From an uncultured Cetobacterium sp. (GTDB lineage: Bacteria; Fusobacteriota; Fusobacteriia; Fusobacteriales; Fusobacteriaceae): a stretch of 64,000 nt of DNA. A model generated the notes under the pieces. The model searched no databases and had not been told where the DNA came from. It saw nothing but the letters and a program-made list of their open reading frames with translations. How positions within the stretch are numbered: the first letter of the stretch is position 1; each line of letters begins with the position of its first letter. The position numbers and the translations under genes are program-made. The stretch covers positions 1 to 64,000 of the forward strand of contig NZ_CAMTIK010000010.1 of the NCBI RefSeq assembly GCF_947072685.1, read 5' to 3'. Positions 1 to 64,000 of this stretch are shown in pieces.

Positions 1-404
1 GAGACACAGTATCTTAAAATCCATCCAACAACTATGGAATATCCAATTGCAATAGCAAGAGAACCCACAACTGGAATCATACCAATAGCAGTTCCCCCTT
101 TTAATCCTCTCTGTTTAAAGGCTTTTTCAAAAGCCCCAAGAGGACCTGTTCCCATAGAACGCCCAAGCGTCATTTCACCGATAACTCCAGTAAATCCTAT
201 AACTAGGATAAAGAAAAAATATGGGATAAGAAAGGCTGCCCCTCCAAACTGTCCAACTCGATATGGAAACATCCAAATATTTCCCATGCCCACAGCTGAA
301 CCTATACAAGCTAGTATGAAACCAAATTTTGATTTAAATCCATCCCGACTATTCTCATTGATTAGGTCATTTTTTATTTCTATACTATTTTCAATATTCT
401 CCAT
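1..404 (-). CDS. NSS-family sodium-dependent amino acid transporter, N-terminal part (runs off the window)
   Basis: This is the first 134 codons of an inner-membrane transporter; the gene continues past the window edge. The start at 404 follows a CGGAGG site by a few bases. After a polar N-tail of about 23 residues comes the neurotransmitter:sodium symporter signature around residues 35-48 (GSAVGMGNIWMFPY), the unwound TM1 that binds Na+ and substrate in this family, followed by two further hydrophobic segments. It starts 17 bases after the tryptophanase stop, so the two form one operon. Bacterial NSS proteins next to tnaA are usually tryptophan or aromatic amino acid importers (TnaT type); tryptophan as substrate here is inferred from the neighbour, not visible in the sequence. 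Confidence 0.9.
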   Translation of the reverse strand, partial: MENIENSIEIKNDLINENSRDGFKSKFGFILACIGSAVGMGNIWMFPYRVGQFGGAAFLIPYFFFILVIGFTGVIGEMTLGRSMGTGPLGAFEKAFKQRGLKGGTAIGMIPVVGSLAIAIGYSIVVGWILRYCV

Positions 405-421
405 AAAACCTCCGTTATTGG

Positions 422-1819
422 TTATTTTTCAATAGGTTCAAGGGAAGCTTGGAAGTGACGTAATATAGGTGGTTCCCATGTGATTTGGTAGCCTCGTTGA
501 ATCTCGTGAGCTCTCTCTTTAATAGCTATTAGTGCATCGGCCATAATATCCACATGTGCTTGAGTATAAACTCTACGAGGGATAGCAAGCCGTGTAAACT
601 CAAAATCAGCTTTCAATTGTTCATTTGTATCGGGGTCATTTCCTAGCATATATGATCCGATATCACATGTTCTGATACCCGCCTCTTTATAGAGTTCAAC
701 AGCTAAAACTTGTCCCGGAAACTCATTGTAAGGAATATTTGGGAATATTTTAGAGGCGTCAACAAACACTCCATGCCCTCCAACAGGAGATTGATAAACT
801 ATTCCAGCATCATCTAAACGAGCTGCTAAATACTCCATCTGTCCAATTCTATATCTCAAAAAGTTTTCATCAATTCCTTCTAAAAGTCCAATAGCAAGAG
901 CTTCTAAATCTCTACCTGAAAGACCTCCATAGGTTGTAAACCCTTCAAAACTTATACAGTTAGCTTTTATTTTTAAGATTATTTCAGCATTTTTAGTGGC
1001 ATCTTTGACACCTATTAAACCACCCATGTTAACGATAGTATCTTTTTTAGCTGACATTGTAAAGAAATCTCCATATGAGAAAATCTCTCTTACAATCTCT
1101 TTGATAGACATATTTTCACATCCGGGCTCATCTCTTTTTATGAAGAAAGCATTTTCGGCAAAACGAGCAGCATCGATATCAAGTGGAATATTATATTTTT
1201 TACAAAGAGCAGCCACCTCTCTAGTATTTTGTAAAGATACAGGTTGTCCACCCGCAGAGTTATTGGTGATTGTTAAAACAACAAGTCCAATTTTTTCAGG
1301 ACCATGCTCAAGAATCAATCTCTCCATTTTAGCAACATCCATATTCCCTTTAAATTTAGATCTCTTTGCTGGATCTTTGGCTTCGGGAACAACACAGTCC
1401 AGTGGACGAGCACCAGCTAAGATAACATGAGCTCTAGTTGTATCAAAGAACATATTTGAAATAGCAAATTGTCCCGGTTTTAAAAAAGTTGGGAAAAGAA
1501 CTTTTTCAGCAGCTCTTCCTTGGTGAACTGGTTGAATAAACTCATAACCAAAAACATCTTTGGCAGTATTTATAAGATTGAAGTAACTCGAAGCTCCTGC
1601 ATAAGCCTCGTCCCCTCTCATAACACCTGCCCACTGATCTTGACTCATAGCATTTGTACCAGAGTCTGTAAGCAGGTCAATATATACATCCTCCCCTTTT
1701 AAATTGAAAAGATTGTAGTTTGCTTCTTTGATTCGTTCAACTCTTTCCTCAGGTGTAGTCATTTTGATTGTCTCAACCATTTTAATTCTAAATGGTTCTG
1801 GAACATACTTGATAGCCAT
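422..1819 (-). CDS. tnaA: Tryptophanase (tryptophan indole-lyase)
   Basis: PLP-dependent cytoplasmic lyase that splits L-tryptophan into indole, pyruvate and ammonia. The 465 residues match the family length. The PLP lysine is in SAKKD at about 256-260 (second K). The close relative tyrosine phenol-lyase was considered. Two positions known to separate the families both favour tryptophanase: Asp126 in FFDTT, where phenol-lyases have Thr, and His455 in LRHF, where they have Phe. The motif near the C-terminus, DIGSYMLG, also resembles E. coli TnaA rather than phenol-lyase. The ATG at 1819 has a GGAGG site about 9 bases upstream; that site lies inside a structured leader (1826-1883). It is co-transcribed with the NSS transporter downstream. 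No TnaC-like leader peptide with a Trp codon is visible. Confidence 0.95.
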
Positions 1820-1825
1820 AACGTT

Positions 1826-1883
1826 AATACCTCCGTTTTTAGTCTACCCCGGTCATCTGTGTTTCAGATAGGCGGACGGTATT
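1826..1883 (-). promoter_or_regulatory. Structured tnaA leader that can occlude the ribosome binding site
   Basis: Seen on the minus strand just before tnaA. The outer arms 1878-1883 (AAUACC) and 1826-1831 (GGUAUU) are perfectly complementary, and the second arm contains the last part of the GGAGG site of tnaA. Inside lies a 7-bp stem with one mismatch (GUCCGCCU with GGGUAGAC) topped by a perfect ATCTG/CAGAT hairpin with an AAACA loop at 1855-1869. This GC-rich block stands out in very AT-rich surroundings. I do not recognise a known riboswitch class. Regulation by occlusion of the ribosome binding site is an inference. Confidence 0.55.
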
Positions 1884-1919
1884 TCCTTTTTTAAATTCTT
1901 ATTAGAATCTTATTATAGC

Positions 1920-1949
1920 TATATACTTTATTTTAGATCGATTTGTCAA
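1920..1949 (-). promoter_or_regulatory. Promoter of tnaA operon
   Basis: A consensus -35 TTGACA (1944-1949) and a TATATA -10 (1920-1925) are separated by 18 bases on the minus strand. This would give a leader of about 95 bases ahead of tnaA that contains the whole structured element. Confidence 0.6.
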
Positions 1950-1962
1950 ATTTTTTATTATT

Positions 1963-2000
1963 AAAAAAGGACCAAGAGTGTAACTTCTCAGTCCTTTTTT
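1963..2000 (-). terminator. Terminator of the BglG/Mga-like regulator gene
   Basis: The arms AAAAAAGGAC and GTCCTTTTTT form a perfect 10-bp stem that ends in a T-run on the minus strand, directly after the stop at 2004. Confidence 0.85.
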
Positions 2001-2003
2001 AAC

Positions 2004-3401
2004 TTATATTGGAAACGGGAGGTTTATAAGCTCAACATTTTTAATAAAAACTCTCATTTTTTCAAGTGTTATTATCTTATCTTTTTTAGATTCAAAAGAA
2101 TGATATTTAAGATTGGAGAGAGTTATAGATTTTTTTATCTTAAATGGATATTTTTTTTCTAATTTATTTATAATATTTTCAATCAAGTGATTTGGGATAT
2201 TGTTATAGACTAAAAAATAGTCAAATTCATTTGGAATAGACTCTTTTTTAGAGAAGTTACACCAAAATATAACACTTTCATAAAAAGAAAATTTAGGTAA
2301 AATTTTAGATATCTCTTTTGTCATCTCAATAAAGTTTAAAGTTTTAAACTCATTTAAATCGAAGCTGAATTTTAAAAAATTGAAATCGTCTATCGAAAAG
2401 AGTTCTCTATACATACAAAGTTGAACCCAAGGAGCAATAAGTTTAAAATAGTTAGGGTTGTTATAGATATTTTTATCCAAAAATTTGTAGATAATTGGTC
2501 TGATTTGAGTACATATAGAGATCACTTCTTTGGGATATCTGTCGGATAGATTCAGCATATTGCTGATTCCGGAGAGTAAAAAAACAATGTTTTCTTTGGG
2601 AAGGTTTCCTAGTTCTGATTTTTTTAAATAGAGAAAAATTTTTTTAAAAGTAGATTCGTCGAAGGTAGAGTTGCTGTTATATTTACTGAGTTCTTTCAAA
2701 GGAATATCTTTTATCTTAGATTTCGCTGAACTTTGAGATGAAGTTGCCACCAAAGCTAGAAAGAAATATAGACTGTAGATGGAGAGTTTATGATTGAATG
2801 TTTCACAGAGTTTACCACAATCTTTTTTGAATTGGTATAAGCTCTCTACTCGAATATGCTTAATTAAAAGGGATCTAAACTTTGTCGGCAGAGTATCTTT
2901 TTCAATTAAAAGCTTAAAAAATATTGAGAAAGTCAAGGAATCAATAGTATTTTTAGAGGCGATTAGTTGAACTCCTTTAGTTGAAATTTTTAATTTAATG
3001 TTTTGACAATTTTGGCTAGAGTTGAGAAGAATTTTATTAACCTCAGCAAAATAGTAGTTTAATCCTCGTTTAGTAACCTCTAAATCTCGTGAAATACTTG
3101 ATATAGTCACATGCTTTTTCAATAAAATATTGAAGGCTATGTAATAGATTTTTTCATCTTTGGTAAACTCCTGTTTTTTTCGCAGATGTTGTTTTAAATT
3201 TTTTGAGTTATGAATTTTTAAAATAATGGAGTTTAAATTTAAATTTTTTTCATTTGGAGAGATCTCCTGATAGATATCGAAAATATAGTTTTTAACCTGC
3301 TGAGAACTTAATTTGAAAAATGGCAGGATATGTTCAAACGTTGTATTGTTGCTATTTTTTATTATATTTAAAATTTTAATATGATTGCTATTTATATACA
3401 A
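2004..3401 (-). CDS. BglG/Mga-like helix-turn-helix transcriptional regulator
   Basis: About 465 residues, cytoplasmic. Residues about 80-120 form a helix-turn-helix like that of BglG/Mga/LicR regulators (ISSISRDLEVTKRGLNYY), followed by a long, mostly helical middle and a C-terminal segment that could be a degenerate EIIB-like fold. The architecture matches the gene at 39849-41258, but the two proteins are strongly diverged. An upstream TTG at 3416 is possible, but the GGGGGGAG tract sits 5 bases before the TTG at 3399-3401, which I prefer. The gene is divergent from the autotransporter, with about 235 bases between them, so control of that gene or of the wider surface block is plausible but inferred. 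Base composition is very AT-rich, with many AAA/AAT codons. It has its own terminator. Confidence 0.7.
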   Translation of the reverse strand: MYINSNHIKILNIIKNSNNTTFEHILPFFKLSSQQVKNYIFDIYQEISPNEKNLNLNSIILKIHNSKNLKQHLRKKQEFTKDEKIYYIAFNILLKKHVTISSISRDLEVTKRGLNYYFAEVNKILLNSSQNCQNIKLKISTKGVQLIASKNTIDSLTFSIFFKLLIEKDTLPTKFRSLLIKHIRVESLYQFKKDCGKLCETFNHKLSIYSLYFFLALVATSSQSSAKSKIKDIPLKELSKYNSNSTFDESTFKKIFLYLKKSELGNLPKENIVFLLSGISNMLNLSDRYPKEVISICTQIRPIIYKFLDKNIYNNPNYFKLIAPWVQLCMYRELFSIDDFNFLKFSFDLNEFKTLNFIEMTKEISKILPKFSFYESVIFWCNFSKKESIPNEFDYFLVYNNIPNHLIENIINKLEKKYPFKIKKSITLSNLKYHSFESKKDKIITLEKMRVFIKNVELINLPFPI

Positions 3402-3638
3402 GATGACTCCCCCCAAGAAATCTATATTTAAAAAATTATATTTATTTAAATTAAGATACGGAGATTATTATTGTTTCCTTTTTAAAAATATTATGAAAAA
3501 AATTTTGAACTAAAAAAAAACTTTTCATAAAGACAAAGATAAAAAGTCAGAATACAATAGAATTGTCGAAAAATACACATAAACTTTTTACTTAAAAATG
3601 GGGAATCAAAATAACTTAATTATTTTAGGAGGTATTGT

Positions 3639-6600
3639 ATGAAGAATTTAAATGATACTTATTCTCTACTGAAAAGATTTTTGAAAAGAAAAACAAAAAT
3701 AACAGAAGCTTTATTAGTTGTATTTTTAATAACTGGGGGAGTGGGGTTTGCATACTCACCGGACACATATTCTCCAGATGAGCATCTAGTATTGGAGGCA
3801 TTCAATCCACACGGAATACATCTCGTGAATGGAAATGCGGAAACAGGGGAAACAATAGATTCTACTCATGGGAATTGGCTAGAAAATGTAGGTCTGATAA
3901 AAGGAACTACAAAAGCGGGAACACTTTCAACTCATGGCGGGAAAGTTATAAATACTGGAACAATAGACAGTTCTAATACTGGTGCGGGAATGGTAGCACT
4001 AGGAATAGGAAGAATGGATAATTCTCTAGCTTGGAATAGAGGGATAATAGAAAATACAGGAGACTATGGTATTTTAGCAGTGAATGGTGGAATAGGAATA
4101 AATACAGCCGGAGACTGGGAGACTACTCAAACAACGACTGGGAATCCTCCTACAAAAATTCAAACTACTTTTGGTAAGGGGCATGGAATAAAAAATGATG
4201 GAAACTATGGAATGGCGGCTTATGCTAACCATACTGCAATAGATTATGATAAATATGAGGATAATGATGAAAGAAGACCACAACCACCAAGTCAAAAGCC
4301 GTATTCAGCTCTGTATAACTCTGGATTAGTAGCGAATACTGGTGATTATGGAATGTATGTGGAAGCGGATGGAACAAATGTGGTTGGACCACCACCAACA
4401 TATACTGGAAATAACAATAATAATGTTACACCGATGGCGTTTGGAGTTAATACAGGTGGGATTTTAAATGAAACTCATGTGTATGCAAAAGATGAGCACG
4501 ATGGTGGACCAGGAGGAAGAGAAGGAAGACCAGATGAGGTAAAAAAATATAATACAGATACATATAAAACAGATGGTGGAGTAAAAAATGGTGGAGATAA
4601 TGGAATGGTAGCCAATGCTCAAAACGGTGGAATTGCAGGGCAATTAAACTTTGGATTGGTAGCCAATGGTGGAAATAACGGAATGGTGGCAAACGCTGAG
4701 GTAGGAGACAATGGAAATCCAACTGTAGCTTTTGTAGGAAATTTTGGTGGAACTGGAGAGTTCACTTATAGTAAAACTGATTATGAGTTAGAATATGGAA
4801 ATAATTCCAACAATACAAGACCAGCACCACCACAAGGAAATATAGTTGGAAATTTAAACGAAAGTTATGAGGTTTCAACAGAAAATGGAGTAAAAAATGG
4901 TGGAGACTACGGAATGGTAGCTTCAGCAAAAGGAGAGGGAGCAATAGCTTTAGCAGCCAACGCACCATATATACCTCTATTGGGAATGGTAGGTCAAGTT
5001 AATAATGGTGGGAATGGAGAAGATGAAGGATGTGACGCTCCAGATGTATTAGAGCCTTTAGGTCTACCAAGTATGGGATTAGTAGCCAATGGTGGAAATG
5101 TAGGAATGGGTGCATACGCTGTTGAAGGTGGAGTTGCAATAGCAGTAAACGCAGGATTTGATGCTGATTATAATATAGAATGGAGAGAGGAATATAATAA
5201 TGGTCATAGAAATAGACCGCATGGACCTCTATACTCTGAATTTGCATCTTCAGGAAGTGCAATAGGTGGAGTTCAAAATAGTGGAAACTATGGAATGGTA
5301 GCTCAATCTGATGTGGATAGTGTAGCTGTTGTAGCCAATTTAGGATTGGTAGCCAATGGTGGAGATTATGGAATGGTAGCGGATGGGCAAGAAGCTTGGG
5401 CAATAAATGCTGCTGGAGATATGGATTTATCTCTAGCGTATGGAAATCCTGATGGGAATTTGATACACCGTCCAAGAAATGGAGGACCTGAATCGCCATT
5501 ACCAGACTACGTGGATTTGACATTGTCAACTACAGGTGGAGTTCAAAATGGTGGAAATGTAGGAATGGCAGCATATAATGGTGGAGCAGCAGTGAACCTA
5601 GGATTAGTAGCTAATGGTGGAGATATAGGAATGATAGCTGATGGGACAGCTGTTGTAGGAGATGGAACAGAGAGAAGTTACGCTGTAAATACAGGTAGAG
5701 ATTTAAGTGTAGAGGGATCTATTATAGGAGTACGAGAGGAAGATAGAAATTCACAAAATAACTATGTGCCAGAGGCAAATCTATCACTTTTGGCAGCTGG
5801 CGGAGTAAGAAATGATGGAAACATAGGAATGGCAGCAACCAATGGAGGTCTTGCTGTAAATACAGGACTGGTAGCAAATAATGGTGATGTAGGAATGATA
5901 GCTACTGGAACGGGATCAGATGTTGTAAACCATCAATCTATTTTGGGTGCAATTCTAGCAGCTCATGCTGATGAGGATGGAATTTTAAGGGTTGAAGGAG
6001 AAATACCAGCAGAGTTACTTGAAAATCTAATTCACTTCCCAGATAGAGGATATGATTATACTGGTTCTTTAGCAGTTGGATTAGGAGATTATGGAGTTAG
6101 AAATAACGGTAATTTTGGAATGGCAGCTGAAAATGGAGGAATGGCATTAAATGCTGGTTTAGTTAAAAATACAGGAGACGTAGGTATGGTTGCTTACGAT
6201 AACTCTTTAGCTATAAACTGGGGTAGAGATTTAAGCACTGTGGATTTATTGAATACAATAAATGGTGGAGAGAATATGCCAGGAATTGTAGATGGAATAC
6301 TAAAAGGAATTGTAAATTTACATGGAGGTTACTTAGCTGACTTTGTGGGATCTGGATCAACAGATTTCTTAGGTTGGATAGAAACTTATGGTGGATTAAC
6401 TGATGCTGAAAAAGCGGATATCACAACTAAATATTCGAAAGATATATTGAAAGGTGGAATAGTTAACGACGGTAATATAGGTGCTTATGTGGCTGGAAAT
6501 TCAGCTTTTGTAAATCACGGTATTATTGATCCTCAAGGAACAAATCCAATAACAGATGCTGGAAAAGCAATTCTATCAGCTAATGGGTTAGATCCTAATT

Positions 6601-8573
6601 CAACTGAAAAGATAGCTATTATAGCAGGAGCAGGAGATAATACAATCTACCTAGGATCAGGATCAGAAATAACAGGTAGAGTAAACGGAGGTGGAGGAGA
6701 TAATACTCTTTACTTCATAGATTCAGTTGATCCTCACACTGGAAAAGTTCTTCAAGACAAGCAGTATGGAAAAATTGATGACTATAGTTTCAGTCATATC
6801 GTATTTGCCAAAAATGGCGTGAGAAATGAAGCTATTGATGGAAGTGGAGAAATCCTTAAAGATGTAGATGGAACCATATATGATAAAGGTGATGGTGTAA
6901 GTGAAGCTACATGGAAAGTGGATCAAGGAATAAAATTAAAACCACACTCTCAAAATATAATCAATGATTACAGTGTAAACGGTGATAATGTTATTACAAC
7001 AGATAAATTTAACAGTATCTATGTAGATGGAGAGCATATAGGTAGAGATAAAGAGTCTTCTAATGATCTGTTCAAAGGAAATGTTGAGTTTACAAAAGAT
7101 GGTAGTTTATTAAAACATGTAGGTAGAAATGTAACATCAACTCTAGCTGCAAACTCAATATCTTTAGATAAAGGAAGTAAAATCACTCAAAGAGCAATGG
7201 ATAACACATTCACTACAAATGCTAAGAGAATTGAGATAACAAATATATTTACAAATGGAGCACCTAGTGAAGTGACAAAAGTTGTGGATCAAAGTGGTCT
7301 TGTAATAGATGGAACACAGATGGGATCTGGAACACTATCTGAGGAGTATTTTGCAGCTCAGGGTATAACAGGTGGTCAAATTGAGGGATGGACTTCTAGA
7401 CATGAGTATGATGCTCAAACAGGAGACGTAACACTAATATTTGAAAGAGCTGGTGGAAATGGATTACAAGGTGGATATGCACAGAGTATAGACAGATATA
7501 CTCAGTCCAATGTAGATATCATAAATGCAAATCATATGAGAAATCAAGGTTATAACTATGCAAGAAAAGCTGCATTCTTAGCACCAGAAAAAACTGTGGT
7601 TCAAGAGGAAATTATATTCCCAGTACCACTATTAGATAAGGCTACACCAATGAAAGCAACAAGTAGTAAAGAGATAGTTGCAGTGCCTGAACCAGTGGTT
7701 CAATATGCTGAGGTAATAAATGAAACTGTTTATAATAATCTTCAATTTGCTGAAGTATTTGGAGACTTTGGAAAATATGACGGTGGATCTAGTTCTGAAT
7801 TTGATTATGATACTTGGGGAGTTACAGGGGCAACTTTCCATAGATTTGATTCAAACTGGCTAGCTGGAATTAGTTATGGATATGCTGGTTCAGATGTAGA
7901 TTATAAAACAGGAGAGGGAGGAAAAGAGGACGTAGATTCTTTAGGAATTGATGGATTTGTAACATATCAAAAAGATAGTTGGTTATTGACAGGAAACTTA
8001 GGGTATTCATGGAGTAAACATGATTTAACAAGAAAGGTTTTTGATAGAGATCATGTTGTTTTAGGAACAGCACCTGTTCAATCGTTGACAAGTGATTTTG
8101 ATTCACATTTAATCTCACTAGGGGCAGAGTTAGGATATCAATATAAATTTGATGATACCTCGTCTCTATATCCATATGTAGGATTAGACTATATGTGGTA
8201 TACAAGAGATGCTTATAAAGAGGATGGAGACTCAGCTTACGCTTTAGATTTAGACAAAGCTGATTTAAATACTCTTGTAAGTAAATTAGGATTGATGTAT
8301 GAGAAAACTTGGGATAAATTTGGAATGTTTGGAGATATCGGATGGCAACATTATTTTGATGATCCTAGTTCATTTAATGCAACTTTCTATAAAGGAAGTC
8401 CAGCATCATATGAAATTCCAGGTTTAGATATAGGTAAAGATGTAGGATATGTTAAAGTTGGAGCTACATATGACTTCAGTGAGCAATTGACTGGAGGAAT
8501 AGATTATACAGGAGCATTTAGAGACAGTGAAACAAGCAATAGAGTTGGGGTAAATGTAGTATATAAATGGTAG
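3639..8573 (+). CDS. Type Va autotransporter with glycine-methionine repeat passenger
   Basis: Secreted and displayed on the outer membrane; 1644 residues. There is an extended signal peptide: a charged tail of about 20 residues, then a hydrophobic stretch ending near GGVGFAYS (about residue 41), as in fusobacterial autotransporters. The passenger (about 42-1000) carries some 16 short repeats of the type NGG-D/N-x-x-GMxA, consistent with a beta-helix. A linker region follows. The C-terminal barrel covers about 1370-1644 with alternating aromatic beta-strands and ends in VVYKW, a classical outer-membrane C-terminus. No protease or lipase catalytic motif is visible, so an adhesin or structural role is likelier. 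An AGGAGG site stands 6 bases before the ATG. The gene is monocistronic with a strong terminator after it. The target or ligand cannot be read from the sequence. Confidence 0.88.
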   Translation: MKNLNDTYSLLKRFLKRKTKITEALLVVFLITGGVGFAYSPDTYSPDEHLVLEAFNPHGIHLVNGNAETGETIDSTHGNWLENVGLIKGTTKAGTLSTHGGKVINTGTIDSSNTGAGMVALGIGRMDNSLAWNRGIIENTGDYGILAVNGGIGINTAGDWETTQTTTGNPPTKIQTTFGKGHGIKNDGNYGMAAYANHTAIDYDKYEDNDERRPQPPSQKPYSALYNSGLVANTGDYGMYVEADGTNVVGPPPTYTGNNNNNVTPMAFGVNTGGILNETHVYAKDEHDGGPGGREGRPDEVKKYNTDTYKTDGGVKNGGDNGMVANAQNGGIAGQLNFGLVANGGNNGMVANAEVGDNGNPTVAFVGNFGGTGEFTYSKTDYELEYGNNSNNTRPAPPQGNIVGNLNESYEVSTENGVKNGGDYGMVASAKGEGAIALAANAPYIPLLGMVGQVNNGGNGEDEGCDAPDVLEPLGLPSMGLVANGGNVGMGAYAVEGGVAIAVNAGFDADYNIEWREEYNNGHRNRPHGPLYSEFASSGSAIGGVQNSGNYGMVAQSDVDSVAVVANLGLVANGGDYGMVADGQEAWAINAAGDMDLSLAYGNPDGNLIHRPRNGGPESPLPDYVDLTLSTTGGVQNGGNVGMAAYNGGAAVNLGLVANGGDIGMIADGTAVVGDGTERSYAVNTGRDLSVEGSIIGVREEDRNSQNNYVPEANLSLLAAGGVRNDGNIGMAATNGGLAVNTGLVANNGDVGMIATGTGSDVVNHQSILGAILAAHADEDGILRVEGEIPAELLENLIHFPDRGYDYTGSLAVGLGDYGVRNNGNFGMAAENGGMALNAGLVKNTGDVGMVAYDNSLAINWGRDLSTVDLLNTINGGENMPGIVDGILKGIVNLHGGYLADFVGSGSTDFLGWIETYGGLTDAEKADITTKYSKDILKGGIVNDGNIGAYVAGNSAFVNHGIIDPQGTNPITDAGKAILSANGLDPNSTEKIAIIAGAGDNTIYLGSGSEITGRVNGGGGDNTLYFIDSVDPHTGKVLQDKQYGKIDDYSFSHIVFAKNGVRNEAIDGSGEILKDVDGTIYDKGDGVSEATWKVDQGIKLKPHSQNIINDYSVNGDNVITTDKFNSIYVDGEHIGRDKESSNDLFKGNVEFTKDGSLLKHVGRNVTSTLAANSISLDKGSKITQRAMDNTFTTNAKRIEITNIFTNGAPSEVTKVVDQSGLVIDGTQMGSGTLSEEYFAAQGITGGQIEGWTSRHEYDAQTGDVTLIFERAGGNGLQGGYAQSIDRYTQSNVDIINANHMRNQGYNYARKAAFLAPEKTVVQEEIIFPVPLLDKATPMKATSSKEIVAVPEPVVQYAEVINETVYNNLQFAEVFGDFGKYDGGSSSEFDYDTWGVTGATFHRFDSNWLAGISYGYAGSDVDYKTGEGGKEDVDSLGIDGFVTYQKDSWLLTGNLGYSWSKHDLTRKVFDRDHVVLGTAPVQSLTSDFDSHLISLGAELGYQYKFDDTSSLYPYVGLDYMWYTRDAYKEDGDSAYALDLDKADLNTLVSKLGLMYEKTWDKFGMFGDIGWQHYFDDPSSFNATFYKGSPASYEIPGLDIGKDVGYVKVGATYDFSEQLTGGIDYTGAFRDSETSNRVGVNVVYKW
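3978..6490 (+). repeat. Repeat region in the autotransporter passenger (about 16 GM-type units)
   Basis: The coding motif NxG-D/N-x-GMxA recurs about 16 times (for example NGGDNGMVANA, NGGNVGMAAYN, NNGDVGMIATG), with irregular inserts of 15-90 residues. The inserts are rich in Pro, Asn and Asp and resemble surface loops. In many places two versions alternate: one after G-V/I-x-N, one after GLVAN. DNA copies such as GGTGGAGATTATGGAATGGT are similar enough to allow slippage or recombination. Confidence 0.8.
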
Positions 8574-8583
8574 TATAAAAAAG

Positions 8584-8615
8584 AACTGCTTGGTTTAAAA
8601 TCAAGCAGTTTTTTT
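8584..8615 (+). terminator. Terminator of the autotransporter gene
   Basis: AACTGCTTG and CAAGCAGTT form a 9-bp stem followed by a run of T, starting about 10 bases after the stop codon. Confidence 0.92.
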
Positions 8616-8741
8616 ATTAATAATATATAAATAATGAAAAAAATCAAAAAATATAAAAGGAAAAATTATAAAAAACAGAATAGAGTTGAAGATAAAAAAG
8701 ATAAATTAAATAAAAAAATTAAAACTATATGAGGGGGAAAT

Positions 8742-11700
8742 ATGGCAAATTTGAAAAGCTATTACAAAAAGCTTGTTTTATTGTTATTTTTTGTTTTTAA
8801 CTCGGTACTAGTTTTTGCGGTTCCTACAGGACCAACAGTAACAGTTACTAAAACAGATCTTGTAGGAAATATCTTAGCAAAAAACTATGACAACGGCGAT
8901 CAAGTTATCTATAAAATAAGGGTTGACAATCCAGATGTAAATCCATTGAATAGTGTGATGGTATCTGTTCCACTCAGCGGATTGACTTCAAGCTTAGATG
9001 CAGGAGGGACTGGAGCTGTATTTTCAAATTTAGCAGGACAATTTAAAGCTAAAAGTTCTGGAGCAAACGAAGGAACTTTTAATCTGAGTGGAGATTTCTT
9101 AGCAAGTAATGTTACAATCCCTGCTGGAGGATTTGTAGAGTACTATGTGTTGGGAGTTGTAAATCCTGGAGTGAAGGATAATATTGTGGTGACTGCCCAA
9201 GTGAAAGATACAACCGGAAGCACAATTTTAAGTTCAGGAAGCGAGACTCTGACAAGAGTGGCATACAGTTACACTCTAGTTAAGAGTGCAACTACTACAA
9301 CATCAGGATTTTATGAAAAAGGCGGGGCGGTAACATATAAGGTAACTGTAACTAATACAGGTACAAGTAGTATAAAAGGGATGACAATAACAGATATCCA
9401 GCCAGCGGATATAACTGGAGTTACTACAACGGCAACGGCAACAGGAGGAAGCATAATAGGAAGTTTTTCAACCTCTGGAGACCTTATAGCGACAGGAATG
9501 ACAATAACTGCTGGATCAAAAATAGAGTATTTAATGACTGGAACAGTCTTAGCAAATGCATCAGCGGATATAATAAATAAGGCGACCGCAACTGTGAGAA
9601 GTGCAACACTTGATTCCAATACAATCACTTTAAAATTGGCAAATTATCAATATACTTTAGATAAAACTTCAACAAATTCTAAATTTACTCCAAATCAAAA
9701 TTTCACATACAAAATAATAATAACAAACACAAGTCCAACAACAGCAATAACAAAGTTAAAATTGGAAGATACATTGTCAACACTTACAGCACTAGCTGTT
9801 GATGGGACAACTAAAGTTGCTTTTGTACCAGGAACAATTTCGACAACCGCTTCGACAGCAACAGCTGGAAATTCGACTGGAACATTTAACACAACAGGAG
9901 ATTTAACAGCAACTGATATAACTATTTTACCAAGCAGTTCAGTTGAGTTTCAGATAACTGGAAAAGTTAAACCAGATATAGTTGGAGATATAACAAATAT
10001 AGCTAAAATAACAGATAGAAATGGAAATGTAGCTACGGATCCATATGTTATTACTTCAGAAACACCGACATTGAATGTGACTAAAACTCAAAATATATCC
10101 ACATATAAACCAGGAGATCCAATAGTTTATACTATTGGAGTTTCAAATACAGGTCTTGGAATAGCTTCACAGTATGTTGTTGAAGATACTGTACTAAATA
10201 TATTGGGGAATTTAGCGAATTCAGGAGCGACATCAGCTACAGATATAATCTCTGCATATCCATTTAACTCATTTACTATATCGGCAGCTCTAGATGTGGG
10301 ATCCACAAATTCTAAATCCTCTTTAATAGATTTTGGTGGAACAGTATCCAATCAAAATTTATCGGATTTGATCTCGCTTTATCCAAATGAGAAAATAATA
10401 TATACAATAACTGTAAATACCAAAAATACATCAATAAGTAATTTAACAAATAATGTAAATGTAAAAAAAGGTGCTTTAACACCGATAACCAAAACTGTAA
10501 CAACAGCAGCACAAGCACTAGCTAATAATTCATTAGTTTCAATAACAAAAGTTCCAACAGGAACAGAGTATACACCAGGAGATGTAATCACTTACACTAT
10601 TACAGTGAATAATCCAACAAATAACTATATGAACAATGTGGCGATAAAAGATTTGATAACTCAAATTCAAGCCACACAGTTATCAGGATCTGATGGTGTA
10701 GCTTTTGAAAGTTGGGATCTATCTGTATTGAGCCAAACAGGTCTTGGAACTGCTCCGGGGACGACTGGGCTTATAGGACAAACTGGAGATTTGCTATTAA
10801 CAGCAGATATTGGACCAAACGGAACAATAGTATATGAATTAAGAGCTAAGACAAAATTGACGACAGTGGGGACAATTTTAGATAAAGTTGTTTCTGCCAA
10901 TGATAATGTTCCTGAAAATGGAACAGGAGTTAAAATGTCTAACTCGATTTTAGAAATTGCCAAAAATGTGGATTCAACAGAGTATATACCGGGTGGAACT
11001 TTAAGCTATACTGTAGATGTGGATAACCCCGGAGACGGTTATGCAATTGATGTGAAAGTAGAGGATAAGCTATCACAAATTATGACAACTTTAATTGATG
11101 GAACAACAGGTCCAGCGTACACCTCTTGGGTAGTAACAGCAAAAGTGTATGATATAGCAAGTGGATCACCGGTTCTAGTTACTGATCCAAACGATACAAC
11201 ATACCCTGGGTTTACAGGGTCGTTCAATGGAAATCAAAGTTCTAATCCAACATTTTTAGTGACAAATGCAATACTGGGTCCTGATAGAAGAATCAGATAT
11301 ACAATTGATGTTGTTGTGAGCCCAAAAGCTAAAGGAAAGATTAAAAATGAAGTTAGAGTAGATAATAATCTGTTTTCAGATAAAGGATCGATAACGAGGG
11401 TATCCAAAATAAAAATTGAAAAATCAGGGACAAGTAGCTACGTTTCAAAAGATGGGACAATGATTGAGTATAATGTAGTTGTTTCAAATGATGCATCAGC
11501 AGGAGTTGCACTAGGTATAAAAGTGGAAGATTTAATCAGTACAATAAAGGCTGAACTTTTAGGAGATGGAAGTCTAATATCCCCATTTTCAAGCTGGACT
11601 GTCGACGTGCCAACTCTAGTTGGATCGGAGACGAAATCAACAATAACATCACAGCTTTCAAATTTGGATATAAAAGATACAGTGAACATATCTCCAGGTG

Positions 11701-14700
11701 GGTCGATTACCTATAAAATAAAAGCGATATTGAAAAATCCAACTCAGAATCAAGTTGTGTATGGAAATATAAAAAATACGGTGACAGCAGATACTTTGGC
11801 AGCATCTTGGACAGTGGTACCAAAATATCCAAATCTAAATATTATAAAACAAACTACAAGCACAAGTTTTGGAAATGGAAATGAGGTTGATTTTAAGATA
11901 ACTGTTCAAAATATAGGGGATGGATATGCAAATAATGCAACGATATCAGATATTTTAAATGCTACATACTTTGAAAATATTAGAATTACAGGGATATCGA
12001 CTGGGGTAGGAAGCACAACAGGAATTACAGGGACAATAAATACTAATTTAAATAGTACTGTGGATATAGCTCCAGGAGGAACTGTTGTCTATGATATTCT
12101 AGCCAATGTAAAAGCTGATTACAATGGAAGTTTTGTTTCTAATACAGCCTTTGTTACAGATATTCAAAACGGTTTGACAGAGAGCTCGTCAACAACGGTA
12201 GATAGAGATGGAAATGCGGCTGCCAATGGACTGGATATAATAAAAAGAAGTGATACTCTGACATTTACTCCAGGAGGAACGGTAACTTATTTTATAGATG
12301 TAAAAAATAGACAAGGAAAACATGAAGATATAAGAGTGGAGGATTTGATATCTTCAATAAAAGCGACATATGCTAATGATTTGACAGACAATACAATAGA
12401 TCTTTTAAATCAATCGGCATTTACAAGCTGGACAATATATAAAGGTGTAAATAATCCAAACCCCGCAACAATATTTGCAGCATCGGGAACAACAAATTTA
12501 AATGATACTATTACTGTTGGTGCAAACTCAACTGTAACATATAAAATTGTGGGAACTGTGAGTGATAGGGTTGTGAGCAAAACATTGACAAATGTTGTCT
12601 CAGTTTATAACTCTACCAATAATATAATAGGGACTAGTTCAATTCAGCACAATATAATACCACCTGGTGGAGGAATTACAAGAGTTGTGGATAAGGGTAG
12701 ATATATTCCGGGAGTTGACAGCTTGACATATACAATAACTGTTAATTCTACAGGGTCTGGGTATCAAAATAATATAAATATCAACGAGTTGATTAAATCA
12801 TTGTCAGTTGATTTGATTGATGGAACAACAGGAAACCCATTCCAAGATCCAGTGACAGGAGCATACAATTTTACAGTTACTGCAGTTAATACAGGTTCAA
12901 CTAATGGAACAGAAGAGGATTTTACAGCAGGACCAGCAAACAATACAAATTTAGTAGGCGTAGTAGATGTTAAGTCTGGAGAAAAACTACAGTATATTAT
13001 AACAGGACCGGTTAGAAAGGATGCAATAGGAACTATAGACAACAATGGATTGATAACCGAGCCATATAGATATAATCTTCAGTCAACAAAATCTGTAAGC
13101 CCGTCAAGATATCAACCTGGGAAAGAGATGATATACACAATAACTATAAATAATAACAGTACTGGAAATGCTAAAGATATAGTTGTAGAGGATGATTTAA
13201 GCTCAATATCAGTATTGGATTCAACAGGAGCGACGATAACTCCAGCACTGACAAATATAACTATAGATCTAGTAAATTCAACTGCTACTGGATATAAAGC
13301 TAGTTTAGGAAATCCAGTTATAACATCGGGAAAACTATATGCGACACCGGATATACCAATAGGTGGGAAAATCGTATATAAGATTAAGGCTACAGTTAAT
13401 GAGAAGGCTATCGGATATATGGTAAATACTTCATATATAGATACTGATGCTGTTTCAAATGAGGTAGGACCAGCAGCAGACAATCTGAATTTGACAAAAG
13501 AGATAACAAAATACTATGCACTCGATGGTACAACTGTCATAACAGGAGGATATCAACCAGGTGGGTACATTGAATATAAAATTATGGCTAAAAATCCAGG
13601 GTTTGGAATATTAAATGATGGAATTTTTAAAGATGATCTATTTAATATTACAACAAACTATTCTGATGGGACTATTGGAAAAGCTTTTGACAGTTGGGTA
13701 ATTACAAAAACAAGTTCAATAGGTGTGGCAACAAACTCCGATATAAGTAATTCGATAGTGTTAAACACATCTACAACTACGGGGATAGATACAACTGTAG
13801 ATATAGCACCATTAGGTGAGTTTAGCTATGTAATAAAAGCAAAAATAAATGAAAAAGCTGTAGGAAGCATAAAAAATATTGTGGATGTAAACAGAACTCA
13901 AAAAAATGTATCCACATCTATGAAGTCATCTACGATAACTCAAACAAAGCAAGCATACAATCCAGATGGAAGTGTAAAAAATACATTCTTGCCGGGGGAA
14001 ACAGTAGTTTACAAAATAAAAGTACAAAATACAGGTTCAGGAACAAGCTATTTGCAAACATATCAAGATTTCGTTGCAAATATAACAGCGGAAGTTGCTG
14101 AAACTCCAGGATCTGTAGAAACTCCAATAGAAAGTGTATTTGAAAGTTATTCTACCACATACACAACTTCAGGCGGAAATGTGACGACAGTAGGAACATA
14201 TAACGATACAATAAATTTAGATAAGGTAACGATAGCTTCTGGTGGATGGATAGAGTTTGTTATAACAGGAGTGCTAAAGAAAACTATTATAGGAGACTTT
14301 ACAAATACTTCAAAATATGCAAGTGATACAAAAACTAAAAAGTTAACAAAGGTACCTACAACCCTTGCGGTATCTAAAAAAATAACTAAATTAGCTGGAA
14401 AAACATTTGTAGTTGGAGATACATATAAGCCGGGAGATACCATAGAATATAAAATAACAATAGAGAATACAGGGAATAGTTTCTATGATGATCTTTCAAT
14501 TGTGGATAATTTAAACAGTATTGTAACAAGCTTGACAGGGGATACAACAGGAAAAGCTTTAGAAAATATAGCTATAACATCGAGTGTAGAAAATACACTG
14601 GGGAATCCTGTTCTAACAAATATAAAATCTAATTCAGGAGATGGAACAAGCAGTATTGTTCAAGAGGCTGATTTGGCACCTAAAGATAGAATAACTTATA

Positions 14701-17700
14701 TAATAACTGGGAAAATTGTTTCCACTGCGATAGGAATAGTTCCTGCTAACGTTGCAACAATAGGGGGAACAAATTATCCTTCGGCTCCAGTTAACCCAAA
14801 ACAACCAAATATTATATCTTCAAAAACATTGATTTCACCAGTAGATAAACTGTATGGTCCAAACGAGGAGATAACATATAAGTTAACTGTAGAAAATACA
14901 GGTGAAGGATATGGAGATGATATAAAAATTGTAGATCTATTGAGTCAGATAAAAACTGAGATAATCGGTGGAAATCAAGGTCAAGCTTTTACAAGCTGGA
15001 CTTTAACATCAAATATTACTCACGGGGATTCTAACTACAATGGTGAAACAATACTTCAAAATACTTTAGTTGACAATCAAGATATAAATACAGAGATAGA
15101 TATAGCTCCAACTGGGAAAATAGAGATTACAATAAAAGCTAAAACTTCATCTTTAGCAGTAGGGGATATAGTAAATATTGCTAAAGTGAACAATAAAGAT
15201 GTACCAAGTGAAATTATAAGCTCGAGAAAGGCAAATGTTGAGCTATATAAGTTGCCGTTGATTGATGGGGAGACAACATATTCTCCAAATGGAAATATAG
15301 GGTTTAGAGTTGTTGTAAGAAATATAAGTCCAGATAAAATTGCGAATGATATTAAAATTAAAGATATCATAAGCTCTATAAAGGTCGACAGTATTTCAGG
15401 TGGGTTAGTGGATGCATTTCAACCAGGCTGGACGCTGTCTGTATTCAATCCGGGAAATACCAATCCAGATCTAATATCTGTATCAGGAGTTGGAGCGACT
15501 GGGGATTTAAATAGTGCAAATATAGACTTGGCTCCAAACCAAATTGTTGTTATAAGAATTCAAGGAAAGGCGAATGACCAAGCCATTGGAAATATAACTA
15601 ATAGTGTAACTGGAACCTATAATGGAGATTTAGGAGAAAAAACAGTAACTTTGACACCGGTTATAGGAATAGCAACTATAGATAAAATAGTTGATACAAC
15701 CAATTATATTCCCAAAGGAAAAATTCACTATAAACTTGTTGTTAAAAATACAGGAACAGGGTATTTAAATAATATTTCAATAGTTGATGACCTGCTGGCA
15801 ATTCAAACGGATTTTGTAGGAAATCCTTCGACAGGAGCAGCTTTTACTGGGTTTGTAGTCACAGGAATCACTAAAAATAATACAAACACAGTTGTAGTAC
15901 AAGACGGCGCTTATACAAGCGGATATAAAGGAACAGCAGACATATATCCTGGGGATACTTTAACAATAAATATAGAAGCAACAGTCAATGAAAATGCTGT
16001 TGGGGATATAGAGAACACAGCAAGTGTAAAAGATTCCACAGGGGGTCTTTTAGATGATGATAAAGCACTAGTAAAACCATCTGCTCCAACATTAAAGATT
16101 TTAAAAACTATAGACAAACCTGTATATATAACAAAGGATACAATAAAATATGTAATCACTGTTGGAAATGTAGGGCAAGGATGGGCAAATAATGTATTGG
16201 TAACAGATAAAATAAGTGGAATTTTGACAGAGTTTGTAGGAGTTGTAAATTTACAACCAGCTTTTGAAAGTTGGACAATTGAATCAAATACAGTGTTAGG
16301 AAGTGCATATCCTGTAGTGGTAGATATACCCTATCAAGATTCAAACAATGATTTGAATGCGACAGTGGATATAGGACCTATGTCAGCTGTTGAATTTGTT
16401 ATCTTGGCAAAAATAAAAGCAAATGCAAAAGGAAAAGTGTTGAATAATGCAGCTTTTAAATACGGCAGTGATTCTTCGGTGGATAGTAATACCGTGAAAA
16501 CTGTTCCAAAAGATGCATCTGTAACGATTGTTAAAGAGCAAGCGACCGTGAGAGAGAATCAAACACCGACTTCAAATCCAATAAAATATTGGTTACAAGA
16601 TACAATCATTTATAAAATAACAGTAACTAATGGGGATGGGAATCCAGCAGAAGTTGTAATTGAAGATGCAATTAAAAATATTATGGTTGGTGGAACACAA
16701 GGAAGTAGCTTAAAGGCATTTTTGAACTGGACAATTGTAAGTGTCACTGCGAATGATGGGTCAAATGCAACTTTAATATCACCGGCAATAGGGGTAGTAT
16801 CTACAACTGATAATCCAAGAGTGGAGATTGGATTAAAAAATTCTGAAAAAGTTGAAATTGTTATAAAAGCAAAAGTCAACGAAGGGGATATCGATGGGCT
16901 GCCTATTTCAGTAATAAAAAACAGTGCAAAACTAACCCAAAAGCTATTGGATGAATCTGATATAACCGAGGACTCAAATGAGGTTGTGGCAACACCTTAT
17001 CCACCATTTTTAGAAACAACTAAAAGTATAGTTTCTATTGGTGGAGTTAACTATACTGGACAAGGTTATGAACCTGGGCAATCCATTGTCTACGAAGTCA
17101 CTGTGCATAACACAGGGCGTGGAGTAGCAAAAGATACTGTGATAAAAGATGAGATAGATGATGTCAGCGTGGAGTTGGCAGGTGGAACAACTGGACCAGC
17201 ATTTTCTGGATGGACAATATCCGTAGAAAAAGATCATCCTGTAAAACTGGATCCAGATACATTTGCACCAAATACAAATATATCCACCCTGGCAGATATT
17301 GGACCGGATCAGAAAGTAACCTTCACAATAACAGCAACAATTGTAGGGGATGCAGTGGGAATAATATCTTCTAACCATGTGTTGGTGGATGGAAATGAAA
17401 CTCCTTCACCTGAGATTAAGCCAAAATCTCCAACTGCTCCAAATTTGAATAAAGAAATTTCAAAAGGCGAGGTATATATTCAAGACGGAACTATTGAATA
17501 TAAAATCACTTTAAAAAATCCAAATGAAAAACAATGGTTAAATGATGTGAAAGTCATAGATTTAATAAATAGTATCACAGCGTTAAAAGCGGATGGAACA
17601 ACTGCAGCAGCCTTTAAATCTGGATGGACAATCACAAAGACAGACCTATCTAAAGGAAGTATATATACATCAAGTTATCCAATTGTAGGAGTAAATTTAA

Positions 17701-20700
17701 ACGATACAATAGATGTAGCTCCACAGGATGTGATAACATTTATAGTAACAGCTCAAGTGAACAGTGATATAGTTGGAGATATTGTAAACACTGTAAAAGG
17801 ATCGTATTTGGACGGGACAACGACAAAGCCTCTTCCAGATAAAACAGTGACTTCAACATCTGAACCAGGAGATGTAAATATAAGTAAAACAGCTTATCTG
17901 CCAACCTATCTACCAGATGGACAGATAGGATATAACATAATAATAAAAAATACATCGGTGACGAGCATAGCAAATGATGTATTTATCACAGATATTATAA
18001 GTGGTGTACTGGCTAAGCAGATTGGAAGTAGCGTGCTGACACCAGCCTTTAAACCAGGGTGGACAATATCCACAACAGTGGTAGGGGATACCGTAAATAC
18101 AGATGTAACAACAATACCGACATCAGGAGATATAAATAATGTAAAAGTGGATATAGGAAAGCAAACAGAGGTGATAATAGAGATTAGAGGGTTTGCAAAA
18201 TCAACAGTCTATGGAGATATTTTAAATGAGGTTACATTCAATTATCCAGATGCAGATGAGAAAGGAAGAGATGAATCCACAATAAAAAATGTTCTTCCGA
18301 CAGCAAAACTAGAAAAGCTAGTTGATAAAGTAGAGTATTCATCTGGAGATAAGTTGACATATACAATAACAATTGAAAATACAAGTCAATCAAATTTACC
18401 AGGATTTAATATCACAGATGAGATTGGTAAAATTCAAACTGAAATATCTGGAAGTGGTAATCTTCAAGGGCTGGCATTTGTATCTTGGAAAAGAGATAGT
18501 TTACAAGTACCAAGTACATCTGCATTGATATCAGAAGGAAATATAGATTCAATAGGTGGCGATACATATTCGGCAGTTGTGGATATAGCCCCAGGAGATA
18601 AAATTATTTTAACTCTGTCTGGAATCACTGGTTCAAATGTATTTGGAGATATTTTAAATGAGGTGATTGGAAAGTATAAAATAGTAGGAGAGGATGAGAC
18701 GGAATTAAAATCTGACGTGACTTCTAAAGGAAGATTAGGAAAACTAGTGATAACTAAATCAGCGGATAAAGATATATATATACCGGGTGATAGTGTTGCC
18801 TATACAGTTGTTATACAAAATATTGGAGATGGTTGGGTAAGGGATGCGATTGTTTTGGATCTATTTTCTGAAATTCAAACAATACTTCTTGAAGGAATAA
18901 CAGGACCAGCTTTTGATTTGACAAATATGACTGTTAGTTACCAGTCAAGTTCTACTGAAAATGAAGTAACTATGATTGAGAGCGCTCCAGATTTTAAAGC
19001 GGAGATAGATATAAAAAATGGTTCCACAATAGAGTTTAATATAACAGTTAAAGTGGCAGAAAATGCCGTGGAAAAAATTGATAACACAGCAAAAATTGTA
19101 CTTCGTCAAGAAGAAAATGTTGAGGTAATAAACTCCAATACAGTTACAATAAATCCTAAAGCACCAGTAATATCACTGATTAAAACTGTTGACACAATAA
19201 ACTTTGAATCGTTGAAAGATTTAACTTATACAATAACATTATCAAACGACGGGGATGTAAATGTAAATAATATTGCAATCCAAGATATTATTAAAGATAT
19301 CAGAACTTCAGACAACACCGGAAGTCTAGTTTATCCATTTGAAGATGGAGTGGCAATAACGCAGGAGATAATACCGGCAGGATCGGCAGTAGTAATTCCT
19401 AAAACTGTTGGAGAGGGAATTATCGACGATATAGTTTACATGAAACCGGGAGCAAAAATTATTTATACAGTTGTGGCAAAGGTTAAAGATGGAATAGTAG
19501 GAAATATAGAAAATACAGCTGTGGCTAATGTTACACCACCTGTAGGACCACCAATAGAGATATCTTCAACGGTAGTTTCAAATCCTATAAATCCAGTTAT
19601 AACCGTAGAGAAAAGTGCAGTAACAGAATTTGAAAATGATATAAATATCATACCGCAAGAGTTAGTTACGTACACAATTAAAGTGATTGCCGATAGAACG
19701 GTATTTAATGTTCATGTGGTGGATGATATTACTGGAATAAGTGTATCGACAGGGGAGGCATTGTTTGATCCAGCGACAATATCAGTACTCTCTGTTCAAG
19801 AGAATGGGGTCGATATTCCATATACAGGAACAATAAATTCGTCTTCAAGTACAATAATTATAGGCAGAGTTGACAAGGAGGCTATTATAACTTTAGTGGC
19901 TAAAGTGAGTGAAATGACACCTTTAATTTCAGGCGAAGAGATTAAAAATATAGTTACAACAAACTATGACCAAAATAATGATGGAACTCTAGATTTGGAT
20001 ACATCGCTAGAAGCTTTCGCAATAGTGATTCCAAAATCACCAAAACTAGAGATTAAAAAAACATCAAATATGGAGGAGATTTTACTAGGAGAGGATTTAG
20101 AATATACCATAGTTATAAAAAATGTAGGGCAATCAAAAGCGACTAATTTTGCAGTCGTGGACAACGTATCAAAAATAACAGGAAAATCAAATACTGGTAT
20201 AGTTATACCGGCATTTACAGAGTGGGAGATAACAGGTGAAGCTGGACCTAATAGTTATATAGGAACACTTCCACCAGCAAATACAGATTTAAATATAACT
20301 GATGCTGAAATTGCGGTAGGAGAGAGTTTAACATATAAAATAAAAGGTAAACTATCCCTGGATTTAAATGTTAAAGAGATAGAGAATGTGGCTATAATAA
20401 AGTTGTTTGATGGAAATGAAATCGACTCAAGAGCGATAACTAAAATTAAAAAACCGATGATAACTATAGATAAAGAGGTTGGTCTCAAAGAAACATCTAT
20501 AGGAAAATTTGTACCATATTCAATCTTGGCAACAAATAATGAAAATCAAACAGTAAAAAATATCTATATAAAAGATACTCCACCATCAGGATTTACTTTT
20601 GTGGAGAACTCTTTACAGGTGGTTCAAAATGGAGTGAATATAGGGACAATACCTACAAAATATGTCGGTGACTCGGTATATGTAGGACCATTTGATTTGA

Positions 20701-21896
20701 AACCTAGAGAGCAGATAGAGGTAGTTTATCTAACAAAGGTATCAATAGGTGTTGTTCATGGAAAATATAAAAACTTAGCGGTGGCAATCAACTCTTTTGG
20801 CACTCAAATATCAAATGAAGATTCTGCAGAAATAGATGTAGTTGAGGATCCTTTATTTGAAACTACAACAGTTATAGGTAAAGTTTTCCATGATAGAGAT
20901 GGTGATGGAACTCAAGATGATTCTAGAGCAACAAAAATAAAAGTGATGCAATATATTCCAGAATCAGATTATATACCAAATAGTACATTCACTGTTATTG
21001 ATGGAATTAGAGGACCAATTAAAGATCAAAGTGTACCTCTATCTAGAGGAATCGAATTTAAAGATATACTTCATGGAAGAGTAACTGAAAGTGATAGATT
21101 AGATAAATCTAAAATAGAGATATATACAGGAGTAAAAAATATTGAAAACCTTGGAGATATAAATGTTACGACAGCAGAGGGGACAAATATTACTCTAACC
21201 AAGGATAAAAAGATACTATTAAAACATACAGGATTAAAATCTAAGGGTATGGTTTCACAAAATATAGTTGTGAAAAGAGAGGTTTTAAAGAGAAGTACAA
21301 ATAAAAATAAGGTCAATGAAGTGGAGTATTACCAAAAGATAACAATAATGAATACAGGGTTGCAGGAAGAGGGATTGGCTGGAGTTAGACTGGCAAATGT
21401 TGAGGGTCTAGTTATTATAACCGATCAATACGGTAGATATCATATTCCAGAGGTTTCATCTAAAAAAGGTAAGAATTATATTTTGAAAGTGGATGAAACA
21501 ACTCTTCCAATAGGAACAATATTTACAACAGAAAATCCAAAAGTTCAAAGATTGGGATCGACAATGCTAAAGTATAACTTTGGAGTAATTCTTCCTAGGA
21601 TAACTTATGAAACAACAGAAAATGGACTAAAACTGTTGAGAGTTAAGATACATCCAGAAGTTTTATTCGATGAAAATAGTGATTATTTAAAACCTGTAAT
21701 TTATAAAAAAGTTTATCGTTCGATTAAGGGAAGGTTAAATAAAGGGGATAAATTACTGGTTGAATTAAATACAAGCGAAAATACAGATTTGGATAGGGCA
21801 AGAAAAGAGAAGTTATTAGAATCTTTAAAGCGATATTTGGATGAAAAAAATATCGAAGTACAACTTATTCAAACGCAAGGGGAGGGGAGAATATAA
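8742..21896 (+). CDS. Giant DUF11-repeat surface protein (4384 residues)
   Basis: An exported, uninterrupted 13.2-kb gene. A signal peptide (1 to about 26, ending VLVFA) is followed by 28 repeats that I count by their recurring entry motif (x-Y-x-PG-x-x-x-x-Y-x-I-x-V-x-N-x-G). Each is about 110-170 residues and has the DUF11/conserved-repeat signature, including the D-L-I/L-S-x-I and NTV/A elements. Residues about 4040-4300 form a split SdrD-like domain: GKVFHDRDGDG, then a roughly 130-residue insert, then GLAGVRLANVEG and DQYGRYHIPEV. The last 80 residues look like a degenerate OmpA-like domain. The stop overlaps the next start (TAATG), so the downstream barrel protein is translationally coupled. 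The likely role is a long fibre or coat of stacked Ig-like domains; this is inferred. Repeats are diverged at the DNA level, arguing for an old array under selection. Confidence 0.85.
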   Translation: MANLKSYYKKLVLLLFFVFNSVLVFAVPTGPTVTVTKTDLVGNILAKNYDNGDQVIYKIRVDNPDVNPLNSVMVSVPLSGLTSSLDAGGTGAVFSNLAGQFKAKSSGANEGTFNLSGDFLASNVTIPAGGFVEYYVLGVVNPGVKDNIVVTAQVKDTTGSTILSSGSETLTRVAYSYTLVKSATTTTSGFYEKGGAVTYKVTVTNTGTSSIKGMTITDIQPADITGVTTTATATGGSIIGSFSTSGDLIATGMTITAGSKIEYLMTGTVLANASADIINKATATVRSATLDSNTITLKLANYQYTLDKTSTNSKFTPNQNFTYKIIITNTSPTTAITKLKLEDTLSTLTALAVDGTTKVAFVPGTISTTASTATAGNSTGTFNTTGDLTATDITILPSSSVEFQITGKVKPDIVGDITNIAKITDRNGNVATDPYVITSETPTLNVTKTQNISTYKPGDPIVYTIGVSNTGLGIASQYVVEDTVLNILGNLANSGATSATDIISAYPFNSFTISAALDVGSTNSKSSLIDFGGTVSNQNLSDLISLYPNEKIIYTITVNTKNTSISNLTNNVNVKKGALTPITKTVTTAAQALANNSLVSITKVPTGTEYTPGDVITYTITVNNPTNNYMNNVAIKDLITQIQATQLSGSDGVAFESWDLSVLSQTGLGTAPGTTGLIGQTGDLLLTADIGPNGTIVYELRAKTKLTTVGTILDKVVSANDNVPENGTGVKMSNSILEIAKNVDSTEYIPGGTLSYTVDVDNPGDGYAIDVKVEDKLSQIMTTLIDGTTGPAYTSWVVTAKVYDIASGSPVLVTDPNDTTYPGFTGSFNGNQSSNPTFLVTNAILGPDRRIRYTIDVVVSPKAKGKIKNEVRVDNNLFSDKGSITRVSKIKIEKSGTSSYVSKDGTMIEYNVVVSNDASAGVALGIKVEDLISTIKAELLGDGSLISPFSSWTVDVPTLVGSETKSTITSQLSNLDIKDTVNISPGGSITYKIKAILKNPTQNQVVYGNIKNTVTADTLAASWTVVPKYPNLNIIKQTTSTSFGNGNEVDFKITVQNIGDGYANNATISDILNATYFENIRITGISTGVGSTTGITGTINTNLNSTVDIAPGGTVVYDILANVKADYNGSFVSNTAFVTDIQNGLTESSSTTVDRDGNAAANGLDIIKRSDTLTFTPGGTVTYFIDVKNRQGKHEDIRVEDLISSIKATYANDLTDNTIDLLNQSAFTSWTIYKGVNNPNPATIFAASGTTNLNDTITVGANSTVTYKIVGTVSDRVVSKTLTNVVSVYNSTNNIIGTSSIQHNIIPPGGGITRVVDKGRYIPGVDSLTYTITVNSTGSGYQNNININELIKSLSVDLIDGTTGNPFQDPVTGAYNFTVTAVNTGSTNGTEEDFTAGPANNTNLVGVVDVKSGEKLQYIITGPVRKDAIGTIDNNGLITEPYRYNLQSTKSVSPSRYQPGKEMIYTITINNNSTGNAKDIVVEDDLSSISVLDSTGATITPALTNITIDLVNSTATGYKASLGNPVITSGKLYATPDIPIGGKIVYKIKATVNEKAIGYMVNTSYIDTDAVSNEVGPAADNLNLTKEITKYYALDGTTVITGGYQPGGYIEYKIMAKNPGFGILNDGIFKDDLFNITTNYSDGTIGKAFDSWVITKTSSIGVATNSDISNSIVLNTSTTTGIDTTVDIAPLGEFSYVIKAKINEKAVGSIKNIVDVNRTQKNVSTSMKSSTITQTKQAYNPDGSVKNTFLPGETVVYKIKVQNTGSGTSYLQTYQDFVANITAEVAETPGSVETPIESVFESYSTTYTTSGGNVTTVGTYNDTINLDKVTIASGGWIEFVITGVLKKTIIGDFTNTSKYASDTKTKKLTKVPTTLAVSKKITKLAGKTFVVGDTYKPGDTIEYKITIENTGNSFYDDLSIVDNLNSIVTSLTGDTTGKALENIAITSSVENTLGNPVLTNIKSNSGDGTSSIVQEADLAPKDRITYIITGKIVSTAIGIVPANVATIGGTNYPSAPVNPKQPNIISSKTLISPVDKLYGPNEEITYKLTVENTGEGYGDDIKIVDLLSQIKTEIIGGNQGQAFTSWTLTSNITHGDSNYNGETILQNTLVDNQDINTEIDIAPTGKIEITIKAKTSSLAVGDIVNIAKVNNKDVPSEIISSRKANVELYKLPLIDGETTYSPNGNIGFRVVVRNISPDKIANDIKIKDIISSIKVDSISGGLVDAFQPGWTLSVFNPGNTNPDLISVSGVGATGDLNSANIDLAPNQIVVIRIQGKANDQAIGNITNSVTGTYNGDLGEKTVTLTPVIGIATIDKIVDTTNYIPKGKIHYKLVVKNTGTGYLNNISIVDDLLAIQTDFVGNPSTGAAFTGFVVTGITKNNTNTVVVQDGAYTSGYKGTADIYPGDTLTINIEATVNENAVGDIENTASVKDSTGGLLDDDKALVKPSAPTLKILKTIDKPVYITKDTIKYVITVGNVGQGWANNVLVTDKISGILTEFVGVVNLQPAFESWTIESNTVLGSAYPVVVDIPYQDSNNDLNATVDIGPMSAVEFVILAKIKANAKGKVLNNAAFKYGSDSSVDSNTVKTVPKDASVTIVKEQATVRENQTPTSNPIKYWLQDTIIYKITVTNGDGNPAEVVIEDAIKNIMVGGTQGSSLKAFLNWTIVSVTANDGSNATLISPAIGVVSTTDNPRVEIGLKNSEKVEIVIKAKVNEGDIDGLPISVIKNSAKLTQKLLDESDITEDSNEVVATPYPPFLETTKSIVSIGGVNYTGQGYEPGQSIVYEVTVHNTGRGVAKDTVIKDEIDDVSVELAGGTTGPAFSGWTISVEKDHPVKLDPDTFAPNTNISTLADIGPDQKVTFTITATIVGDAVGIISSNHVLVDGNETPSPEIKPKSPTAPNLNKEISKGEVYIQDGTIEYKITLKNPNEKQWLNDVKVIDLINSITALKADGTTAAAFKSGWTITKTDLSKGSIYTSSYPIVGVNLNDTIDVAPQDVITFIVTAQVNSDIVGDIVNTVKGSYLDGTTTKPLPDKTVTSTSEPGDVNISKTAYLPTYLPDGQIGYNIIIKNTSVTSIANDVFITDIISGVLAKQIGSSVLTPAFKPGWTISTTVVGDTVNTDVTTIPTSGDINNVKVDIGKQTEVIIEIRGFAKSTVYGDILNEVTFNYPDADEKGRDESTIKNVLPTAKLEKLVDKVEYSSGDKLTYTITIENTSQSNLPGFNITDEIGKIQTEISGSGNLQGLAFVSWKRDSLQVPSTSALISEGNIDSIGGDTYSAVVDIAPGDKIILTLSGITGSNVFGDILNEVIGKYKIVGEDETELKSDVTSKGRLGKLVITKSADKDIYIPGDSVAYTVVIQNIGDGWVRDAIVLDLFSEIQTILLEGITGPAFDLTNMTVSYQSSSTENEVTMIESAPDFKAEIDIKNGSTIEFNITVKVAENAVEKIDNTAKIVLRQEENVEVINSNTVTINPKAPVISLIKTVDTINFESLKDLTYTITLSNDGDVNVNNIAIQDIIKDIRTSDNTGSLVYPFEDGVAITQEIIPAGSAVVIPKTVGEGIIDDIVYMKPGAKIIYTVVAKVKDGIVGNIENTAVANVTPPVGPPIEISSTVVSNPINPVITVEKSAVTEFENDINIIPQELVTYTIKVIADRTVFNVHVVDDITGISVSTGEALFDPATISVLSVQENGVDIPYTGTINSSSSTIIIGRVDKEAIITLVAKVSEMTPLISGEEIKNIVTTNYDQNNDGTLDLDTSLEAFAIVIPKSPKLEIKKTSNMEEILLGEDLEYTIVIKNVGQSKATNFAVVDNVSKITGKSNTGIVIPAFTEWEITGEAGPNSYIGTLPPANTDLNITDAEIAVGESLTYKIKGKLSLDLNVKEIENVAIIKLFDGNEIDSRAITKIKKPMITIDKEVGLKETSIGKFVPYSILATNNENQTVKNIYIKDTPPSGFTFVENSLQVVQNGVNIGTIPTKYVGDSVYVGPFDLKPREQIEVVYLTKVSIGVVHGKYKNLAVAINSFGTQISNEDSAEIDVVEDPLFETTTVIGKVFHDRDGDGTQDDSRATKIKVMQYIPESDYIPNSTFTVIDGIRGPIKDQSVPLSRGIEFKDILHGRVTESDRLDKSKIEIYTGVKNIENLGDINVTTAEGTNITLTKDKKILLKHTGLKSKGMVSQNIVVKREVLKRSTNKNKVNEVEYYQKITIMNTGLQEEGLAGVRLANVEGLVIITDQYGRYHIPEVSSKKGKNYILKVDETTLPIGTIFTTENPKVQRLGSTMLKYNFGVILPRITYETTENGLKLLRVKIHPEVLFDENSDYLKPVIYKKVYRSIKGRLNKGDKLLVELNTSENTDLDRARKEKLLESLKRYLDEKNIEVQLIQTQGEGRI
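8830..20855 (+). repeat. Array of 28 DUF11-type repeats
   Basis: The entry motif of each unit can be followed from VIYKIRVDNPD (first) through VTYKVTVTNTG, ITYTITVNNPT, IEYKITIENTG and LTYTITIENTS to VPYSILATNNE (28th). Units share a mid-repeat segment with SWTI or GWTI and an end segment with V-x-G-x-I-x-N-x-A/V. Units are clearly related in protein but not nearly identical in DNA, so this is not a recently expanded tandem array. Confidence 0.82.
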
Positions 21897-24800
21897 TGAA
21901 GAGATTTATATCAAATAAGGGAATGCTAATATTAATTATGGGATCATTAGCTATAAATATAGCTGTGGGACAAACCTTGGAATCTGCAACAAAAATTCAG
22001 CCTCCAAATGCATTTGATGAGTATGATATTATAGATTCATATATAACAGAGGATTTAGGAGAGGGTTGGGAAAATTCTAAAAACAATATGAGAGGAGTTG
22101 AGTTCCAGAAATTGGAACTTGACTCAAATCTTCAAGAACTACCAACATTTCCTATGTCTGAAAAAAATATCTATAAAGGTAGAGTGTTTTTAGAAAATAG
22201 AAGTGGAGTAATATATAGTGTGGTTGATCCAATCGCTGTAGAACCAAAATTAAATGTAAAAACTTCAGATTATGCGACAATAAACTTTTCTGGAGAGATA
22301 GAGGAACCGATATTTTTTTATACATATACAAATTATGAAAAGAATATAAAAAGTTATGAACTCTATGTGTATAAAGAATTGGATAGAGCTAGAATTAATC
22401 CAATAGCAGTCGTTACTGGAGAGAATCTAGGAAAAGATAAACCTATAATATGGGATGGGAAGTTAGAAAAAGAGGACAGACTTGAGAGTGAAGAAAATCT
22501 TTTCTATATTTTAAGAGTCTATGATGAGAATGGAAGTTTTGATGAAACAAAAGAAAAAGTTATAGACTTGAAGAGATTTAAAACTCTATCTGAAAAAGAC
22601 AAAGAAGATGTGACAGAAGATATAAAAAATAAAATTTATGGGACGAGTTCTTTACAACTCCAAAATATTCCAGTATCGGGGTCTAAAGTAAGATTTTTCG
22701 GAAGAGATTTAAAAGGAAATAGTTTGGTAAAAATAGACAATCAAAAGGTTGATGTAGACTCTAAGGGAGATTTTATCTTTGAAACGATATCCGATGAACC
22801 TAAAAAGATATATAAACTCAATGTGGAGTCCGGGGATACAAGTGTAGAATATCCAATTGAAGTTGAAACCCAACCAAATTATGAATATTTAGTGGGGTTA
22901 GCTGATTTTTATTATGGAAAAAATAAAATATCGGGGAGCAGTTCCATATTAGAAAATGATCCTAGTTTTGAACCTAGCTATTATAATACTGGAAGATTGG
23001 CAGCGTATTATAAAGCGATAAAAGGAAAATATAAGATTACTGCACAAGCGGATACTTGGGGTAAAGAGATAAAAAATATGTTTTCAGATTTTCATGAAAG
23101 AGATCCAAATACTATATTCAGAAGGATTGACAATCAATATTTTCCATTTAATTATGGAGATGAATCTGAACTGTATTATGATGTTGAAACACAGGGTAAG
23201 GCTTATTTGAGAGTTGATTGGGACAAATCACAAGTTCTGTGGGGAAATTATGAAACTGGATTGGATTCAGGAATTTATAACGAATATAACAGAAGCTTAT
23301 ACGGAGCTAGAGCTGAATATAATAGTTTAGATACAAACACATTTGGAGATAGTTTGTACCATATAGAGGGATTTGCATCCAATCCTGATACAAGCTATAA
23401 AAGGGATAAGTTCTTAGGAAGTGGCGGAAGTATATACTATCTTAGTGAAAGAGATATAGTTATAGGAAGTGCTAAATTAATTGTTGAAATCACAGATAAA
23501 AAAACTGGAAGAGTAACAAATAGAGTTCCTTTAACAGAGGGTAGTGACTATACAATAAATGAGCTATCAGGAAGAATTATTCTATCCAACCCGCTCTCTC
23601 AGACATACTTTAATAAAGGGTCGACAGATATAATAAAGGACAGTCCGTCTGGTTCTGCAAATACCTATCTAGTAGCAGATTATGAATATTATTCTCCAAT
23701 GGATGACATTTCAAATCTATCAGCGGGAGGAAGAGGACAGGCCTGGCTTACCAATAATGCAGCGATAGGTGGAACATATGTAAAAGAGAATAGAAAGGGT
23801 GATACAACTGACTATGAATTGGCAAGTGGAGATATTGTTTTAAAAAAATCTAATGGAACTTATTTGAAAGCTGAATATTCAGAGAGTAAGGGAAATCAGC
23901 TGACACAGGACTCAAACTGGTTTTCATATAATGCTGGATATGATTTTATTCAACAGCCAATCATTCTGGATAATGCAAAAGGACGTGCTTACTATATAGA
24001 GGGGGCATTGAAACCTGAAGATTATTTTAAAAAATTAAATCCAAATGACACTGTAAAATTTTGGTATTCTAAAAAAGATAAAAACTTTTCAACAGCAAGT
24101 GAAAATAGTGGGCTAGAAAAGGAAGAGTATGGAATAAGAGCTGAGCATAAAGCCAATGAGAAAACAAAAGTTTATGCGGAAGCTACAAAATATACAGAGA
24201 AAGATTTTGACGACTATGGAGATTCTGAAGGATTACAAGAGGAAAATAGTGTTTTGTTAGGAGTATCCTATGATTATACAGATAGATTAAATTTTGGATT
24301 AGAGGGTGAGTATGTAAAAAATAAGGAGGATGAATCACAACTCATCACATACAATGACAACGATTTAGATACAGGAGAAGCTTTTCTTCTGGGGGCAAGA
24401 GTAGGATATGAATTCAGTGAAAGATTGGAAGGTTATACAAAGCTTCAAAGTTCCGTATGGAGAGATAAAGGGTATGGAACTAATAATCTGATTACAGTTG
24501 GAGCTAATATGGCTGTAACTGAAAAATTAGAACTTGGAGGTGCGGTAAGTACAGGAAATCAGGGCGATGCTGTAGAGGCTAAATTGGGATATAAATATAG
24601 TCCAGATTATGAGATTTATACAGGGTATAGCTATGAAAATGAGGATGATCTTACAAGAGACTTCACTCTGGGTCAAAAGCTTGCATATAATGAAAAAGTA
24701 GACCTATATCAAGAGGCAAGTTTGATGAAAAATTATTCAGAAAAAGGGCTTTTACAGGGGTATGGAGTTGACTATAAATATCGGGAAAATCTGACGCTTA

Positions 24801-25639
24801 GTTTTATGTATGAAAAAGGTGATGTAGAAATATACGAAGGAGACGTGAGAAGAAATACTCTTAGCTCTGGAGTGAGATATGAGTCTGAAAAGTTCTATTC
24901 TAGAAATAGAATTGAATACGGAAAAGATTCAGGGGCAAGGGATACAAAAAGTTTAGGGTTTATAAATAATATGAAATGGAATCCAGCACCAGAGTATACT
25001 TTATTTGCAGAAGCTAACTATGTAAGTGTAAAAGGGGATTCGTTTACCTTAAAAAGATCTAATACCAATGAGTATTTGAATAGAAGCTTTGACACAAACG
25101 ATAAATATTATGAATTGGGATTAGGTTTAGGTTATAGACCAATATATAATGATAGATTGAATTTAATCTCAAGATGGAACTATATCTATGACACGTCTGG
25201 AACAGGATTGGTAGATTCTTCTGCAGCGATGCAGTTTAAAGCACATATATTCTCTCTCGAGGCTATCTATGATTTGACACAAAAATTGAGTGTAGCGGGT
25301 AAATATGCGATAAGAAAAGATGAGGTGAGATTAGTTTCTGGTGGAAGTTGGTTTGATAACACTATTAACTTATATGCACTGAGAGCAACGTATGAAGTTA
25401 TTTATCGTTGGGATCTATTTGCAGAGTATCATATATTAGAAAATAGAGGAGATGATGAGGTTAAACAGGGAGTGATAGCAGGAATATACAGAGATATCAA
25501 TGAAAATTTACAACTGGGAGTAGGATATAACTTCAGTAAATTTACAGATGATCTGAGTGATTTAAGATATAAAAGTGGGGGTGAGGAGTTAGACTATAAA
25601 TCTGAGGGTTGGTTTATAAACTTAATCGGTAAATTCTGA
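21896..25639 (+). CDS. Outer-membrane beta-barrel partner of the giant DUF11 protein
   Basis: 1247 residues with a signal peptide (1 to about 25, ending INIAVG). Residues about 30-330 look like two or three beta-rich, Ig-like periplasmic domains. Residues about 330-590 carry a conserved module (YYLSERDI, then GSDYTINELSGRI at about 548-560) that is clearly shared with the protein at 29822-34795. Residues about 595-1247 alternate hydrophobic and polar in strand-length blocks rich in Tyr and end in INLIGKF, a typical outer-membrane barrel end. It starts inside the stop of the giant gene (TAATG), with a GGGGAGGGG site just upstream, so the two are made together. A role in exporting or anchoring the giant protein is inferred from coupling and from the fused homologue. 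It is not a standard TonB-dependent receptor: no plug motif is visible. Confidence 0.8.
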   Translation: MKRFISNKGMLILIMGSLAINIAVGQTLESATKIQPPNAFDEYDIIDSYITEDLGEGWENSKNNMRGVEFQKLELDSNLQELPTFPMSEKNIYKGRVFLENRSGVIYSVVDPIAVEPKLNVKTSDYATINFSGEIEEPIFFYTYTNYEKNIKSYELYVYKELDRARINPIAVVTGENLGKDKPIIWDGKLEKEDRLESEENLFYILRVYDENGSFDETKEKVIDLKRFKTLSEKDKEDVTEDIKNKIYGTSSLQLQNIPVSGSKVRFFGRDLKGNSLVKIDNQKVDVDSKGDFIFETISDEPKKIYKLNVESGDTSVEYPIEVETQPNYEYLVGLADFYYGKNKISGSSSILENDPSFEPSYYNTGRLAAYYKAIKGKYKITAQADTWGKEIKNMFSDFHERDPNTIFRRIDNQYFPFNYGDESELYYDVETQGKAYLRVDWDKSQVLWGNYETGLDSGIYNEYNRSLYGARAEYNSLDTNTFGDSLYHIEGFASNPDTSYKRDKFLGSGGSIYYLSERDIVIGSAKLIVEITDKKTGRVTNRVPLTEGSDYTINELSGRIILSNPLSQTYFNKGSTDIIKDSPSGSANTYLVADYEYYSPMDDISNLSAGGRGQAWLTNNAAIGGTYVKENRKGDTTDYELASGDIVLKKSNGTYLKAEYSESKGNQLTQDSNWFSYNAGYDFIQQPIILDNAKGRAYYIEGALKPEDYFKKLNPNDTVKFWYSKKDKNFSTASENSGLEKEEYGIRAEHKANEKTKVYAEATKYTEKDFDDYGDSEGLQEENSVLLGVSYDYTDRLNFGLEGEYVKNKEDESQLITYNDNDLDTGEAFLLGARVGYEFSERLEGYTKLQSSVWRDKGYGTNNLITVGANMAVTEKLELGGAVSTGNQGDAVEAKLGYKYSPDYEIYTGYSYENEDDLTRDFTLGQKLAYNEKVDLYQEASLMKNYSEKGLLQGYGVDYKYRENLTLSFMYEKGDVEIYEGDVRRNTLSSGVRYESEKFYSRNRIEYGKDSGARDTKSLGFINNMKWNPAPEYTLFAEANYVSVKGDSFTLKRSNTNEYLNRSFDTNDKYYELGLGLGYRPIYNDRLNLISRWNYIYDTSGTGLVDSSAAMQFKAHIFSLEAIYDLTQKLSVAGKYAIRKDEVRLVSGGSWFDNTINLYALRATYEVIYRWDLFAEYHILENRGDDEVKQGVIAGIYRDINENLQLGVGYNFSKFTDDLSDLRYKSGGEELDYKSEGWFINLIGKF

Positions 25640-25652
25640 TTGTGAAAATAAT

Positions 25653-25690
25653 AATTATTCCCATTTAATTTAAATGGGAATAATTTTTTT
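25653..25690 (+). terminator. Terminator after the giant protein/barrel operon
   Basis: AATTATTCCCATTT and AAATGGGAATAATT form a 14-bp perfect stem followed by a T-run. Confidence 0.93.
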
Positions 25691-25757
25691 GTTTAAACAA
25701 GGAAACAATAATTTTTATCAGTAAAAGATATTAAGCAGAATATAATGGAGGGGGTAT

Positions 25758-26504
25758 ATGAATAAGAAGATATTGCCATTGTTATTAGTTTTAATTTTAG
25801 GATGTGAGAAAGGAAGTTATAAAAATCAAAACTCACCGCCAATTGATGGCAGGCAGACAAAAGTGGAAAAGAATATGAGTTATCAAATCACAAATTTATC
25901 TCAACGATTGAATCAAATCTATGCGAATGGAGAGAGGTTTAATTATCAATTCATGGGGTCAAATGAGGCCACAACAAAAACATTTATTACAGGTAAAGAG
26001 TTAGTAATTCCCATTTTATACGAGACAATAGAAAACAATTTAGTTTTGAGTATCGCAATTTTAATCAACTTACAGACAAACGAAAAACAAATCTTAGTGG
26101 ACAATCTTATAATCGATTACAATCAATTTAAAAAAATAATAGAAAAATCAGCACTTTGGATAGGTAAAACAGAAAGTTTTGACAGTAAATTTATTTTGGA
26201 AAAACCTTTAGAAGAGACAGTTGAAGTTTCATTTCCACAAAATAAAACGAGTAAAAAATTTGCTGCATTTATGATTTTTGACGGGGAGAGAAAAGGCAAA
26301 GACCTTGTTTTGAGAGAGGAAGGGAACAGTGAATTTCAAACAGTAGTATCGTTTAAAAGAAATAAAATAATATATTTAAACGACAAACTAAACGAGGAGT
26401 TTATATTGGGAGCAATTTCAGAAAACTCTAAGAGTATGATTGACGAGATAGATTCTTTAAATAAAGCGTATGAAGATTTAGATTTATTATTAAAAAAAAA
26501 TTAG
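25758..26504 (+). CDS. Lipoprotein of unknown function
   Basis: 248 residues. The signal peptide ends in the lipobox LILGC with Cys at about residue 16, so the mature protein is lipid-anchored, facing the periplasm or the surface. The mature part has a beta-rich region (about 55-150) and a charged, helical C-terminus ending in a run of Lys. I recognise no family. It is the first gene of a transcription unit with two DUF11-like proteins (12 bases to the next gene) and has a GGAGGGGG site. By position it may be an assembly or anchoring factor of the surface system; this is inference only. Confidence 0.75.
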   Translation: MNKKILPLLLVLILGCEKGSYKNQNSPPIDGRQTKVEKNMSYQITNLSQRLNQIYANGERFNYQFMGSNEATTKTFITGKELVIPILYETIENNLVLSIAILINLQTNEKQILVDNLIIDYNQFKKIIEKSALWIGKTESFDSKFILEKPLEETVEVSFPQNKTSKKFAAFMIFDGERKGKDLVLREEGNSEFQTVVSFKRNKIIYLNDKLNEEFILGAISENSKSMIDEIDSLNKAYEDLDLLLKKN

Positions 26505-26516
26505 GAGGAGTAGATT

Positions 26517-26957
26517 ATGAAGAAAATATTACTGATGTTTATATTGATTGGTTCTGTAGTTCTAGGAGAGGTTAAAACCCAGTTGAAGAGCATGAAAATT
26601 TCAAAATCTGGAGATGGAAAAATAGAGAGAGTTGAAGCCAAAAATGTTTCGCCTGGGGATATTTTAGAATATACCTTTATGATAGATAATGAAGAGCAGG
26701 AGGTTATAAAAAATCTTAATCCAACAATACCAGTGCCTAGTGGAACATCATTGATTCCAGATACAGGCAAACCAAGTAATTATTTAGTGAGTGTAAACGG
26801 AAGAGATTTTTATAAGTACCCCATAGAAGTTGATGGAAAACCTGTGCCATTATCTGATTATAAAAGTGTGGGTTGGAATGTAGAGGAACTTAAACCGGGG
26901 GAAAAATTAGAGTTTAAAGTAGAGGTTAAATTAAATGGAGGTGAGGGGGCAAATTAG
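26517..26957 (+). CDS. Small secreted DUF11-like single-domain protein
   Basis: 146 residues with a signal peptide (1 to about 17, ending VVLG). The mature protein is essentially one repeat-like unit: the entry NVSPGDILEYTFMIDNEEQE, then a prediction of a beta-sandwich, ending in a stretch (LKPGEKLEFKVEVKLNG) like the tail of a DUF11 repeat. It lies 12 bases behind the lipoprotein gene, with an AGGAGG site, and about 75 bases before the 903-residue gene. A single-domain version beside multi-repeat proteins could be a cap, tip or periplasmic partner; this is inferred. Confidence 0.75.
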   Translation: MKKILLMFILIGSVVLGEVKTQLKSMKISKSGDGKIERVEAKNVSPGDILEYTFMIDNEEQEVIKNLNPTIPVPSGTSLIPDTGKPSNYLVSVNGRDFYKYPIEVDGKPVPLSDYKSVGWNVEELKPGEKLEFKVEVKLNGGEGAN

Positions 26958-27033
26958 ATTTTAGAGTAAAGGATTGAATAAAAATCTGGAGGTGAGTTTT
27001 TAATAGAGAATAATACTTAAAAGGAGATGAAAT

Positions 27034-29745
27034 ATGGAGAAGAAAAAAATTAAAAGTAAGATAAAATCCCTTTTGTTCACTTCAGCAGTTTTAGGAGCGT
27101 TTACATTCAATACAGCTGCTGGAGCGAGTAGCATACCATTTGCTAATACCGATATTGGAAACCAAGCTACTTTGACCTATCAAACTCTTGGTGGTCAAGC
27201 AAAGATGTTGCAGTCAAATATTGTTATAACAACAATTAACCAAGCTTATGCAGTACAGTTAGAGCCAAATAGAGAGGTTCAAGCCGTAGCAGGAAAAGAT
27301 GTATATTTTAACCATACATTGACAAACTATGGTAATGGAGTAGATTCTTTCACGATAAAACATGACTACGGACCTACTAGAGATGTAGTTATGTATTTGG
27401 ATGTCAATAACAATGCGGTTCTAGATCCGGGAGAAAATCCTTTAGAAATCAACGCACAAGGTGAGGCAAATATACCAGAGGTAGACCCGTGGAAAGGTGT
27501 AGGAATTATAGTTAAGGTTAACACAAAATCTGGTGATACAGGAATAATATCAGGAAAGTTAACAGCAACGAGTAAAGGTGACAGTAGCAAAACAGATGAA
27601 GCAAGTGAAAAAATTACAATCATAACAACAGCAAATTTAAATGTATATAAAGCACTGAGTTCTTCTCAAGGGGCATCTGATATAGCTAGAGAAGTTACAA
27701 TTTATTTAAAAATGTACAATGAATCTCCAACTGAAGCAAAAGTTGCTGAAGTAACAGACAGTTTAAACACTAAGTTTAACTATATAGATAACAGTGCTAA
27801 ATGGCAAGATTTTGGATCGAACACTTCAGTGGCAATTGCAGATGATAATGGAGCTGTAAATGGAGTTGAATATAATGTGGTTAAAAGAGCTTCTGAAAGT
27901 GGAAGCGATAAAATAACATTAAAATTACCAAATGTATCTGGAAATACGACGATAGCATCAACAGGTGGAGTTCTATCATTTAAAGTGATGGTAAAAGAGG
28001 GAGAAGCTGTGGCAACTCTTCCTAATGAAGCGACATATAAATTTAAAACGTTTGATGCTACGGGAGAGTATATAGAAGGAACTTCAAACAAAGTAAATTA
28101 CTCTATTTTAAAGTATGTTAGAGCACAGTTTTCTGGAGATACAATACTGTCTGGTCAAGCTGGAGAAGAGTTAAGATTTGTGAATGTATTTAAAAACATA
28201 GCAAATGCAGCGGAAGTATATAACTTATCAATATCAGATAAGTTTTTCCCAGTGGGAACTACTTTTAGATTAGCTTTACAGACACCAGGAGGACAAGAGA
28301 GACCAGTTTTAGATAATAATGGAGATTTAATATATGATACAGGAGTGGTGGGTATAAACGAAACTGTAAATGTTGTACTATATGCTCAACTACCAACAAA
28401 TATAACCAATATTCAATCAAACTATACAGTTAAAAAAATAGCTACAAGTGTGCATACACCAACTTATAATGTAAATGCTTTAGATACTTTAAATACACTT
28501 AGAGCAGCAACTGTAGATTTGACAAATAATCAGTCTTTGAGTGAAAATAAAAATGCACCGGGACAAGGAGTAGGACCTGAGCAATCACCAGTTACTCAAA
28601 TTGCTTTGAGACCAGGTGAAAGTGGAAACTTTATACTTCATGTAAATAATACAAGTTCATATATAACTGATACATACAGATTGGATGTAAGCACAAGAGC
28701 AGATTTTTCGGATCAAACAATACCAGCAGGAGTAAGTGTTAAATTTATATCTGGTGGAGGAGCTGAAGTTACATCAACATCTCCTATCCTACCAAATAAT
28801 AGTGAGAGAATAAATGTAAAGGTTGATATAGCCCTTAATACGACAGCGAAAACAGTACCGCTGTATTTTAGAGTGACATCTGTAATAACAGGATCAAAAG
28901 ATATTAAGTATGATTCAATTACAGTAAGTGCTGTAAGAGATATATCTATAACACCTAACAATACAGGTTCAACTTATGCAGGAGGACAAGTTATATACAC
29001 GCATACAGTTAGAAATAATGGAAATGTATTGGAAGGGGATGGAAGAGCCAGTGAGGTAAATATTGTAGCAAGAGAAGCTTACTCTCAATGGGCAACAGAA
29101 ATATTTATGGACACAAATGGAAATGGAATATTTGATATAGGTATTGATACTCCATTTAGAGATTTCGCAACAATAGGTGGATTAGTTCCAGGGCAAGAGG
29201 TAAAAATATTCGCTAGAGTTTCATCTGAAGTTGGAACACCGGCAGGACAAGTAAACACTACAACAATTAGCCCAGAAGTGACAATAGGAACATATCCGCT
29301 TGAGGCAAGTGTAACAGTTGCCACAGACAAAACAACAATTTTGGCTGAGGATTTAACTATAACTAAAAAACAAAAATTAGAACTAACAGGTAAATATACA
29401 TCTGAACCACAAAAAACTGATCCAGGTAAAAATATATTCTATCGAATAGATGTTAAAAATGATGGACAAGTGGATGCTAAAAATGTGGTTATAAGAGATA
29501 CGGTTCCATACTATACAACACAAATATCAGGAGATACGTTAGGAGAGGGAATAGTAAATAAAGCATCCTATGTAATAACAAGTGCACAGGGAACACAGGG
29601 AGCGTTTAAAGCGGCAGAAGTACAACCAGGAAATGGAAATAGAGGTGACATAGTAGCACAGGTTGGAGTTTTAAGACCGGGCGAAACAGCAACATTATAT
29701 TTCCAAGTTAAAGTAGATAGTATTCCAACTGTACCAGCACAATAA
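27034..29745 (+). CDS. Secreted DUF11-repeat surface protein (903 residues)
   Basis: The signal peptide has a long charged start (MEKKKIKSKIKS) and ends near TAAGA at about residue 30. The mature N-terminus (GNQATLTYQTLGG, about 42-54) is a pattern seen at the start of many DUF11 surface proteins. Several diverged repeats follow: about 85-190, 200-350, 355-480, 510-630, 640-770 and 785-900, the last with the classical PGKNIFYRIDVKNDGQVDAKN motif. Calcium-loop-like segments (DVNNNAVLDPGENP and DTNGNGIFDIG) sit in the first and fifth units. No barrel or sorting signal is present, so it is probably held on the surface by partners. It is the third gene of the lipoprotein unit and is followed by a terminator. 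It may be an S-layer-like subunit; this is not shown by the sequence. Confidence 0.78.
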   Translation: MEKKKIKSKIKSLLFTSAVLGAFTFNTAAGASSIPFANTDIGNQATLTYQTLGGQAKMLQSNIVITTINQAYAVQLEPNREVQAVAGKDVYFNHTLTNYGNGVDSFTIKHDYGPTRDVVMYLDVNNNAVLDPGENPLEINAQGEANIPEVDPWKGVGIIVKVNTKSGDTGIISGKLTATSKGDSSKTDEASEKITIITTANLNVYKALSSSQGASDIAREVTIYLKMYNESPTEAKVAEVTDSLNTKFNYIDNSAKWQDFGSNTSVAIADDNGAVNGVEYNVVKRASESGSDKITLKLPNVSGNTTIASTGGVLSFKVMVKEGEAVATLPNEATYKFKTFDATGEYIEGTSNKVNYSILKYVRAQFSGDTILSGQAGEELRFVNVFKNIANAAEVYNLSISDKFFPVGTTFRLALQTPGGQERPVLDNNGDLIYDTGVVGINETVNVVLYAQLPTNITNIQSNYTVKKIATSVHTPTYNVNALDTLNTLRAATVDLTNNQSLSENKNAPGQGVGPEQSPVTQIALRPGESGNFILHVNNTSSYITDTYRLDVSTRADFSDQTIPAGVSVKFISGGGAEVTSTSPILPNNSERINVKVDIALNTTAKTVPLYFRVTSVITGSKDIKYDSITVSAVRDISITPNNTGSTYAGGQVIYTHTVRNNGNVLEGDGRASEVNIVAREAYSQWATEIFMDTNGNGIFDIGIDTPFRDFATIGGLVPGQEVKIFARVSSEVGTPAGQVNTTTISPEVTIGTYPLEASVTVATDKTTILAEDLTITKKQKLELTGKYTSEPQKTDPGKNIFYRIDVKNDGQVDAKNVVIRDTVPYYTTQISGDTLGEGIVNKASYVITSAQGTQGAFKAAEVQPGNGNRGDIVAQVGVLRPGETATLYFQVKVDSIPTVPAQ

Positions 29746-29746
29746 A

Positions 29747-29776
29747 AGAGAGAGGGGTTTAAACCCTCTCTTTATA
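29747..29776 (+). terminator. Terminator after the 903-residue protein gene
   Basis: AGAGAGAGGG (29747-29756) pairs with CCCTCTCTTT (29764-29773), with a short loop and a weak T-rich end. Confidence 0.65.
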
Positions 29777-29821
29777 GAATTTTAAAAATTAGTAAAAGTT
29801 AAGAATAAGAGGAGGGGCAAT

Positions 29822-32800
29822 ATGAAAAAAGTAAAATTTTTTATTTTTATATTGCTTCTTTTTTTATTTCATAAAAATATATACTGTGAAGTAGTTAGGA
29901 ATATAGCTTATTTAAAATCAGAAAATATAGAAAAATCAAGTAATGAAGTTATTACATATAGATTGAATAGTAAAATAAAATTTGTAGAACATGGTGAGAA
30001 CAAAAAAGAACAATATTTAGATGAAAAAAACAAAATATATGTGATAGGAGAGCTTGATTTAACTCAAACAGGAAAAGAGATAATATATTTTAAAAAAAAT
30101 ATGTATTCATCGTTTTATCCAGAAAATATACGGTTTTTTATACAGGAGGGAGAATCGGAATATGTAGAGCTAGAAAAAGAGTCTATAAAATCAAATAGAA
30201 CAAAAGATATAGAGTTGGATGGTGGTAAAAAATATAAGGTCATTTCGGTAGGAGAAAATATAAAAAATACACCAAATATAGAGAGTGGGAATTTTTCTTT
30301 AGAGGCTTTTAATAAAGAGAAAAGTATTGGAGAGATAATAAATAAACTTATTATAGAAAATAAGTTGACATTTATAGCTGACAAAGACAATGAAGAAACT
30401 CAGTATTTGGATTTTAAAAATCAAATAAAGACAACAGCAGACATAAGTTTTATAAATTTATTAAAAGAAAAAGCGATATTTAAAATGATTTTAGGAAAAG
30501 ATATGATGGTAGAAACATTTGTTGGAACAATGGGGGAAGAAAAATTTTTATTTCATTGGAACAATATTGACAAGTGTTTTTATTCTGATGAGGTTGAGAT
30601 ATACGGGGATACTATTCTAGATGTTTTAGGAACAGGGATTAAAAAAAATGAGAACATTGAATCGGAAGATTTTACTTTATCGATGTTAGTGGGAGATATG
30701 AGTTACGGAAGTATAAAAAATAAAATTGTTATGGAGTCTCAAAATAAAATATTATTAGAGAAAAAATCAGTACAAAAGATTGCTCGCGTTGGGGATATAG
30801 TAAAATACGAGCTCACTGTAAAAACAACAAGAGATGAGATGTTTAGAAAAATAATATTGAAAGATACTCTCCCTAAAGGCTTTGAGTTGTTAGAAAAAAG
30901 TATAAAAGTTTCAAAAGGAGATATAGGGGAGATAAAATATTTTGAAAAGAATATGTTTTCTTTAGATATAGATTTTTTATCTGAAAAATTTACTGAGAAA
31001 GAGTTATCAATTGAGTATATGATAAGAGTAAATGTGAATACAAAATTGGGTAAAAATATAAATAGAGCTATAGCATACGCAGACAATGAAATAAATAGAG
31101 TGATAGAATCGAATTTAGCTTCAGCAGAGATAGAAATAGATGGAGAGAATTTTTCAGAAAAAGGAATTATTATAGGTAGAGTTTTTATAGATATTGATGA
31201 AGATAAAAGATATGATTCTAAAAAAGATATTTCAATTCCAGGGGTTAAAGTATTTTTAGAAAATGGAGATTTTGCAATCACAGATTCTGATGGAAAATAT
31301 AGTATATATGGAGAAGACGCAACAACACACATAGCAAAAGTTGATAGGGGAAGTGTACCTTTAAAGTTAAGAGGTGTAAAATTAACAAATAGACATTCGG
31401 AAAATGGAGAGTCTCAATTTATTGATTTAAAAAAATCACAACTTAACAAAGGTAATTTTGCATACATAATTTTAGGAGATAAGGATAAAACAATTTCTAT
31501 AATTCAAGAAAGAAAAAAAATTCTAGAGGAGAGAGTAAATGAAATTTTTTATCAAGTGGATAGCAAGGAGTTAAATTTTAAGCAAATATCTAAACCGGAA
31601 AGAAAAGAGCTCGGTGAAAATGGTATTATAGATAATCATGAAATAGTAGATTTCGTAAAAGGTAGTGTAAATATAGAAAATAAAGAAAAATTAGAAAAGA
31701 ATAAAGAAAATGTAGAAATAGATTTAAGAAAAAAAATGAAAATTTTGAATACAGATGAATTGTCAGAGAAGATTGAGAACTTAAATAATGAGTTGGATAT
31801 TATAAATATACAGAATGGAGACGTTGTTTTAAATCACATGACATTTCAAATAAAGAGTCCATCTGGTGGAAGAATTGAACTTTTTATAAATGATAAAATG
31901 GTTGGAGTCGAGCACATAGGAATAAGAGCGACATCAGCTATAAATTCTCTATTTTTTTTAGAGTATGCTGCAGTGATGTTAGAGACAGGAAAAAATAAGG
32001 TAAGAGCAAGTTATTATGATCAATTTGGAGTAGAAAGAAATAGGATAGAAAAAGTGGTATTAGTTCGTGGGGAGTTAGAAAGAATTGTATTTGAAATAAA
32101 AAAAAGTGAAAGTACAAATGAAGTTGTGAAATTTATATTGAAGGGAACAGATAGTAATGGAATAGAGATAGAACACGACTTGAATGCAAGGGTAGTGTTA
32201 ATGGATAAAGATAAAGGGGAATGGATAAATGGTGAAAATGGAAAAAATGCGGAAGAAATAAGAGTGAAAATACCTAAAGATAGTTATAAAGAGGTGCTGT
32301 TTAGACCAAAACCGGGGAAAAAAAAGGTGGCATTTAAAGTAGCAGTTGAAGGTTTAGAAGAGGAGTTTGTATTTGAAATAAAAGGAGAAGCAATCCCAAC
32401 ATTTGTAAATGGAATAATAGAAGGAAGAGTTAATTTTAAAGGTAAAAATGAAGAGAATTTCTTTTTTGAAAAAGATATAAGTAATATTTTCAACGATAAA
32501 CTTTATTACAGAGGAGCAGTATTTGCAACAGGAAATTTAATGGAAGATTATTTTTTAACTTTGACTTATGATAGCGCCAAAGAAAAAGAAAAATTTTTCT
32601 CATATAAAGACCCAGAGGATTATTATCCGATATATGGAGATAATTCAATTAAAGGACATACTGGTGAATCTAGAGAGGATTTATATATAAAAATAGAAAA
32701 GGACAAGTCATACGTTATGTATGGGGATTTAAAAACTTCGGAACTATTTGATAACAGGACTAGGCTAAATCAGTATTCAAGAGCTTTAACAGGGTTTTCT

Positions 32801-34795
32801 TCAGAACTTTCAAAAGAAAAAATAAATATAAATACGTTCTATGCTAAGGCCAATAGTACAAAAGTAGTTGATGAGCTTCAAGGAAGGGGAGTATCAGGAC
32901 CATACACACTTTCAAATAGAGATATTATAGATGGAAGTGAAGAGATAAAATTAGTCACTTACAACCGAGGTACAAAAATTGTAATCTCAGAATTGAGCAT
33001 GGTCAATGGTCAAGATTATACGATTGACTATGACTTGGGGAGAATATATTTCACAGAACCCATAATGGGGATGGATTTGGAGTTTAATCCAGTATTTATA
33101 AGAGTTAACTACGAAGTGGAAGAACAAAGTGGAGATGCAAAACCAGTCTATGGAGTTGTTGGTAGATATAATATAAATAAAAATGTCTATTTAGGTGGAA
33201 GTTATGTGAAGGATGACGATAAACTAGAAAAATATGAGATGCAGGGAGTGGCACTTCTATACGAAAATGAAGACCATTTAGCTATATTGGAGGTATCTAA
33301 AACAGATGATTTTGAAGAGGGAATCGGTGAAGCTAAATCTTTTTATTACAAATATGAAAAAGATAAAAGTAAAATAAAAGTTATCTATGAAAAATCAGAC
33401 GACAGCTATTACAATCCTGATGCAGATGTTCAAAGTGGCATAGATGGGCTTGAGATAGAGGGGGAATACAGATTAAAAAATAACAATCTATTAAAATTCA
33501 AAAGTGAATTTTTGAAAGAAAATTTGGAAGCTGGAAGCTATGAAAAAAAGGATGTGTATTTAGGAGTTGAGTTTGAAAAAAAATCTAATTTTGTGTATGA
33601 GGTCGGAGCAAAACATTATTTTAAAAGTGATACCTTAGACCAAGGAGAGATAAATACCATAGGAGCAAAAATTGCATGGGAGCCTGTAGAATATCCTGGG
33701 TTTACTACGTTTTTAGAGTATGAACAAGATGTGTTATTGAGCGATAAAAAAAGAGTTGCGGCGGGGATAGATTATGAGGTGAATGATGGAACAACTCTTT
33801 ATTTCAGGCAGGAGTTGATATCGGAACTTTCGGACGAATACTACCTAGACCCAGAGGATGACAGCAACAGAACATTGGTAGGAGTTAAAACTAAAAAATA
33901 TTTAGGAAGTGAGGTTTTTACGGAATATAGAGAAGTAAATGAGGATGAAGGGGTAAAACCGGAGGTTGGAACAGGTTTGAAAAGAGAGTTTGAAATAACT
34001 GAAAATCTTAGTCTATATGGAACTTTTGAAAGGACAGACCCAGTGTCATACACCAAAACTGAGGGAGATGAAAAAAGAAAGGCAGAAAACTCGGTAACTT
34101 TTGGATATGATTATTTAATAGATGATACAAGTAAAACTAGAGGAGATTTTGAATTTGAATTTGGAGAGACCAGTTCATTTTTAAATAAAATGGGATATGG
34201 AAAAAAAATAAACGAAAGTCTCTCTTTTATAGGTAAAAATAGATATTATACAGAGGGAGATTTGGAGCAAGAGGACAGATTAATTTTAGGACTGGCATAT
34301 AGAGATGCAGAAAATGACAGGTATAACTCTTTGAATAAATATGAGTTGAACTACTCTAAAAATATAATAGATGACAACTATAAACAGCTTACAAATTTAG
34401 TTAGAAGCTCCCATAACTATCAATTCAATAGATGTGTAGACGGAACACTCACATTGGCTATAAAAAATGTTGAAACAACATACGAAGAGATAAGTAGCGA
34501 CTATACAGCTTATCTGATTGCGGGGACGTTGAGTTATGATGTATATAAAAATTGGACCACGGGAATAAGTTTAGCGAGTACATTTGATAATAAGCAAAAC
34601 ATTGATTACGGGGTTGGAGTTGAAGTGGGCTATGTTTTTGAATCAAATTTGTGGCTATCGTTAGGATATAATTTTGTTGGGTTTAAAGATAAGGATTTTG
34701 ATCCATCTGGAGAACTGAATCAAGGAGTTTTTGTCAGATTTAGAATGAATGTTGGAGATGTGTTTGACAATATGAAAATGAAAAAAGTTAACTGA
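29822..34795 (+). CDS. Fused DUF11/SdrD-like/outer-membrane barrel protein (1657 residues)
   Basis: Signal peptide 1 to about 22 (ending NIYC, not a lipobox of the usual form). A beta-rich N-terminal region is followed by one DUF11-like domain (about 310-440, with ILKDTLPKGFELL), an SdrD-like domain at about 449-540 (GRVFIDIDEDKRYDSKKD, then DSDGKYSIYG), a charged coiled stretch (about 555-655), an Ig-like region (about 670-860), then the conserved module (YTLSNRDI, and GQDYTIDYDLGRI near 1065) and a C-terminal barrel to the end. The module and barrel are homologous to the 1247-residue protein, while the DUF11-SdrD part matches the C-terminal end of the giant protein. So one polypeptide holds what the giant operon splits between two genes. 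It has its own GGAGG site and terminator. Its role in export or anchoring is inferred. Confidence 0.8.
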   Translation: MKKVKFFIFILLLFLFHKNIYCEVVRNIAYLKSENIEKSSNEVITYRLNSKIKFVEHGENKKEQYLDEKNKIYVIGELDLTQTGKEIIYFKKNMYSSFYPENIRFFIQEGESEYVELEKESIKSNRTKDIELDGGKKYKVISVGENIKNTPNIESGNFSLEAFNKEKSIGEIINKLIIENKLTFIADKDNEETQYLDFKNQIKTTADISFINLLKEKAIFKMILGKDMMVETFVGTMGEEKFLFHWNNIDKCFYSDEVEIYGDTILDVLGTGIKKNENIESEDFTLSMLVGDMSYGSIKNKIVMESQNKILLEKKSVQKIARVGDIVKYELTVKTTRDEMFRKIILKDTLPKGFELLEKSIKVSKGDIGEIKYFEKNMFSLDIDFLSEKFTEKELSIEYMIRVNVNTKLGKNINRAIAYADNEINRVIESNLASAEIEIDGENFSEKGIIIGRVFIDIDEDKRYDSKKDISIPGVKVFLENGDFAITDSDGKYSIYGEDATTHIAKVDRGSVPLKLRGVKLTNRHSENGESQFIDLKKSQLNKGNFAYIILGDKDKTISIIQERKKILEERVNEIFYQVDSKELNFKQISKPERKELGENGIIDNHEIVDFVKGSVNIENKEKLEKNKENVEIDLRKKMKILNTDELSEKIENLNNELDIINIQNGDVVLNHMTFQIKSPSGGRIELFINDKMVGVEHIGIRATSAINSLFFLEYAAVMLETGKNKVRASYYDQFGVERNRIEKVVLVRGELERIVFEIKKSESTNEVVKFILKGTDSNGIEIEHDLNARVVLMDKDKGEWINGENGKNAEEIRVKIPKDSYKEVLFRPKPGKKKVAFKVAVEGLEEEFVFEIKGEAIPTFVNGIIEGRVNFKGKNEENFFFEKDISNIFNDKLYYRGAVFATGNLMEDYFLTLTYDSAKEKEKFFSYKDPEDYYPIYGDNSIKGHTGESREDLYIKIEKDKSYVMYGDLKTSELFDNRTRLNQYSRALTGFSSELSKEKININTFYAKANSTKVVDELQGRGVSGPYTLSNRDIIDGSEEIKLVTYNRGTKIVISELSMVNGQDYTIDYDLGRIYFTEPIMGMDLEFNPVFIRVNYEVEEQSGDAKPVYGVVGRYNINKNVYLGGSYVKDDDKLEKYEMQGVALLYENEDHLAILEVSKTDDFEEGIGEAKSFYYKYEKDKSKIKVIYEKSDDSYYNPDADVQSGIDGLEIEGEYRLKNNNLLKFKSEFLKENLEAGSYEKKDVYLGVEFEKKSNFVYEVGAKHYFKSDTLDQGEINTIGAKIAWEPVEYPGFTTFLEYEQDVLLSDKKRVAAGIDYEVNDGTTLYFRQELISELSDEYYLDPEDDSNRTLVGVKTKKYLGSEVFTEYREVNEDEGVKPEVGTGLKREFEITENLSLYGTFERTDPVSYTKTEGDEKRKAENSVTFGYDYLIDDTSKTRGDFEFEFGETSSFLNKMGYGKKINESLSFIGKNRYYTEGDLEQEDRLILGLAYRDAENDRYNSLNKYELNYSKNIIDDNYKQLTNLVRSSHNYQFNRCVDGTLTLAIKNVETTYEEISSDYTAYLIAGTLSYDVYKNWTTGISLASTFDNKQNIDYGVGVEVGYVFESNLWLSLGYNFVGFKDKDFDPSGELNQGVFVRFRMNVGDVFDNMKMKKVN

Positions 34796-34820
34796 TAAAA
34801 TTATGTCAGTTAACTTTTTT
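34781..34820. terminator. Terminator, likely bidirectional
   Basis: AAAAAAGTTAACTGA pairs with TCAGTTAACTTTTTT. The stem includes the stop of the 1657-residue gene and has T-runs on both strands, so it also serves the HutD gene coming from the other side. Confidence 0.9.
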
Positions 34821-34838
34821 CATTTTATTCTTTAAATT

Positions 34839-35405
34839 TTACTCTTTAATAAGAAGTGAAAGTAAAATACCTTTCCCATCCCCTTCGATATGGAAGTTAT
34901 TTCCACAAGCTATAAGAGTATCGCCAGGTTCTAAAGTGTATTCATTTTTATTGACAGTTAAGTGTTTAATTTTATTTAAATTATAATAGATGTTGATTGC
35001 TTTATTAGAGAGTGGCTCACCATAAAAAGTTCGGTAGTCAATAATTTGAAAATCTAGGAGATCAATATTTTCTTTGTAGATCAAATTGAAATCGATACAT
35101 GCTGTATCGCATGTGCTTTTTGTATAGCTATCACCAGAAAAAAAGATGTGTGAGAATGGGTCTAGAAAATAATCTCGACCATCGATATCGAGTTTTACAT
35201 TTCCAGAAAGTAGAACGAGTAATCTTTTGTAACCTTTAAAATCAGAAAACTTATACTCTCCGGGATTGATTGTGGCTGTTGAAACCCTGAAATTAAAAGG
35301 ACTGTCAACAGTAGAGCCATCTGGATATATATATAGCTCTTTCGAGATTCCACCAGACCAATAACGTTCTTTTTGATTTGATTTTTTTATTATCTTATAA
35401 TCCAT
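34839..35405 (-). CDS. HutD/Ves-family cupin protein
   Basis: 188 residues, cytoplasmic, all-beta. The family signature is clear: WSGGISKELYIYPDGS at about 17-32, then FRVSTATINPGEYKFSDFKGYKRLLVLLSG at the first cupin strands. HutD proteins are often near histidine-utilisation genes and are thought to limit or sense pathway flux; no hut gene is in this window. A GGAGG site stands 6 bases before the ATG, and there is a good promoter upstream (35440-35468). The biochemical role of this family is not settled, and I assign none. Confidence 0.85.
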   Translation of the reverse strand: MDYKIIKKSNQKERYWSGGISKELYIYPDGSTVDSPFNFRVSTATINPGEYKFSDFKGYKRLLVLLSGNVKLDIDGRDYFLDPFSHIFFSGDSYTKSTCDTACIDFNLIYKENIDLLDFQIIDYRTFYGEPLSNKAINIYYNLNKIKHLTVNKNEYTLEPGDTLIACGNNFHIEGDGKGILLSLLIKE

Positions 35406-35439
35406 TATTTTCCTCCGTATTTGAAGTTATCATAATAAT

Positions 35440-35468
35440 TATATAGCCCATAAAAGCAAAATAATCAA
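35440..35468 (-). promoter_or_regulatory. Promoter of the HutD-family gene
   Basis: -35 TTGATT (35463-35468) and -10 TATATA (35440-35445) on the minus strand, spacing 17; an overlapping TATAAT gives spacing 19. Confidence 0.65.
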
Positions 35469-35487
35469 GAGTAAATTGGAAGAAAAT

Positions 35488-35516
35488 AAAAAAACTCTTG
35501 AATAACAAGAGTTTTT
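35488..35516 (-). terminator. Terminator of the 50-residue small-protein gene
   Basis: AAAACTCTTG and CAAGAGTTTT form a perfect stem with a five-base loop and a T-run on the minus strand. It begins at the stop codon of the small gene. Confidence 0.9.
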
Positions 35517-35667
35517 ACGCAGTTTCTGTAAGTTCGTTTTTATGTTTAAATGATTCAATAATAGTTTTGTTGTTCATGTCTTCTGAGTTTAATCCCAAAA
35601 TTATTAAATCCAATAGTTCATCAATACTTTTACCTTTGAGTAGATTTTTTATTGCTTTTTCTGGCAT
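35515..35667 (-). CDS. Small protein of 50 residues, unknown function
   Basis: The frame starts MPEKAIKNLLKGKSIDELLD and ends NELTETA. A GAGAGGTG site stands 5 bases upstream of the ATG, a near-consensus promoter lies at 35710-35738, and a strong terminator starts at the stop, so this is a complete one-gene transcript of about 210 bases. The sequence is soluble and helical, with an amphipathic central part (about 14-27, IDELLDLIILGLN) and a polar tail; no signal peptide, no Cys, no metal motif. I recognise no family. An overlapping frame on the other strand has no such signals. Regulatory or toxin/antitoxin-like roles are possible, but no partner gene is adjacent. Confidence 0.75.
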   Translation of the reverse strand: MPEKAIKNLLKGKSIDELLDLIILGLNSEDMNNKTIIESFKHKNELTETA

Positions 35668-35709
35668 AGTTACACCTCTCTAAAAAATTGATAATAAGTT
35701 ACATTGAGT

Positions 35710-35738
35710 ATTATACAAAAATTGTTTAGAATAGTCAA
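35710..35738 (-). promoter_or_regulatory. Strong promoter of the small-protein gene
   Basis: -35 TTGACT (35733-35738), 17-base spacer, perfect -10 TATAAT (35710-35715), read on the minus strand. It gives a leader of about 35 bases. Confidence 0.8.
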
Positions 35739-35765
35739 ATAAAAAAAGATTTTTTTTGAAAAAAA

Positions 35766-35774
35766 TGATATAAT
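35766..35774 (+). promoter_or_regulatory. Extended -10 promoter element of the yibE/F-nucleotidase operon
   Basis: TGATATAAT matches the extended -10 form (TGnTATAAT). No good -35 hexamer is seen 17 bases upstream, which is normal for this class. It lies 42 bases before the ATG at 35816. Confidence 0.55.
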
Positions 35775-35815
35775 TTATGAGGTTAATGATTATAAATAGA
35801 ACAAGAGGTTGAAGA

Positions 35816-36955
35816 ATGAAGAGGATAATATTACCAATAATAGTAGTTTTGTCGATTGTATTGATGGCTATATACTCGCCTAAATTGACAAAAAATTTGA
35901 AAGGTGGACAAGTTTTTTCACAAGAATTTGTTAAAGGGATTGTAAAAGAGGTCATTTCTGAAGATTTAATGCATGATCCTATTATGGAAGGTAAATATAG
36001 AGGAAATCAAACTTTGAATGTAGAGATACTCGAAGGGAAGAGAAAAGGAGAGATTTTTAAAGTTCAAAACTCTTTGAGTGCCCTTCACAATGTATATGCA
36101 AACAAGGGCTTAAAAGCGATATTTACAGTTCGGGAAACCCAAGGAAAAACAACAGTGTGGTTATATAATCTTAAAAGAGATGGAGCTATCTATTTTTTAG
36201 CGGCTATCTTTATAACTGCTGTACTTGTACTGGGTAAAATGAAGGGATTAAAATCTCTTTTAGCACTTGTATTTACAGGATCAGTCATAATCTATATATT
36301 GATACCGCTGCTTTTTAAAGGGGTAGATCCAATATCTACATCGGTATTTCTCTCATCTTTGATAATTGTTGTGAGTTTTCTTTTGATCGGAGGATTTGAT
36401 AGAAAAACATATTCAGCAATTATAGGTACGATTTGTGGGATAACAATCGCAGGATTGATATCGTATGGATTTGGGCATGTCATGAGTTTGAGTGGATTAA
36501 ATCTTTCAGAGGGACAGCAACTTCTCTACATAACAAAAGATTTTAAACTTAAAATAGAGGGGCTATTATTTGTTTCAATTTTAATAGCATCTTTAGGAGC
36601 CGTAATGGATGTGGCGATGTCAATATCTTCATCGGTGAACGAGATACACCAGCACAAACCAAATCTTTCTTCAAAAGAGCTGTTTCATTCAGCTATGGTT
36701 ATAGGAAGGGATATTGTGGGAACGATGATAAACACGTTGATACTTGCTTTTGCAGGGGGATCACTCCCTTTAATGATGATGATTTGGGGATATGGTATGG
36801 TCTATCAACAGTTTATAAATATACCGGCTATAGCTATTGAGATTGTGAATGCTTTGGCTGGAAGTATAGGTATAATAGCAACTGTTCCAGTAACGGCAGT
36901 TGTTTCAATATTATTAATAAAAAAAGAGTGGGAGGAAACAAATGAGAACAACTAA
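35816..36955 (+). CDS. YibE/F-family membrane protein
   Basis: 379 residues. An N-terminal membrane segment (about 4-21) is followed by an extracytoplasmic beta-rich domain (about 35-120, with the GxxxxTLNVEILEG strand pattern). Then come about seven membrane helices containing the family's GxxxGAVMDVAMSISSS-type segment (near 260-275) and a conserved GRDIVGTMINTLILA stretch. The molecular function of YibE/F proteins is not known; a transport role is often assumed. The stop overlaps the next gene by 14 bases, so it is translationally coupled to the nucleotidase lipoprotein, suggesting linked roles in nucleotide or phosphate salvage. Confidence 0.85.
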   Translation: MKRIILPIIVVLSIVLMAIYSPKLTKNLKGGQVFSQEFVKGIVKEVISEDLMHDPIMEGKYRGNQTLNVEILEGKRKGEIFKVQNSLSALHNVYANKGLKAIFTVRETQGKTTVWLYNLKRDGAIYFLAAIFITAVLVLGKMKGLKSLLALVFTGSVIIYILIPLLFKGVDPISTSVFLSSLIIVVSFLLIGGFDRKTYSAIIGTICGITIAGLISYGFGHVMSLSGLNLSEGQQLLYITKDFKLKIEGLLFVSILIASLGAVMDVAMSISSSVNEIHQHKPNLSSKELFHSAMVIGRDIVGTMINTLILAFAGGSLPLMMMIWGYGMVYQQFINIPAIAIEIVNALAGSIGIIATVPVTAVVSILLIKKEWEETNENN

Positions 36956-38807
36956 ATTTTTTGTTTTAGGAACTCTTCTGTCTATGGCTTTGATAGGTTG
37001 TGGAAAGAAAGAGGAAACACCTAAAACAGCAACAAATACCGAGGTTAAAGAGTTTAAAGAAAATAAACTTAATATGGAGAAAAAAGTTATTAAAAAGGGA
37101 GAAGCGGGTGCCGATGAGGTAACGGTATCGTTTGCTGCGACATCAGATGTACATGGAAGAATATACCCATATGAGTATGGAATAGACTCTGAGGATAAAA
37201 GTGCAGGATATGCTAAAACTTATACTATTGTAAAAGCGTTGAAAGAAAAAAATCCAAATCTAATTTTAGTTGATGTTGGAGATACTGTTCAAGATAACAG
37301 TGCTGAGCTATTCAACAATTTAGAGACTCATCCAATGGTTGAAGCTATGAATACAATGGGATATGATGCATGGGTTTTAGGAAATCATGAGTTTAACTTT
37401 GAAAAGGAGTTTTTATTAAGAAATGTAAAAAACTTTAACGGGTCGGTTATCTCTGTGAATATTGAAAATGAAGATGATGGTTCAAAGTTTGTATTACCAT
37501 ATCAAATATATGATGTAGAGGGTGTTAAAGTGGCTCTAGTGGGAGGAATACCACCTCATGTACCTATGTGGGAAGCGTCTGCTCCTGAGCACTTTAAAGG
37601 GCTTACATTCGAAGATCCTATGACTGCTGTAAAAGAAACTTTAGATGAATTAGAGGGAAAATATGATGTTTTAGTTGGAGCTTTCCATTTGGCAAGAAAA
37701 GATGAGTATGGGAAAACTGGTGTGTTTGATTTAGCACAAGCTTATCCTCAGTTTGACTTAATCTTTGCTGGACATGAGCATGCAAGATATGTTACTGATG
37801 TGAATGGAGCGACAGTTCTTGAGGCGGGAGCTTATGGTTGGGGAGTTTCAAATGGTGAAATCAAAATGGCTAAAAAAGATGGAAAATGGGAAGTTAAAGA
37901 GGTTGTAGCTAAAAACTTAGAGACTAAAGATGTTCAAGCCGATACTACAATTTTAGAGAAATTTAAAAATGTTCATGAGGAATCAAGAGCGGATGCCAAT
38001 AAAATAGTTGGAAAAGTAAATGGAAAATTTATAGAAAAAGCTGACTACATAACTGGTCAAGACAAAGTTACAACAATGCCTACATCTCAATTACAAGATA
38101 ACGCTATCATAGAGCTTATAAATGAGGTTCAAAACCACTATGCAAAATCAGATGTGTCAGCGGCTGCGGTATTCAACTTTGATTCAAACCTAAATGCAGG
38201 AGATTTTAAAAAGAAAGATGTTGCATTTATATATAAATATACAAATACTCTTATGGGTGTTAACCTGACTGGAGAGAACCTTCTTAAATATATGGAGTGG
38301 TCTATGAACTATTACAACCAAGCTCAGCCTGGAGATGTAACAGTATCATTCAATCCAAAGGTTAGAGGATATAACTATGATATGTTCGACGGTGTAAACT
38401 ACAAGGTGGATATATCTAAACCTGCTGGAGAGAGAATTGTTGATGCAACGATAAATGGTCAACCCATCGATCCGAAAAAAACATATAAAGTGGCTGTGAA
38501 TAACTATAGATTTGGAAGTCTACTGAATTTAGGGCTTGCAAATTCTGAGGATAAATACTATGATTCTTACGAGGAGCTACAAGACGGTGGAAGAATAAGA
38601 GATTTAATTGTAAGATATGTTCAAGAGGAACTGAAGGGAGAGTTAAATCCTAAAGTTGATAACAACTGGGAAATCATAGGTTTTGAAAACAATGTACCTG
38701 GAAAAGATAAGATTATTGAAAAAATAAAAGCGGGAGAGATTGTAATTCCAATGTCTGAGGACGGAAGAACGCTGAATATAAAATCAATAAACATAAATAA
38801 CAAATAA
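36942..38807 (+). CDS. 5'-nucleotidase / 2',3'-cyclic phosphodiesterase family lipoprotein
   Basis: 621 residues, lipid-anchored by the lipobox LIGC (Cys20). The metallophosphatase domain shows all the metal-binding motifs in order: SDVHGR (about 68-73), VDVGDTVQDN, LGNHEFN, FHLARKDE and GHEHARYV. A C-terminal 5'-nucleotidase domain (about 345-580) follows, with the substrate-binding region NYRFGSLLNLG. It would hydrolyse nucleoside 5'-monophosphates or 2',3'-cyclic nucleotides outside the cytoplasm and release nucleosides and phosphate. The exact substrate cannot be read. The ATG lies inside the end of the YibE/F gene and has a GGAGG site. Confidence 0.9.
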   Translation: MRTTKFFVLGTLLSMALIGCGKKEETPKTATNTEVKEFKENKLNMEKKVIKKGEAGADEVTVSFAATSDVHGRIYPYEYGIDSEDKSAGYAKTYTIVKALKEKNPNLILVDVGDTVQDNSAELFNNLETHPMVEAMNTMGYDAWVLGNHEFNFEKEFLLRNVKNFNGSVISVNIENEDDGSKFVLPYQIYDVEGVKVALVGGIPPHVPMWEASAPEHFKGLTFEDPMTAVKETLDELEGKYDVLVGAFHLARKDEYGKTGVFDLAQAYPQFDLIFAGHEHARYVTDVNGATVLEAGAYGWGVSNGEIKMAKKDGKWEVKEVVAKNLETKDVQADTTILEKFKNVHEESRADANKIVGKVNGKFIEKADYITGQDKVTTMPTSQLQDNAIIELINEVQNHYAKSDVSAAAVFNFDSNLNAGDFKKKDVAFIYKYTNTLMGVNLTGENLLKYMEWSMNYYNQAQPGDVTVSFNPKVRGYNYDMFDGVNYKVDISKPAGERIVDATINGQPIDPKKTYKVAVNNYRFGSLLNLGLANSEDKYYDSYEELQDGGRIRDLIVRYVQEELKGELNPKVDNNWEIIGFENNVPGKDKIIEKIKAGEIVIPMSEDGRTLNIKSININNK

Positions 38808-38863
38808 TATATTTTAAATTTTAAAAGAGGAGATTTTTTTCTCTGTAATCTACAGGAGGAGTA

Positions 38864-39832
38864 ATGTATTTATTAAAATTCAAAAAAAATTTAGTTGAGA
38901 AAATATGGGGTGGAAGAGGCTTTGAAACCACTTTAGGATTTGATCTTCCAAAAGATAAATTATATGGTGAATCTTGGGAAGTGAGCTGTCATCCATCGGG
39001 TATGTCCTACGTTGAAAATGGTGAATGGGCAGGGAAATCTTTGGAAGAGCTATTTAATAAGTTCAACGAGGAACTTGTAGGAGAAGAGATAGTAAAAAAA
39101 TATGGAGAAAAATTTCCTCTTTTAATAAAATATTTAGATATAAATGATAAGTTATCAGTTCAAGTTCATCCGAGTGATGAGTATGCCTTGAGAGTGGAAA
39201 AGGAGTTTGGGAAAAGTGAGGTTTGGTATGTAATGGAAGCCAGCCAAGATGCCAAACTTATACTGGGACTAAAAAAAGAGATAACTGCAAAGATGTATGA
39301 GCAAAAGGTTAAAAACAAAGATTTTTTTAACTTATTCAATGAGGTGAGTGTTAAAAAAGGAGATTTTATAGATGTTAAGCCAGGTGTTGTTCATGGAACT
39401 TTAGAGGGATCAATATTGATATGTGAAATTCAACAGAATTCAGACACAACATATAGAATATATGATTTTGATAGAGAAGTGGATGGAGTGAAAAGAGAGC
39501 TCCATTTAGAAAAGGCAATGGATGTCATTGAGTTTGGAAAAGATGTATGTGTGAGTTCCGAAGAAAATAGAGAGAAAAAAAGTGTTGAAGGTGCAACAAT
39601 TGAAGAGTTAATTAGGGGAGATTATTTTTCGATAGATAGAATACTTGTGAATGGAGAGTATTTAGATGGAAGTTATAAAAATTTCAGAATCTATTCAATC
39701 TTGGATGGAGAAGGGGTTATAACTTCAAAAGGAAGAGAGTATAGAGTGCTTAAAGGGGACACATATTTTGTTCCGGCAAATTTAGATACGACGATTTCAG
39801 GAAAAGTTGAGATAATGAAAAGCTATATTTAA
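38864..39832 (+). CDS. manA: Mannose-6-phosphate isomerase, class I
   Basis: 322 residues, close to the length of short bacterial type I enzymes. It interconverts mannose 6-phosphate and fructose 6-phosphate using Zn. Motifs seen: KIWGGRG at 13-19, then the zinc-ligand signature QVHPSDEYA at 100-108, and KPGVVHG with a nearby acidic stretch for the second part of the site. It is followed 17 bases later by a BglG/Mga-like regulator, in the same orientation. It may supply sugar nucleotides for surface polysaccharide or serve mannose catabolism; no PTS gene is adjacent. Confidence 0.92.
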   Translation: MYLLKFKKNLVEKIWGGRGFETTLGFDLPKDKLYGESWEVSCHPSGMSYVENGEWAGKSLEELFNKFNEELVGEEIVKKYGEKFPLLIKYLDINDKLSVQVHPSDEYALRVEKEFGKSEVWYVMEASQDAKLILGLKKEITAKMYEQKVKNKDFFNLFNEVSVKKGDFIDVKPGVVHGTLEGSILICEIQQNSDTTYRIYDFDREVDGVKRELHLEKAMDVIEFGKDVCVSSEENREKKSVEGATIEELIRGDYFSIDRILVNGEYLDGSYKNFRIYSILDGEGVITSKGREYRVLKGDTYFVPANLDTTISGKVEIMKSYI

Positions 39833-39848
39833 AAAAAGGGGGGAGTTT

Positions 39849-41258
39849 ATGTCACATACACTTATAACTTTACTAAAAATAGTGCTACATGGAGATATTC
39901 ATTTGGATGAGATAGCTAAATATATAGATTTAGATGTCAATTCGATAGATAGAAATATACAGATACTAAATGGATATTTAAAAGAAAAAGGCATAGGAGA
40001 GATTGAGAGAAGCAACAACATCTATAGTGTAAAAAAGTTAAATGGGGATGTTTCTGATTTTTTTTCTAAGCTGGATATTTTATCTTCTAAAGAGAGACAA
40101 GACATTTATTGTATAAGACTTTTATTGAATGGATATATAAATTTAGAAAAAGAGAGACAACAGATGGGGGTATCAAGGACAACAGCCATAAAAGATTTTA
40201 AAAAAGTTAGGGAGTATTTACAGGAACAAGAGATTTTTTTAGAATCTAAAAACTCAAAGGGGATATTTTTAAAAGAGGAAGACAATTTAAAAATAAGATA
40301 TATTCTGTGTGAAAGAATGATGAAGCTTTTTGTGGACAGAGATTTTTTATCCAGACAAAGAAAAGAGTTATTGCTTGAAATTAACGTATTGGACGAGATT
40401 TTATATCTGAATACCTACACAAAACTTATAGAAAAATTAGGGATAAGAAAATCTATATTCTCTTTCTATGCAATATATTCTATGGCGATAATAGATAGTT
40501 TTAAAAAAAATAGGATTGAGTATAACATTGAGAGTTTAGATCAAGAAGAGGATTTTAAAAATATTTTAGAGACCGTAAAACTGGAGATAGGTGAAAATCC
40601 AGGAAAAGAGATACAGGAATTCTTAGCTATAGTTTTTTTACAGGTGAAATATTTGATGAAGTTTGATAGAGAGATTTCAGACTCATATGAAAAATTTCAT
40701 GAGAAAGTTTCAATTAGATTGCATATCGAAGGCAAAAATAAAGAGATATTGAGAGAGTATTTAAAATCTTGTTACACAATATCATTTTTAAATAACAGGT
40801 ATGGGGTTTTATGGGTTAGAAAAAGACCTCTATCTGAAAAATGCTTACAGATGATAGAGACGATTGAAAAAATTTTAAAAGAGTTAGGTATAAATATGAT
40901 ATACTCTGATATTATGAGACTGGCAGGATGTGTTACCAATTTCTTTTTGACAGAGGAGTTCAAAAGTGGATTTAAAGTTTTAGGTGTGTCTAAGAATGCA
41001 AATGATGAGTACTCAAATAGAGTTATAAGGTGTATAAAGGAGTTTTATCCAGAGATAGAGTTTCAAATGGAGTCTTTTTTATATTTTAGATTTAAAAATA
41101 GAAAAGAACTTGAATCTTACGATATGATTATCTCGGATACAGAGACATTTAGTGGTGGAAACTTGAGAAGAGTGAATACATTTAGCATAAGAGAGGTTCA
41201 AAAATGTTTTATAAATTATGCTTTGGGTAAAAGACTAATTAAAGACGAAAAACTTTAA
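39849..41258 (+). CDS. BglG/Mga-like transcriptional regulator
   Basis: 469 residues. Two helix-turn-helix segments are visible near the N-terminus (about 10-45, and 85-120 with INLEKERQQMGVSRTTAIKDFKK). A PRD-like helical middle follows, and the C-terminal part (about 375-460) resembles the EIIB-like fold of BglG-type activators (FKVLGVSKNANDEYSNRVIR, then YDMIISDTE). It lies directly behind manA and may control it or other carbohydrate genes. PTS-linked control is family knowledge; the conserved PRD histidines cannot be placed with confidence. The closest architecture in the window is the regulator at 2004-3401. Confidence 0.8.
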   Translation: MSHTLITLLKIVLHGDIHLDEIAKYIDLDVNSIDRNIQILNGYLKEKGIGEIERSNNIYSVKKLNGDVSDFFSKLDILSSKERQDIYCIRLLLNGYINLEKERQQMGVSRTTAIKDFKKVREYLQEQEIFLESKNSKGIFLKEEDNLKIRYILCERMMKLFVDRDFLSRQRKELLLEINVLDEILYLNTYTKLIEKLGIRKSIFSFYAIYSMAIIDSFKKNRIEYNIESLDQEEDFKNILETVKLEIGENPGKEIQEFLAIVFLQVKYLMKFDREISDSYEKFHEKVSIRLHIEGKNKEILREYLKSCYTISFLNNRYGVLWVRKRPLSEKCLQMIETIEKILKELGINMIYSDIMRLAGCVTNFFLTEEFKSGFKVLGVSKNANDEYSNRVIRCIKEFYPEIEFQMESFLYFRFKNRKELESYDMIISDTETFSGGNLRRVNTFSIREVQKCFINYALGKRLIKDEKL

Positions 41259-41392
41259 TGTGTTTTTTATAAAGGTAAAAGAATCGAAAAAAGTATATAT
41301 ACACGCTATACAAAAAATGATATTCTATATGTACAAATCCTTTTCTCTAATATATTCCCCCTAAATATATATTACGAGAAATAATAAATTCC

Positions 41393-41430
41393 AAAAGAAC
41401 TCCACCCCCCCGGAGTTCTTTTAATTTTTT
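41393..41430 (+). terminator. Terminator of the manA-regulator unit
   Basis: AAAAGAACTCC and GGAGTTCTTTT form an 11-bp stem with a C-rich loop and a T-run. Confidence 0.88.
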
Positions 41431-41434
41431 GTAT

Positions 41435-41471
41435 AAAAAAGGAGTTATCGTTTACTGATAACTCCTTTTAT
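41435..41471 (-). terminator. Terminator of pgk
   Basis: AAAAGGAGTTATC and GATAACTCCTTTT pair over 13 bp, with a T-run on the minus strand, about 50 bases past the pgk stop. Confidence 0.88.
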
Positions 41472-41518
41472 TTTAAACTATATTCTAGTTATTAATGTGG
41501 TAGTCTTAATTCTAGATA

Positions 41519-42718
41519 TTAGTTGTTAGATATAGATTCAACACCTGGTAATTTTTTTCCTTCTAAATACTCAAGAGAAGCTCCTCCACCAGTAGAGATA
41601 TGAGAGAATTTGTCAGCAAATCCTAAAGAGATAGCAGCAGCAGCAGAATCTCCTCCACCGATAATAGTTGTAGCATTCTCTAAGTTAGCGATAGCTTCAC
41701 AAACTCCGATAGTTCCTTTAGCATAGTTAGACATTTCAAATACACCCATAGGTCCATTCCATACAACAGTCTTAGCTCCAACCAATTGCTCAGTAAATAA
41801 CTTTACAGTAGCAGGTCCAACATCTAATCCCATCTCATCATTAGGGATTTCATCTACAGATACAACTGAATGAGGTGCATCGTTTGAGAACTCTTTACAG
41901 ATAACTGTATCGATAGGTAAAATGATTTTTCCTTCAGCTTTTTCAAGAAGAGATTTCGCAAGCTCAACCTTATCCTCTTCAACAAGAGAAGTTCCAGTAT
42001 TTTTTCCTAAAGCTTTAAAGAATGTGAACATCATAGCTCCACCAATTAAAATTTTATCAGCCTTAACAAGTAGGTTTTCAATAACTCCAATTTTATCAGA
42101 AACTTTAGCTCCACCTAGGATAGCAACAAGAGGTCTTTCAGGTGCATCCACAGCTCCACCGATAAATTTAATCTCTTTTTCCATTAAAAATCCTGCAGCA
42201 GTATTTCCTTCTCCAATATTAGCAGCGATTCCAACATTTGAAGCATGAGCTCTATGTGCAGTTCCGAATGCATCATTAACAAAAAGGTCTCCTAAAGAAG
42301 CCCAGTATTTTCCTAATTCAGGATCATTTTTAGACTCTTTCTTTCCATCTAAATCCTCAAATCTAGTGTTTTGGAACATTAGAATCTCTCCATCTTTTAG
42401 ATTGGCAACAGCCTTTTCTAACTCCTCTCCTCTTGTAGCGTTAACAAAAGTTACAGGTTGTCCTAAAAGTTCTGACAATCTTGCAGCAACTGGAGCGATA
42501 TTTCTCTTCTCTAAATCTGCAGCTTCTTTAACTTTTCCCAAGTGAGAGAAAGCGATTACTTTTCCACCATTTTCTAAAACATATTTTATAGTTGGTAAAG
42601 CAGCTACGATTCTATTTTCATCAGTTATTTTTCCATCCTTCATAGGAACGTTGAAATCAACTCTCATTAAAACTTTTTTACCAGCTACATCTAAATCTGT
42701 TACTATTTTCTTTGCCAT
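41519..42718 (-). CDS. pgk: Phosphoglycerate kinase
   Basis: Cytoplasmic glycolytic enzyme (1,3-bisphosphoglycerate + ADP to 3-phosphoglycerate + ATP). With the ATG at 42718 the protein is 399 residues, starting [14 protein letters not shown] 15 bases further out is open, but it lies in front of the GGAGG site that serves the ATG. The substrate-binding motif [16 protein letters not shown] (about 14-29), the Gly-rich ATP region and the C-terminal GGGDSAAA and [18 protein letters not shown] motifs are all present. It lies downstream of gapA in the same direction, separated by a terminator that may allow partial read-through. Confidence 0.97.
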
Positions 42719-42764
42719 TTTATAAACCTCCAAAAAGAATAAAATATATAGTTAAGTTATATTT

Positions 42765-42801
42765 TTTTAAAAAAATAGCGGAACCATTGAGTTCCGCTAT
42801 T
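42765..42801 (-). terminator. Terminator between gapA and pgk
   Basis: AATAGCGGAAC and GTTCCGCTATT form an 11-bp stem with a 6-base loop and T-run on the minus strand, about 25 bases after the gapA stop. Confidence 0.88.
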
Positions 42802-42826
42802 CTGTTTATTCTGTTTTATTCGAGAA

Positions 42827-43864
<1,038 letters not shown>

Positions 43865-43967
43865 TTAAAAATTAAGTTCGTTTATTTTTGTACATCTTAC
43901 AAATCATACGGAAACAAATTCTATTTTCTTTTTTCTTTGTGAAAAATAATATTGTTTCTATGCCTTT

Positions 43968-43996
43968 ATAATATATTATCTTTTGGAATTTGTCAA
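43968..43996 (-). promoter_or_regulatory. Promoter of gapA
   Basis: -35 TTGACA (43991-43996), 17-base spacer, -10 TATTAT (43968-43973) on the minus strand. The leader would be about 125 bases long and holds a GAAACAA/TTGTTTC inverted pair. Confidence 0.72.
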
Positions 43997-44092
43997 TTTA
44001 ATGCGTGGAACTAAAATTAATCTTTTTATGATTACTTTTTCATTAAAATTATAGTATAATGAAAAAAACTTACATTAGGGAGAAAAAAACAG

Positions 44093-46171
44093 ATGAAAAA
44101 GGTACTATTGTACTTATTGGTTACAATAAGTTTGTTTGCTAGTGAAAATGTAGTATTACTTGAAAATGAAAATAGTTTCTTCTTCTACAAAAAGGATGGA
44201 GTATCAAAGGGGTTGTATCCAAAAATATTTCAAGACATCAATAAAAATCAGGGATTGGACTTAATAGTAAAAGAGCTGGATACAAATTTGATACTGGATA
44301 TGGAGCAAGGGAAAGATATTCTTATAATGGATTTGGTAGAGAATGAGCAAAGAAGAAAAAAATATTATTTTATTCCGACTTTTTTTTATTTGAAAGCGGA
44401 TATGTACTTTATAAATAGAGAGTATGAGGATATAACTAATTTTTATCAGAAAAGAGTAGGGGTTATAAAAGGAACATACTTAGATGGGCAGTTTAAAGAG
44501 AGATATGGATTTTTAAAAACTGTGATAATAGATATAAAGACCAGAGAAGATGGTTTGAATATGCTCAAAAAAGGTGAGATAGATGGTTTTGTATCAGATA
44601 ACCAGTATGGATTTTCAGAAAGATTAAATACAATTGCATTGAATAGAATAGATCAGATGGTGACAACGCTCGCTGTACCCAAAAGCAACGAGAAGCTATA
44701 CAATATATTAAAAAAGAGTTTTGAAAGAATCTCATCGCAGAGATTGAAAGAGATGATAAGTCTATCAAGAGTTGAATACTATAGAGACAAATTCGGTGAG
44801 AAGTACTCAGACTTATACAATAAAGAAGTGAACGTATTGTTTCCGTCTGAAAAAAGTATGTATCCTCTCTACTATAAAGAGAATGGAAAAGAAAAGGGCG
44901 TAATAACAGATTATTTAAAAGACATAGAGGATATATTGGGGATAAAGACCCAGAAAATATTTGATACTAATTTTGAAAATTATGAGGATACAGAGATTGT
45001 TGTAGCCACAATCTTGGGCTTAAAAGAGAGTAGGTTGAATAGCAATCCATATTATACACTGAATCCTGTTGTTTTTAATAGAAAAAAAGATGGGTTTATA
45101 ACAAATATTTTGGAGGTTAAAAAACAAAAATTTGCTGTTGTAAAAGGAAGCTTTTATTTGGAGTGTCTAAAAAAGTTTTTAACAGAAGAGAATTTTATAT
45201 ATGTAAAAACTTTGGATGAGGCTATGCAAAAGGTTGCGAATGGAGAGGTTGACTACGGTATTTCAGATCATAAAATTCTATCCAATAAACTCTATAACGG
45301 GAACTATAGCAACGATTTAAAAATAGCGGGGATACTTGATGAAAAACATAGTCTGTCAATGTCAGTAAATCCAAAATATCAAGGGTTATATGAAGCTATA
45401 AACGATATATCAGTGAGCTTTTTAAATGAAAATATGAGTAAAAATATATACTGGCTTCAAAATAACTATGAGGTGAACGATTATCGAAAACTGGTTATTG
45501 CTTCTTTAGGGATGCTTTTTTTTAGTTTGTTTATGATGAATAGAGCAAAAAAAGGATTGAAAGAGAAAAAAAGATATGAGCAACTCATGATGTCTCTTGT
45601 GGGGGCTTTAGAAGCTGTCAATCAATATAACGATACGGAAACAGGAAACCATATAAAGAGGTTGAATCTTTATTCTGAGTTATTGGCCAATAAGCTAGGA
45701 TGTAGTAAAAAATTTTGTGAGGAGATTGGAAAGGTCGCATCTTTACATGATGTTGGGAAGATAGGTATAGATAGGAATATCTTGAAAAAACCTGGGAAAC
45801 TGACAGAAGAGGAGTTTGAAGCGATAAAGGTTCATTCTGAAATAGGTTATGAAATTATAAAAAAATCAGAGATAAGTGTTATGGCTGAAAATATAGCGAG
45901 ATATCATCATGAAAAGTGGAATGGAAAAGGTTATCCCAAGGGGTTAAAAGGTGAGAAGATACCTTTGGAGGCTAGAATTGTTTCTGTTGTGGATGTCTAC
46001 GACGCTTTGAGGCAAAAGAGAATCTATAAGGATGGATTTTCTCATGAAAAAGCGATAGCTCTTATTAAGGCTGAAAGAGGGGTAAGTTTTGACCCTAAGG
46101 TTGTGGATATTTTTATAGAAAGTGACTTTAAATTTGAAAGGCTATTTAATATAAACAGTAAAAAGGAGTGA
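44093..46171 (+). CDS. Membrane HD-GYP phosphodiesterase with two solute-binding sensor domains
   Basis: 692 residues. A signal peptide/anchor (1 to about 17) is followed by two tandem solute-binding-protein-like (SBP type 3) domains in the periplasm, about 20-235 and 245-455. A membrane helix (about 467-483, LVIASLGMLFFSLFMMN) leads to a cytoplasmic HD-GYP domain. Its motifs are intact: HDVGKIGI (near 552), HHEKWNGKGYP (near 605) and DVYDALRQKR. HD-GYP enzymes degrade cyclic di-GMP. The architecture suggests that binding of an amino acid or similar small ligand outside controls second-messenger levels inside; the ligand is not known. No GGDEF domain is fused. It stands alone between two terminators. 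Confidence 0.88.
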   Translation: MKKVLLYLLVTISLFASENVVLLENENSFFFYKKDGVSKGLYPKIFQDINKNQGLDLIVKELDTNLILDMEQGKDILIMDLVENEQRRKKYYFIPTFFYLKADMYFINREYEDITNFYQKRVGVIKGTYLDGQFKERYGFLKTVIIDIKTREDGLNMLKKGEIDGFVSDNQYGFSERLNTIALNRIDQMVTTLAVPKSNEKLYNILKKSFERISSQRLKEMISLSRVEYYRDKFGEKYSDLYNKEVNVLFPSEKSMYPLYYKENGKEKGVITDYLKDIEDILGIKTQKIFDTNFENYEDTEIVVATILGLKESRLNSNPYYTLNPVVFNRKKDGFITNILEVKKQKFAVVKGSFYLECLKKFLTEENFIYVKTLDEAMQKVANGEVDYGISDHKILSNKLYNGNYSNDLKIAGILDEKHSLSMSVNPKYQGLYEAINDISVSFLNENMSKNIYWLQNNYEVNDYRKLVIASLGMLFFSLFMMNRAKKGLKEKKRYEQLMMSLVGALEAVNQYNDTETGNHIKRLNLYSELLANKLGCSKKFCEEIGKVASLHDVGKIGIDRNILKKPGKLTEEEFEAIKVHSEIGYEIIKKSEISVMAENIARYHHEKWNGKGYPKGLKGEKIPLEARIVSVVDVYDALRQKRIYKDGFSHEKAIALIKAERGVSFDPKVVDIFIESDFKFERLFNINSKKE

Positions 46172-46193
46172 GGGATAGCCCTCACTCCTTTTT
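46160..46193. terminator. Bidirectional terminator between the HD-GYP and APC genes
   Basis: AAAAAGGAGTGAGGG and CCCTCACTCCTTTTT pair over 15 bp. The stem overlaps the stops of both convergent genes. Confidence 0.92.
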
Positions 46194-47474
46194 AAGTTGT
46201 TTTTTAGCATAAAAAATATAAAATAGATATCCAACAAAAAGTCCAACAAGAATAAATATTATTTTTTCTAAAGATGACTGATAGAGTAACCATATAGATA
46301 AAACAATCGCTGTCACAGGAATTATTGGTCCCAGTGGGATTCTATACAGTGCTCTCATCTTTCTTTTTCTAAAAACTAGAACTGAACCAGCTGTTGATAT
46401 AAACTCGATAAGACGAGCTATAACTGTAAGACCTGCAAGAAATATAAAGTTTCCATAAAGAGCAAGAGAAACAGCGATAGAAGTTGTTATGAGGATAGCA
46501 AAACCAGCTGTTCCAAATCGTCCTTTTTTATTGAATATTGCTGGGAGGTAGTTGCTGTCAGCAAGAGCTTGAACAGACCTAGGAGCAATAAAAGAAAGAG
46601 CGATAGTGATTCCACCAATAGAGATCAGTGTGGCAATAGTTATGAATAAAAAACCAGCATTTCCAAAAACAGAAGCTGTGGCGGCTGCAATAGGAAGAGA
46701 ACTGGTCGCCAGCTTATCTCCCAGAAGACCAATACATAGAACCATAATTAAAAGATAGAAGATGGAACAAAATATCATGACAGCTATGATAGCTTTTGGT
46801 AGATTCTTAGTTGGATTATCCATATCTTCAGCCGCTACGGCCAAAAGATCAAATCCTGTGAAGGCATAGAATATAACTAAAGTGGCAACCCCTAAGTTTC
46901 CAGTTGCAAGTCCTTGATCTATCTTGGGAATTAAAGGGGTAAAATCTGAAAAATTAATAAAAAATATTCCAATTAGGATAAAAAGAAAAAGAGGAACAAG
47001 TTTACTTACTGTAATCACATTGTTTAATATTTTAGAAAATTTCACTCCCAAATAATTAAGGAGCCCTAAAACTATTCCAATTCCAACAACCGCTAATTTG
47101 TTGTAATAAGGGTCTGAAAATTTAGGATATAAACCTCCTAAAGCTGTTAAAAATCCTTGGATTTCAGCCGCCCAACTAACAATTCCTATAAACCAAGCAA
47201 ACATACCTATTTCAAATCCAATAAAACTTCCAAATGCCTCCTTAGCATAGACAAAAGAGGAACCGTTTTTATCGAAAATACTGGAGGTTTCAGCAAAGCA
47301 AAGAGCTAGAAAAAGAGCTAAAAGAGCGTTGATTAAAACAACAACAATACTAGCAACCCCAACATCAGCATAAGCTTTATTGGGTAAAAGAAAAATTCCA
47401 GAACCTATAATTGAATTTATTCCAAGAAAAAAAATACTCCAAAAACCTAACTTGTTATTGGATAAATCATTCAT
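46182..47474 (-). CDS. APC-superfamily amino acid permease
   Basis: 430 residues with about 12 membrane helices. The first carries the APC motif INSIIGSGIFLLPNKAY (about 19-35), where the unwound GSG binds the amino acid backbone. A conserved segment, FYAFTGFDLLAVAAEDMDNPTKNLPKAI (in TM6 and the following loop), supports a general amino acid permease of the APA/YhdG/ArcD-like type. The substrate cannot be assigned. The gene stands alone, with a GAGG site before the ATG, and its 3' end lies inside a shared terminator. Confidence 0.88.
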   Translation of the reverse strand: MNDLSNNKLGFWSIFFLGINSIIGSGIFLLPNKAYADVGVASIVVVLINALLALFLALCFAETSSIFDKNGSSFVYAKEAFGSFIGFEIGMFAWFIGIVSWAAEIQGFLTALGGLYPKFSDPYYNKLAVVGIGIVLGLLNYLGVKFSKILNNVITVSKLVPLFLFILIGIFFINFSDFTPLIPKIDQGLATGNLGVATLVIFYAFTGFDLLAVAAEDMDNPTKNLPKAIIAVMIFCSIFYLLIMVLCIGLLGDKLATSSLPIAAATASVFGNAGFLFITIATLISIGGITIALSFIAPRSVQALADSNYLPAIFNKKGRFGTAGFAILITTSIAVSLALYGNFIFLAGLTVIARLIEFISTAGSVLVFRKRKMRALYRIPLGPIIPVTAIVLSIWLLYQSSLEKIIFILVGLFVGYLFYIFYAKKQLKKE

Positions 47475-47565
47475 ATAACCACCTCGTAAAAGTTATCTTA
47501 AATATCATCTTGATTTTACAATATCAATTAAAAATCTCCTTTTTTTAGAAAAAATATAAAAGATT

Positions 47566-48528
47566 CTATAGAATGTTACTTTTTTTTAGTTCGATGAGAG
47601 TTTTAATATTTTCAATTATTTGGAAAAGTGAAGCATCATTTTCAAAATCAGATGTTTGATTAGAAAATTCATTTTTAAATTTTACTTCAAGTCTTTTAAT
47701 CCTTTTTAGTAACATATTATATGTATACTCCGTGGAGGAGAGGGTTGCAAGATCTCGAAGAATAGATGAAAGCTCAAGAGAACTGGAACTGTTGTTGCTG
47801 AACTTGTCAAAGTTTTCTCGAATTTTTAAAAGGGTTAGATATTCAGAGTGTTTAATGGAGTAGTTTTCAGCAATAGCCAATTTTTTATAAAAAATTTTAT
47901 TATCTTTTTCCATTTCAACTAAAAGTTTGCAGTCATGAAGTTTTGATTTGAGAGATTCAAATAGTTCATCTTGTGCAAGAGATACAGATTTGTACTTAAG
48001 AGTTTTTGAAAAATCTAAAATAATATCTTTCATAATGGTATCTACCTCATCTAAAGTTGAAAGTATTTCATTGTTTTGGCTAGGCATATATAGGTTGGAG
48101 ATAATAGCGCAAAGAACTCCAACAAGAAGTAGATAAAATTGATCGAGCACAAATATAAGGCTTATATTTTCATCAAGTAAAAAATGTGTAGCTAAAACTA
48201 TATTGGTAAAAAAGCCTTGCATGAGGTTGAATCTGATGCAAAGGGGCATAAAAATAGCTGTAAAAATAGCTAAAGATATAGGATTGAAACCCGAGAGTTT
48301 GATTATAAGTGAAGAAAGAAAAAGACCAAATGATGCGGCTAAAACTCGTTCTAAAGAGCTCCTAAAAGACGCTTTACGGGTACTTTCTAAACTTAGAATA
48401 CAGATAGTGGCAGCTGAATATGGGTATTCCAAATTGAGATGCTGAGCTATGAGTATCGCAACATAGGGGCCAATCATATTTTTAAAAACCCTGTGTCTAT
48501 CATAGGTCGTTAATTTTTGAAAAAACAT
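47566..48528 (-). CDS. Aromatic acid exporter-like (FUSC/ArAE family) membrane protein
   Basis: 320 residues if the ATG at 48528 is used; it is preceded by TTGGAGGGAGAT, which makes it likelier than an upstream ATG at 48570. The N-terminal half has about four to five membrane helices, including the family-like PYVAILIAQHLNLEYPYSAAT and RVLAASFGLF segments. The C-terminal half (about 160-320) is a soluble, helical, probably coiled-coil domain. This fits the aromatic acid exporter 1 type. A real transport substrate is not known. It stands alone, with no partner MFP or outer-membrane gene. Confidence 0.78.
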   Translation of the reverse strand: MFFQKLTTYDRHRVFKNMIGPYVAILIAQHLNLEYPYSAATICILSLESTRKASFRSSLERVLAASFGLFLSSLIIKLSGFNPISLAIFTAIFMPLCIRFNLMQGFFTNIVLATHFLLDENISLIFVLDQFYLLLVGVLCAIISNLYMPSQNNEILSTLDEVDTIMKDIILDFSKTLKYKSVSLAQDELFESLKSKLHDCKLLVEMEKDNKIFYKKLAIAENYSIKHSEYLTLLKIRENFDKFSNNSSSSLELSSILRDLATLSSTEYTYNMLLKRIKRLEVKFKNEFSNQTSDFENDASLFQIIENIKTLIELKKSNIL

Positions 48529-48607
48529 ATCTCCCTCCAAATCTAATAATTCGATTGATACTTCTGTCATTGTTATTCAAAAAAAAAGTAAAAATCTTTG
48601 AAAAAAT

Positions 48608-48640
48608 AAAAAAAGTCTAAATTTTACTTAGACTTTTTTT
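48608..48640 (-). terminator. Terminator of the GT9-two-component operon
   Basis: AAAAAAAGTCTAA and TTAGACTTTTTTT form a 13-bp stem with a 7-base loop, about 10 bases after the kinase stop. Confidence 0.9.
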
Positions 48641-48650
48641 GTTTGAATAT

Positions 48651-49997
48651 TTAAATTTTGAAATATATTGAGATTTTAGTTCCATGATTCAATTGACTAT
48701 CTATTGTTATATCTGCCTCTATAAGATTTAATATCCTTCTTACAATAGTCATTCCTAAACCATGTCCAGAGACTTCTTTACTTCTGGATTTATTGGCTCT
48801 ATAAAATCGATCATAAATATGGATTAACTCTTCAGAAGACATTCCAACTCCGTGGTCTTCGATTGTCAAAATGACCCTATTTTGAGAGTTAGTTGAATTT
48901 AAAGATATATCTATAGGTTTGTTATCACCATATTTGATGGCGTTTTCTAATATATTTTTAATTAAAAGCTTAACTAGCCCTTCATCGGATTCAATAATAG
49001 TATAGTTGGGTTCAAAATTAACAATAGATTTAGGATAGATCATTTTTAGAGAAGAGGTTGCCGAAACGATGATTTCAGAAAGTTCTATCTCACTTTTACC
49101 GGATTTAATATCTCCCTCTTTAGCTATGAAAAGAAGTTTCTCGATAAGATTTCCCATATCTTTAGTTTCTTCCTCTATTGATGTCAAAGCCTCGTTTAGA
49201 ATGTCAGTATCCTTTTGCCCCCAACGTTTTATCATATCGATATAACCCCCGATTATAAAAATAGGTGTTTTTAGTTCGTGGGAAGCGTTGTGAACAAATT
49301 CAATCTGTTTTTTATTTTGTTCGTCTAATCGTTTTAGCATCCTTTCATATGACCCCCAGATATTGTCAAATTCTTTGAATTGATTCACTGGCTTTAGAAT
49401 CTCTAAATTTTCAAGAGTGATATTGGAATTGAGGTTCTCCAAGGTTATAAGCTGTTTATTTATTTTTTTTAGTAGCTGTTCTATTATAATTGCAGAGATA
49501 ACAATGAAAAATATTAGTCCACCCATAAAAATTTTAACAATATTAAAAAAGAATTTTTTTTCAGGTTTTAAATCTTTAACCAGCATGACATTATAGATAT
49601 CACCATCCTTATTTTTCACGTTGTTGGAAAGGATGAGATATTCATAAAAATTAAAATTCTCTACTTTATTATCTTGAGCAACTTCCAATATTTTTTTGTT
49701 ATGATTTTCAGAATAAATATTATCTCCAAATTTAATAATCACTTTTAAGTCGTTTAAAGTAGGGTTTTCAGCTTTGAACTCCTCATTTACCAAATTATCA
49801 GTAAAAATTTTCATAGTGACAGAACCGGGTTCATCTCCAATTTCATAGTCTAAAAAGCCCATTGCATTCCTCAGGTGAAGTTTGGAAGTGTTTATTAAAT
49901 ACTTTCCAGTTACCGCTAAAGAGAGCACAAAAAGGAGTGTAAAAAGAACGATGAGTTGAACATAACTTTTTTTTAATGTACCGGATAGAGTTCTCAA
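48651..49997 (-). CDS. Sensor histidine kinase
   Basis: 448 residues. TM1 about 11-31, a periplasmic sensor of about 120 residues, TM2 about 154-176, a HAMP-like linker, then the HisKA domain with phosphoacceptor His240 in ASHELKTP, the N-box NILENAIKYGDNKP, the G1 box DHGVGMS and the G2 box GHGLGMTIVRR. It autophosphorylates and passes phosphate to the regulator encoded just before it. It starts with TTG at 49997, overlapping the stop of the regulator gene (TTGA), with an AAGGAGG site 7 bases upstream. The signal is unknown; the GT9 gene in the operon suggests the cell envelope. Confidence 0.92.
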   Translation of the reverse strand: MRTLSGTLKKSYVQLIVLFTLLFVLSLAVTGKYLINTSKLHLRNAMGFLDYEIGDEPGSVTMKIFTDNLVNEEFKAENPTLNDLKVIIKFGDNIYSENHNKKILEVAQDNKVENFNFYEYLILSNNVKNKDGDIYNVMLVKDLKPEKKFFFNIVKIFMGGLIFFIVISAIIIEQLLKKINKQLITLENLNSNITLENLEILKPVNQFKEFDNIWGSYERMLKRLDEQNKKQIEFVHNASHELKTPIFIIGGYIDMIKRWGQKDTDILNEALTSIEEETKDMGNLIEKLLFIAKEGDIKSGKSEIELSEIIVSATSSLKMIYPKSIVNFEPNYTIIESDEGLVKLLIKNILENAIKYGDNKPIDISLNSTNSQNRVILTIEDHGVGMSSEELIHIYDRFYRANKSRSKEVSGHGLGMTIVRRILNLIEADITIDSQLNHGTKISIYFKI

Positions 49998-50683
49998 CTA
50001 TTTTCCTCCTTCTTTAGAGTGTAACCAAATCCCCGAACAGTTTTTATATATCTGTTTTCAGGGTCCAATTTTTTCCTAAGAGCTTTGATATACATATCTA
50101 CAATTTTTCCATCTCCGAAATAATCATGACCCCAAACATTTTCTAGGATATGTTCTCTTGAAAGAACAAGCCCTTTGTTTATCAGAAGGTGGTGTAAAAG
50201 GTTGTATTCTGTTTTTGTTAACTGTACTGGGCTATCATTTAGAAAAACCTCTTTTGAATTGAGATTGAGGGCTAACTCTTCAAATTTAATTATTTTCTTG
50301 TCGTAAAAAACAGTTTTATTTCTAAAAATAACTCTCATTCGAGCTAAAAGTTCGCCAATAACAAAGGGTTTTGTAATATAGTCATCGGCTCCTAAATCTA
50401 AAAGTTCAATCTTACTAAAGGTTTCATCTTTAGCAGTTAAAATTAAAATGGGGATATTGGATTCGCTTCTTATTGTTTTACAAACTTCCTCTCCGCTGAT
50501 TTCAGGCATCATTAAATCTAAAAGTATCAAAGAATAAGAGTTTTCTCTGAATTTATTCAACCCTATCTTTCCGTTGGAAGCTAGCTCTACATGGTATCCT
50601 TCATGGATTAATTCCAGCTCTAAATATCGTCTAATTTTTGGATCATCCTCTATGATAAGAATAGATTTTTTATCTGTGCTCAC
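49994..50683 (-). CDS. OmpR/PhoB-family response regulator
   Basis: 229 residues when read from the GTG at 50683 (MSTDKKS), which is 8 bases from the AAGGAG site; a GTG at 50692 overlaps that site and is unlikely. The receiver domain has the acidic pair Asp13/Asp14, phosphoacceptor Asp56 in LLDLMMP, and the Thr and Lys of LTAKDE and YITKPF. The winged-helix DNA-binding domain follows (about 130-225, with LTKTEYNLLHHLL and VRGFGYTLKK). Partner of the kinase encoded next. Confidence 0.94.
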   Translation of the reverse strand: MSTDKKSILIIEDDPKIRRYLELELIHEGYHVELASNGKIGLNKFRENSYSLILLDLMMPEISGEEVCKTIRSESNIPILILTAKDETFSKIELLDLGADDYITKPFVIGELLARMRVIFRNKTVFYDKKIIKFEELALNLNSKEVFLNDSPVQLTKTEYNLLHHLLINKGLVLSREHILENVWGHDYFGDGKIVDMYIKALRKKLDPENRYIKTVRGFGYTLKKEENS

Positions 50684-50695
50684 TTCAATCACTCC

Positions 50696-51628
50696 TTAAG
50701 CTGAAATAGTATAGATACATTCTAACATCTCTTCTACGGTTTTATTTAAATCTTTTTCATAAAAATTTTGCTCAATAGCAAGGGAGCTCTTAGGAAAAAC
50801 ATTGGGGTTACTTTTGTGAACAATAATAGGGATATCAAATGCTGAAGCGATATGCGTAATCCCTGTATCTACAGTGATTACTAAATCAGCCTTTTTAATA
50901 AGCCCACAGAGATTAAGGACAGAACTCTCATGTTCTATTTTTCTAACTTCTATCCAAGGGATTTGAGAAAGCTTATTCAAAATTTCACTCTCTCTATTTG
51001 GATCGATACTTCTTGATTTTGTGGAAGCCAGTCCATTGTATAGAACAAGAGTTTTCTTTTTAATTAAATTTTTATATATATTTGTTTGGTTTAAATGGAT
51101 GTCATAGATACATTTAGGTTCAGAGATTTTAAAATATTTTAGTATCTCTATTCCATTTTCTCTAAGGTGTTCCTGCTTTTTGATGACAATATCTATAAGG
51201 TTTAAAACTTGTCCATTTTTTCTTTCTATTCCAATAATTTTCTTAGGTCTTAGAAGTCTCATCAAAAGAGTTTCTCTAAGATATATACTCCCTACGGATT
51301 CGATATAATAATCAAAAAAATCTCTATATTTTAAAGCAGTTTTAATATTTCTAAAGATATCCGAAGATTTTTTTCTATAGCAGTTATCTATGATGACCTC
51401 TTTGATATAGGGGTTTGCATTGCCCATCTCCACAGTGGATTTGCTTCCTAAGATGTAAACCTCGAATCCTTTTAGAGCTAATCCTTTTATCATTGGAGTT
51501 TTAAATAGGTAGTTTCCAATCTTTTGACAATCATTTATAAGAATTTTATTTCCAATAATTTTAAAATCTCTTTTTTTATCCACTAATAGTTTTGAAATAG
51601 TAAAGCTCAGTTTTTTTATAAATTTCAT
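50696..51628 (-). CDS. GT9-family glycosyltransferase (heptosyltransferase-like)
   Basis: 310 residues. The start ILINDCQKIGNYLFKTPMIKGL (about 29-50) matches the N-terminal nucleotide-sugar domain of the GT9 family, and ADLVITVDTGITHIASAFDIPIIVH (about 250-275) is the highly typical C-terminal donor-binding segment. Such enzymes add heptose or a related sugar to lipopolysaccharide core. It is the first gene of an operon, 12 bases before the response regulator, so the two-component system may adjust envelope sugars. The sugar transferred is not known. Confidence 0.85.
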   Translation of the reverse strand: MKFIKKLSFTISKLLVDKKRDFKIIGNKILINDCQKIGNYLFKTPMIKGLALKGFEVYILGSKSTVEMGNANPYIKEVIIDNCYRKKSSDIFRNIKTALKYRDFFDYYIESVGSIYLRETLLMRLLRPKKIIGIERKNGQVLNLIDIVIKKQEHLRENGIEILKYFKISEPKCIYDIHLNQTNIYKNLIKKKTLVLYNGLASTKSRSIDPNRESEILNKLSQIPWIEVRKIEHESSVLNLCGLIKKADLVITVDTGITHIASAFDIPIIVHKSNPNVFPKSSLAIEQNFYEKDLNKTVEEMLECIYTISA

Positions 51629-51722
51629 AAATTCACACTCCTTGAAATTTATTGTAAAGGAAGAAGATAAAAATTTGGTAAAAACTTTAAAGATAATAAC
51701 ATTAATTTTTAGGAGGATGAAT

Positions 51723-52322
51723 TTGGAGGAGATAATTCATAGATTGGCAGAGTTTTTTTTAAGTTTAGGGTATGTTGGGATTTTTATAATGATGTTTTTA
51801 GAGGCATCCTTTATACCTTTTCCATCTGAAGTAGCTCTTTTACCGGCAGGGTATTTGGTTGCGGCAGGGAAGATGGATCCTTTTTTGGTTTTATTTGCTG
51901 GAACTGTTGGAAGTATGGGTGGAGCAAGTTTAAACTATCTTTTAGGAATTACTTTGGGAAGAGATCTGCTTATAAAATATGGGAAATATATGTTTTTAGA
52001 TGAGAAAAGATTTCATCAGATGGAGGAGTTGTTTAAAAAGAAAGGAGATATGATTGTATTTTTTGGAAGATTTGTACCGGTGATAAGACAGTACATTTCA
52101 TTCCCACCGGGTGTAGTGAAAATGGATTTTTGGAAATTTTTAACATTTACAGGGGTGGCTTCAGCCATTTATGTAGCTTCTTTAGAAGGCATAGGTTATT
52201 TTTATGAAAGCAATGAAAAGTTGATAAATTACTATGTAATGAGATTTAAATATTCAATAATAGCTATTTTAGTGGTGTATCTAATCTATAAAATAAGAAA
52301 ATATTATAAGGGTAAATCTTAA
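51723..52322 (+). CDS. DedA-family membrane protein
   Basis: About 200 residues, inner membrane. Family motifs: FLEASFIPFPSEVALLPAGYL near the N-terminus (two acidic residues in the membrane) and FFGRFVPVIRQYISFPPGVVKM (the R-x3-R type motif) in the middle. DedA proteins move phospholipids or undecaprenyl phosphate across the membrane. I place the start at the TTG 6 bases after AGGAGG (51711-51716); the ATG at 51717 touches the site directly and an ATG at 51642 has none. Divergent from the GT9 gene, which also suggests an envelope link. Confidence 0.88.
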   Translation: MEEIIHRLAEFFLSLGYVGIFIMMFLEASFIPFPSEVALLPAGYLVAAGKMDPFLVLFAGTVGSMGGASLNYLLGITLGRDLLIKYGKYMFLDEKRFHQMEELFKKKGDMIVFFGRFVPVIRQYISFPPGVVKMDFWKFLTFTGVASAIYVASLEGIGYFYESNEKLINYYVMRFKYSIIAILVVYLIYKIRKYYKGKS

Positions 52323-52380
52323 TTTTTACGGAATTAAATTTTCAAAAATATTATTTTTGAAAAAATATTTTACTTTTTTC

Positions 52381-52409
52381 TTGATTTTTTTTTATTTTGG
52401 AGATATAAT
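52381..52409 (+). promoter_or_regulatory. Promoter of the symporter gene
   Basis: -35 TTGATT (52381-52386), 17-base spacer, perfect -10 TATAAT (52404-52409), about 40 bases before the ATG at 52449. Confidence 0.78.
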
Positions 52410-52448
52410 TATCTCGTAAAATAAAAACTAAAAAGGAGTGAGATTTTT

Positions 52449-53738
52449 ATGAAAAAGGTAAATTTAACGAGTAAAATTTTTCTAGCATTGATCCTAGGAG
52501 TGGTAAGTGGATTGGCATTACATCCATTTAGGGAGGCCTTTTTTGTAAAAAATTATGTGATAGATTTTCTGTTTAATTTTTTAGGAACAGGTTTTATAAG
52601 AGCGATTAGAATGATCGTTGTACCTCTTGTATTCTGTTCCCTAACAGTTGGAGCAGCAGGAATAGAGGATATTAAAAAGTTAGGAAGAGTTGGAATAAAG
52701 ACAGTGGCATTTTATCTAGGAACTACAGCAGTTGCAATAACATTGGCACTAGGTGTGGGGTCTTTGTTGAATCCGGGAAAAGGAGTAAATCTATCTGAAA
52801 TAGCTGTTGGAGAGGTTACAGTAAATCAAAGTAAACCATTTGTAGATATATTGTTGGGAATGATTCCTATAAATCCTATAGAAGCTTTGGCAAAAGGGGA
52901 TATGTTGCAGATAATTGTCTTTGCAATTTTATGTGGAGTGGCGATGGCTATTTTAGGTGATAAAGTATCCACTGTCAGAAAAGGAATGGAGGAATTAAAT
53001 AACATAATATTAAAAGTTGTTGAAATCATTATGAAACTTGCTCCTCTAGGTGTATTTGGACTTATTGGAAAAACATTTGCAACACTGGGATATGTAGCTA
53101 TGCTTCCACTACTGAAATATTTTGTGGCTGTGGTTGTAGTTCTATTGCTACATTATTTAATAACTTATCAAAGTTTATTGATTCTTGTAGCAAAATATAG
53201 TCCTATCAAGTTCTTGAAAAAATTCTCGGGACCAATGATGGTCGCATTTTCAACATCATCAAGTAGTGCTACACTTCCAGCTTCAATGGAAACTCTTCAA
53301 AAGGATTTTGGCGTATCAAAGACAGTGTCATCTTTTACTCTTCCTTTAGGAAGTACGATAAACATGGATGGAACGGCTATAATGCAGGGTGTAGCTACAA
53401 TATTTATAGCTCAAATATATGGTGTAAATCTAAGTATGGGAGATTTTGCAACAGTTATTTTAACAGCAACCTTAGCTTCTATTGGAACAGCAGGTGTTCC
53501 GGGAGTAGGAGTTATAATGTTGGGGATGGTTTTACAACAAGTTGGATTGCCTCTAGAGGGAATGGCTTTAGTTATGGGAATAGATAGATTTGTAGATATG
53601 TTTAGAACTGTTGTAAATATAACAGGGGATGCTATTTGTACTCTGATTGTAGCTAGAACTGAAGGAGAACCAATAGATGGGGAAGTAACAACGGAAACAA
53701 AAAGTGAAGGGCAGAATGAAATGAACAAATTAGCATAA
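52449..53738 (+). CDS. Dicarboxylate/amino acid:cation symporter (DAACS family)
   Basis: 429 residues, about 8 membrane helices and two re-entrant loops as in GltPh. The Ser-rich hairpin 1 (AFSTSSSSATLPASMETL), the TM7 NMDGTAIMQG motif that binds Na+ and substrate, and a GIDRFVDMFRTVVNITGDA segment in TM8 (Asp and Asn substrate contacts) are all visible. It takes up glutamate, aspartate or C4-dicarboxylates with Na+ or H+. The TM8 Arg that marks acidic substrates is replaced by Asp/Met-type context, so Ser/Thr or neutral substrates cannot be excluded. Monocistronic, with its own promoter and terminator. Confidence 0.92.
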   Translation: MKKVNLTSKIFLALILGVVSGLALHPFREAFFVKNYVIDFLFNFLGTGFIRAIRMIVVPLVFCSLTVGAAGIEDIKKLGRVGIKTVAFYLGTTAVAITLALGVGSLLNPGKGVNLSEIAVGEVTVNQSKPFVDILLGMIPINPIEALAKGDMLQIIVFAILCGVAMAILGDKVSTVRKGMEELNNIILKVVEIIMKLAPLGVFGLIGKTFATLGYVAMLPLLKYFVAVVVVLLLHYLITYQSLLILVAKYSPIKFLKKFSGPMMVAFSTSSSSATLPASMETLQKDFGVSKTVSSFTLPLGSTINMDGTAIMQGVATIFIAQIYGVNLSMGDFATVILTATLASIGTAGVPGVGVIMLGMVLQQVGLPLEGMALVMGIDRFVDMFRTVVNITGDAICTLIVARTEGEPIDGEVTTETKSEGQNEMNKLA

Positions 53739-53747
53739 CTTTTACTG

Positions 53748-53780
53748 AAAAAGGATTAGAAATTTCTAATCCTTTTTTTT
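53748..53780 (+). terminator. Terminator of the symporter gene
   Basis: AAAAGGATTAGAA and TTCTAATCCTTTT form a palindromic stem ending in a long T-run. Confidence 0.9.
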
Positions 53781-53882
53781 ATTTGAAAGAAGGAAAGATA
53801 TAATAATAAAGAATAGTAATAAATGATAATGGTAGAGGAAAATATTATTATCATTCTTTTGAAACAGAATAAGGAGGCAGAC

Positions 53883-54950
53883 ATGTTTGAGATTAAAAGT
53901 GGTAATCCTAGAGAGTATGGCTATAGAATGCCAGGTGAATGGGAAAAAAGACGACGAACTTTTATGCAGTGGCCAACTAGAGATGGAAAGGGTAGCAGAA
54001 CTTCAATTTGGCCTGATGGAATTGATGAGGCAAAAAAAGGGTATGCACAAGTAGCTAAAGTGATAGCGGAGTATGAGGATGTTGTTATGATTGCTCCTGC
54101 AGAACTGTTATCAGAGGTTAGGCAGATGTGTACAGAAAAGGTTGAAGTTTTATGTTTACCAACAGATGATTCGTGGGTTAGAGATAATGGACCTACATTT
54201 TTATTGGATGACAATCAAGAGTTAGCGGCTGTGAAATGGAGATTTACATCTTATGGAGAGAAATATCAGACTCACTATAACGACAACAAGATTCCATATC
54301 ATTTAGGAGTTATATATGATATTCCTGTATTCAAATCACCTATAGCATTAGAGGGCGGTGGGATTCATTCGGATGGTCAAGGGACAATTCTTACCACAGA
54401 ATCAGCTATACTTACGGCGAGTAGAAATTCAAAATTTACAAAGGAAGAGGTAACCGAGCTATTGAAAGAGTATCTTGGCGGAGAGCAGGTTATTTGGCTT
54501 AAATCTGGTTTGTATGGAGATTTGACCGACGGGCATGTTGACAATACAGCTTGTTTTGTAGAGCCTGGAGTTATTATTATTCAAGCTTGCTACGATAAAA
54601 ATGATCCAGATTATGAGATATTTCAAGAAAATCTAAAAATATTAAAAGAGTTTAAAGATAGATCAAGTGGTTTACCTTTTGAGATAATAGAGATAGAAAA
54701 GCCACCGATAAGGGAGTACAATGGTCAACTTCTAACATTGAGCTATATAAACTATTTGCCTGTTACAGGAGCGGTAATAGTCCCTACTTTTGGTGGAGAT
54801 GCACAAGAAACAGATAGAAAAGCTTTAGAAACAATCCAAAGAGCATATCCAGATAGAAAGGTGGTTGCTATTGATGGAATGCCAATAATAGTTGGTGGAG
54901 GATGTGTCCATTGCATAACCCAACAGATGCCATATGGAAAAAGTTTTTAA
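53883..54950 (+). CDS. aguA: Agmatine deiminase
   Basis: 355 residues from the ATG at 53883, which has AAGGAGG 5 bases upstream; an open frame extends 60 bases further but has no such site. Converts agmatine to N-carbamoylputrescine and ammonia. The peptidylarginine-deiminase-like fold shows MPGEWEKRRRTFMQWP at the start, SWVRDNGPTF (about 100-110), DGHVDNTACF with the catalytic His and Asp, and GGGCVHCITQQMP at the end with Cys344 as nucleophile. The next gene completes the route to putrescine. Confidence 0.95.
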   Translation: MFEIKSGNPREYGYRMPGEWEKRRRTFMQWPTRDGKGSRTSIWPDGIDEAKKGYAQVAKVIAEYEDVVMIAPAELLSEVRQMCTEKVEVLCLPTDDSWVRDNGPTFLLDDNQELAAVKWRFTSYGEKYQTHYNDNKIPYHLGVIYDIPVFKSPIALEGGGIHSDGQGTILTTESAILTASRNSKFTKEEVTELLKEYLGGEQVIWLKSGLYGDLTDGHVDNTACFVEPGVIIIQACYDKNDPDYEIFQENLKILKEFKDRSSGLPFEIIEIEKPPIREYNGQLLTLSYINYLPVTGAVIVPTFGGDAQETDRKALETIQRAYPDRKVVAIDGMPIIVGGGCVHCITQQMPYGKSF

Positions 54951-54974
54951 TTAAAATTAATCGGAGGAAAGATT

Positions 54975-55853
54975 ATGAAAGTTAAAGTAGCAGCAGTACA
55001 GATGAGTATGGGTTGGAACGTGGATGAAAATATACAGAAGGCAGAAAAACATATTAGGGCAGCGGCAGCGGATGGAGCAAAGATTATACTTGTATCGGAG
55101 CTGTTTGAAAGAGTATATTTTTGTGCTAAGGAAAAAGCTGAATATATGCAATTTGCGACTGAGTTGGAGCTGGATAGAAGTGTCAACTATTTCAAAGGAG
55201 TAGCTAAAGAGTTAGAGGTTGTTTTACCAATAAGTTTTTATGAAAGAAAACATGGGGCAAGATATAACTCTATTGCAATTATAGATGCAGACGGAGAGGT
55301 TTTGGGCGTTTATAGAAAAAGTCATATCCCACATGATGTGAGTGGATATCAAGAAAAATTTTATTTTAATATAGGGGACACAGGTTTTAAAGTTTGGAAC
55401 ACTAAATATGCTAAAATTGGTGTTGCTATATGCTGGGATCAGTGGTTTCCTGAATCAGCAAGATGTATGGCATTAATGGGTGCTGAGATATTGTTCTATC
55501 CAACAGCTATTGGATCGGAACCAAGTGATCCTACAATGGATACAAAAGACCACTGGCAAAGAGTTATGCAAGGACATGCGGGAGCGAATTTAACTCCGTT
55601 AGTTTGTGCCAATAGAACTGGTCAAGAGCATGTGGATGAAGTGGGAGTTAAATTTTATGGTTCATCTTTTATAGCTGATCATACAGGGGCTAAAATATCG
55701 GAGATGGATAGGGATTCAGAAGGGTATATATTATCTGAATTAGATTTGAAGGCGATTGATGACTACAGAGCTTTCTGGGGATTGTTTAGAGATAGAAGAC
55801 CAGATTTATATGGTGCTATTTGTACTTTAGATGGAGAGACAAAATTTAAATAA
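54975..55853 (+). CDS. aguB: N-carbamoylputrescine amidase
   Basis: 292 residues, nitrilase-superfamily. The catalytic triad is visible as Glu42 (SELFE), Lys115 (YRKSHIPHD) and Cys153 (AICWDQWFPE). It hydrolyses N-carbamoylputrescine to putrescine, CO2 and ammonia; the long specific segments such as SHIPHDVSGYQEKFYF are typical of the AguB group. It lies 24 bases behind aguA. Confidence 0.95.
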   Translation: MKVKVAAVQMSMGWNVDENIQKAEKHIRAAAADGAKIILVSELFERVYFCAKEKAEYMQFATELELDRSVNYFKGVAKELEVVLPISFYERKHGARYNSIAIIDADGEVLGVYRKSHIPHDVSGYQEKFYFNIGDTGFKVWNTKYAKIGVAICWDQWFPESARCMALMGAEILFYPTAIGSEPSDPTMDTKDHWQRVMQGHAGANLTPLVCANRTGQEHVDEVGVKFYGSSFIADHTGAKISEMDRDSEGYILSELDLKAIDDYRAFWGLFRDRRPDLYGAICTLDGETKFK

Positions 55854-55900
55854 AATACTAATTAAAAATAATAATTTAAAGGAACAGAGAAATTTATTGT

Positions 55901-55937
55901 GTAAAATAATTCAAGAAAATATTTAATATTATTTTAC
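55901..55937 (+). repeat. 10-bp perfect inverted repeat ahead of gadC
   Basis: GTAAAATAAT (55901-55910) and ATTATTTTAC (55928-55937) with a 17-base spacer, ending directly before the GAGGAGGG site of gadC. It could be an operator or a weak hairpin that exposes or hides the ribosome binding site. Confidence 0.7.
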
Positions 55938-55951
55938 GAGGAGGGTTTATT

Positions 55952-57550
55952 ATGGAAGGTAATACTAGCAAACAGTTGACGCTATTTGGATTTTTTACAA
56001 TAACTGCTTCAATGGTTATGGCTGTTTATGAGTATCCGAGTTTTGCAACATCAGGTTTTTCATTACTATTTTTCTTACTATTTGGTGGTTTCTTTTGGTT
56101 TATTCCGGTTGCGCTTTGTGCTGCAGAGATGGCTACAATTCCGGGATGGGAAACTGGAGGAGTTTTTACATGGGTTTCTGAATCATTGGGAGAGCGTTGG
56201 GGATTTGCTGCCATATTTTATCAGTTTTTTGAAATTACAGTAGGTTATATTCCTATGCTTTATTTTATAAACGGATCTTTGTCATATCTTTTTGATTGGC
56301 CGGGATTGAATGTGAATCCACATCTAAAATTGGTATCGATATTATTGGTATTTTGGGTGTTGACATTCTCTCAACTTGGTGGAACTAAGTATACAGCAAA
56401 AATTGCAAGAGTAGGATTTATATTCGGAATAGTAATACCTGCCATAATACTTATAGTTCTAGCGATAGCTTATGTTGTTGCAGGGAATAAGGTTCATATG
56501 GAAGTAAGTTGGAATTCATTTTTTCCAGACTTCACGAATATAAACTCCTTGGTTATATTAGTATCGTTTATCTTGAGTTATATGGGGGTTGAAGCCTCGG
56601 CTTCCCATGCCAATGAGATGGCAAACCCTAAAAAACAATATCCTATCGCTATACTTATGTTAGTTATAATAGCTATCGTTATAAGTTCTGCTGGAGGATT
56701 GTCAATAGCTACAGTAATCCCAGCAAGTGAGATAAATCTAAGTGCAGGAGTTAATCAAACTTTTGCAACACTTATAAATCACTATGGTTCAGGACTTGAT
56801 TGGATAGTTAGAATAATAGCTGCATTTATAGGATTAGGAGTTCTAGCAGAGGTAAGTGCGTGGATAGTAGGACCATCAAGAGCTATGTACGTAGCAGCTC
56901 AAAGGGGAATCTTACCACCTGTATTTAAAAAAGTTAATAAGCATGATGTTCCAGTTCCATTAGTAATGTTCCAAGGTATAATTGTAACAATTTGGGCAAT
57001 TATTTTAACTTTGGGTGGTGGAGGAAACAATATGTCCTTCATGACAGCGATGTCTTTGACTGTTGTAATATATTTGATGACATATTTCTTAATGTTTATA
57101 GGTTATTTAGTATTAGTTTTAAAAAGAAAATCTACTGATAGTCAAGCTGGGTATCAAATTCCAGGTGGAGTAGTTGTAAAATGTGTGGTTGGAGCAATTG
57201 GATTTTTAGTTTCAGTCTTTGCATTTGTTATTTCATTTTTCCCACCAAGTAATATCCCTGGTGGAAGTACAGGAGAGTATGAAACAATATTGACAGTAGG
57301 ATTTATAGTGGTTTTAATACTACCATTTATAATTTATGAATTCAGAGATAAGAAAAATGCCTCTGGAATTGCACCCACTAGAATAACAACCGAGAATGCC
57401 CCTGAGCATCACTTCTTTATACATCCAAAAGCTAGAGGAGAGTTCCATATAAATCCTCATCCAAATGATGTTATGGATCAAGATGAAACTCCAAAACAAA
57501 AGGACGAATCTATTGTTGAGGATAAAAAAGAGGACTCTGAAAGTAAATAA
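55952..57550 (+). CDS. gadC: GadC-family glutamate antiporter
   Basis: 532 residues, about 12 membrane helices. The N-terminal QLTLFGFFTITASMVMAVYEYP and ILSYMGVEASA, IPASEINLSAGVNQTF and GGGNNMSFMTA segments match E. coli GadC closely. The C-terminal tail contains HHFFIHPKARGEFH (about 482-495), the counterpart of the C-plug that closes GadC at neutral pH, followed by an acidic extension. GadC exchanges glutamate or glutamine for GABA or glutamate. No glutamate decarboxylase is in the window, but glutaminase follows 34 bases later, which fits glutamine-in/glutamate-out exchange in acid resistance. An agmatine/putrescine role was considered but the plug and motifs point to GadC. Confidence 0.9.
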   Translation: MEGNTSKQLTLFGFFTITASMVMAVYEYPSFATSGFSLLFFLLFGGFFWFIPVALCAAEMATIPGWETGGVFTWVSESLGERWGFAAIFYQFFEITVGYIPMLYFINGSLSYLFDWPGLNVNPHLKLVSILLVFWVLTFSQLGGTKYTAKIARVGFIFGIVIPAIILIVLAIAYVVAGNKVHMEVSWNSFFPDFTNINSLVILVSFILSYMGVEASASHANEMANPKKQYPIAILMLVIIAIVISSAGGLSIATVIPASEINLSAGVNQTFATLINHYGSGLDWIVRIIAAFIGLGVLAEVSAWIVGPSRAMYVAAQRGILPPVFKKVNKHDVPVPLVMFQGIIVTIWAIILTLGGGGNNMSFMTAMSLTVVIYLMTYFLMFIGYLVLVLKRKSTDSQAGYQIPGGVVVKCVVGAIGFLVSVFAFVISFFPPSNIPGGSTGEYETILTVGFIVVLILPFIIYEFRDKKNASGIAPTRITTENAPEHHFFIHPKARGEFHINPHPNDVMDQDETPKQKDESIVEDKKEDSESK

Positions 57551-57584
57551 AAGCAGTTATAAAAGTAGTATTTAGGAGGCTAAA

Positions 57585-58505
57585 ATGAAACAAGATTTTC
57601 TAGATGATGCGGTAAAAAGAAATAGAGGATTGATATCCCAAGGAGTAGTAGCAACTTATATACCTGAATTAGCAAAAGTGGATAAAAACTATTTAGGTGT
57701 TACAATAGCTTATGCTGATGGGACAATATTATCTTCGGGTGACACTAAAATTAGGTTTGCAATAGAGAGTATATCTAAAACAGTTGTTTTAGCCTTAGCT
57801 CTTTTAGATAATGGAGAGGAAGAGGTTTTTAAACATGTACATAAAGAACCTTCAGGAGACGCTTTTAACTCTATAAAAAAATTAGAGACAGAACCTGATC
57901 ATCTACCTAGAAATCCATTTATAAATGCGGGTGCAATAATGACCGCATCTTTGATAAAAGGTAAGGATCCAGTGGATAAATTCAATAGAGTATTAGAATT
58001 TATGAGATTGATAAGTGAGGATAAAACTCTTGAGTTAGGAGAGGATATCTATTTGAGTGAGAAGAAAACAGGTGATACAAATAGAGGTTTAGCTTATTAT
58101 ATGAAGGGACAAGGAGTTCTAACAGGTGAAGTGGAAGACATATTGGATGTTTATTTTAAACAGTGCTCTATATATGTGACGACTGAATCTCTTGCAAAAA
58201 TTGCACTTTTCTTTGCAAATGGAGGAATACTTTCAACAGGAGAGAGAATAATTCCTAAAAAATATGCTCAAATAGTGAATGGGCTTATTGCAACGTGTGG
58301 AATGTATGATCAAAGTGGAGAGTACTTAGACAATATAGGAATTCCAGGAAAATCAGGAGTAGGTGGAGGAATAATATCTCCAGTTTCAAGTAAAAAATTA
58401 GGTGTGGCAGTATTTGGCCCAGCTTTGGATGAGCAGGGGAATAGTGTGGCAGGTATAGGGATAATGAAGGATATTTCTAAGGAATTAGATTTAGACATGT
58501 TTTAA
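57585..58505 (+). CDS. glsA: Glutaminase
   Basis: 306 residues, serine-dependent beta-lactamase-like fold. The catalytic SISK motif is at about 62-65, with NPFINAGAI and the GxSGVGGGI C-terminal motifs. Hydrolyses glutamine to glutamate and ammonia. In the gadC unit this would give ammonia to neutralise acid and glutamate for exchange. An AGGAGG site stands 5 bases before the ATG. Confidence 0.95.
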   Translation: MKQDFLDDAVKRNRGLISQGVVATYIPELAKVDKNYLGVTIAYADGTILSSGDTKIRFAIESISKTVVLALALLDNGEEEVFKHVHKEPSGDAFNSIKKLETEPDHLPRNPFINAGAIMTASLIKGKDPVDKFNRVLEFMRLISEDKTLELGEDIYLSEKKTGDTNRGLAYYMKGQGVLTGEVEDILDVYFKQCSIYVTTESLAKIALFFANGGILSTGERIIPKKYAQIVNGLIATCGMYDQSGEYLDNIGIPGKSGVGGGIISPVSSKKLGVAVFGPALDEQGNSVAGIGIMKDISKELDLDMF

Positions 58506-58513
58506 AAAGATTG

Positions 58514-58541
58514 GAGGTCTCTTTTAAGAGACCTCTTTTAT
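58514..58541 (+). terminator. Hairpin between glsA and amt
   Basis: GAGGTCTC and GAGACCTC pair over 8 bp, followed by TTTTA. It lies just past the glsA stop; partial read-through to amt is possible. Confidence 0.8.
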
Positions 58542-58559
58542 AAATAGGGAGGTGGAGAA

Positions 58560-59777
58560 GTGGTATTTGAGGGTGTAGTTCATGGGAACGTAGCATTTAT
58601 GGTTATATCTACAGTTTTAGTTTTCGTAATGACTCCGGGACTTGCATTTTTTTATGGAGGGTTGGTAGAAAGAAAAAACTCTTTGACTATAATGTTACAG
58701 ATATTTATATCGATTGGAGTGGTAACTCTTCTATGGATATTTGGAGGATTTAGTCTTGTATTTGGAAAAGATATTGGTGGATTCATAGGAGATCCAACTC
58801 AATATATGAATTTTAAAGATATAATATTTCAGGTTAATAGCAACTATGGATTGACAATTCCATTTTTAATGTTTTTTATGTACCAGTTGATGTTTGCTAT
58901 TATAACATTACCTTTGATGACGGGTTCAATAGTTAATAGAATAACTATTGGAGCTTGGCTAAAATATCTTGTTATATGGATGATAGTTGTATATTTCCCA
59001 GTAGCTCATTGGATTTGGGGAGATGGATTTTTAGCAAAGATGGGATTTGTTGATTTTGCTGGTGGGACTGTAATACATGTATCGGCAGCGTTTTCTGGAC
59101 TTGGAGCTCTTTGGGTTCTTGGAAAAAGAAAAGTTATAACAGACAAAGGACCATTCAATATGGGATTGGTATCGATTGGAGCAGGAATACTTCTGTTTGG
59201 TTGGTTTGGATTCAATGCCGGTGGAACTTTAGCGGCTGCAGGAACAGCGGCGATAGTATTTACTAATACTGGAGTAGCTTGTGCGGGTGGAATGATTGTT
59301 TGGAGTATTTTATCCTATTCGGAGAAAAAACATTTTTCATTTTTGGATCCACTTATTGGAGCTGTAGCAGGACTTGCAACAATAACTCCAGCATCTGGAT
59401 ATGTGACACCTATGTCGGCACTTTTGATAGGATCTTTAGCAGGGATTGTATGTTTTTATGCTATAAAAATTCCTAGAAAAATGCAATGGGATGACGCTCT
59501 TGATGTTTGGGGTGTTCACGGAGTAGGAGGATTTTTAGGGACAGTTTTAATAGGTTTACTTGCAAATGGGATGGTCAATGGTGTGCAGGCTAGCTCTCAT
59601 CAGCTTCTGATTCAGATTTTTGGAGCTTCTTTAGTAGGAGTTTACTCGATAGTTGTATCTTTTATAATTATGAAAATTTTAGATAAAACTTCAAACATTA
59701 GAGTGACAAAAGAGCAGTTGGAACAAGGATTGGATAAATCGTTGTTAAACGAAGAGTACAACAGTGATTTTAGATAG
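58560..59777 (+). CDS. amt: Ammonium transporter (Amt/Mep/Rh family)
   Basis: 405 residues with about 11 membrane helices. It starts with GTG behind AGGGAGGTGG. Motifs: TPGLAFFYGGLVERKN near the start; GGTVIHVSAAFSGLGAL with the first pore His (about 166); FGWFGFNAGGTLAA; and LDVWGVHGVGGFLGTVL with the second pore His (about 323). Conducts ammonium/ammonia. A GlnK gene usually follows amt but none is here. Next to glutaminase and agmatine enzymes, it may release or recapture ammonia. Confidence 0.95.
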   Translation: MVFEGVVHGNVAFMVISTVLVFVMTPGLAFFYGGLVERKNSLTIMLQIFISIGVVTLLWIFGGFSLVFGKDIGGFIGDPTQYMNFKDIIFQVNSNYGLTIPFLMFFMYQLMFAIITLPLMTGSIVNRITIGAWLKYLVIWMIVVYFPVAHWIWGDGFLAKMGFVDFAGGTVIHVSAAFSGLGALWVLGKRKVITDKGPFNMGLVSIGAGILLFGWFGFNAGGTLAAAGTAAIVFTNTGVACAGGMIVWSILSYSEKKHFSFLDPLIGAVAGLATITPASGYVTPMSALLIGSLAGIVCFYAIKIPRKMQWDDALDVWGVHGVGGFLGTVLIGLLANGMVNGVQASSHQLLIQIFGASLVGVYSIVVSFIIMKILDKTSNIRVTKEQLEQGLDKSLLNEEYNSDFR

Positions 59778-59783
59778 GAAAAT

Positions 59784-59823
59784 AAAAGAGGATACTGAGA
59801 TTATAGTTTCAGTATCCTCTTTT
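59784..59823. terminator. Bidirectional terminator between amt and the pseudouridine synthase
   Basis: AAAAGAGGATACTGA pairs with TCAGTATCCTCTTTT over 15 bp, with T/A runs on both sides. Confidence 0.92.
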
Positions 59824-59831
59824 GCTATATG

Positions 59832-60704
59832 TTAGCCAAGTTTATGTAAAATCTCTTTGAAGTCTTGAGGGAGTGGAGCAATAACCTCTATCTTGTTTCC
59901 GTTATCAATCTCTGTAAATATAAGTTTAAAAGCGTGTAGAAGCTGTCTTTTAGCTCTTGTATCGCCACCACCATAAAGATCGTCGCCTAAAATAGGATGT
60001 CCATTTAAAGACATATGAGCACGTATTTGATGTGTTCTTCCTGTGAAAAGTTCAAGCTCAATAAGAGTTAAATCCTCTTCAGGGAAACGCTCTAAAACTT
60101 TCATATGAGTTTTAGCATCCTGCCCACCCTGTAAAATACTCATCTCTTTACGTCTTAAATCATCGCCCTCTCTTCCTATAGGGATTTCAATCATCATTTC
60201 ATCCTCTTTAACTATACCTTTAACAATAGCTTGATAGTGCTTTGAAACTCTTTCTTTATCAGCTTGTAAAAAGGCCTGTGCAAAGGCATTTTTCGCAATG
60301 ACAATAAGTCCAGATGTATTCATATCCAAACGATTAAAAAATCGTGGAGGTTGAATTCTTCCTGTCTGCTCCTGAAGGTAGTAGATAACTCCATTGGCAA
60401 GTGTAAGATCTGTTTTTTTTGTGGTTGGATGAACAACTAAGTATGGATCTTTATCAATTATAAGAAGGTTTTTATCCTCATACATGATTCTTAAATCCAT
60501 CTGTATAGGTTTTATTCCAACCTCTTTCTCTTTTTCTTTAACTAAAAGTTTAGCATTTTTTTTAACTTGTCTTGTAGTTTTTACTCTTTTTCCATTTAAA
60601 TAAACTTCGACATTACGAATACCTCTTCCAGAATATCCTTTTTCTTTTAAATATTGAGAGATTTTCAAATTATGAAATTCAGGTTCAATAGTAAATTTTT
60701 TCAT
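59832..60704 (-). CDS. RluA-family pseudouridine synthase
   Basis: 290 residues. An N-terminal S4-like RNA-binding segment (about 10-55) precedes the catalytic domain. The signature RFFNRLDMNTSGLIVIAKN (about 121-139) carries the catalytic Asp127; the first position is Asn, as in some members, instead of the usual His. RxHQIRxH is present as GRTHQIRAHMSLNGHPILGDDLYGG. The rRNA or tRNA target (RluC/RluD-like) cannot be told. Confidence 0.93.
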   Translation of the reverse strand: MKKFTIEPEFHNLKISQYLKEKGYSGRGIRNVEVYLNGKRVKTTRQVKKNAKLLVKEKEKEVGIKPIQMDLRIMYEDKNLLIIDKDPYLVVHPTTKKTDLTLANGVIYYLQEQTGRIQPPRFFNRLDMNTSGLIVIAKNAFAQAFLQADKERVSKHYQAIVKGIVKEDEMMIEIPIGREGDDLRRKEMSILQGGQDAKTHMKVLERFPEEDLTLIELELFTGRTHQIRAHMSLNGHPILGDDLYGGGDTRAKRQLLHAFKLIFTEIDNGNKIEVIAPLPQDFKEILHKLG

Positions 60705-61042
60705 TTTTTTCCCTTTCGAATTAAATATTTTCTTATATTTTATAACGATATCAAAAAAAATACAACTTATTGATTTTCAAATGTTTAAAAACTAACCAAA
60801 GCAATACTAGAATATCAAGTATACTAGTGTGGTGAAAATTGAGGACTGGTAGGGCTTTATGAAGGAATATTGTTTACTGAGTAAATAAACAAATAAAGAT
60901 ATGACCATTTGTTTTTCGACTAAGAAGTCAAATTTAACCAAAAACTATTTTTTCAATAAAAATGATTTACAAAAACACATAAAGGTTGTAATATAAACAC
61001 ATATTGATTGAACTTATATTCAAAAATAGGAGGCAAAGTACA
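60705..61042. other. 338-base intergenic region between the pseudouridine synthase and asrA
   Basis: No gene found on either strand. It holds the asr promoter (60966-60994), a 5-bp inverted repeat TTTACTGAGTAAA at 60873-60885, a short GACT/AGTC hairpin near 60919-60930 and an ACTAG/CTAGT pair near 60811-60829. On the minus strand a weak promoter (TTGTAT, 17 bases, TAAAAT) stands before the synthase gene. The long stretch and its palindromes suggest regulator binding upstream of asr. Confidence 0.5.
60966..60994 (+). promoter_or_regulatory. Promoter of asrABC
   Basis: -35 TTTACA (60966-60971), 17-base spacer, -10 TAATAT (60989-60994). The leader is about 45 bases to the asrA start. Confidence 0.6.
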
Positions 61043-62080
61043 ATGGGATACAAAGTAACAGCAGAAAATTTTGATAACCTGTTAAAAGACCTGAGCAAAG
61101 CATATAAAATTTATGCTCCAAAGAGATTTCCAAAACAGGGAAGATATTCAGACACAGATATCGTAAGATATGATAGAGTTTATTCAGCAGATGAGGTTGT
61201 TCATAATGAAAAATCTGACTATGCAGCAAAAGAGGCTCTTAGTCCAATAACTGAAACAGTTCTGTATTTTACAGATGCAGACTACAGAGAGACTAAAGTT
61301 GTTGATGATAGACCAATGCTTGTTTTTGCGAGAGCTTGTGATGTTCACTCTATAAAAAGATATGATGATATTTTCTTAAATAACGGTGGATTTGAAGATT
61401 CATACTATAAAAGAATGAGAGAAAAAACAAAATTCATATTGATGGAATGCCCTTCAAAAGGTTGGGACACATGTTTTTGTGCATCGATGGGAACAGGATC
61501 AACAGATGAGTATGCTTTTGGGGTAAAATTCACTGAGGATGGAGTTCTAGTAGAGGTTAAAGATTCTGAATTTGTATCACACTTTGCAGGAAATGAAGAG
61601 TTAGAGTTTGTGGTTGCTCCTGTAGTAGAAAATGAAAGAACAGTGAAAATACCAGAAATTAAAGATAAAGAGACTCAAAATGCAGTGAAATCATTAGAGA
61701 TGTGGAAAGAGTTTGATAAGAGATGTTTAATGTGTGGAAGTTGTACTGTATCTTGTTCAACATGTACTTGTTTCACAACTTATGATATGAACTATACATC
61801 AGATTCAAATGCAGGAGAGAGAAGAAGAATAAATGCATCTTGTCATGTGGATGGATATACTGATATGGCTGGAAACCACTCGTTTAGAAAAGCTGGTGGA
61901 GAGAGAATGAGATTTAAAGTTATGCATAAAATTCATGACCATATGAAGAGATTCAAAGAGCATCATATGTGTGTAGGTTGTGGAAGATGTGATGATAAAT
62001 GTCCAGTATTTATCTCTTTCTCAACTACAGTAAACAAATTAGCAGCAGAGGTTGACAAGCTAAATGGAGGTGCTAAATAA
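61043..62080 (+). CDS. asrA: Anaerobic sulfite reductase subunit A
   Basis: 345 residues from the ATG at 61043, which follows TAGGAGG by 9 bases; an upstream ATG at 61004 is open but has no ribosome binding site. Iron-sulfur electron-transfer subunit: two cysteine clusters, CLMCGSCTVSCSTCTC (about 229-244) and CVGCGRCDDKCP (about 312-323). Together with AsrB and AsrC it passes electrons from NADH to sulfite. The stop overlaps the asrB start (TAATG). Confidence 0.95.
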   Translation: MGYKVTAENFDNLLKDLSKAYKIYAPKRFPKQGRYSDTDIVRYDRVYSADEVVHNEKSDYAAKEALSPITETVLYFTDADYRETKVVDDRPMLVFARACDVHSIKRYDDIFLNNGGFEDSYYKRMREKTKFILMECPSKGWDTCFCASMGTGSTDEYAFGVKFTEDGVLVEVKDSEFVSHFAGNEELEFVVAPVVENERTVKIPEIKDKETQNAVKSLEMWKEFDKRCLMCGSCTVSCSTCTCFTTYDMNYTSDSNAGERRRINASCHVDGYTDMAGNHSFRKAGGERMRFKVMHKIHDHMKRFKEHHMCVGCGRCDDKCPVFISFSTTVNKLAAEVDKLNGGAK

Positions 62081-62889
62081 TGCAAAATTTAATTATGCCA
62101 ACACCATATAGAATTTTAGATATTAAAAAAGTTACTGAGATAGAATTCCTATTTAGAATAGAGTATCCAGAAGCTAAAAACATTCAATTTGGACAATTTA
62201 TGCAAATTTCGTTACCTAAAATAGGAGAATGTCCAATATCTGTTACAGATTTTTCAGCTGAAGAGGGATGGATAGAGTTTCTTATCAGAAAAGTTGGAAT
62301 TGTAACTGATGAGTTATTCAATCTTCATGCGGGGGATTTAATGCCTTTAAGAGGACCGTATGGAAAAGGTTTTGACATGAAAAATTATGAAGGTAAAAAA
62401 GTAGTTATAGCAACAGGTGGATCAGGTCTTGCTCCGGTTAGATCTTTGATCAATCATATCTATAAAAATCCTGAATCAGTAAAAGAGATGGAGCTGTTGT
62501 TTGGATTTAAAGATGATTCATCAATTCTTTTCAGAGATGAAGTTATAGCTTGGAGAAAAAAACACCCTATGATACTGACAGTGGATAAAGGTTGTGGATT
62601 AGATGGTGAGTGTGTAGGACTTGTAACAGAGTATGTGCCTCAGCTTAAAATGACTTCTGATGGATTTGAAGATTTAGAAGTTATAATTGTTGGACCACCT
62701 AATATGATGAAATATACAGCTTTAGAGTTTGAAAAACTTGGAGTACCAGCTGAGAAAATTTGGGTATCTTTTGAAAGAAAGATGTCATGTGCTATTGGAA
62801 AATGTGGACATTGTAGAATAGATGAGGTTTATGTATGTTTAGAAGGTCCTGTTTTTAACTATTCTCAAGCTAAGTATTTAATCGACTAA
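62080..62889 (+). CDS. asrB: Anaerobic sulfite reductase subunit B
   Basis: 269 residues, ferredoxin-reductase-like. An FAD-binding half (about 10-95) with RGPYGKGFDM, then an NAD-binding half with ATGGSGLAPVRSL (about 109-121), and a C-terminal [2Fe-2S] motif CAIGKCGHCRIDEVYVC as in dihydroorotate dehydrogenase PyrK-type proteins. It takes electrons from NADH. Directly coupled to asrA. Confidence 0.95.
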   Translation: MQNLIMPTPYRILDIKKVTEIEFLFRIEYPEAKNIQFGQFMQISLPKIGECPISVTDFSAEEGWIEFLIRKVGIVTDELFNLHAGDLMPLRGPYGKGFDMKNYEGKKVVIATGGSGLAPVRSLINHIYKNPESVKEMELLFGFKDDSSILFRDEVIAWRKKHPMILTVDKGCGLDGECVGLVTEYVPQLKMTSDGFEDLEVIIVGPPNMMKYTALEFEKLGVPAEKIWVSFERKMSCAIGKCGHCRIDEVYVCLEGPVFNYSQAKYLID

Positions 62890-62903
62890 GGGGGGTAAAT
62901 AAA

Positions 62904-63974
62904 GTGAATCACGATATTAATATAACTAAAATGAAACTAAACTGCTTCCGTCAATCTAAGGTACCTGGAGAGTTTATGATCCAACTTCGTGTGCCAGGAG
63001 GACTAATTGAGGCTAAATATTTAAAAGTAATCCAAGAGATTGCTGAGAGATGGGGAGACGGAACTTTCCATATGGGAATGAGACAGACTCTTAATGCACC
63101 AGGAATAAAATTTGAAAATGTAGATGCTGTGAATGAATATTTAGAGAACTATATTAAAGAAGTGGACGTTGAGATGTGTGGAGTTGAAATGGATGTTAAT
63201 AAAGCTGGATATCCAACTATAGGAGCTAGAAATATAATGGCTTGTATAGGAAATTCTCACTGTGTAAAAGCAAATATCAACACTTGGGAACTAGCTAGAA
63301 AAATTGAAAAAAGAATATTTCCAAGTCACTACCATATAAAGACAGCTATTGCTGGATGCCCAAATGACTGTGCTAAAGGTCACTTCAATGACTTTGGTAT
63401 AATTGGAGTAACAAAGCCAGTATATGTAAAGGATAGATGTATCGGTTGTGGAAGATGTGTTAAAGTTTGTGATCACGCTGCAACTAGAGTTTTAAAATTA
63501 GAAAATCATAGAATTGTTAAGGATTCTTGCTGTTGTGTAGGTTGTGGAGAGTGTGTTGAAGCATGTCCGTCATCTGCATGGGTAAGACCTGAGCAAAAGC
63601 TATTTAGAGTAACAATCGGTGGAAGAACAGGAAAGCAATACCCTAGAATGGGTAAAATGTTTTTAAACTGGGTAACTGAGGATGTAATACTTGGAGTTAT
63701 TGAAAACTGGCAAAAGTTCTCATCGAATGTATTACATCACAAACCTATGTATATCCATGGAGGTCATCTGATTGACAGAGCTGGATATCAGAAGTTTAAA
63801 GAGCTAATACTTGATGGTGTGGAGTTAAATCCAGAAGCACAAGTAGCTCAAAGAATTCTTTGGGCAGAGACGGAGTATAGAGCTAACATCAACGTTAAAC
63901 CTATCTCTGATCATCCAAGTCCAGGAGAGAGCTACACTCTTGAAAAACCTTTCAACTATGGTGGAGGGCACTAA
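62904..63974 (+). CDS. asrC: Anaerobic sulfite reductase subunit C (siroheme subunit)
   Basis: 356 residues; GTG start after AGGGGGG. It reduces sulfite to sulfide. It contains the nitrite/sulfite reductase half domain (GDGTFHMGMRQTLNAPG), the siroheme/[4Fe-4S] cysteines in CIGNSHCVKANINT and AGCPNDCAKGHFNDFG, and two ferredoxin motifs, CIGCGRCVKVC (near 180) and CVGCGECVEACP (near 212). Last gene of asrABC as far as the window shows. Confidence 0.95.
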   Translation: MNHDINITKMKLNCFRQSKVPGEFMIQLRVPGGLIEAKYLKVIQEIAERWGDGTFHMGMRQTLNAPGIKFENVDAVNEYLENYIKEVDVEMCGVEMDVNKAGYPTIGARNIMACIGNSHCVKANINTWELARKIEKRIFPSHYHIKTAIAGCPNDCAKGHFNDFGIIGVTKPVYVKDRCIGCGRCVKVCDHAATRVLKLENHRIVKDSCCCVGCGECVEACPSSAWVRPEQKLFRVTIGGRTGKQYPRMGKMFLNWVTEDVILGVIENWQKFSSNVLHHKPMYIHGGHLIDRAGYQKFKELILDGVELNPEAQVAQRILWAETEYRANINVKPISDHPSPGESYTLEKPFNYGGGH

Positions 63975-64000
63975 AAAAATCAACAACAATTAAATATAGT

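Follow-up and report, generated by a model that had tools for sequence, protein, structure and literature searches.

The 31-kb block of seven exported genes near the start of the window, the 64,000-nucleotide stretch of uncultured Cetobacterium DNA analysed here, is a neighbourhood and not a machine. Three unrelated surface-protein units lie side by side in it: an autotransporter, a giant DUF11 fibre with its own barrel (unit A), and a four-gene operon (unit B). The parts of unit B carry donor and acceptor ends and split isopeptide residues, which suggest how they join. Unit B is probably a self-assembling surface fibre together with its outer-membrane anchor. The broader reading, in which split DUF11 isopeptide domains ligate connector to connector and connector to very large barrel as a sortase-free covalent assembly line in diderms of at least five phyla, is offered tentatively, as a possibility that we would not yet call probable.

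The host genome, of 2.15 Mb, belongs to Cetobacterium in the broad sense (Fusobacteriaceae). The seven open reading frames lie end to end on the plus strand, each with a signal-peptide-like start (Table 1), as an earlier note on this DNA had read them. Its three barrel proteins were also recovered, P0001 by the Pfam Autotransporter domain and P0003 and P0007 by a homologous C-terminal barrel module, as were its four DUF11 proteins of unequal unit number (28 in P0002, one each in P0005 and P0007, several in P0006). Of the first 35 kb, the genes take up about 88%, where half had been stated. Three strong terminator-like hairpins divide the block into three transcription units; of the four or more proposed earlier, a fourth may arise only through a weaker hairpin between P0006 and P0007. 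Pfam searches covering the block and the genes at 39849-63974 returned no chaperone, usher, sortase, curli or type 9 secretion domain, in agreement with the note; neither a PapD-like chaperone nor a PF00577 usher was matched in the block or the scanned window genes, and no Por/Spr protein or C-terminal sorting domain was matched by Pfam or NCBIfam in the window genes scanned. A DUF11 profile search of the whole genome gave matches only in P0002, P0006 and P0007, and none outside the block; the single DUF11 domain of P0005 was recognized by TIGR01451. Elsewhere the window holds a cluster of peptidyl-arginine/agmatine-deiminase-type, carbon-nitrogen hydrolase, amino-acid permease, glutaminase and ammonium transporter genes (53823-59777) and three genes like anaerobic sulfite reductase, with 4Fe-4S, NAD-binding and NIR_SIR domains (61004-63974).

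Table 1. Features of the three surface-protein units, in window coordinates
Feature	Position	Strand	Remark
P0001, type Va autotransporter, 1644 aa	3639-8573	+	PF03797
Terminator-like hairpin with T-run, closes autotransporter unit	8584-8616	+	sequence read directly
Unit A, fibre and barrel	8742-25639	+	
P0002, unit A fibre, 4384 aa	8742-21896	+	28 DUF11 (CLIPPER-type) repeats
P0003, unit A outer-membrane barrel, 1247 aa	21896-25639	+	start codon overlaps P0002 stop
Terminator-like hairpin, closes unit A	25653-25691	+	sequence read directly
Unit B, four genes (lipoprotein, 146-aa DUF11 protein, 903-aa connector, barrel)	25758-34795	+	
P0004, gene 1, predicted lipoprotein, 248 aa	25758-26504	+	
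P0005, gene 2, 146 aa, one DUF11 domain without last hairpin	26517-26957	+	
P0006, gene 3, 903-aa connector, about six Ig-like domains	27034-29745	+	
P0006 residues 38-70, donor hairpin with Asn43	27145-27243	+	
P0006 residues 200-362, complete internal CLIPPER-type domain, cis triad K206/D242/N331	27631-28119	+	
P0006 residues 772-894, hairpin-less acceptor DUF11 domain, K778 and D822	29347-29715	+	
Hairpin between P0006 and P0007, possible weak terminator	29747-29774	+	sequence read directly
P0007 (barrelB), gene 4, outer-membrane barrel protein, 1657 aa	29822-34795	+	
P0007 residues 23-46, N-terminal donor hairpin with Asn27	29888-29959	+	
P0007 residues 308-440, complete CLIPPER-type DUF11 domain, cis triad K314/D348/N414	30743-31141	+	
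P0007 residues 445-515, SdrD_B/CarboxypepD-like domain	31154-31366	+	homologous order in L133
P0007 residues 861-1657, C-terminal barrel region	32402-34792	+	
Terminator-like hairpin, closes unit B	34781-34820	+	sequence read directly

The trio of 146-aa protein, connector and barrel is a widespread operon with no accepted name, and the barrel has no Pfam or NCBIfam model. A genome scan with an alignment of the barrel confirmed 533 relatives of P0007 (barrelB), and 79 loci were taken for analysis. Upstream sequence of 3 kb or more was available at 70 loci, a set dominated by Acinetobacter and Psychrobacter. At 66 of these a P0005-family gene precedes barrelB, usually separated from it by a single P0006-like gene of about 600-1,000 aa, which is also the gene order of the window. 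With barrels thinned to clusters below 68% identity and each cluster counted once, the operon was found in 24 of 27. The loci span Fusobacteriota, Pseudomonadota, Desulfuromonadales, Nitrospirota and Balneolota, at least five phyla, and plasmid records add the barrel set of Deinococcus ficus and two cyanobacteria with a different gene order. P0006 is homologous over its full length to the middle genes of other phyla, at 27-32% identity and up to E 1e-101. Among 100 related genomes, six carry both P0005 and barrelB, one and two carry a single one of them, and 91 carry neither (Fisher p 1.6e-7); the three with a single gene all have it at a contig end. Named carriers among these relatives are uncultured Cetobacterium, Cetobacterium sp. 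UBA6069 and Cetobacterium sp. 2A. The fixed company that the earlier note had suggested for the barrel thus holds for the 146-aa protein and the connector; the lipoprotein P0004 opens the operon in Cetobacterium relatives alone. Openly licensed literature yielded no description of the operon. In several Psychrobacter loci (L156, L163, L164, L207 and others), exported proteins of 500-1,050 aa are encoded upstream of the 146-aa gene; they have a diverged acceptor-like C-terminal domain and a common YFNTKYGTT tail.

The two DUF11 proteins ahead of the barrel end in an incomplete domain. Their C-terminal profile matches stop early, covering positions 8-86 of 114 in P0005 and 7-84 in P0006, compared with 6-112 for the internal domain of P0007, and in connectors and 146-aa proteins that last matched strand is typically followed by only a few more residues. 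The missing hairpin, of the form I-x-N-x-A-x-x-x-Y ... S-N-x-V, is carried by P0006 and the barrel at their mature N-termini. A profile HMM of the connector N-terminus matched 45 of 76 barrel N-termini against 6 of 643 others, those six all being connector-like; on P0007 itself its score was weak (E 0.35). Inside complete DUF11 proteins, the best match of this HMM is the terminal hairpin, just past the last strand kept by the truncated domains. A hairpin HMM built from the 28 repeats of P0002, with 21 positions, was too short and weak to discriminate, and it was the reverse test with the connector HMM that worked. An AlphaFold2 model of P0006 (pLDDT 83) has about six Ig-like domains, of which Pfam scores one. 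In this model the strands 327-338 and 347-359 of the internal domain are absent from the C-terminal domain, and a free hairpin (40-50/56-68) stands at the N-terminus. Foldseek searches with the connector model returned generic strings of Ig domains only.

In a joining test, each connector C-terminus was joined to short N-terminal windows and scored on the profile of the complete domain. The median gain was 17.5 bits with the connector's own barrel, 20.2 bits with connectors and 6.9 bits with other genes (p about 5e-28). For P0007 alone, the best-window gain was 8.9 bits, within the range of control window proteins. The P0005 family gave a smaller gain, probably since its own DUF11 domain falls in the windows. 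An earlier and cruder version with long N-terminal pieces showed no gain. In a census of the loci, both ends were present in 61 connectors. As donors, 35 barrels were scored, and no barrel was scored as an acceptor. The same clusters also encode large proteins with an acceptor end only; such partners reach 1,700-2,500 aa. One 1,254-aa protein from such a cluster in Deinococcus ficus (L123:12297-16061), annotated as a right-handed beta-helix protein, has an acceptor-type DUF11 domain at its end and is a candidate tip adhesin.

The residues of the isopeptide bond are split in the same manner. DUF11 (PF01345) domains of fibrillar adhesins, called CLIPPER, carry a Lys-Asp-Asn triad, and the crystal structure 9IFR has a bond between Lys715 and Asn806 with Asp748 nearby (PMC12617251). 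Unit B shares the domain family and the triad. In CLIPPER the triad lies within one domain, whereas in unit B a Lys and an Asp stand at the C-terminus of one chain and an Asn at the N-terminus of another. Single domains with the whole triad do occur, at residues 200-362 of P0006 and 308-440 of P0007. The C-terminal copy in P0006 has no Asn in the same domain, and the Asn-bearing hairpin is found at connector and barrel N-termini. No more than five columns are invariant across 68 connectors (mean identity 33%), namely N331, K778, Y803, D822 and F890, so that both residues of the truncated domain are kept in 68 of 68; the internal triad is kept in 63 (K206), 66 (D242) and 68 (N331) of the 68. 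K206 and K778 are the only columns with Lys in more than 80% of connectors. The donor Asn43 occurs in 65 of the 68 connectors, and the donor Asn27 in 95% of 83 full-length barrels in an unselected alignment and in 82 of 82 in a motif-guided one. K314, D348 and N414 of P0007 are each present in 94% of the 83 barrels. Lys and Asp on one chain with Asn on another is the arrangement to be expected if the bond forms between chains, and a joint sealed by an isopeptide bond in trans, independently of sortase, is plausible on these alignments.

Such a joint is not universal, as a variant branch of connectors (in G036, G020, G034 and part of G003) has Thr, Ile or Ala in place of Asn43; the acceptor Lys and Asp are kept in these connectors, and the donor Asn in their barrels. 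The chains might instead tile non-covalently by donor strand complementation, as in chaperone-usher pili, with Lys and Asp in another structural role. The variant connectors, which hold on to both residues, would fit such tiling, as would the known existence of DUF11 domains without the bond (PMC12617251). We nevertheless consider it unlikely, in view of K778 and D822 being two of only five invariant residues and of a donor Asn that is near-invariant in barrels, variant branch included. In the P0005 family, Leu or Ile occupies the isopeptide Asp position, so P0005 should take up the hairpin without bonding to it, and may serve as a reversible cap or as a periplasmic chaperone for donor hairpins.

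The assembly that we favour, a surface fibre built by donated hairpins, would proceed as follows. The terminal DUF11 Ig domain of every fibre-forming chain is short of its last beta-hairpin, which the following chain, a further P0006 or P0007, would supply from its mature N-terminus. Insertion of the hairpin would complete the domain and join the chains head to tail, and from the profile matches it is likely that this donation locks connector to connector and connector to barrel. P0007 would fix the base of the fibre in the outer membrane, where its barrel may also be the export route. In the canonical branch, to which the window belongs, the acceptor Lys and Asp and the donor Asn would be placed as in CLIPPER, giving a covalent joint that seals itself with no need of sortase. 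In other phyla the large acceptor-only proteins could form the fibre tip.

The DUF11 chains could also be a periplasmic scaffold linking the barrel to peptidoglycan, and not a fibre on the surface. A P0006 rod of about six Ig domains, as inferred from the model, could roughly span the periplasm, and in some other phyla an OmpA-family gene lies downstream of the barrel (PF00691 at L133; an OmpA-family annotation also occurs on an Acinetobacter plasmid). This placement is improbable in our judgement: acceptor partners that reach 1,700-2,500 aa, and one partner with an annotated right-handed beta-helix region, fit surface adhesins better, and DUF11 stalks have been described in cell-surface proteins (PMC12617251).

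Closure in cis is less probable again. Here the hairpin of P0006 would complete its own C-terminal domain, giving a ring or a folded-back rod, and that of the barrel would serve only the barrel's own fold. P0006 does contain both halves of the triad (N43 and K778/D822), and the connector's own hairpin gives the largest joining gain (20.2 bits). Against this, about six Ig domains separate the two ends of P0006, the barrels carry the same hairpin with its conserved Asn, are never scored as acceptors and so need a partner in trans, and a trans partner is likewise needed by the acceptor-only proteins of the same clusters.

At the base of the proposed fibre, P0007 is an unusually large barrel. An AlphaFold2 model of residues 645-1657, built from 33 sequences (mean pLDDT 78.6, pTM 0.62), is almost all strand in the barrel region, with, by our count, about 31 consecutive long strands from about residue 1090 and a few more before. 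If these strands close into one barrel, P0007 would be close in size to SprA, to our knowledge the largest single-chain barrel. Foldseek searches with the barrel model gave generic outer-membrane barrels only, at a TM-score of about 0.2, SprA being a weak generic match. Neither P0007 nor P0003 received a name from Pfam or NCBIfam, PDB sequence searches with both gave nothing useful, and no POTRA or haemolysin-activator domain of two-partner (type Vb) secretion was matched by Pfam in either.

In chaperone-usher pili of the PapD/FimD class, the N-terminal extension of the next subunit completes an incomplete C-terminal Ig domain, and the base sits at an outer-membrane barrel. Unit B has the same three elements, the incomplete Ig domain and the N-terminal donor extension being recognized by sequence and profile. 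It differs in that no PapD-type chaperone or usher is matched, the barrel itself bears a donor, and a whole hairpin is missing instead of one strand. The closest precedent for the proposed joint is the archaeal thread Saci_0406, whose subunits join head to tail by donor strand complementation with a proposed intermolecular isopeptide bond and no known sortase, and in which a partner subunit without an acceptor site is the proposed cap (PMC9715654). The thread has no outer-membrane barrel, and its pilin fold is unrelated by sequence. Unlike the bond suggested for unit B, that of the thread runs from the N-terminal amino group of a chain to an Asn two subunits along (PMC9715654).

The architecture of unit B (DUF11 repeats, SdrD_B, Ig, barrel) recurs in unit A, a separate relative that has 28 repeats and is split into two genes. 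P0002 consists of 28 DUF11 repeats, counted from an anchor motif and alignment, then an SdrD_B-like domain and a short OmpA-like tail seen by eye. Most repeats contain the CLIPPER triad within one domain: the 28 aligned rows have Lys in 22, Asp in 26 and Asn in 26, and a looser pattern finds all three residues in 25 repeats, some of the Asn calls being uncertain. The P0002 stop and the P0003 start overlap as TAATG, with a GGGGAGGGGAG stretch upstream, so joint translation is probable. In relatives G004 and G009, a single frame of about 5,260 aa encodes fibre and barrel together, the junction being flanked by the P0002 SdrD_B-like domain on one side and P0003 residue 94 on the other, and G020 has an open frame of 5,303 aa with both. 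Vibrio campbellii has a P0003 homologue (2e-152) in the same two-gene form. Barrels homologous to that of unit A are also found on rhizobial and marine alphaproteobacterial plasmids (H45-H62), often annotated as TonB-dependent receptors or hypothetical proteins; the receptor labels are probably misnomers. From these sequences we read unit A as a long cross-linked stalk on its own barrel, presumably exported through P0003. By its repeat architecture alone, P0002 resembles the giant bead-on-string DUF11 fibres GhlA of Litorilinea and GhpA of Aureispira. GhlA is a single protein of 6,596 aa with 49 DUF11 domains, described without a signal peptide (PMC13319060); P0002, by comparison, has a signal peptide and a dedicated barrel gene. 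As in type V secretion, a long N-terminal fibre precedes a C-terminal barrel, fused or in two genes, but the barrels of units A and B are much larger, have no Autotransporter or POTRA/FhaC match, and belong to no named family. A protein of about 1,900 aa with DUF11 repeats and a unit-A-type barrel (L118, G009:C1:132001-142000) occurs in most genomes of the genus and was not found in the window's own. At L105 and L113, in G007 and G006, the genes of unit A are adjoined by another exported gene set, among whose products are proteins of about 160-190 aa with the motif KIVEPLRFR and one of 1.4-2.1 kaa.

The autotransporter P0001 is a stand-alone classical type Va protein, unrelated to the DUF11 units. 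Its residues 1370-1624 are an Autotransporter domain (PF03797, 3.9e-43), the C-terminal 12-strand domain of that type, and in G031 and G006 its homologues are distant from both DUF11 units. Divergent from it is P0008 (470 aa, 2004-3416, minus strand), a probable regulator with no Pfam or NCBIfam match. A 34% homologue adjoins a unit-A-type barrel gene in G005 (L119_9), from which P0008 may regulate surface genes.

The earlier note had taken the block for one self-contained machine and had itself named independent gene occurrence in related genomes as decisive. Such independence was found between the units. In G031 one contig carries all three, the autotransporter at about 522 kb, unit A at about 619 kb and unit B at about 856 kb; in G007 they are on different contigs, and among 100 related genomes most of the same genus have unit A without unit B. 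Only a small ORF separates the unit A barrel from HutD in G007 and G010, and in the window unit B fills this gap. Unit B of G007 and G010 lies at another site common to both, which G011 matches on one side. A 159-aa gene beside it (L089:5180-5659, L219) has an orthologue in the window's own genome, at G000:C1:43476 in a different context, which indicates that the unit B site has been rearranged; the second flanking gene has no clear orthologue in that genome, and a search there for a former site of unit B located none. Unit A was also considered as a part of unit B in other phyla and rejected, as no unit-A-type barrel gene adjoined barrelB in the other-phyla loci examined. P0003 and P0007 are, from their shared C-terminal barrel module (BLASTP 1e-12), evidently paralogous barrels. 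That the whole block is one export and anchoring machine is very improbable and largely refuted by this independent occurrence: its adjacency on one strand, its paralogous barrels and a genome overlap of units A and B slightly above chance (Fisher p 0.004 in the 100 relatives, a statistic that ignores kinship) stand against units that lie far apart or alone in relatives, the lack of a unit-A-type barrel beside barrelB in other-phyla loci, and the terminator-like hairpins between units.

If the split-domain reading of unit B is true, many environmental and commensal diderms would make a self-locking surface fibre without chaperone-usher, sortase or type 9 machinery. It would provide an assembly rule for a large class of genes annotated as "DUF11 domain-containing" or misnamed "TonB-dependent receptor", and a function for a barrel family that has no curated model. 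The joints would also offer protein-ligation pairs from nature, counterparts of the engineered tag/catcher systems.
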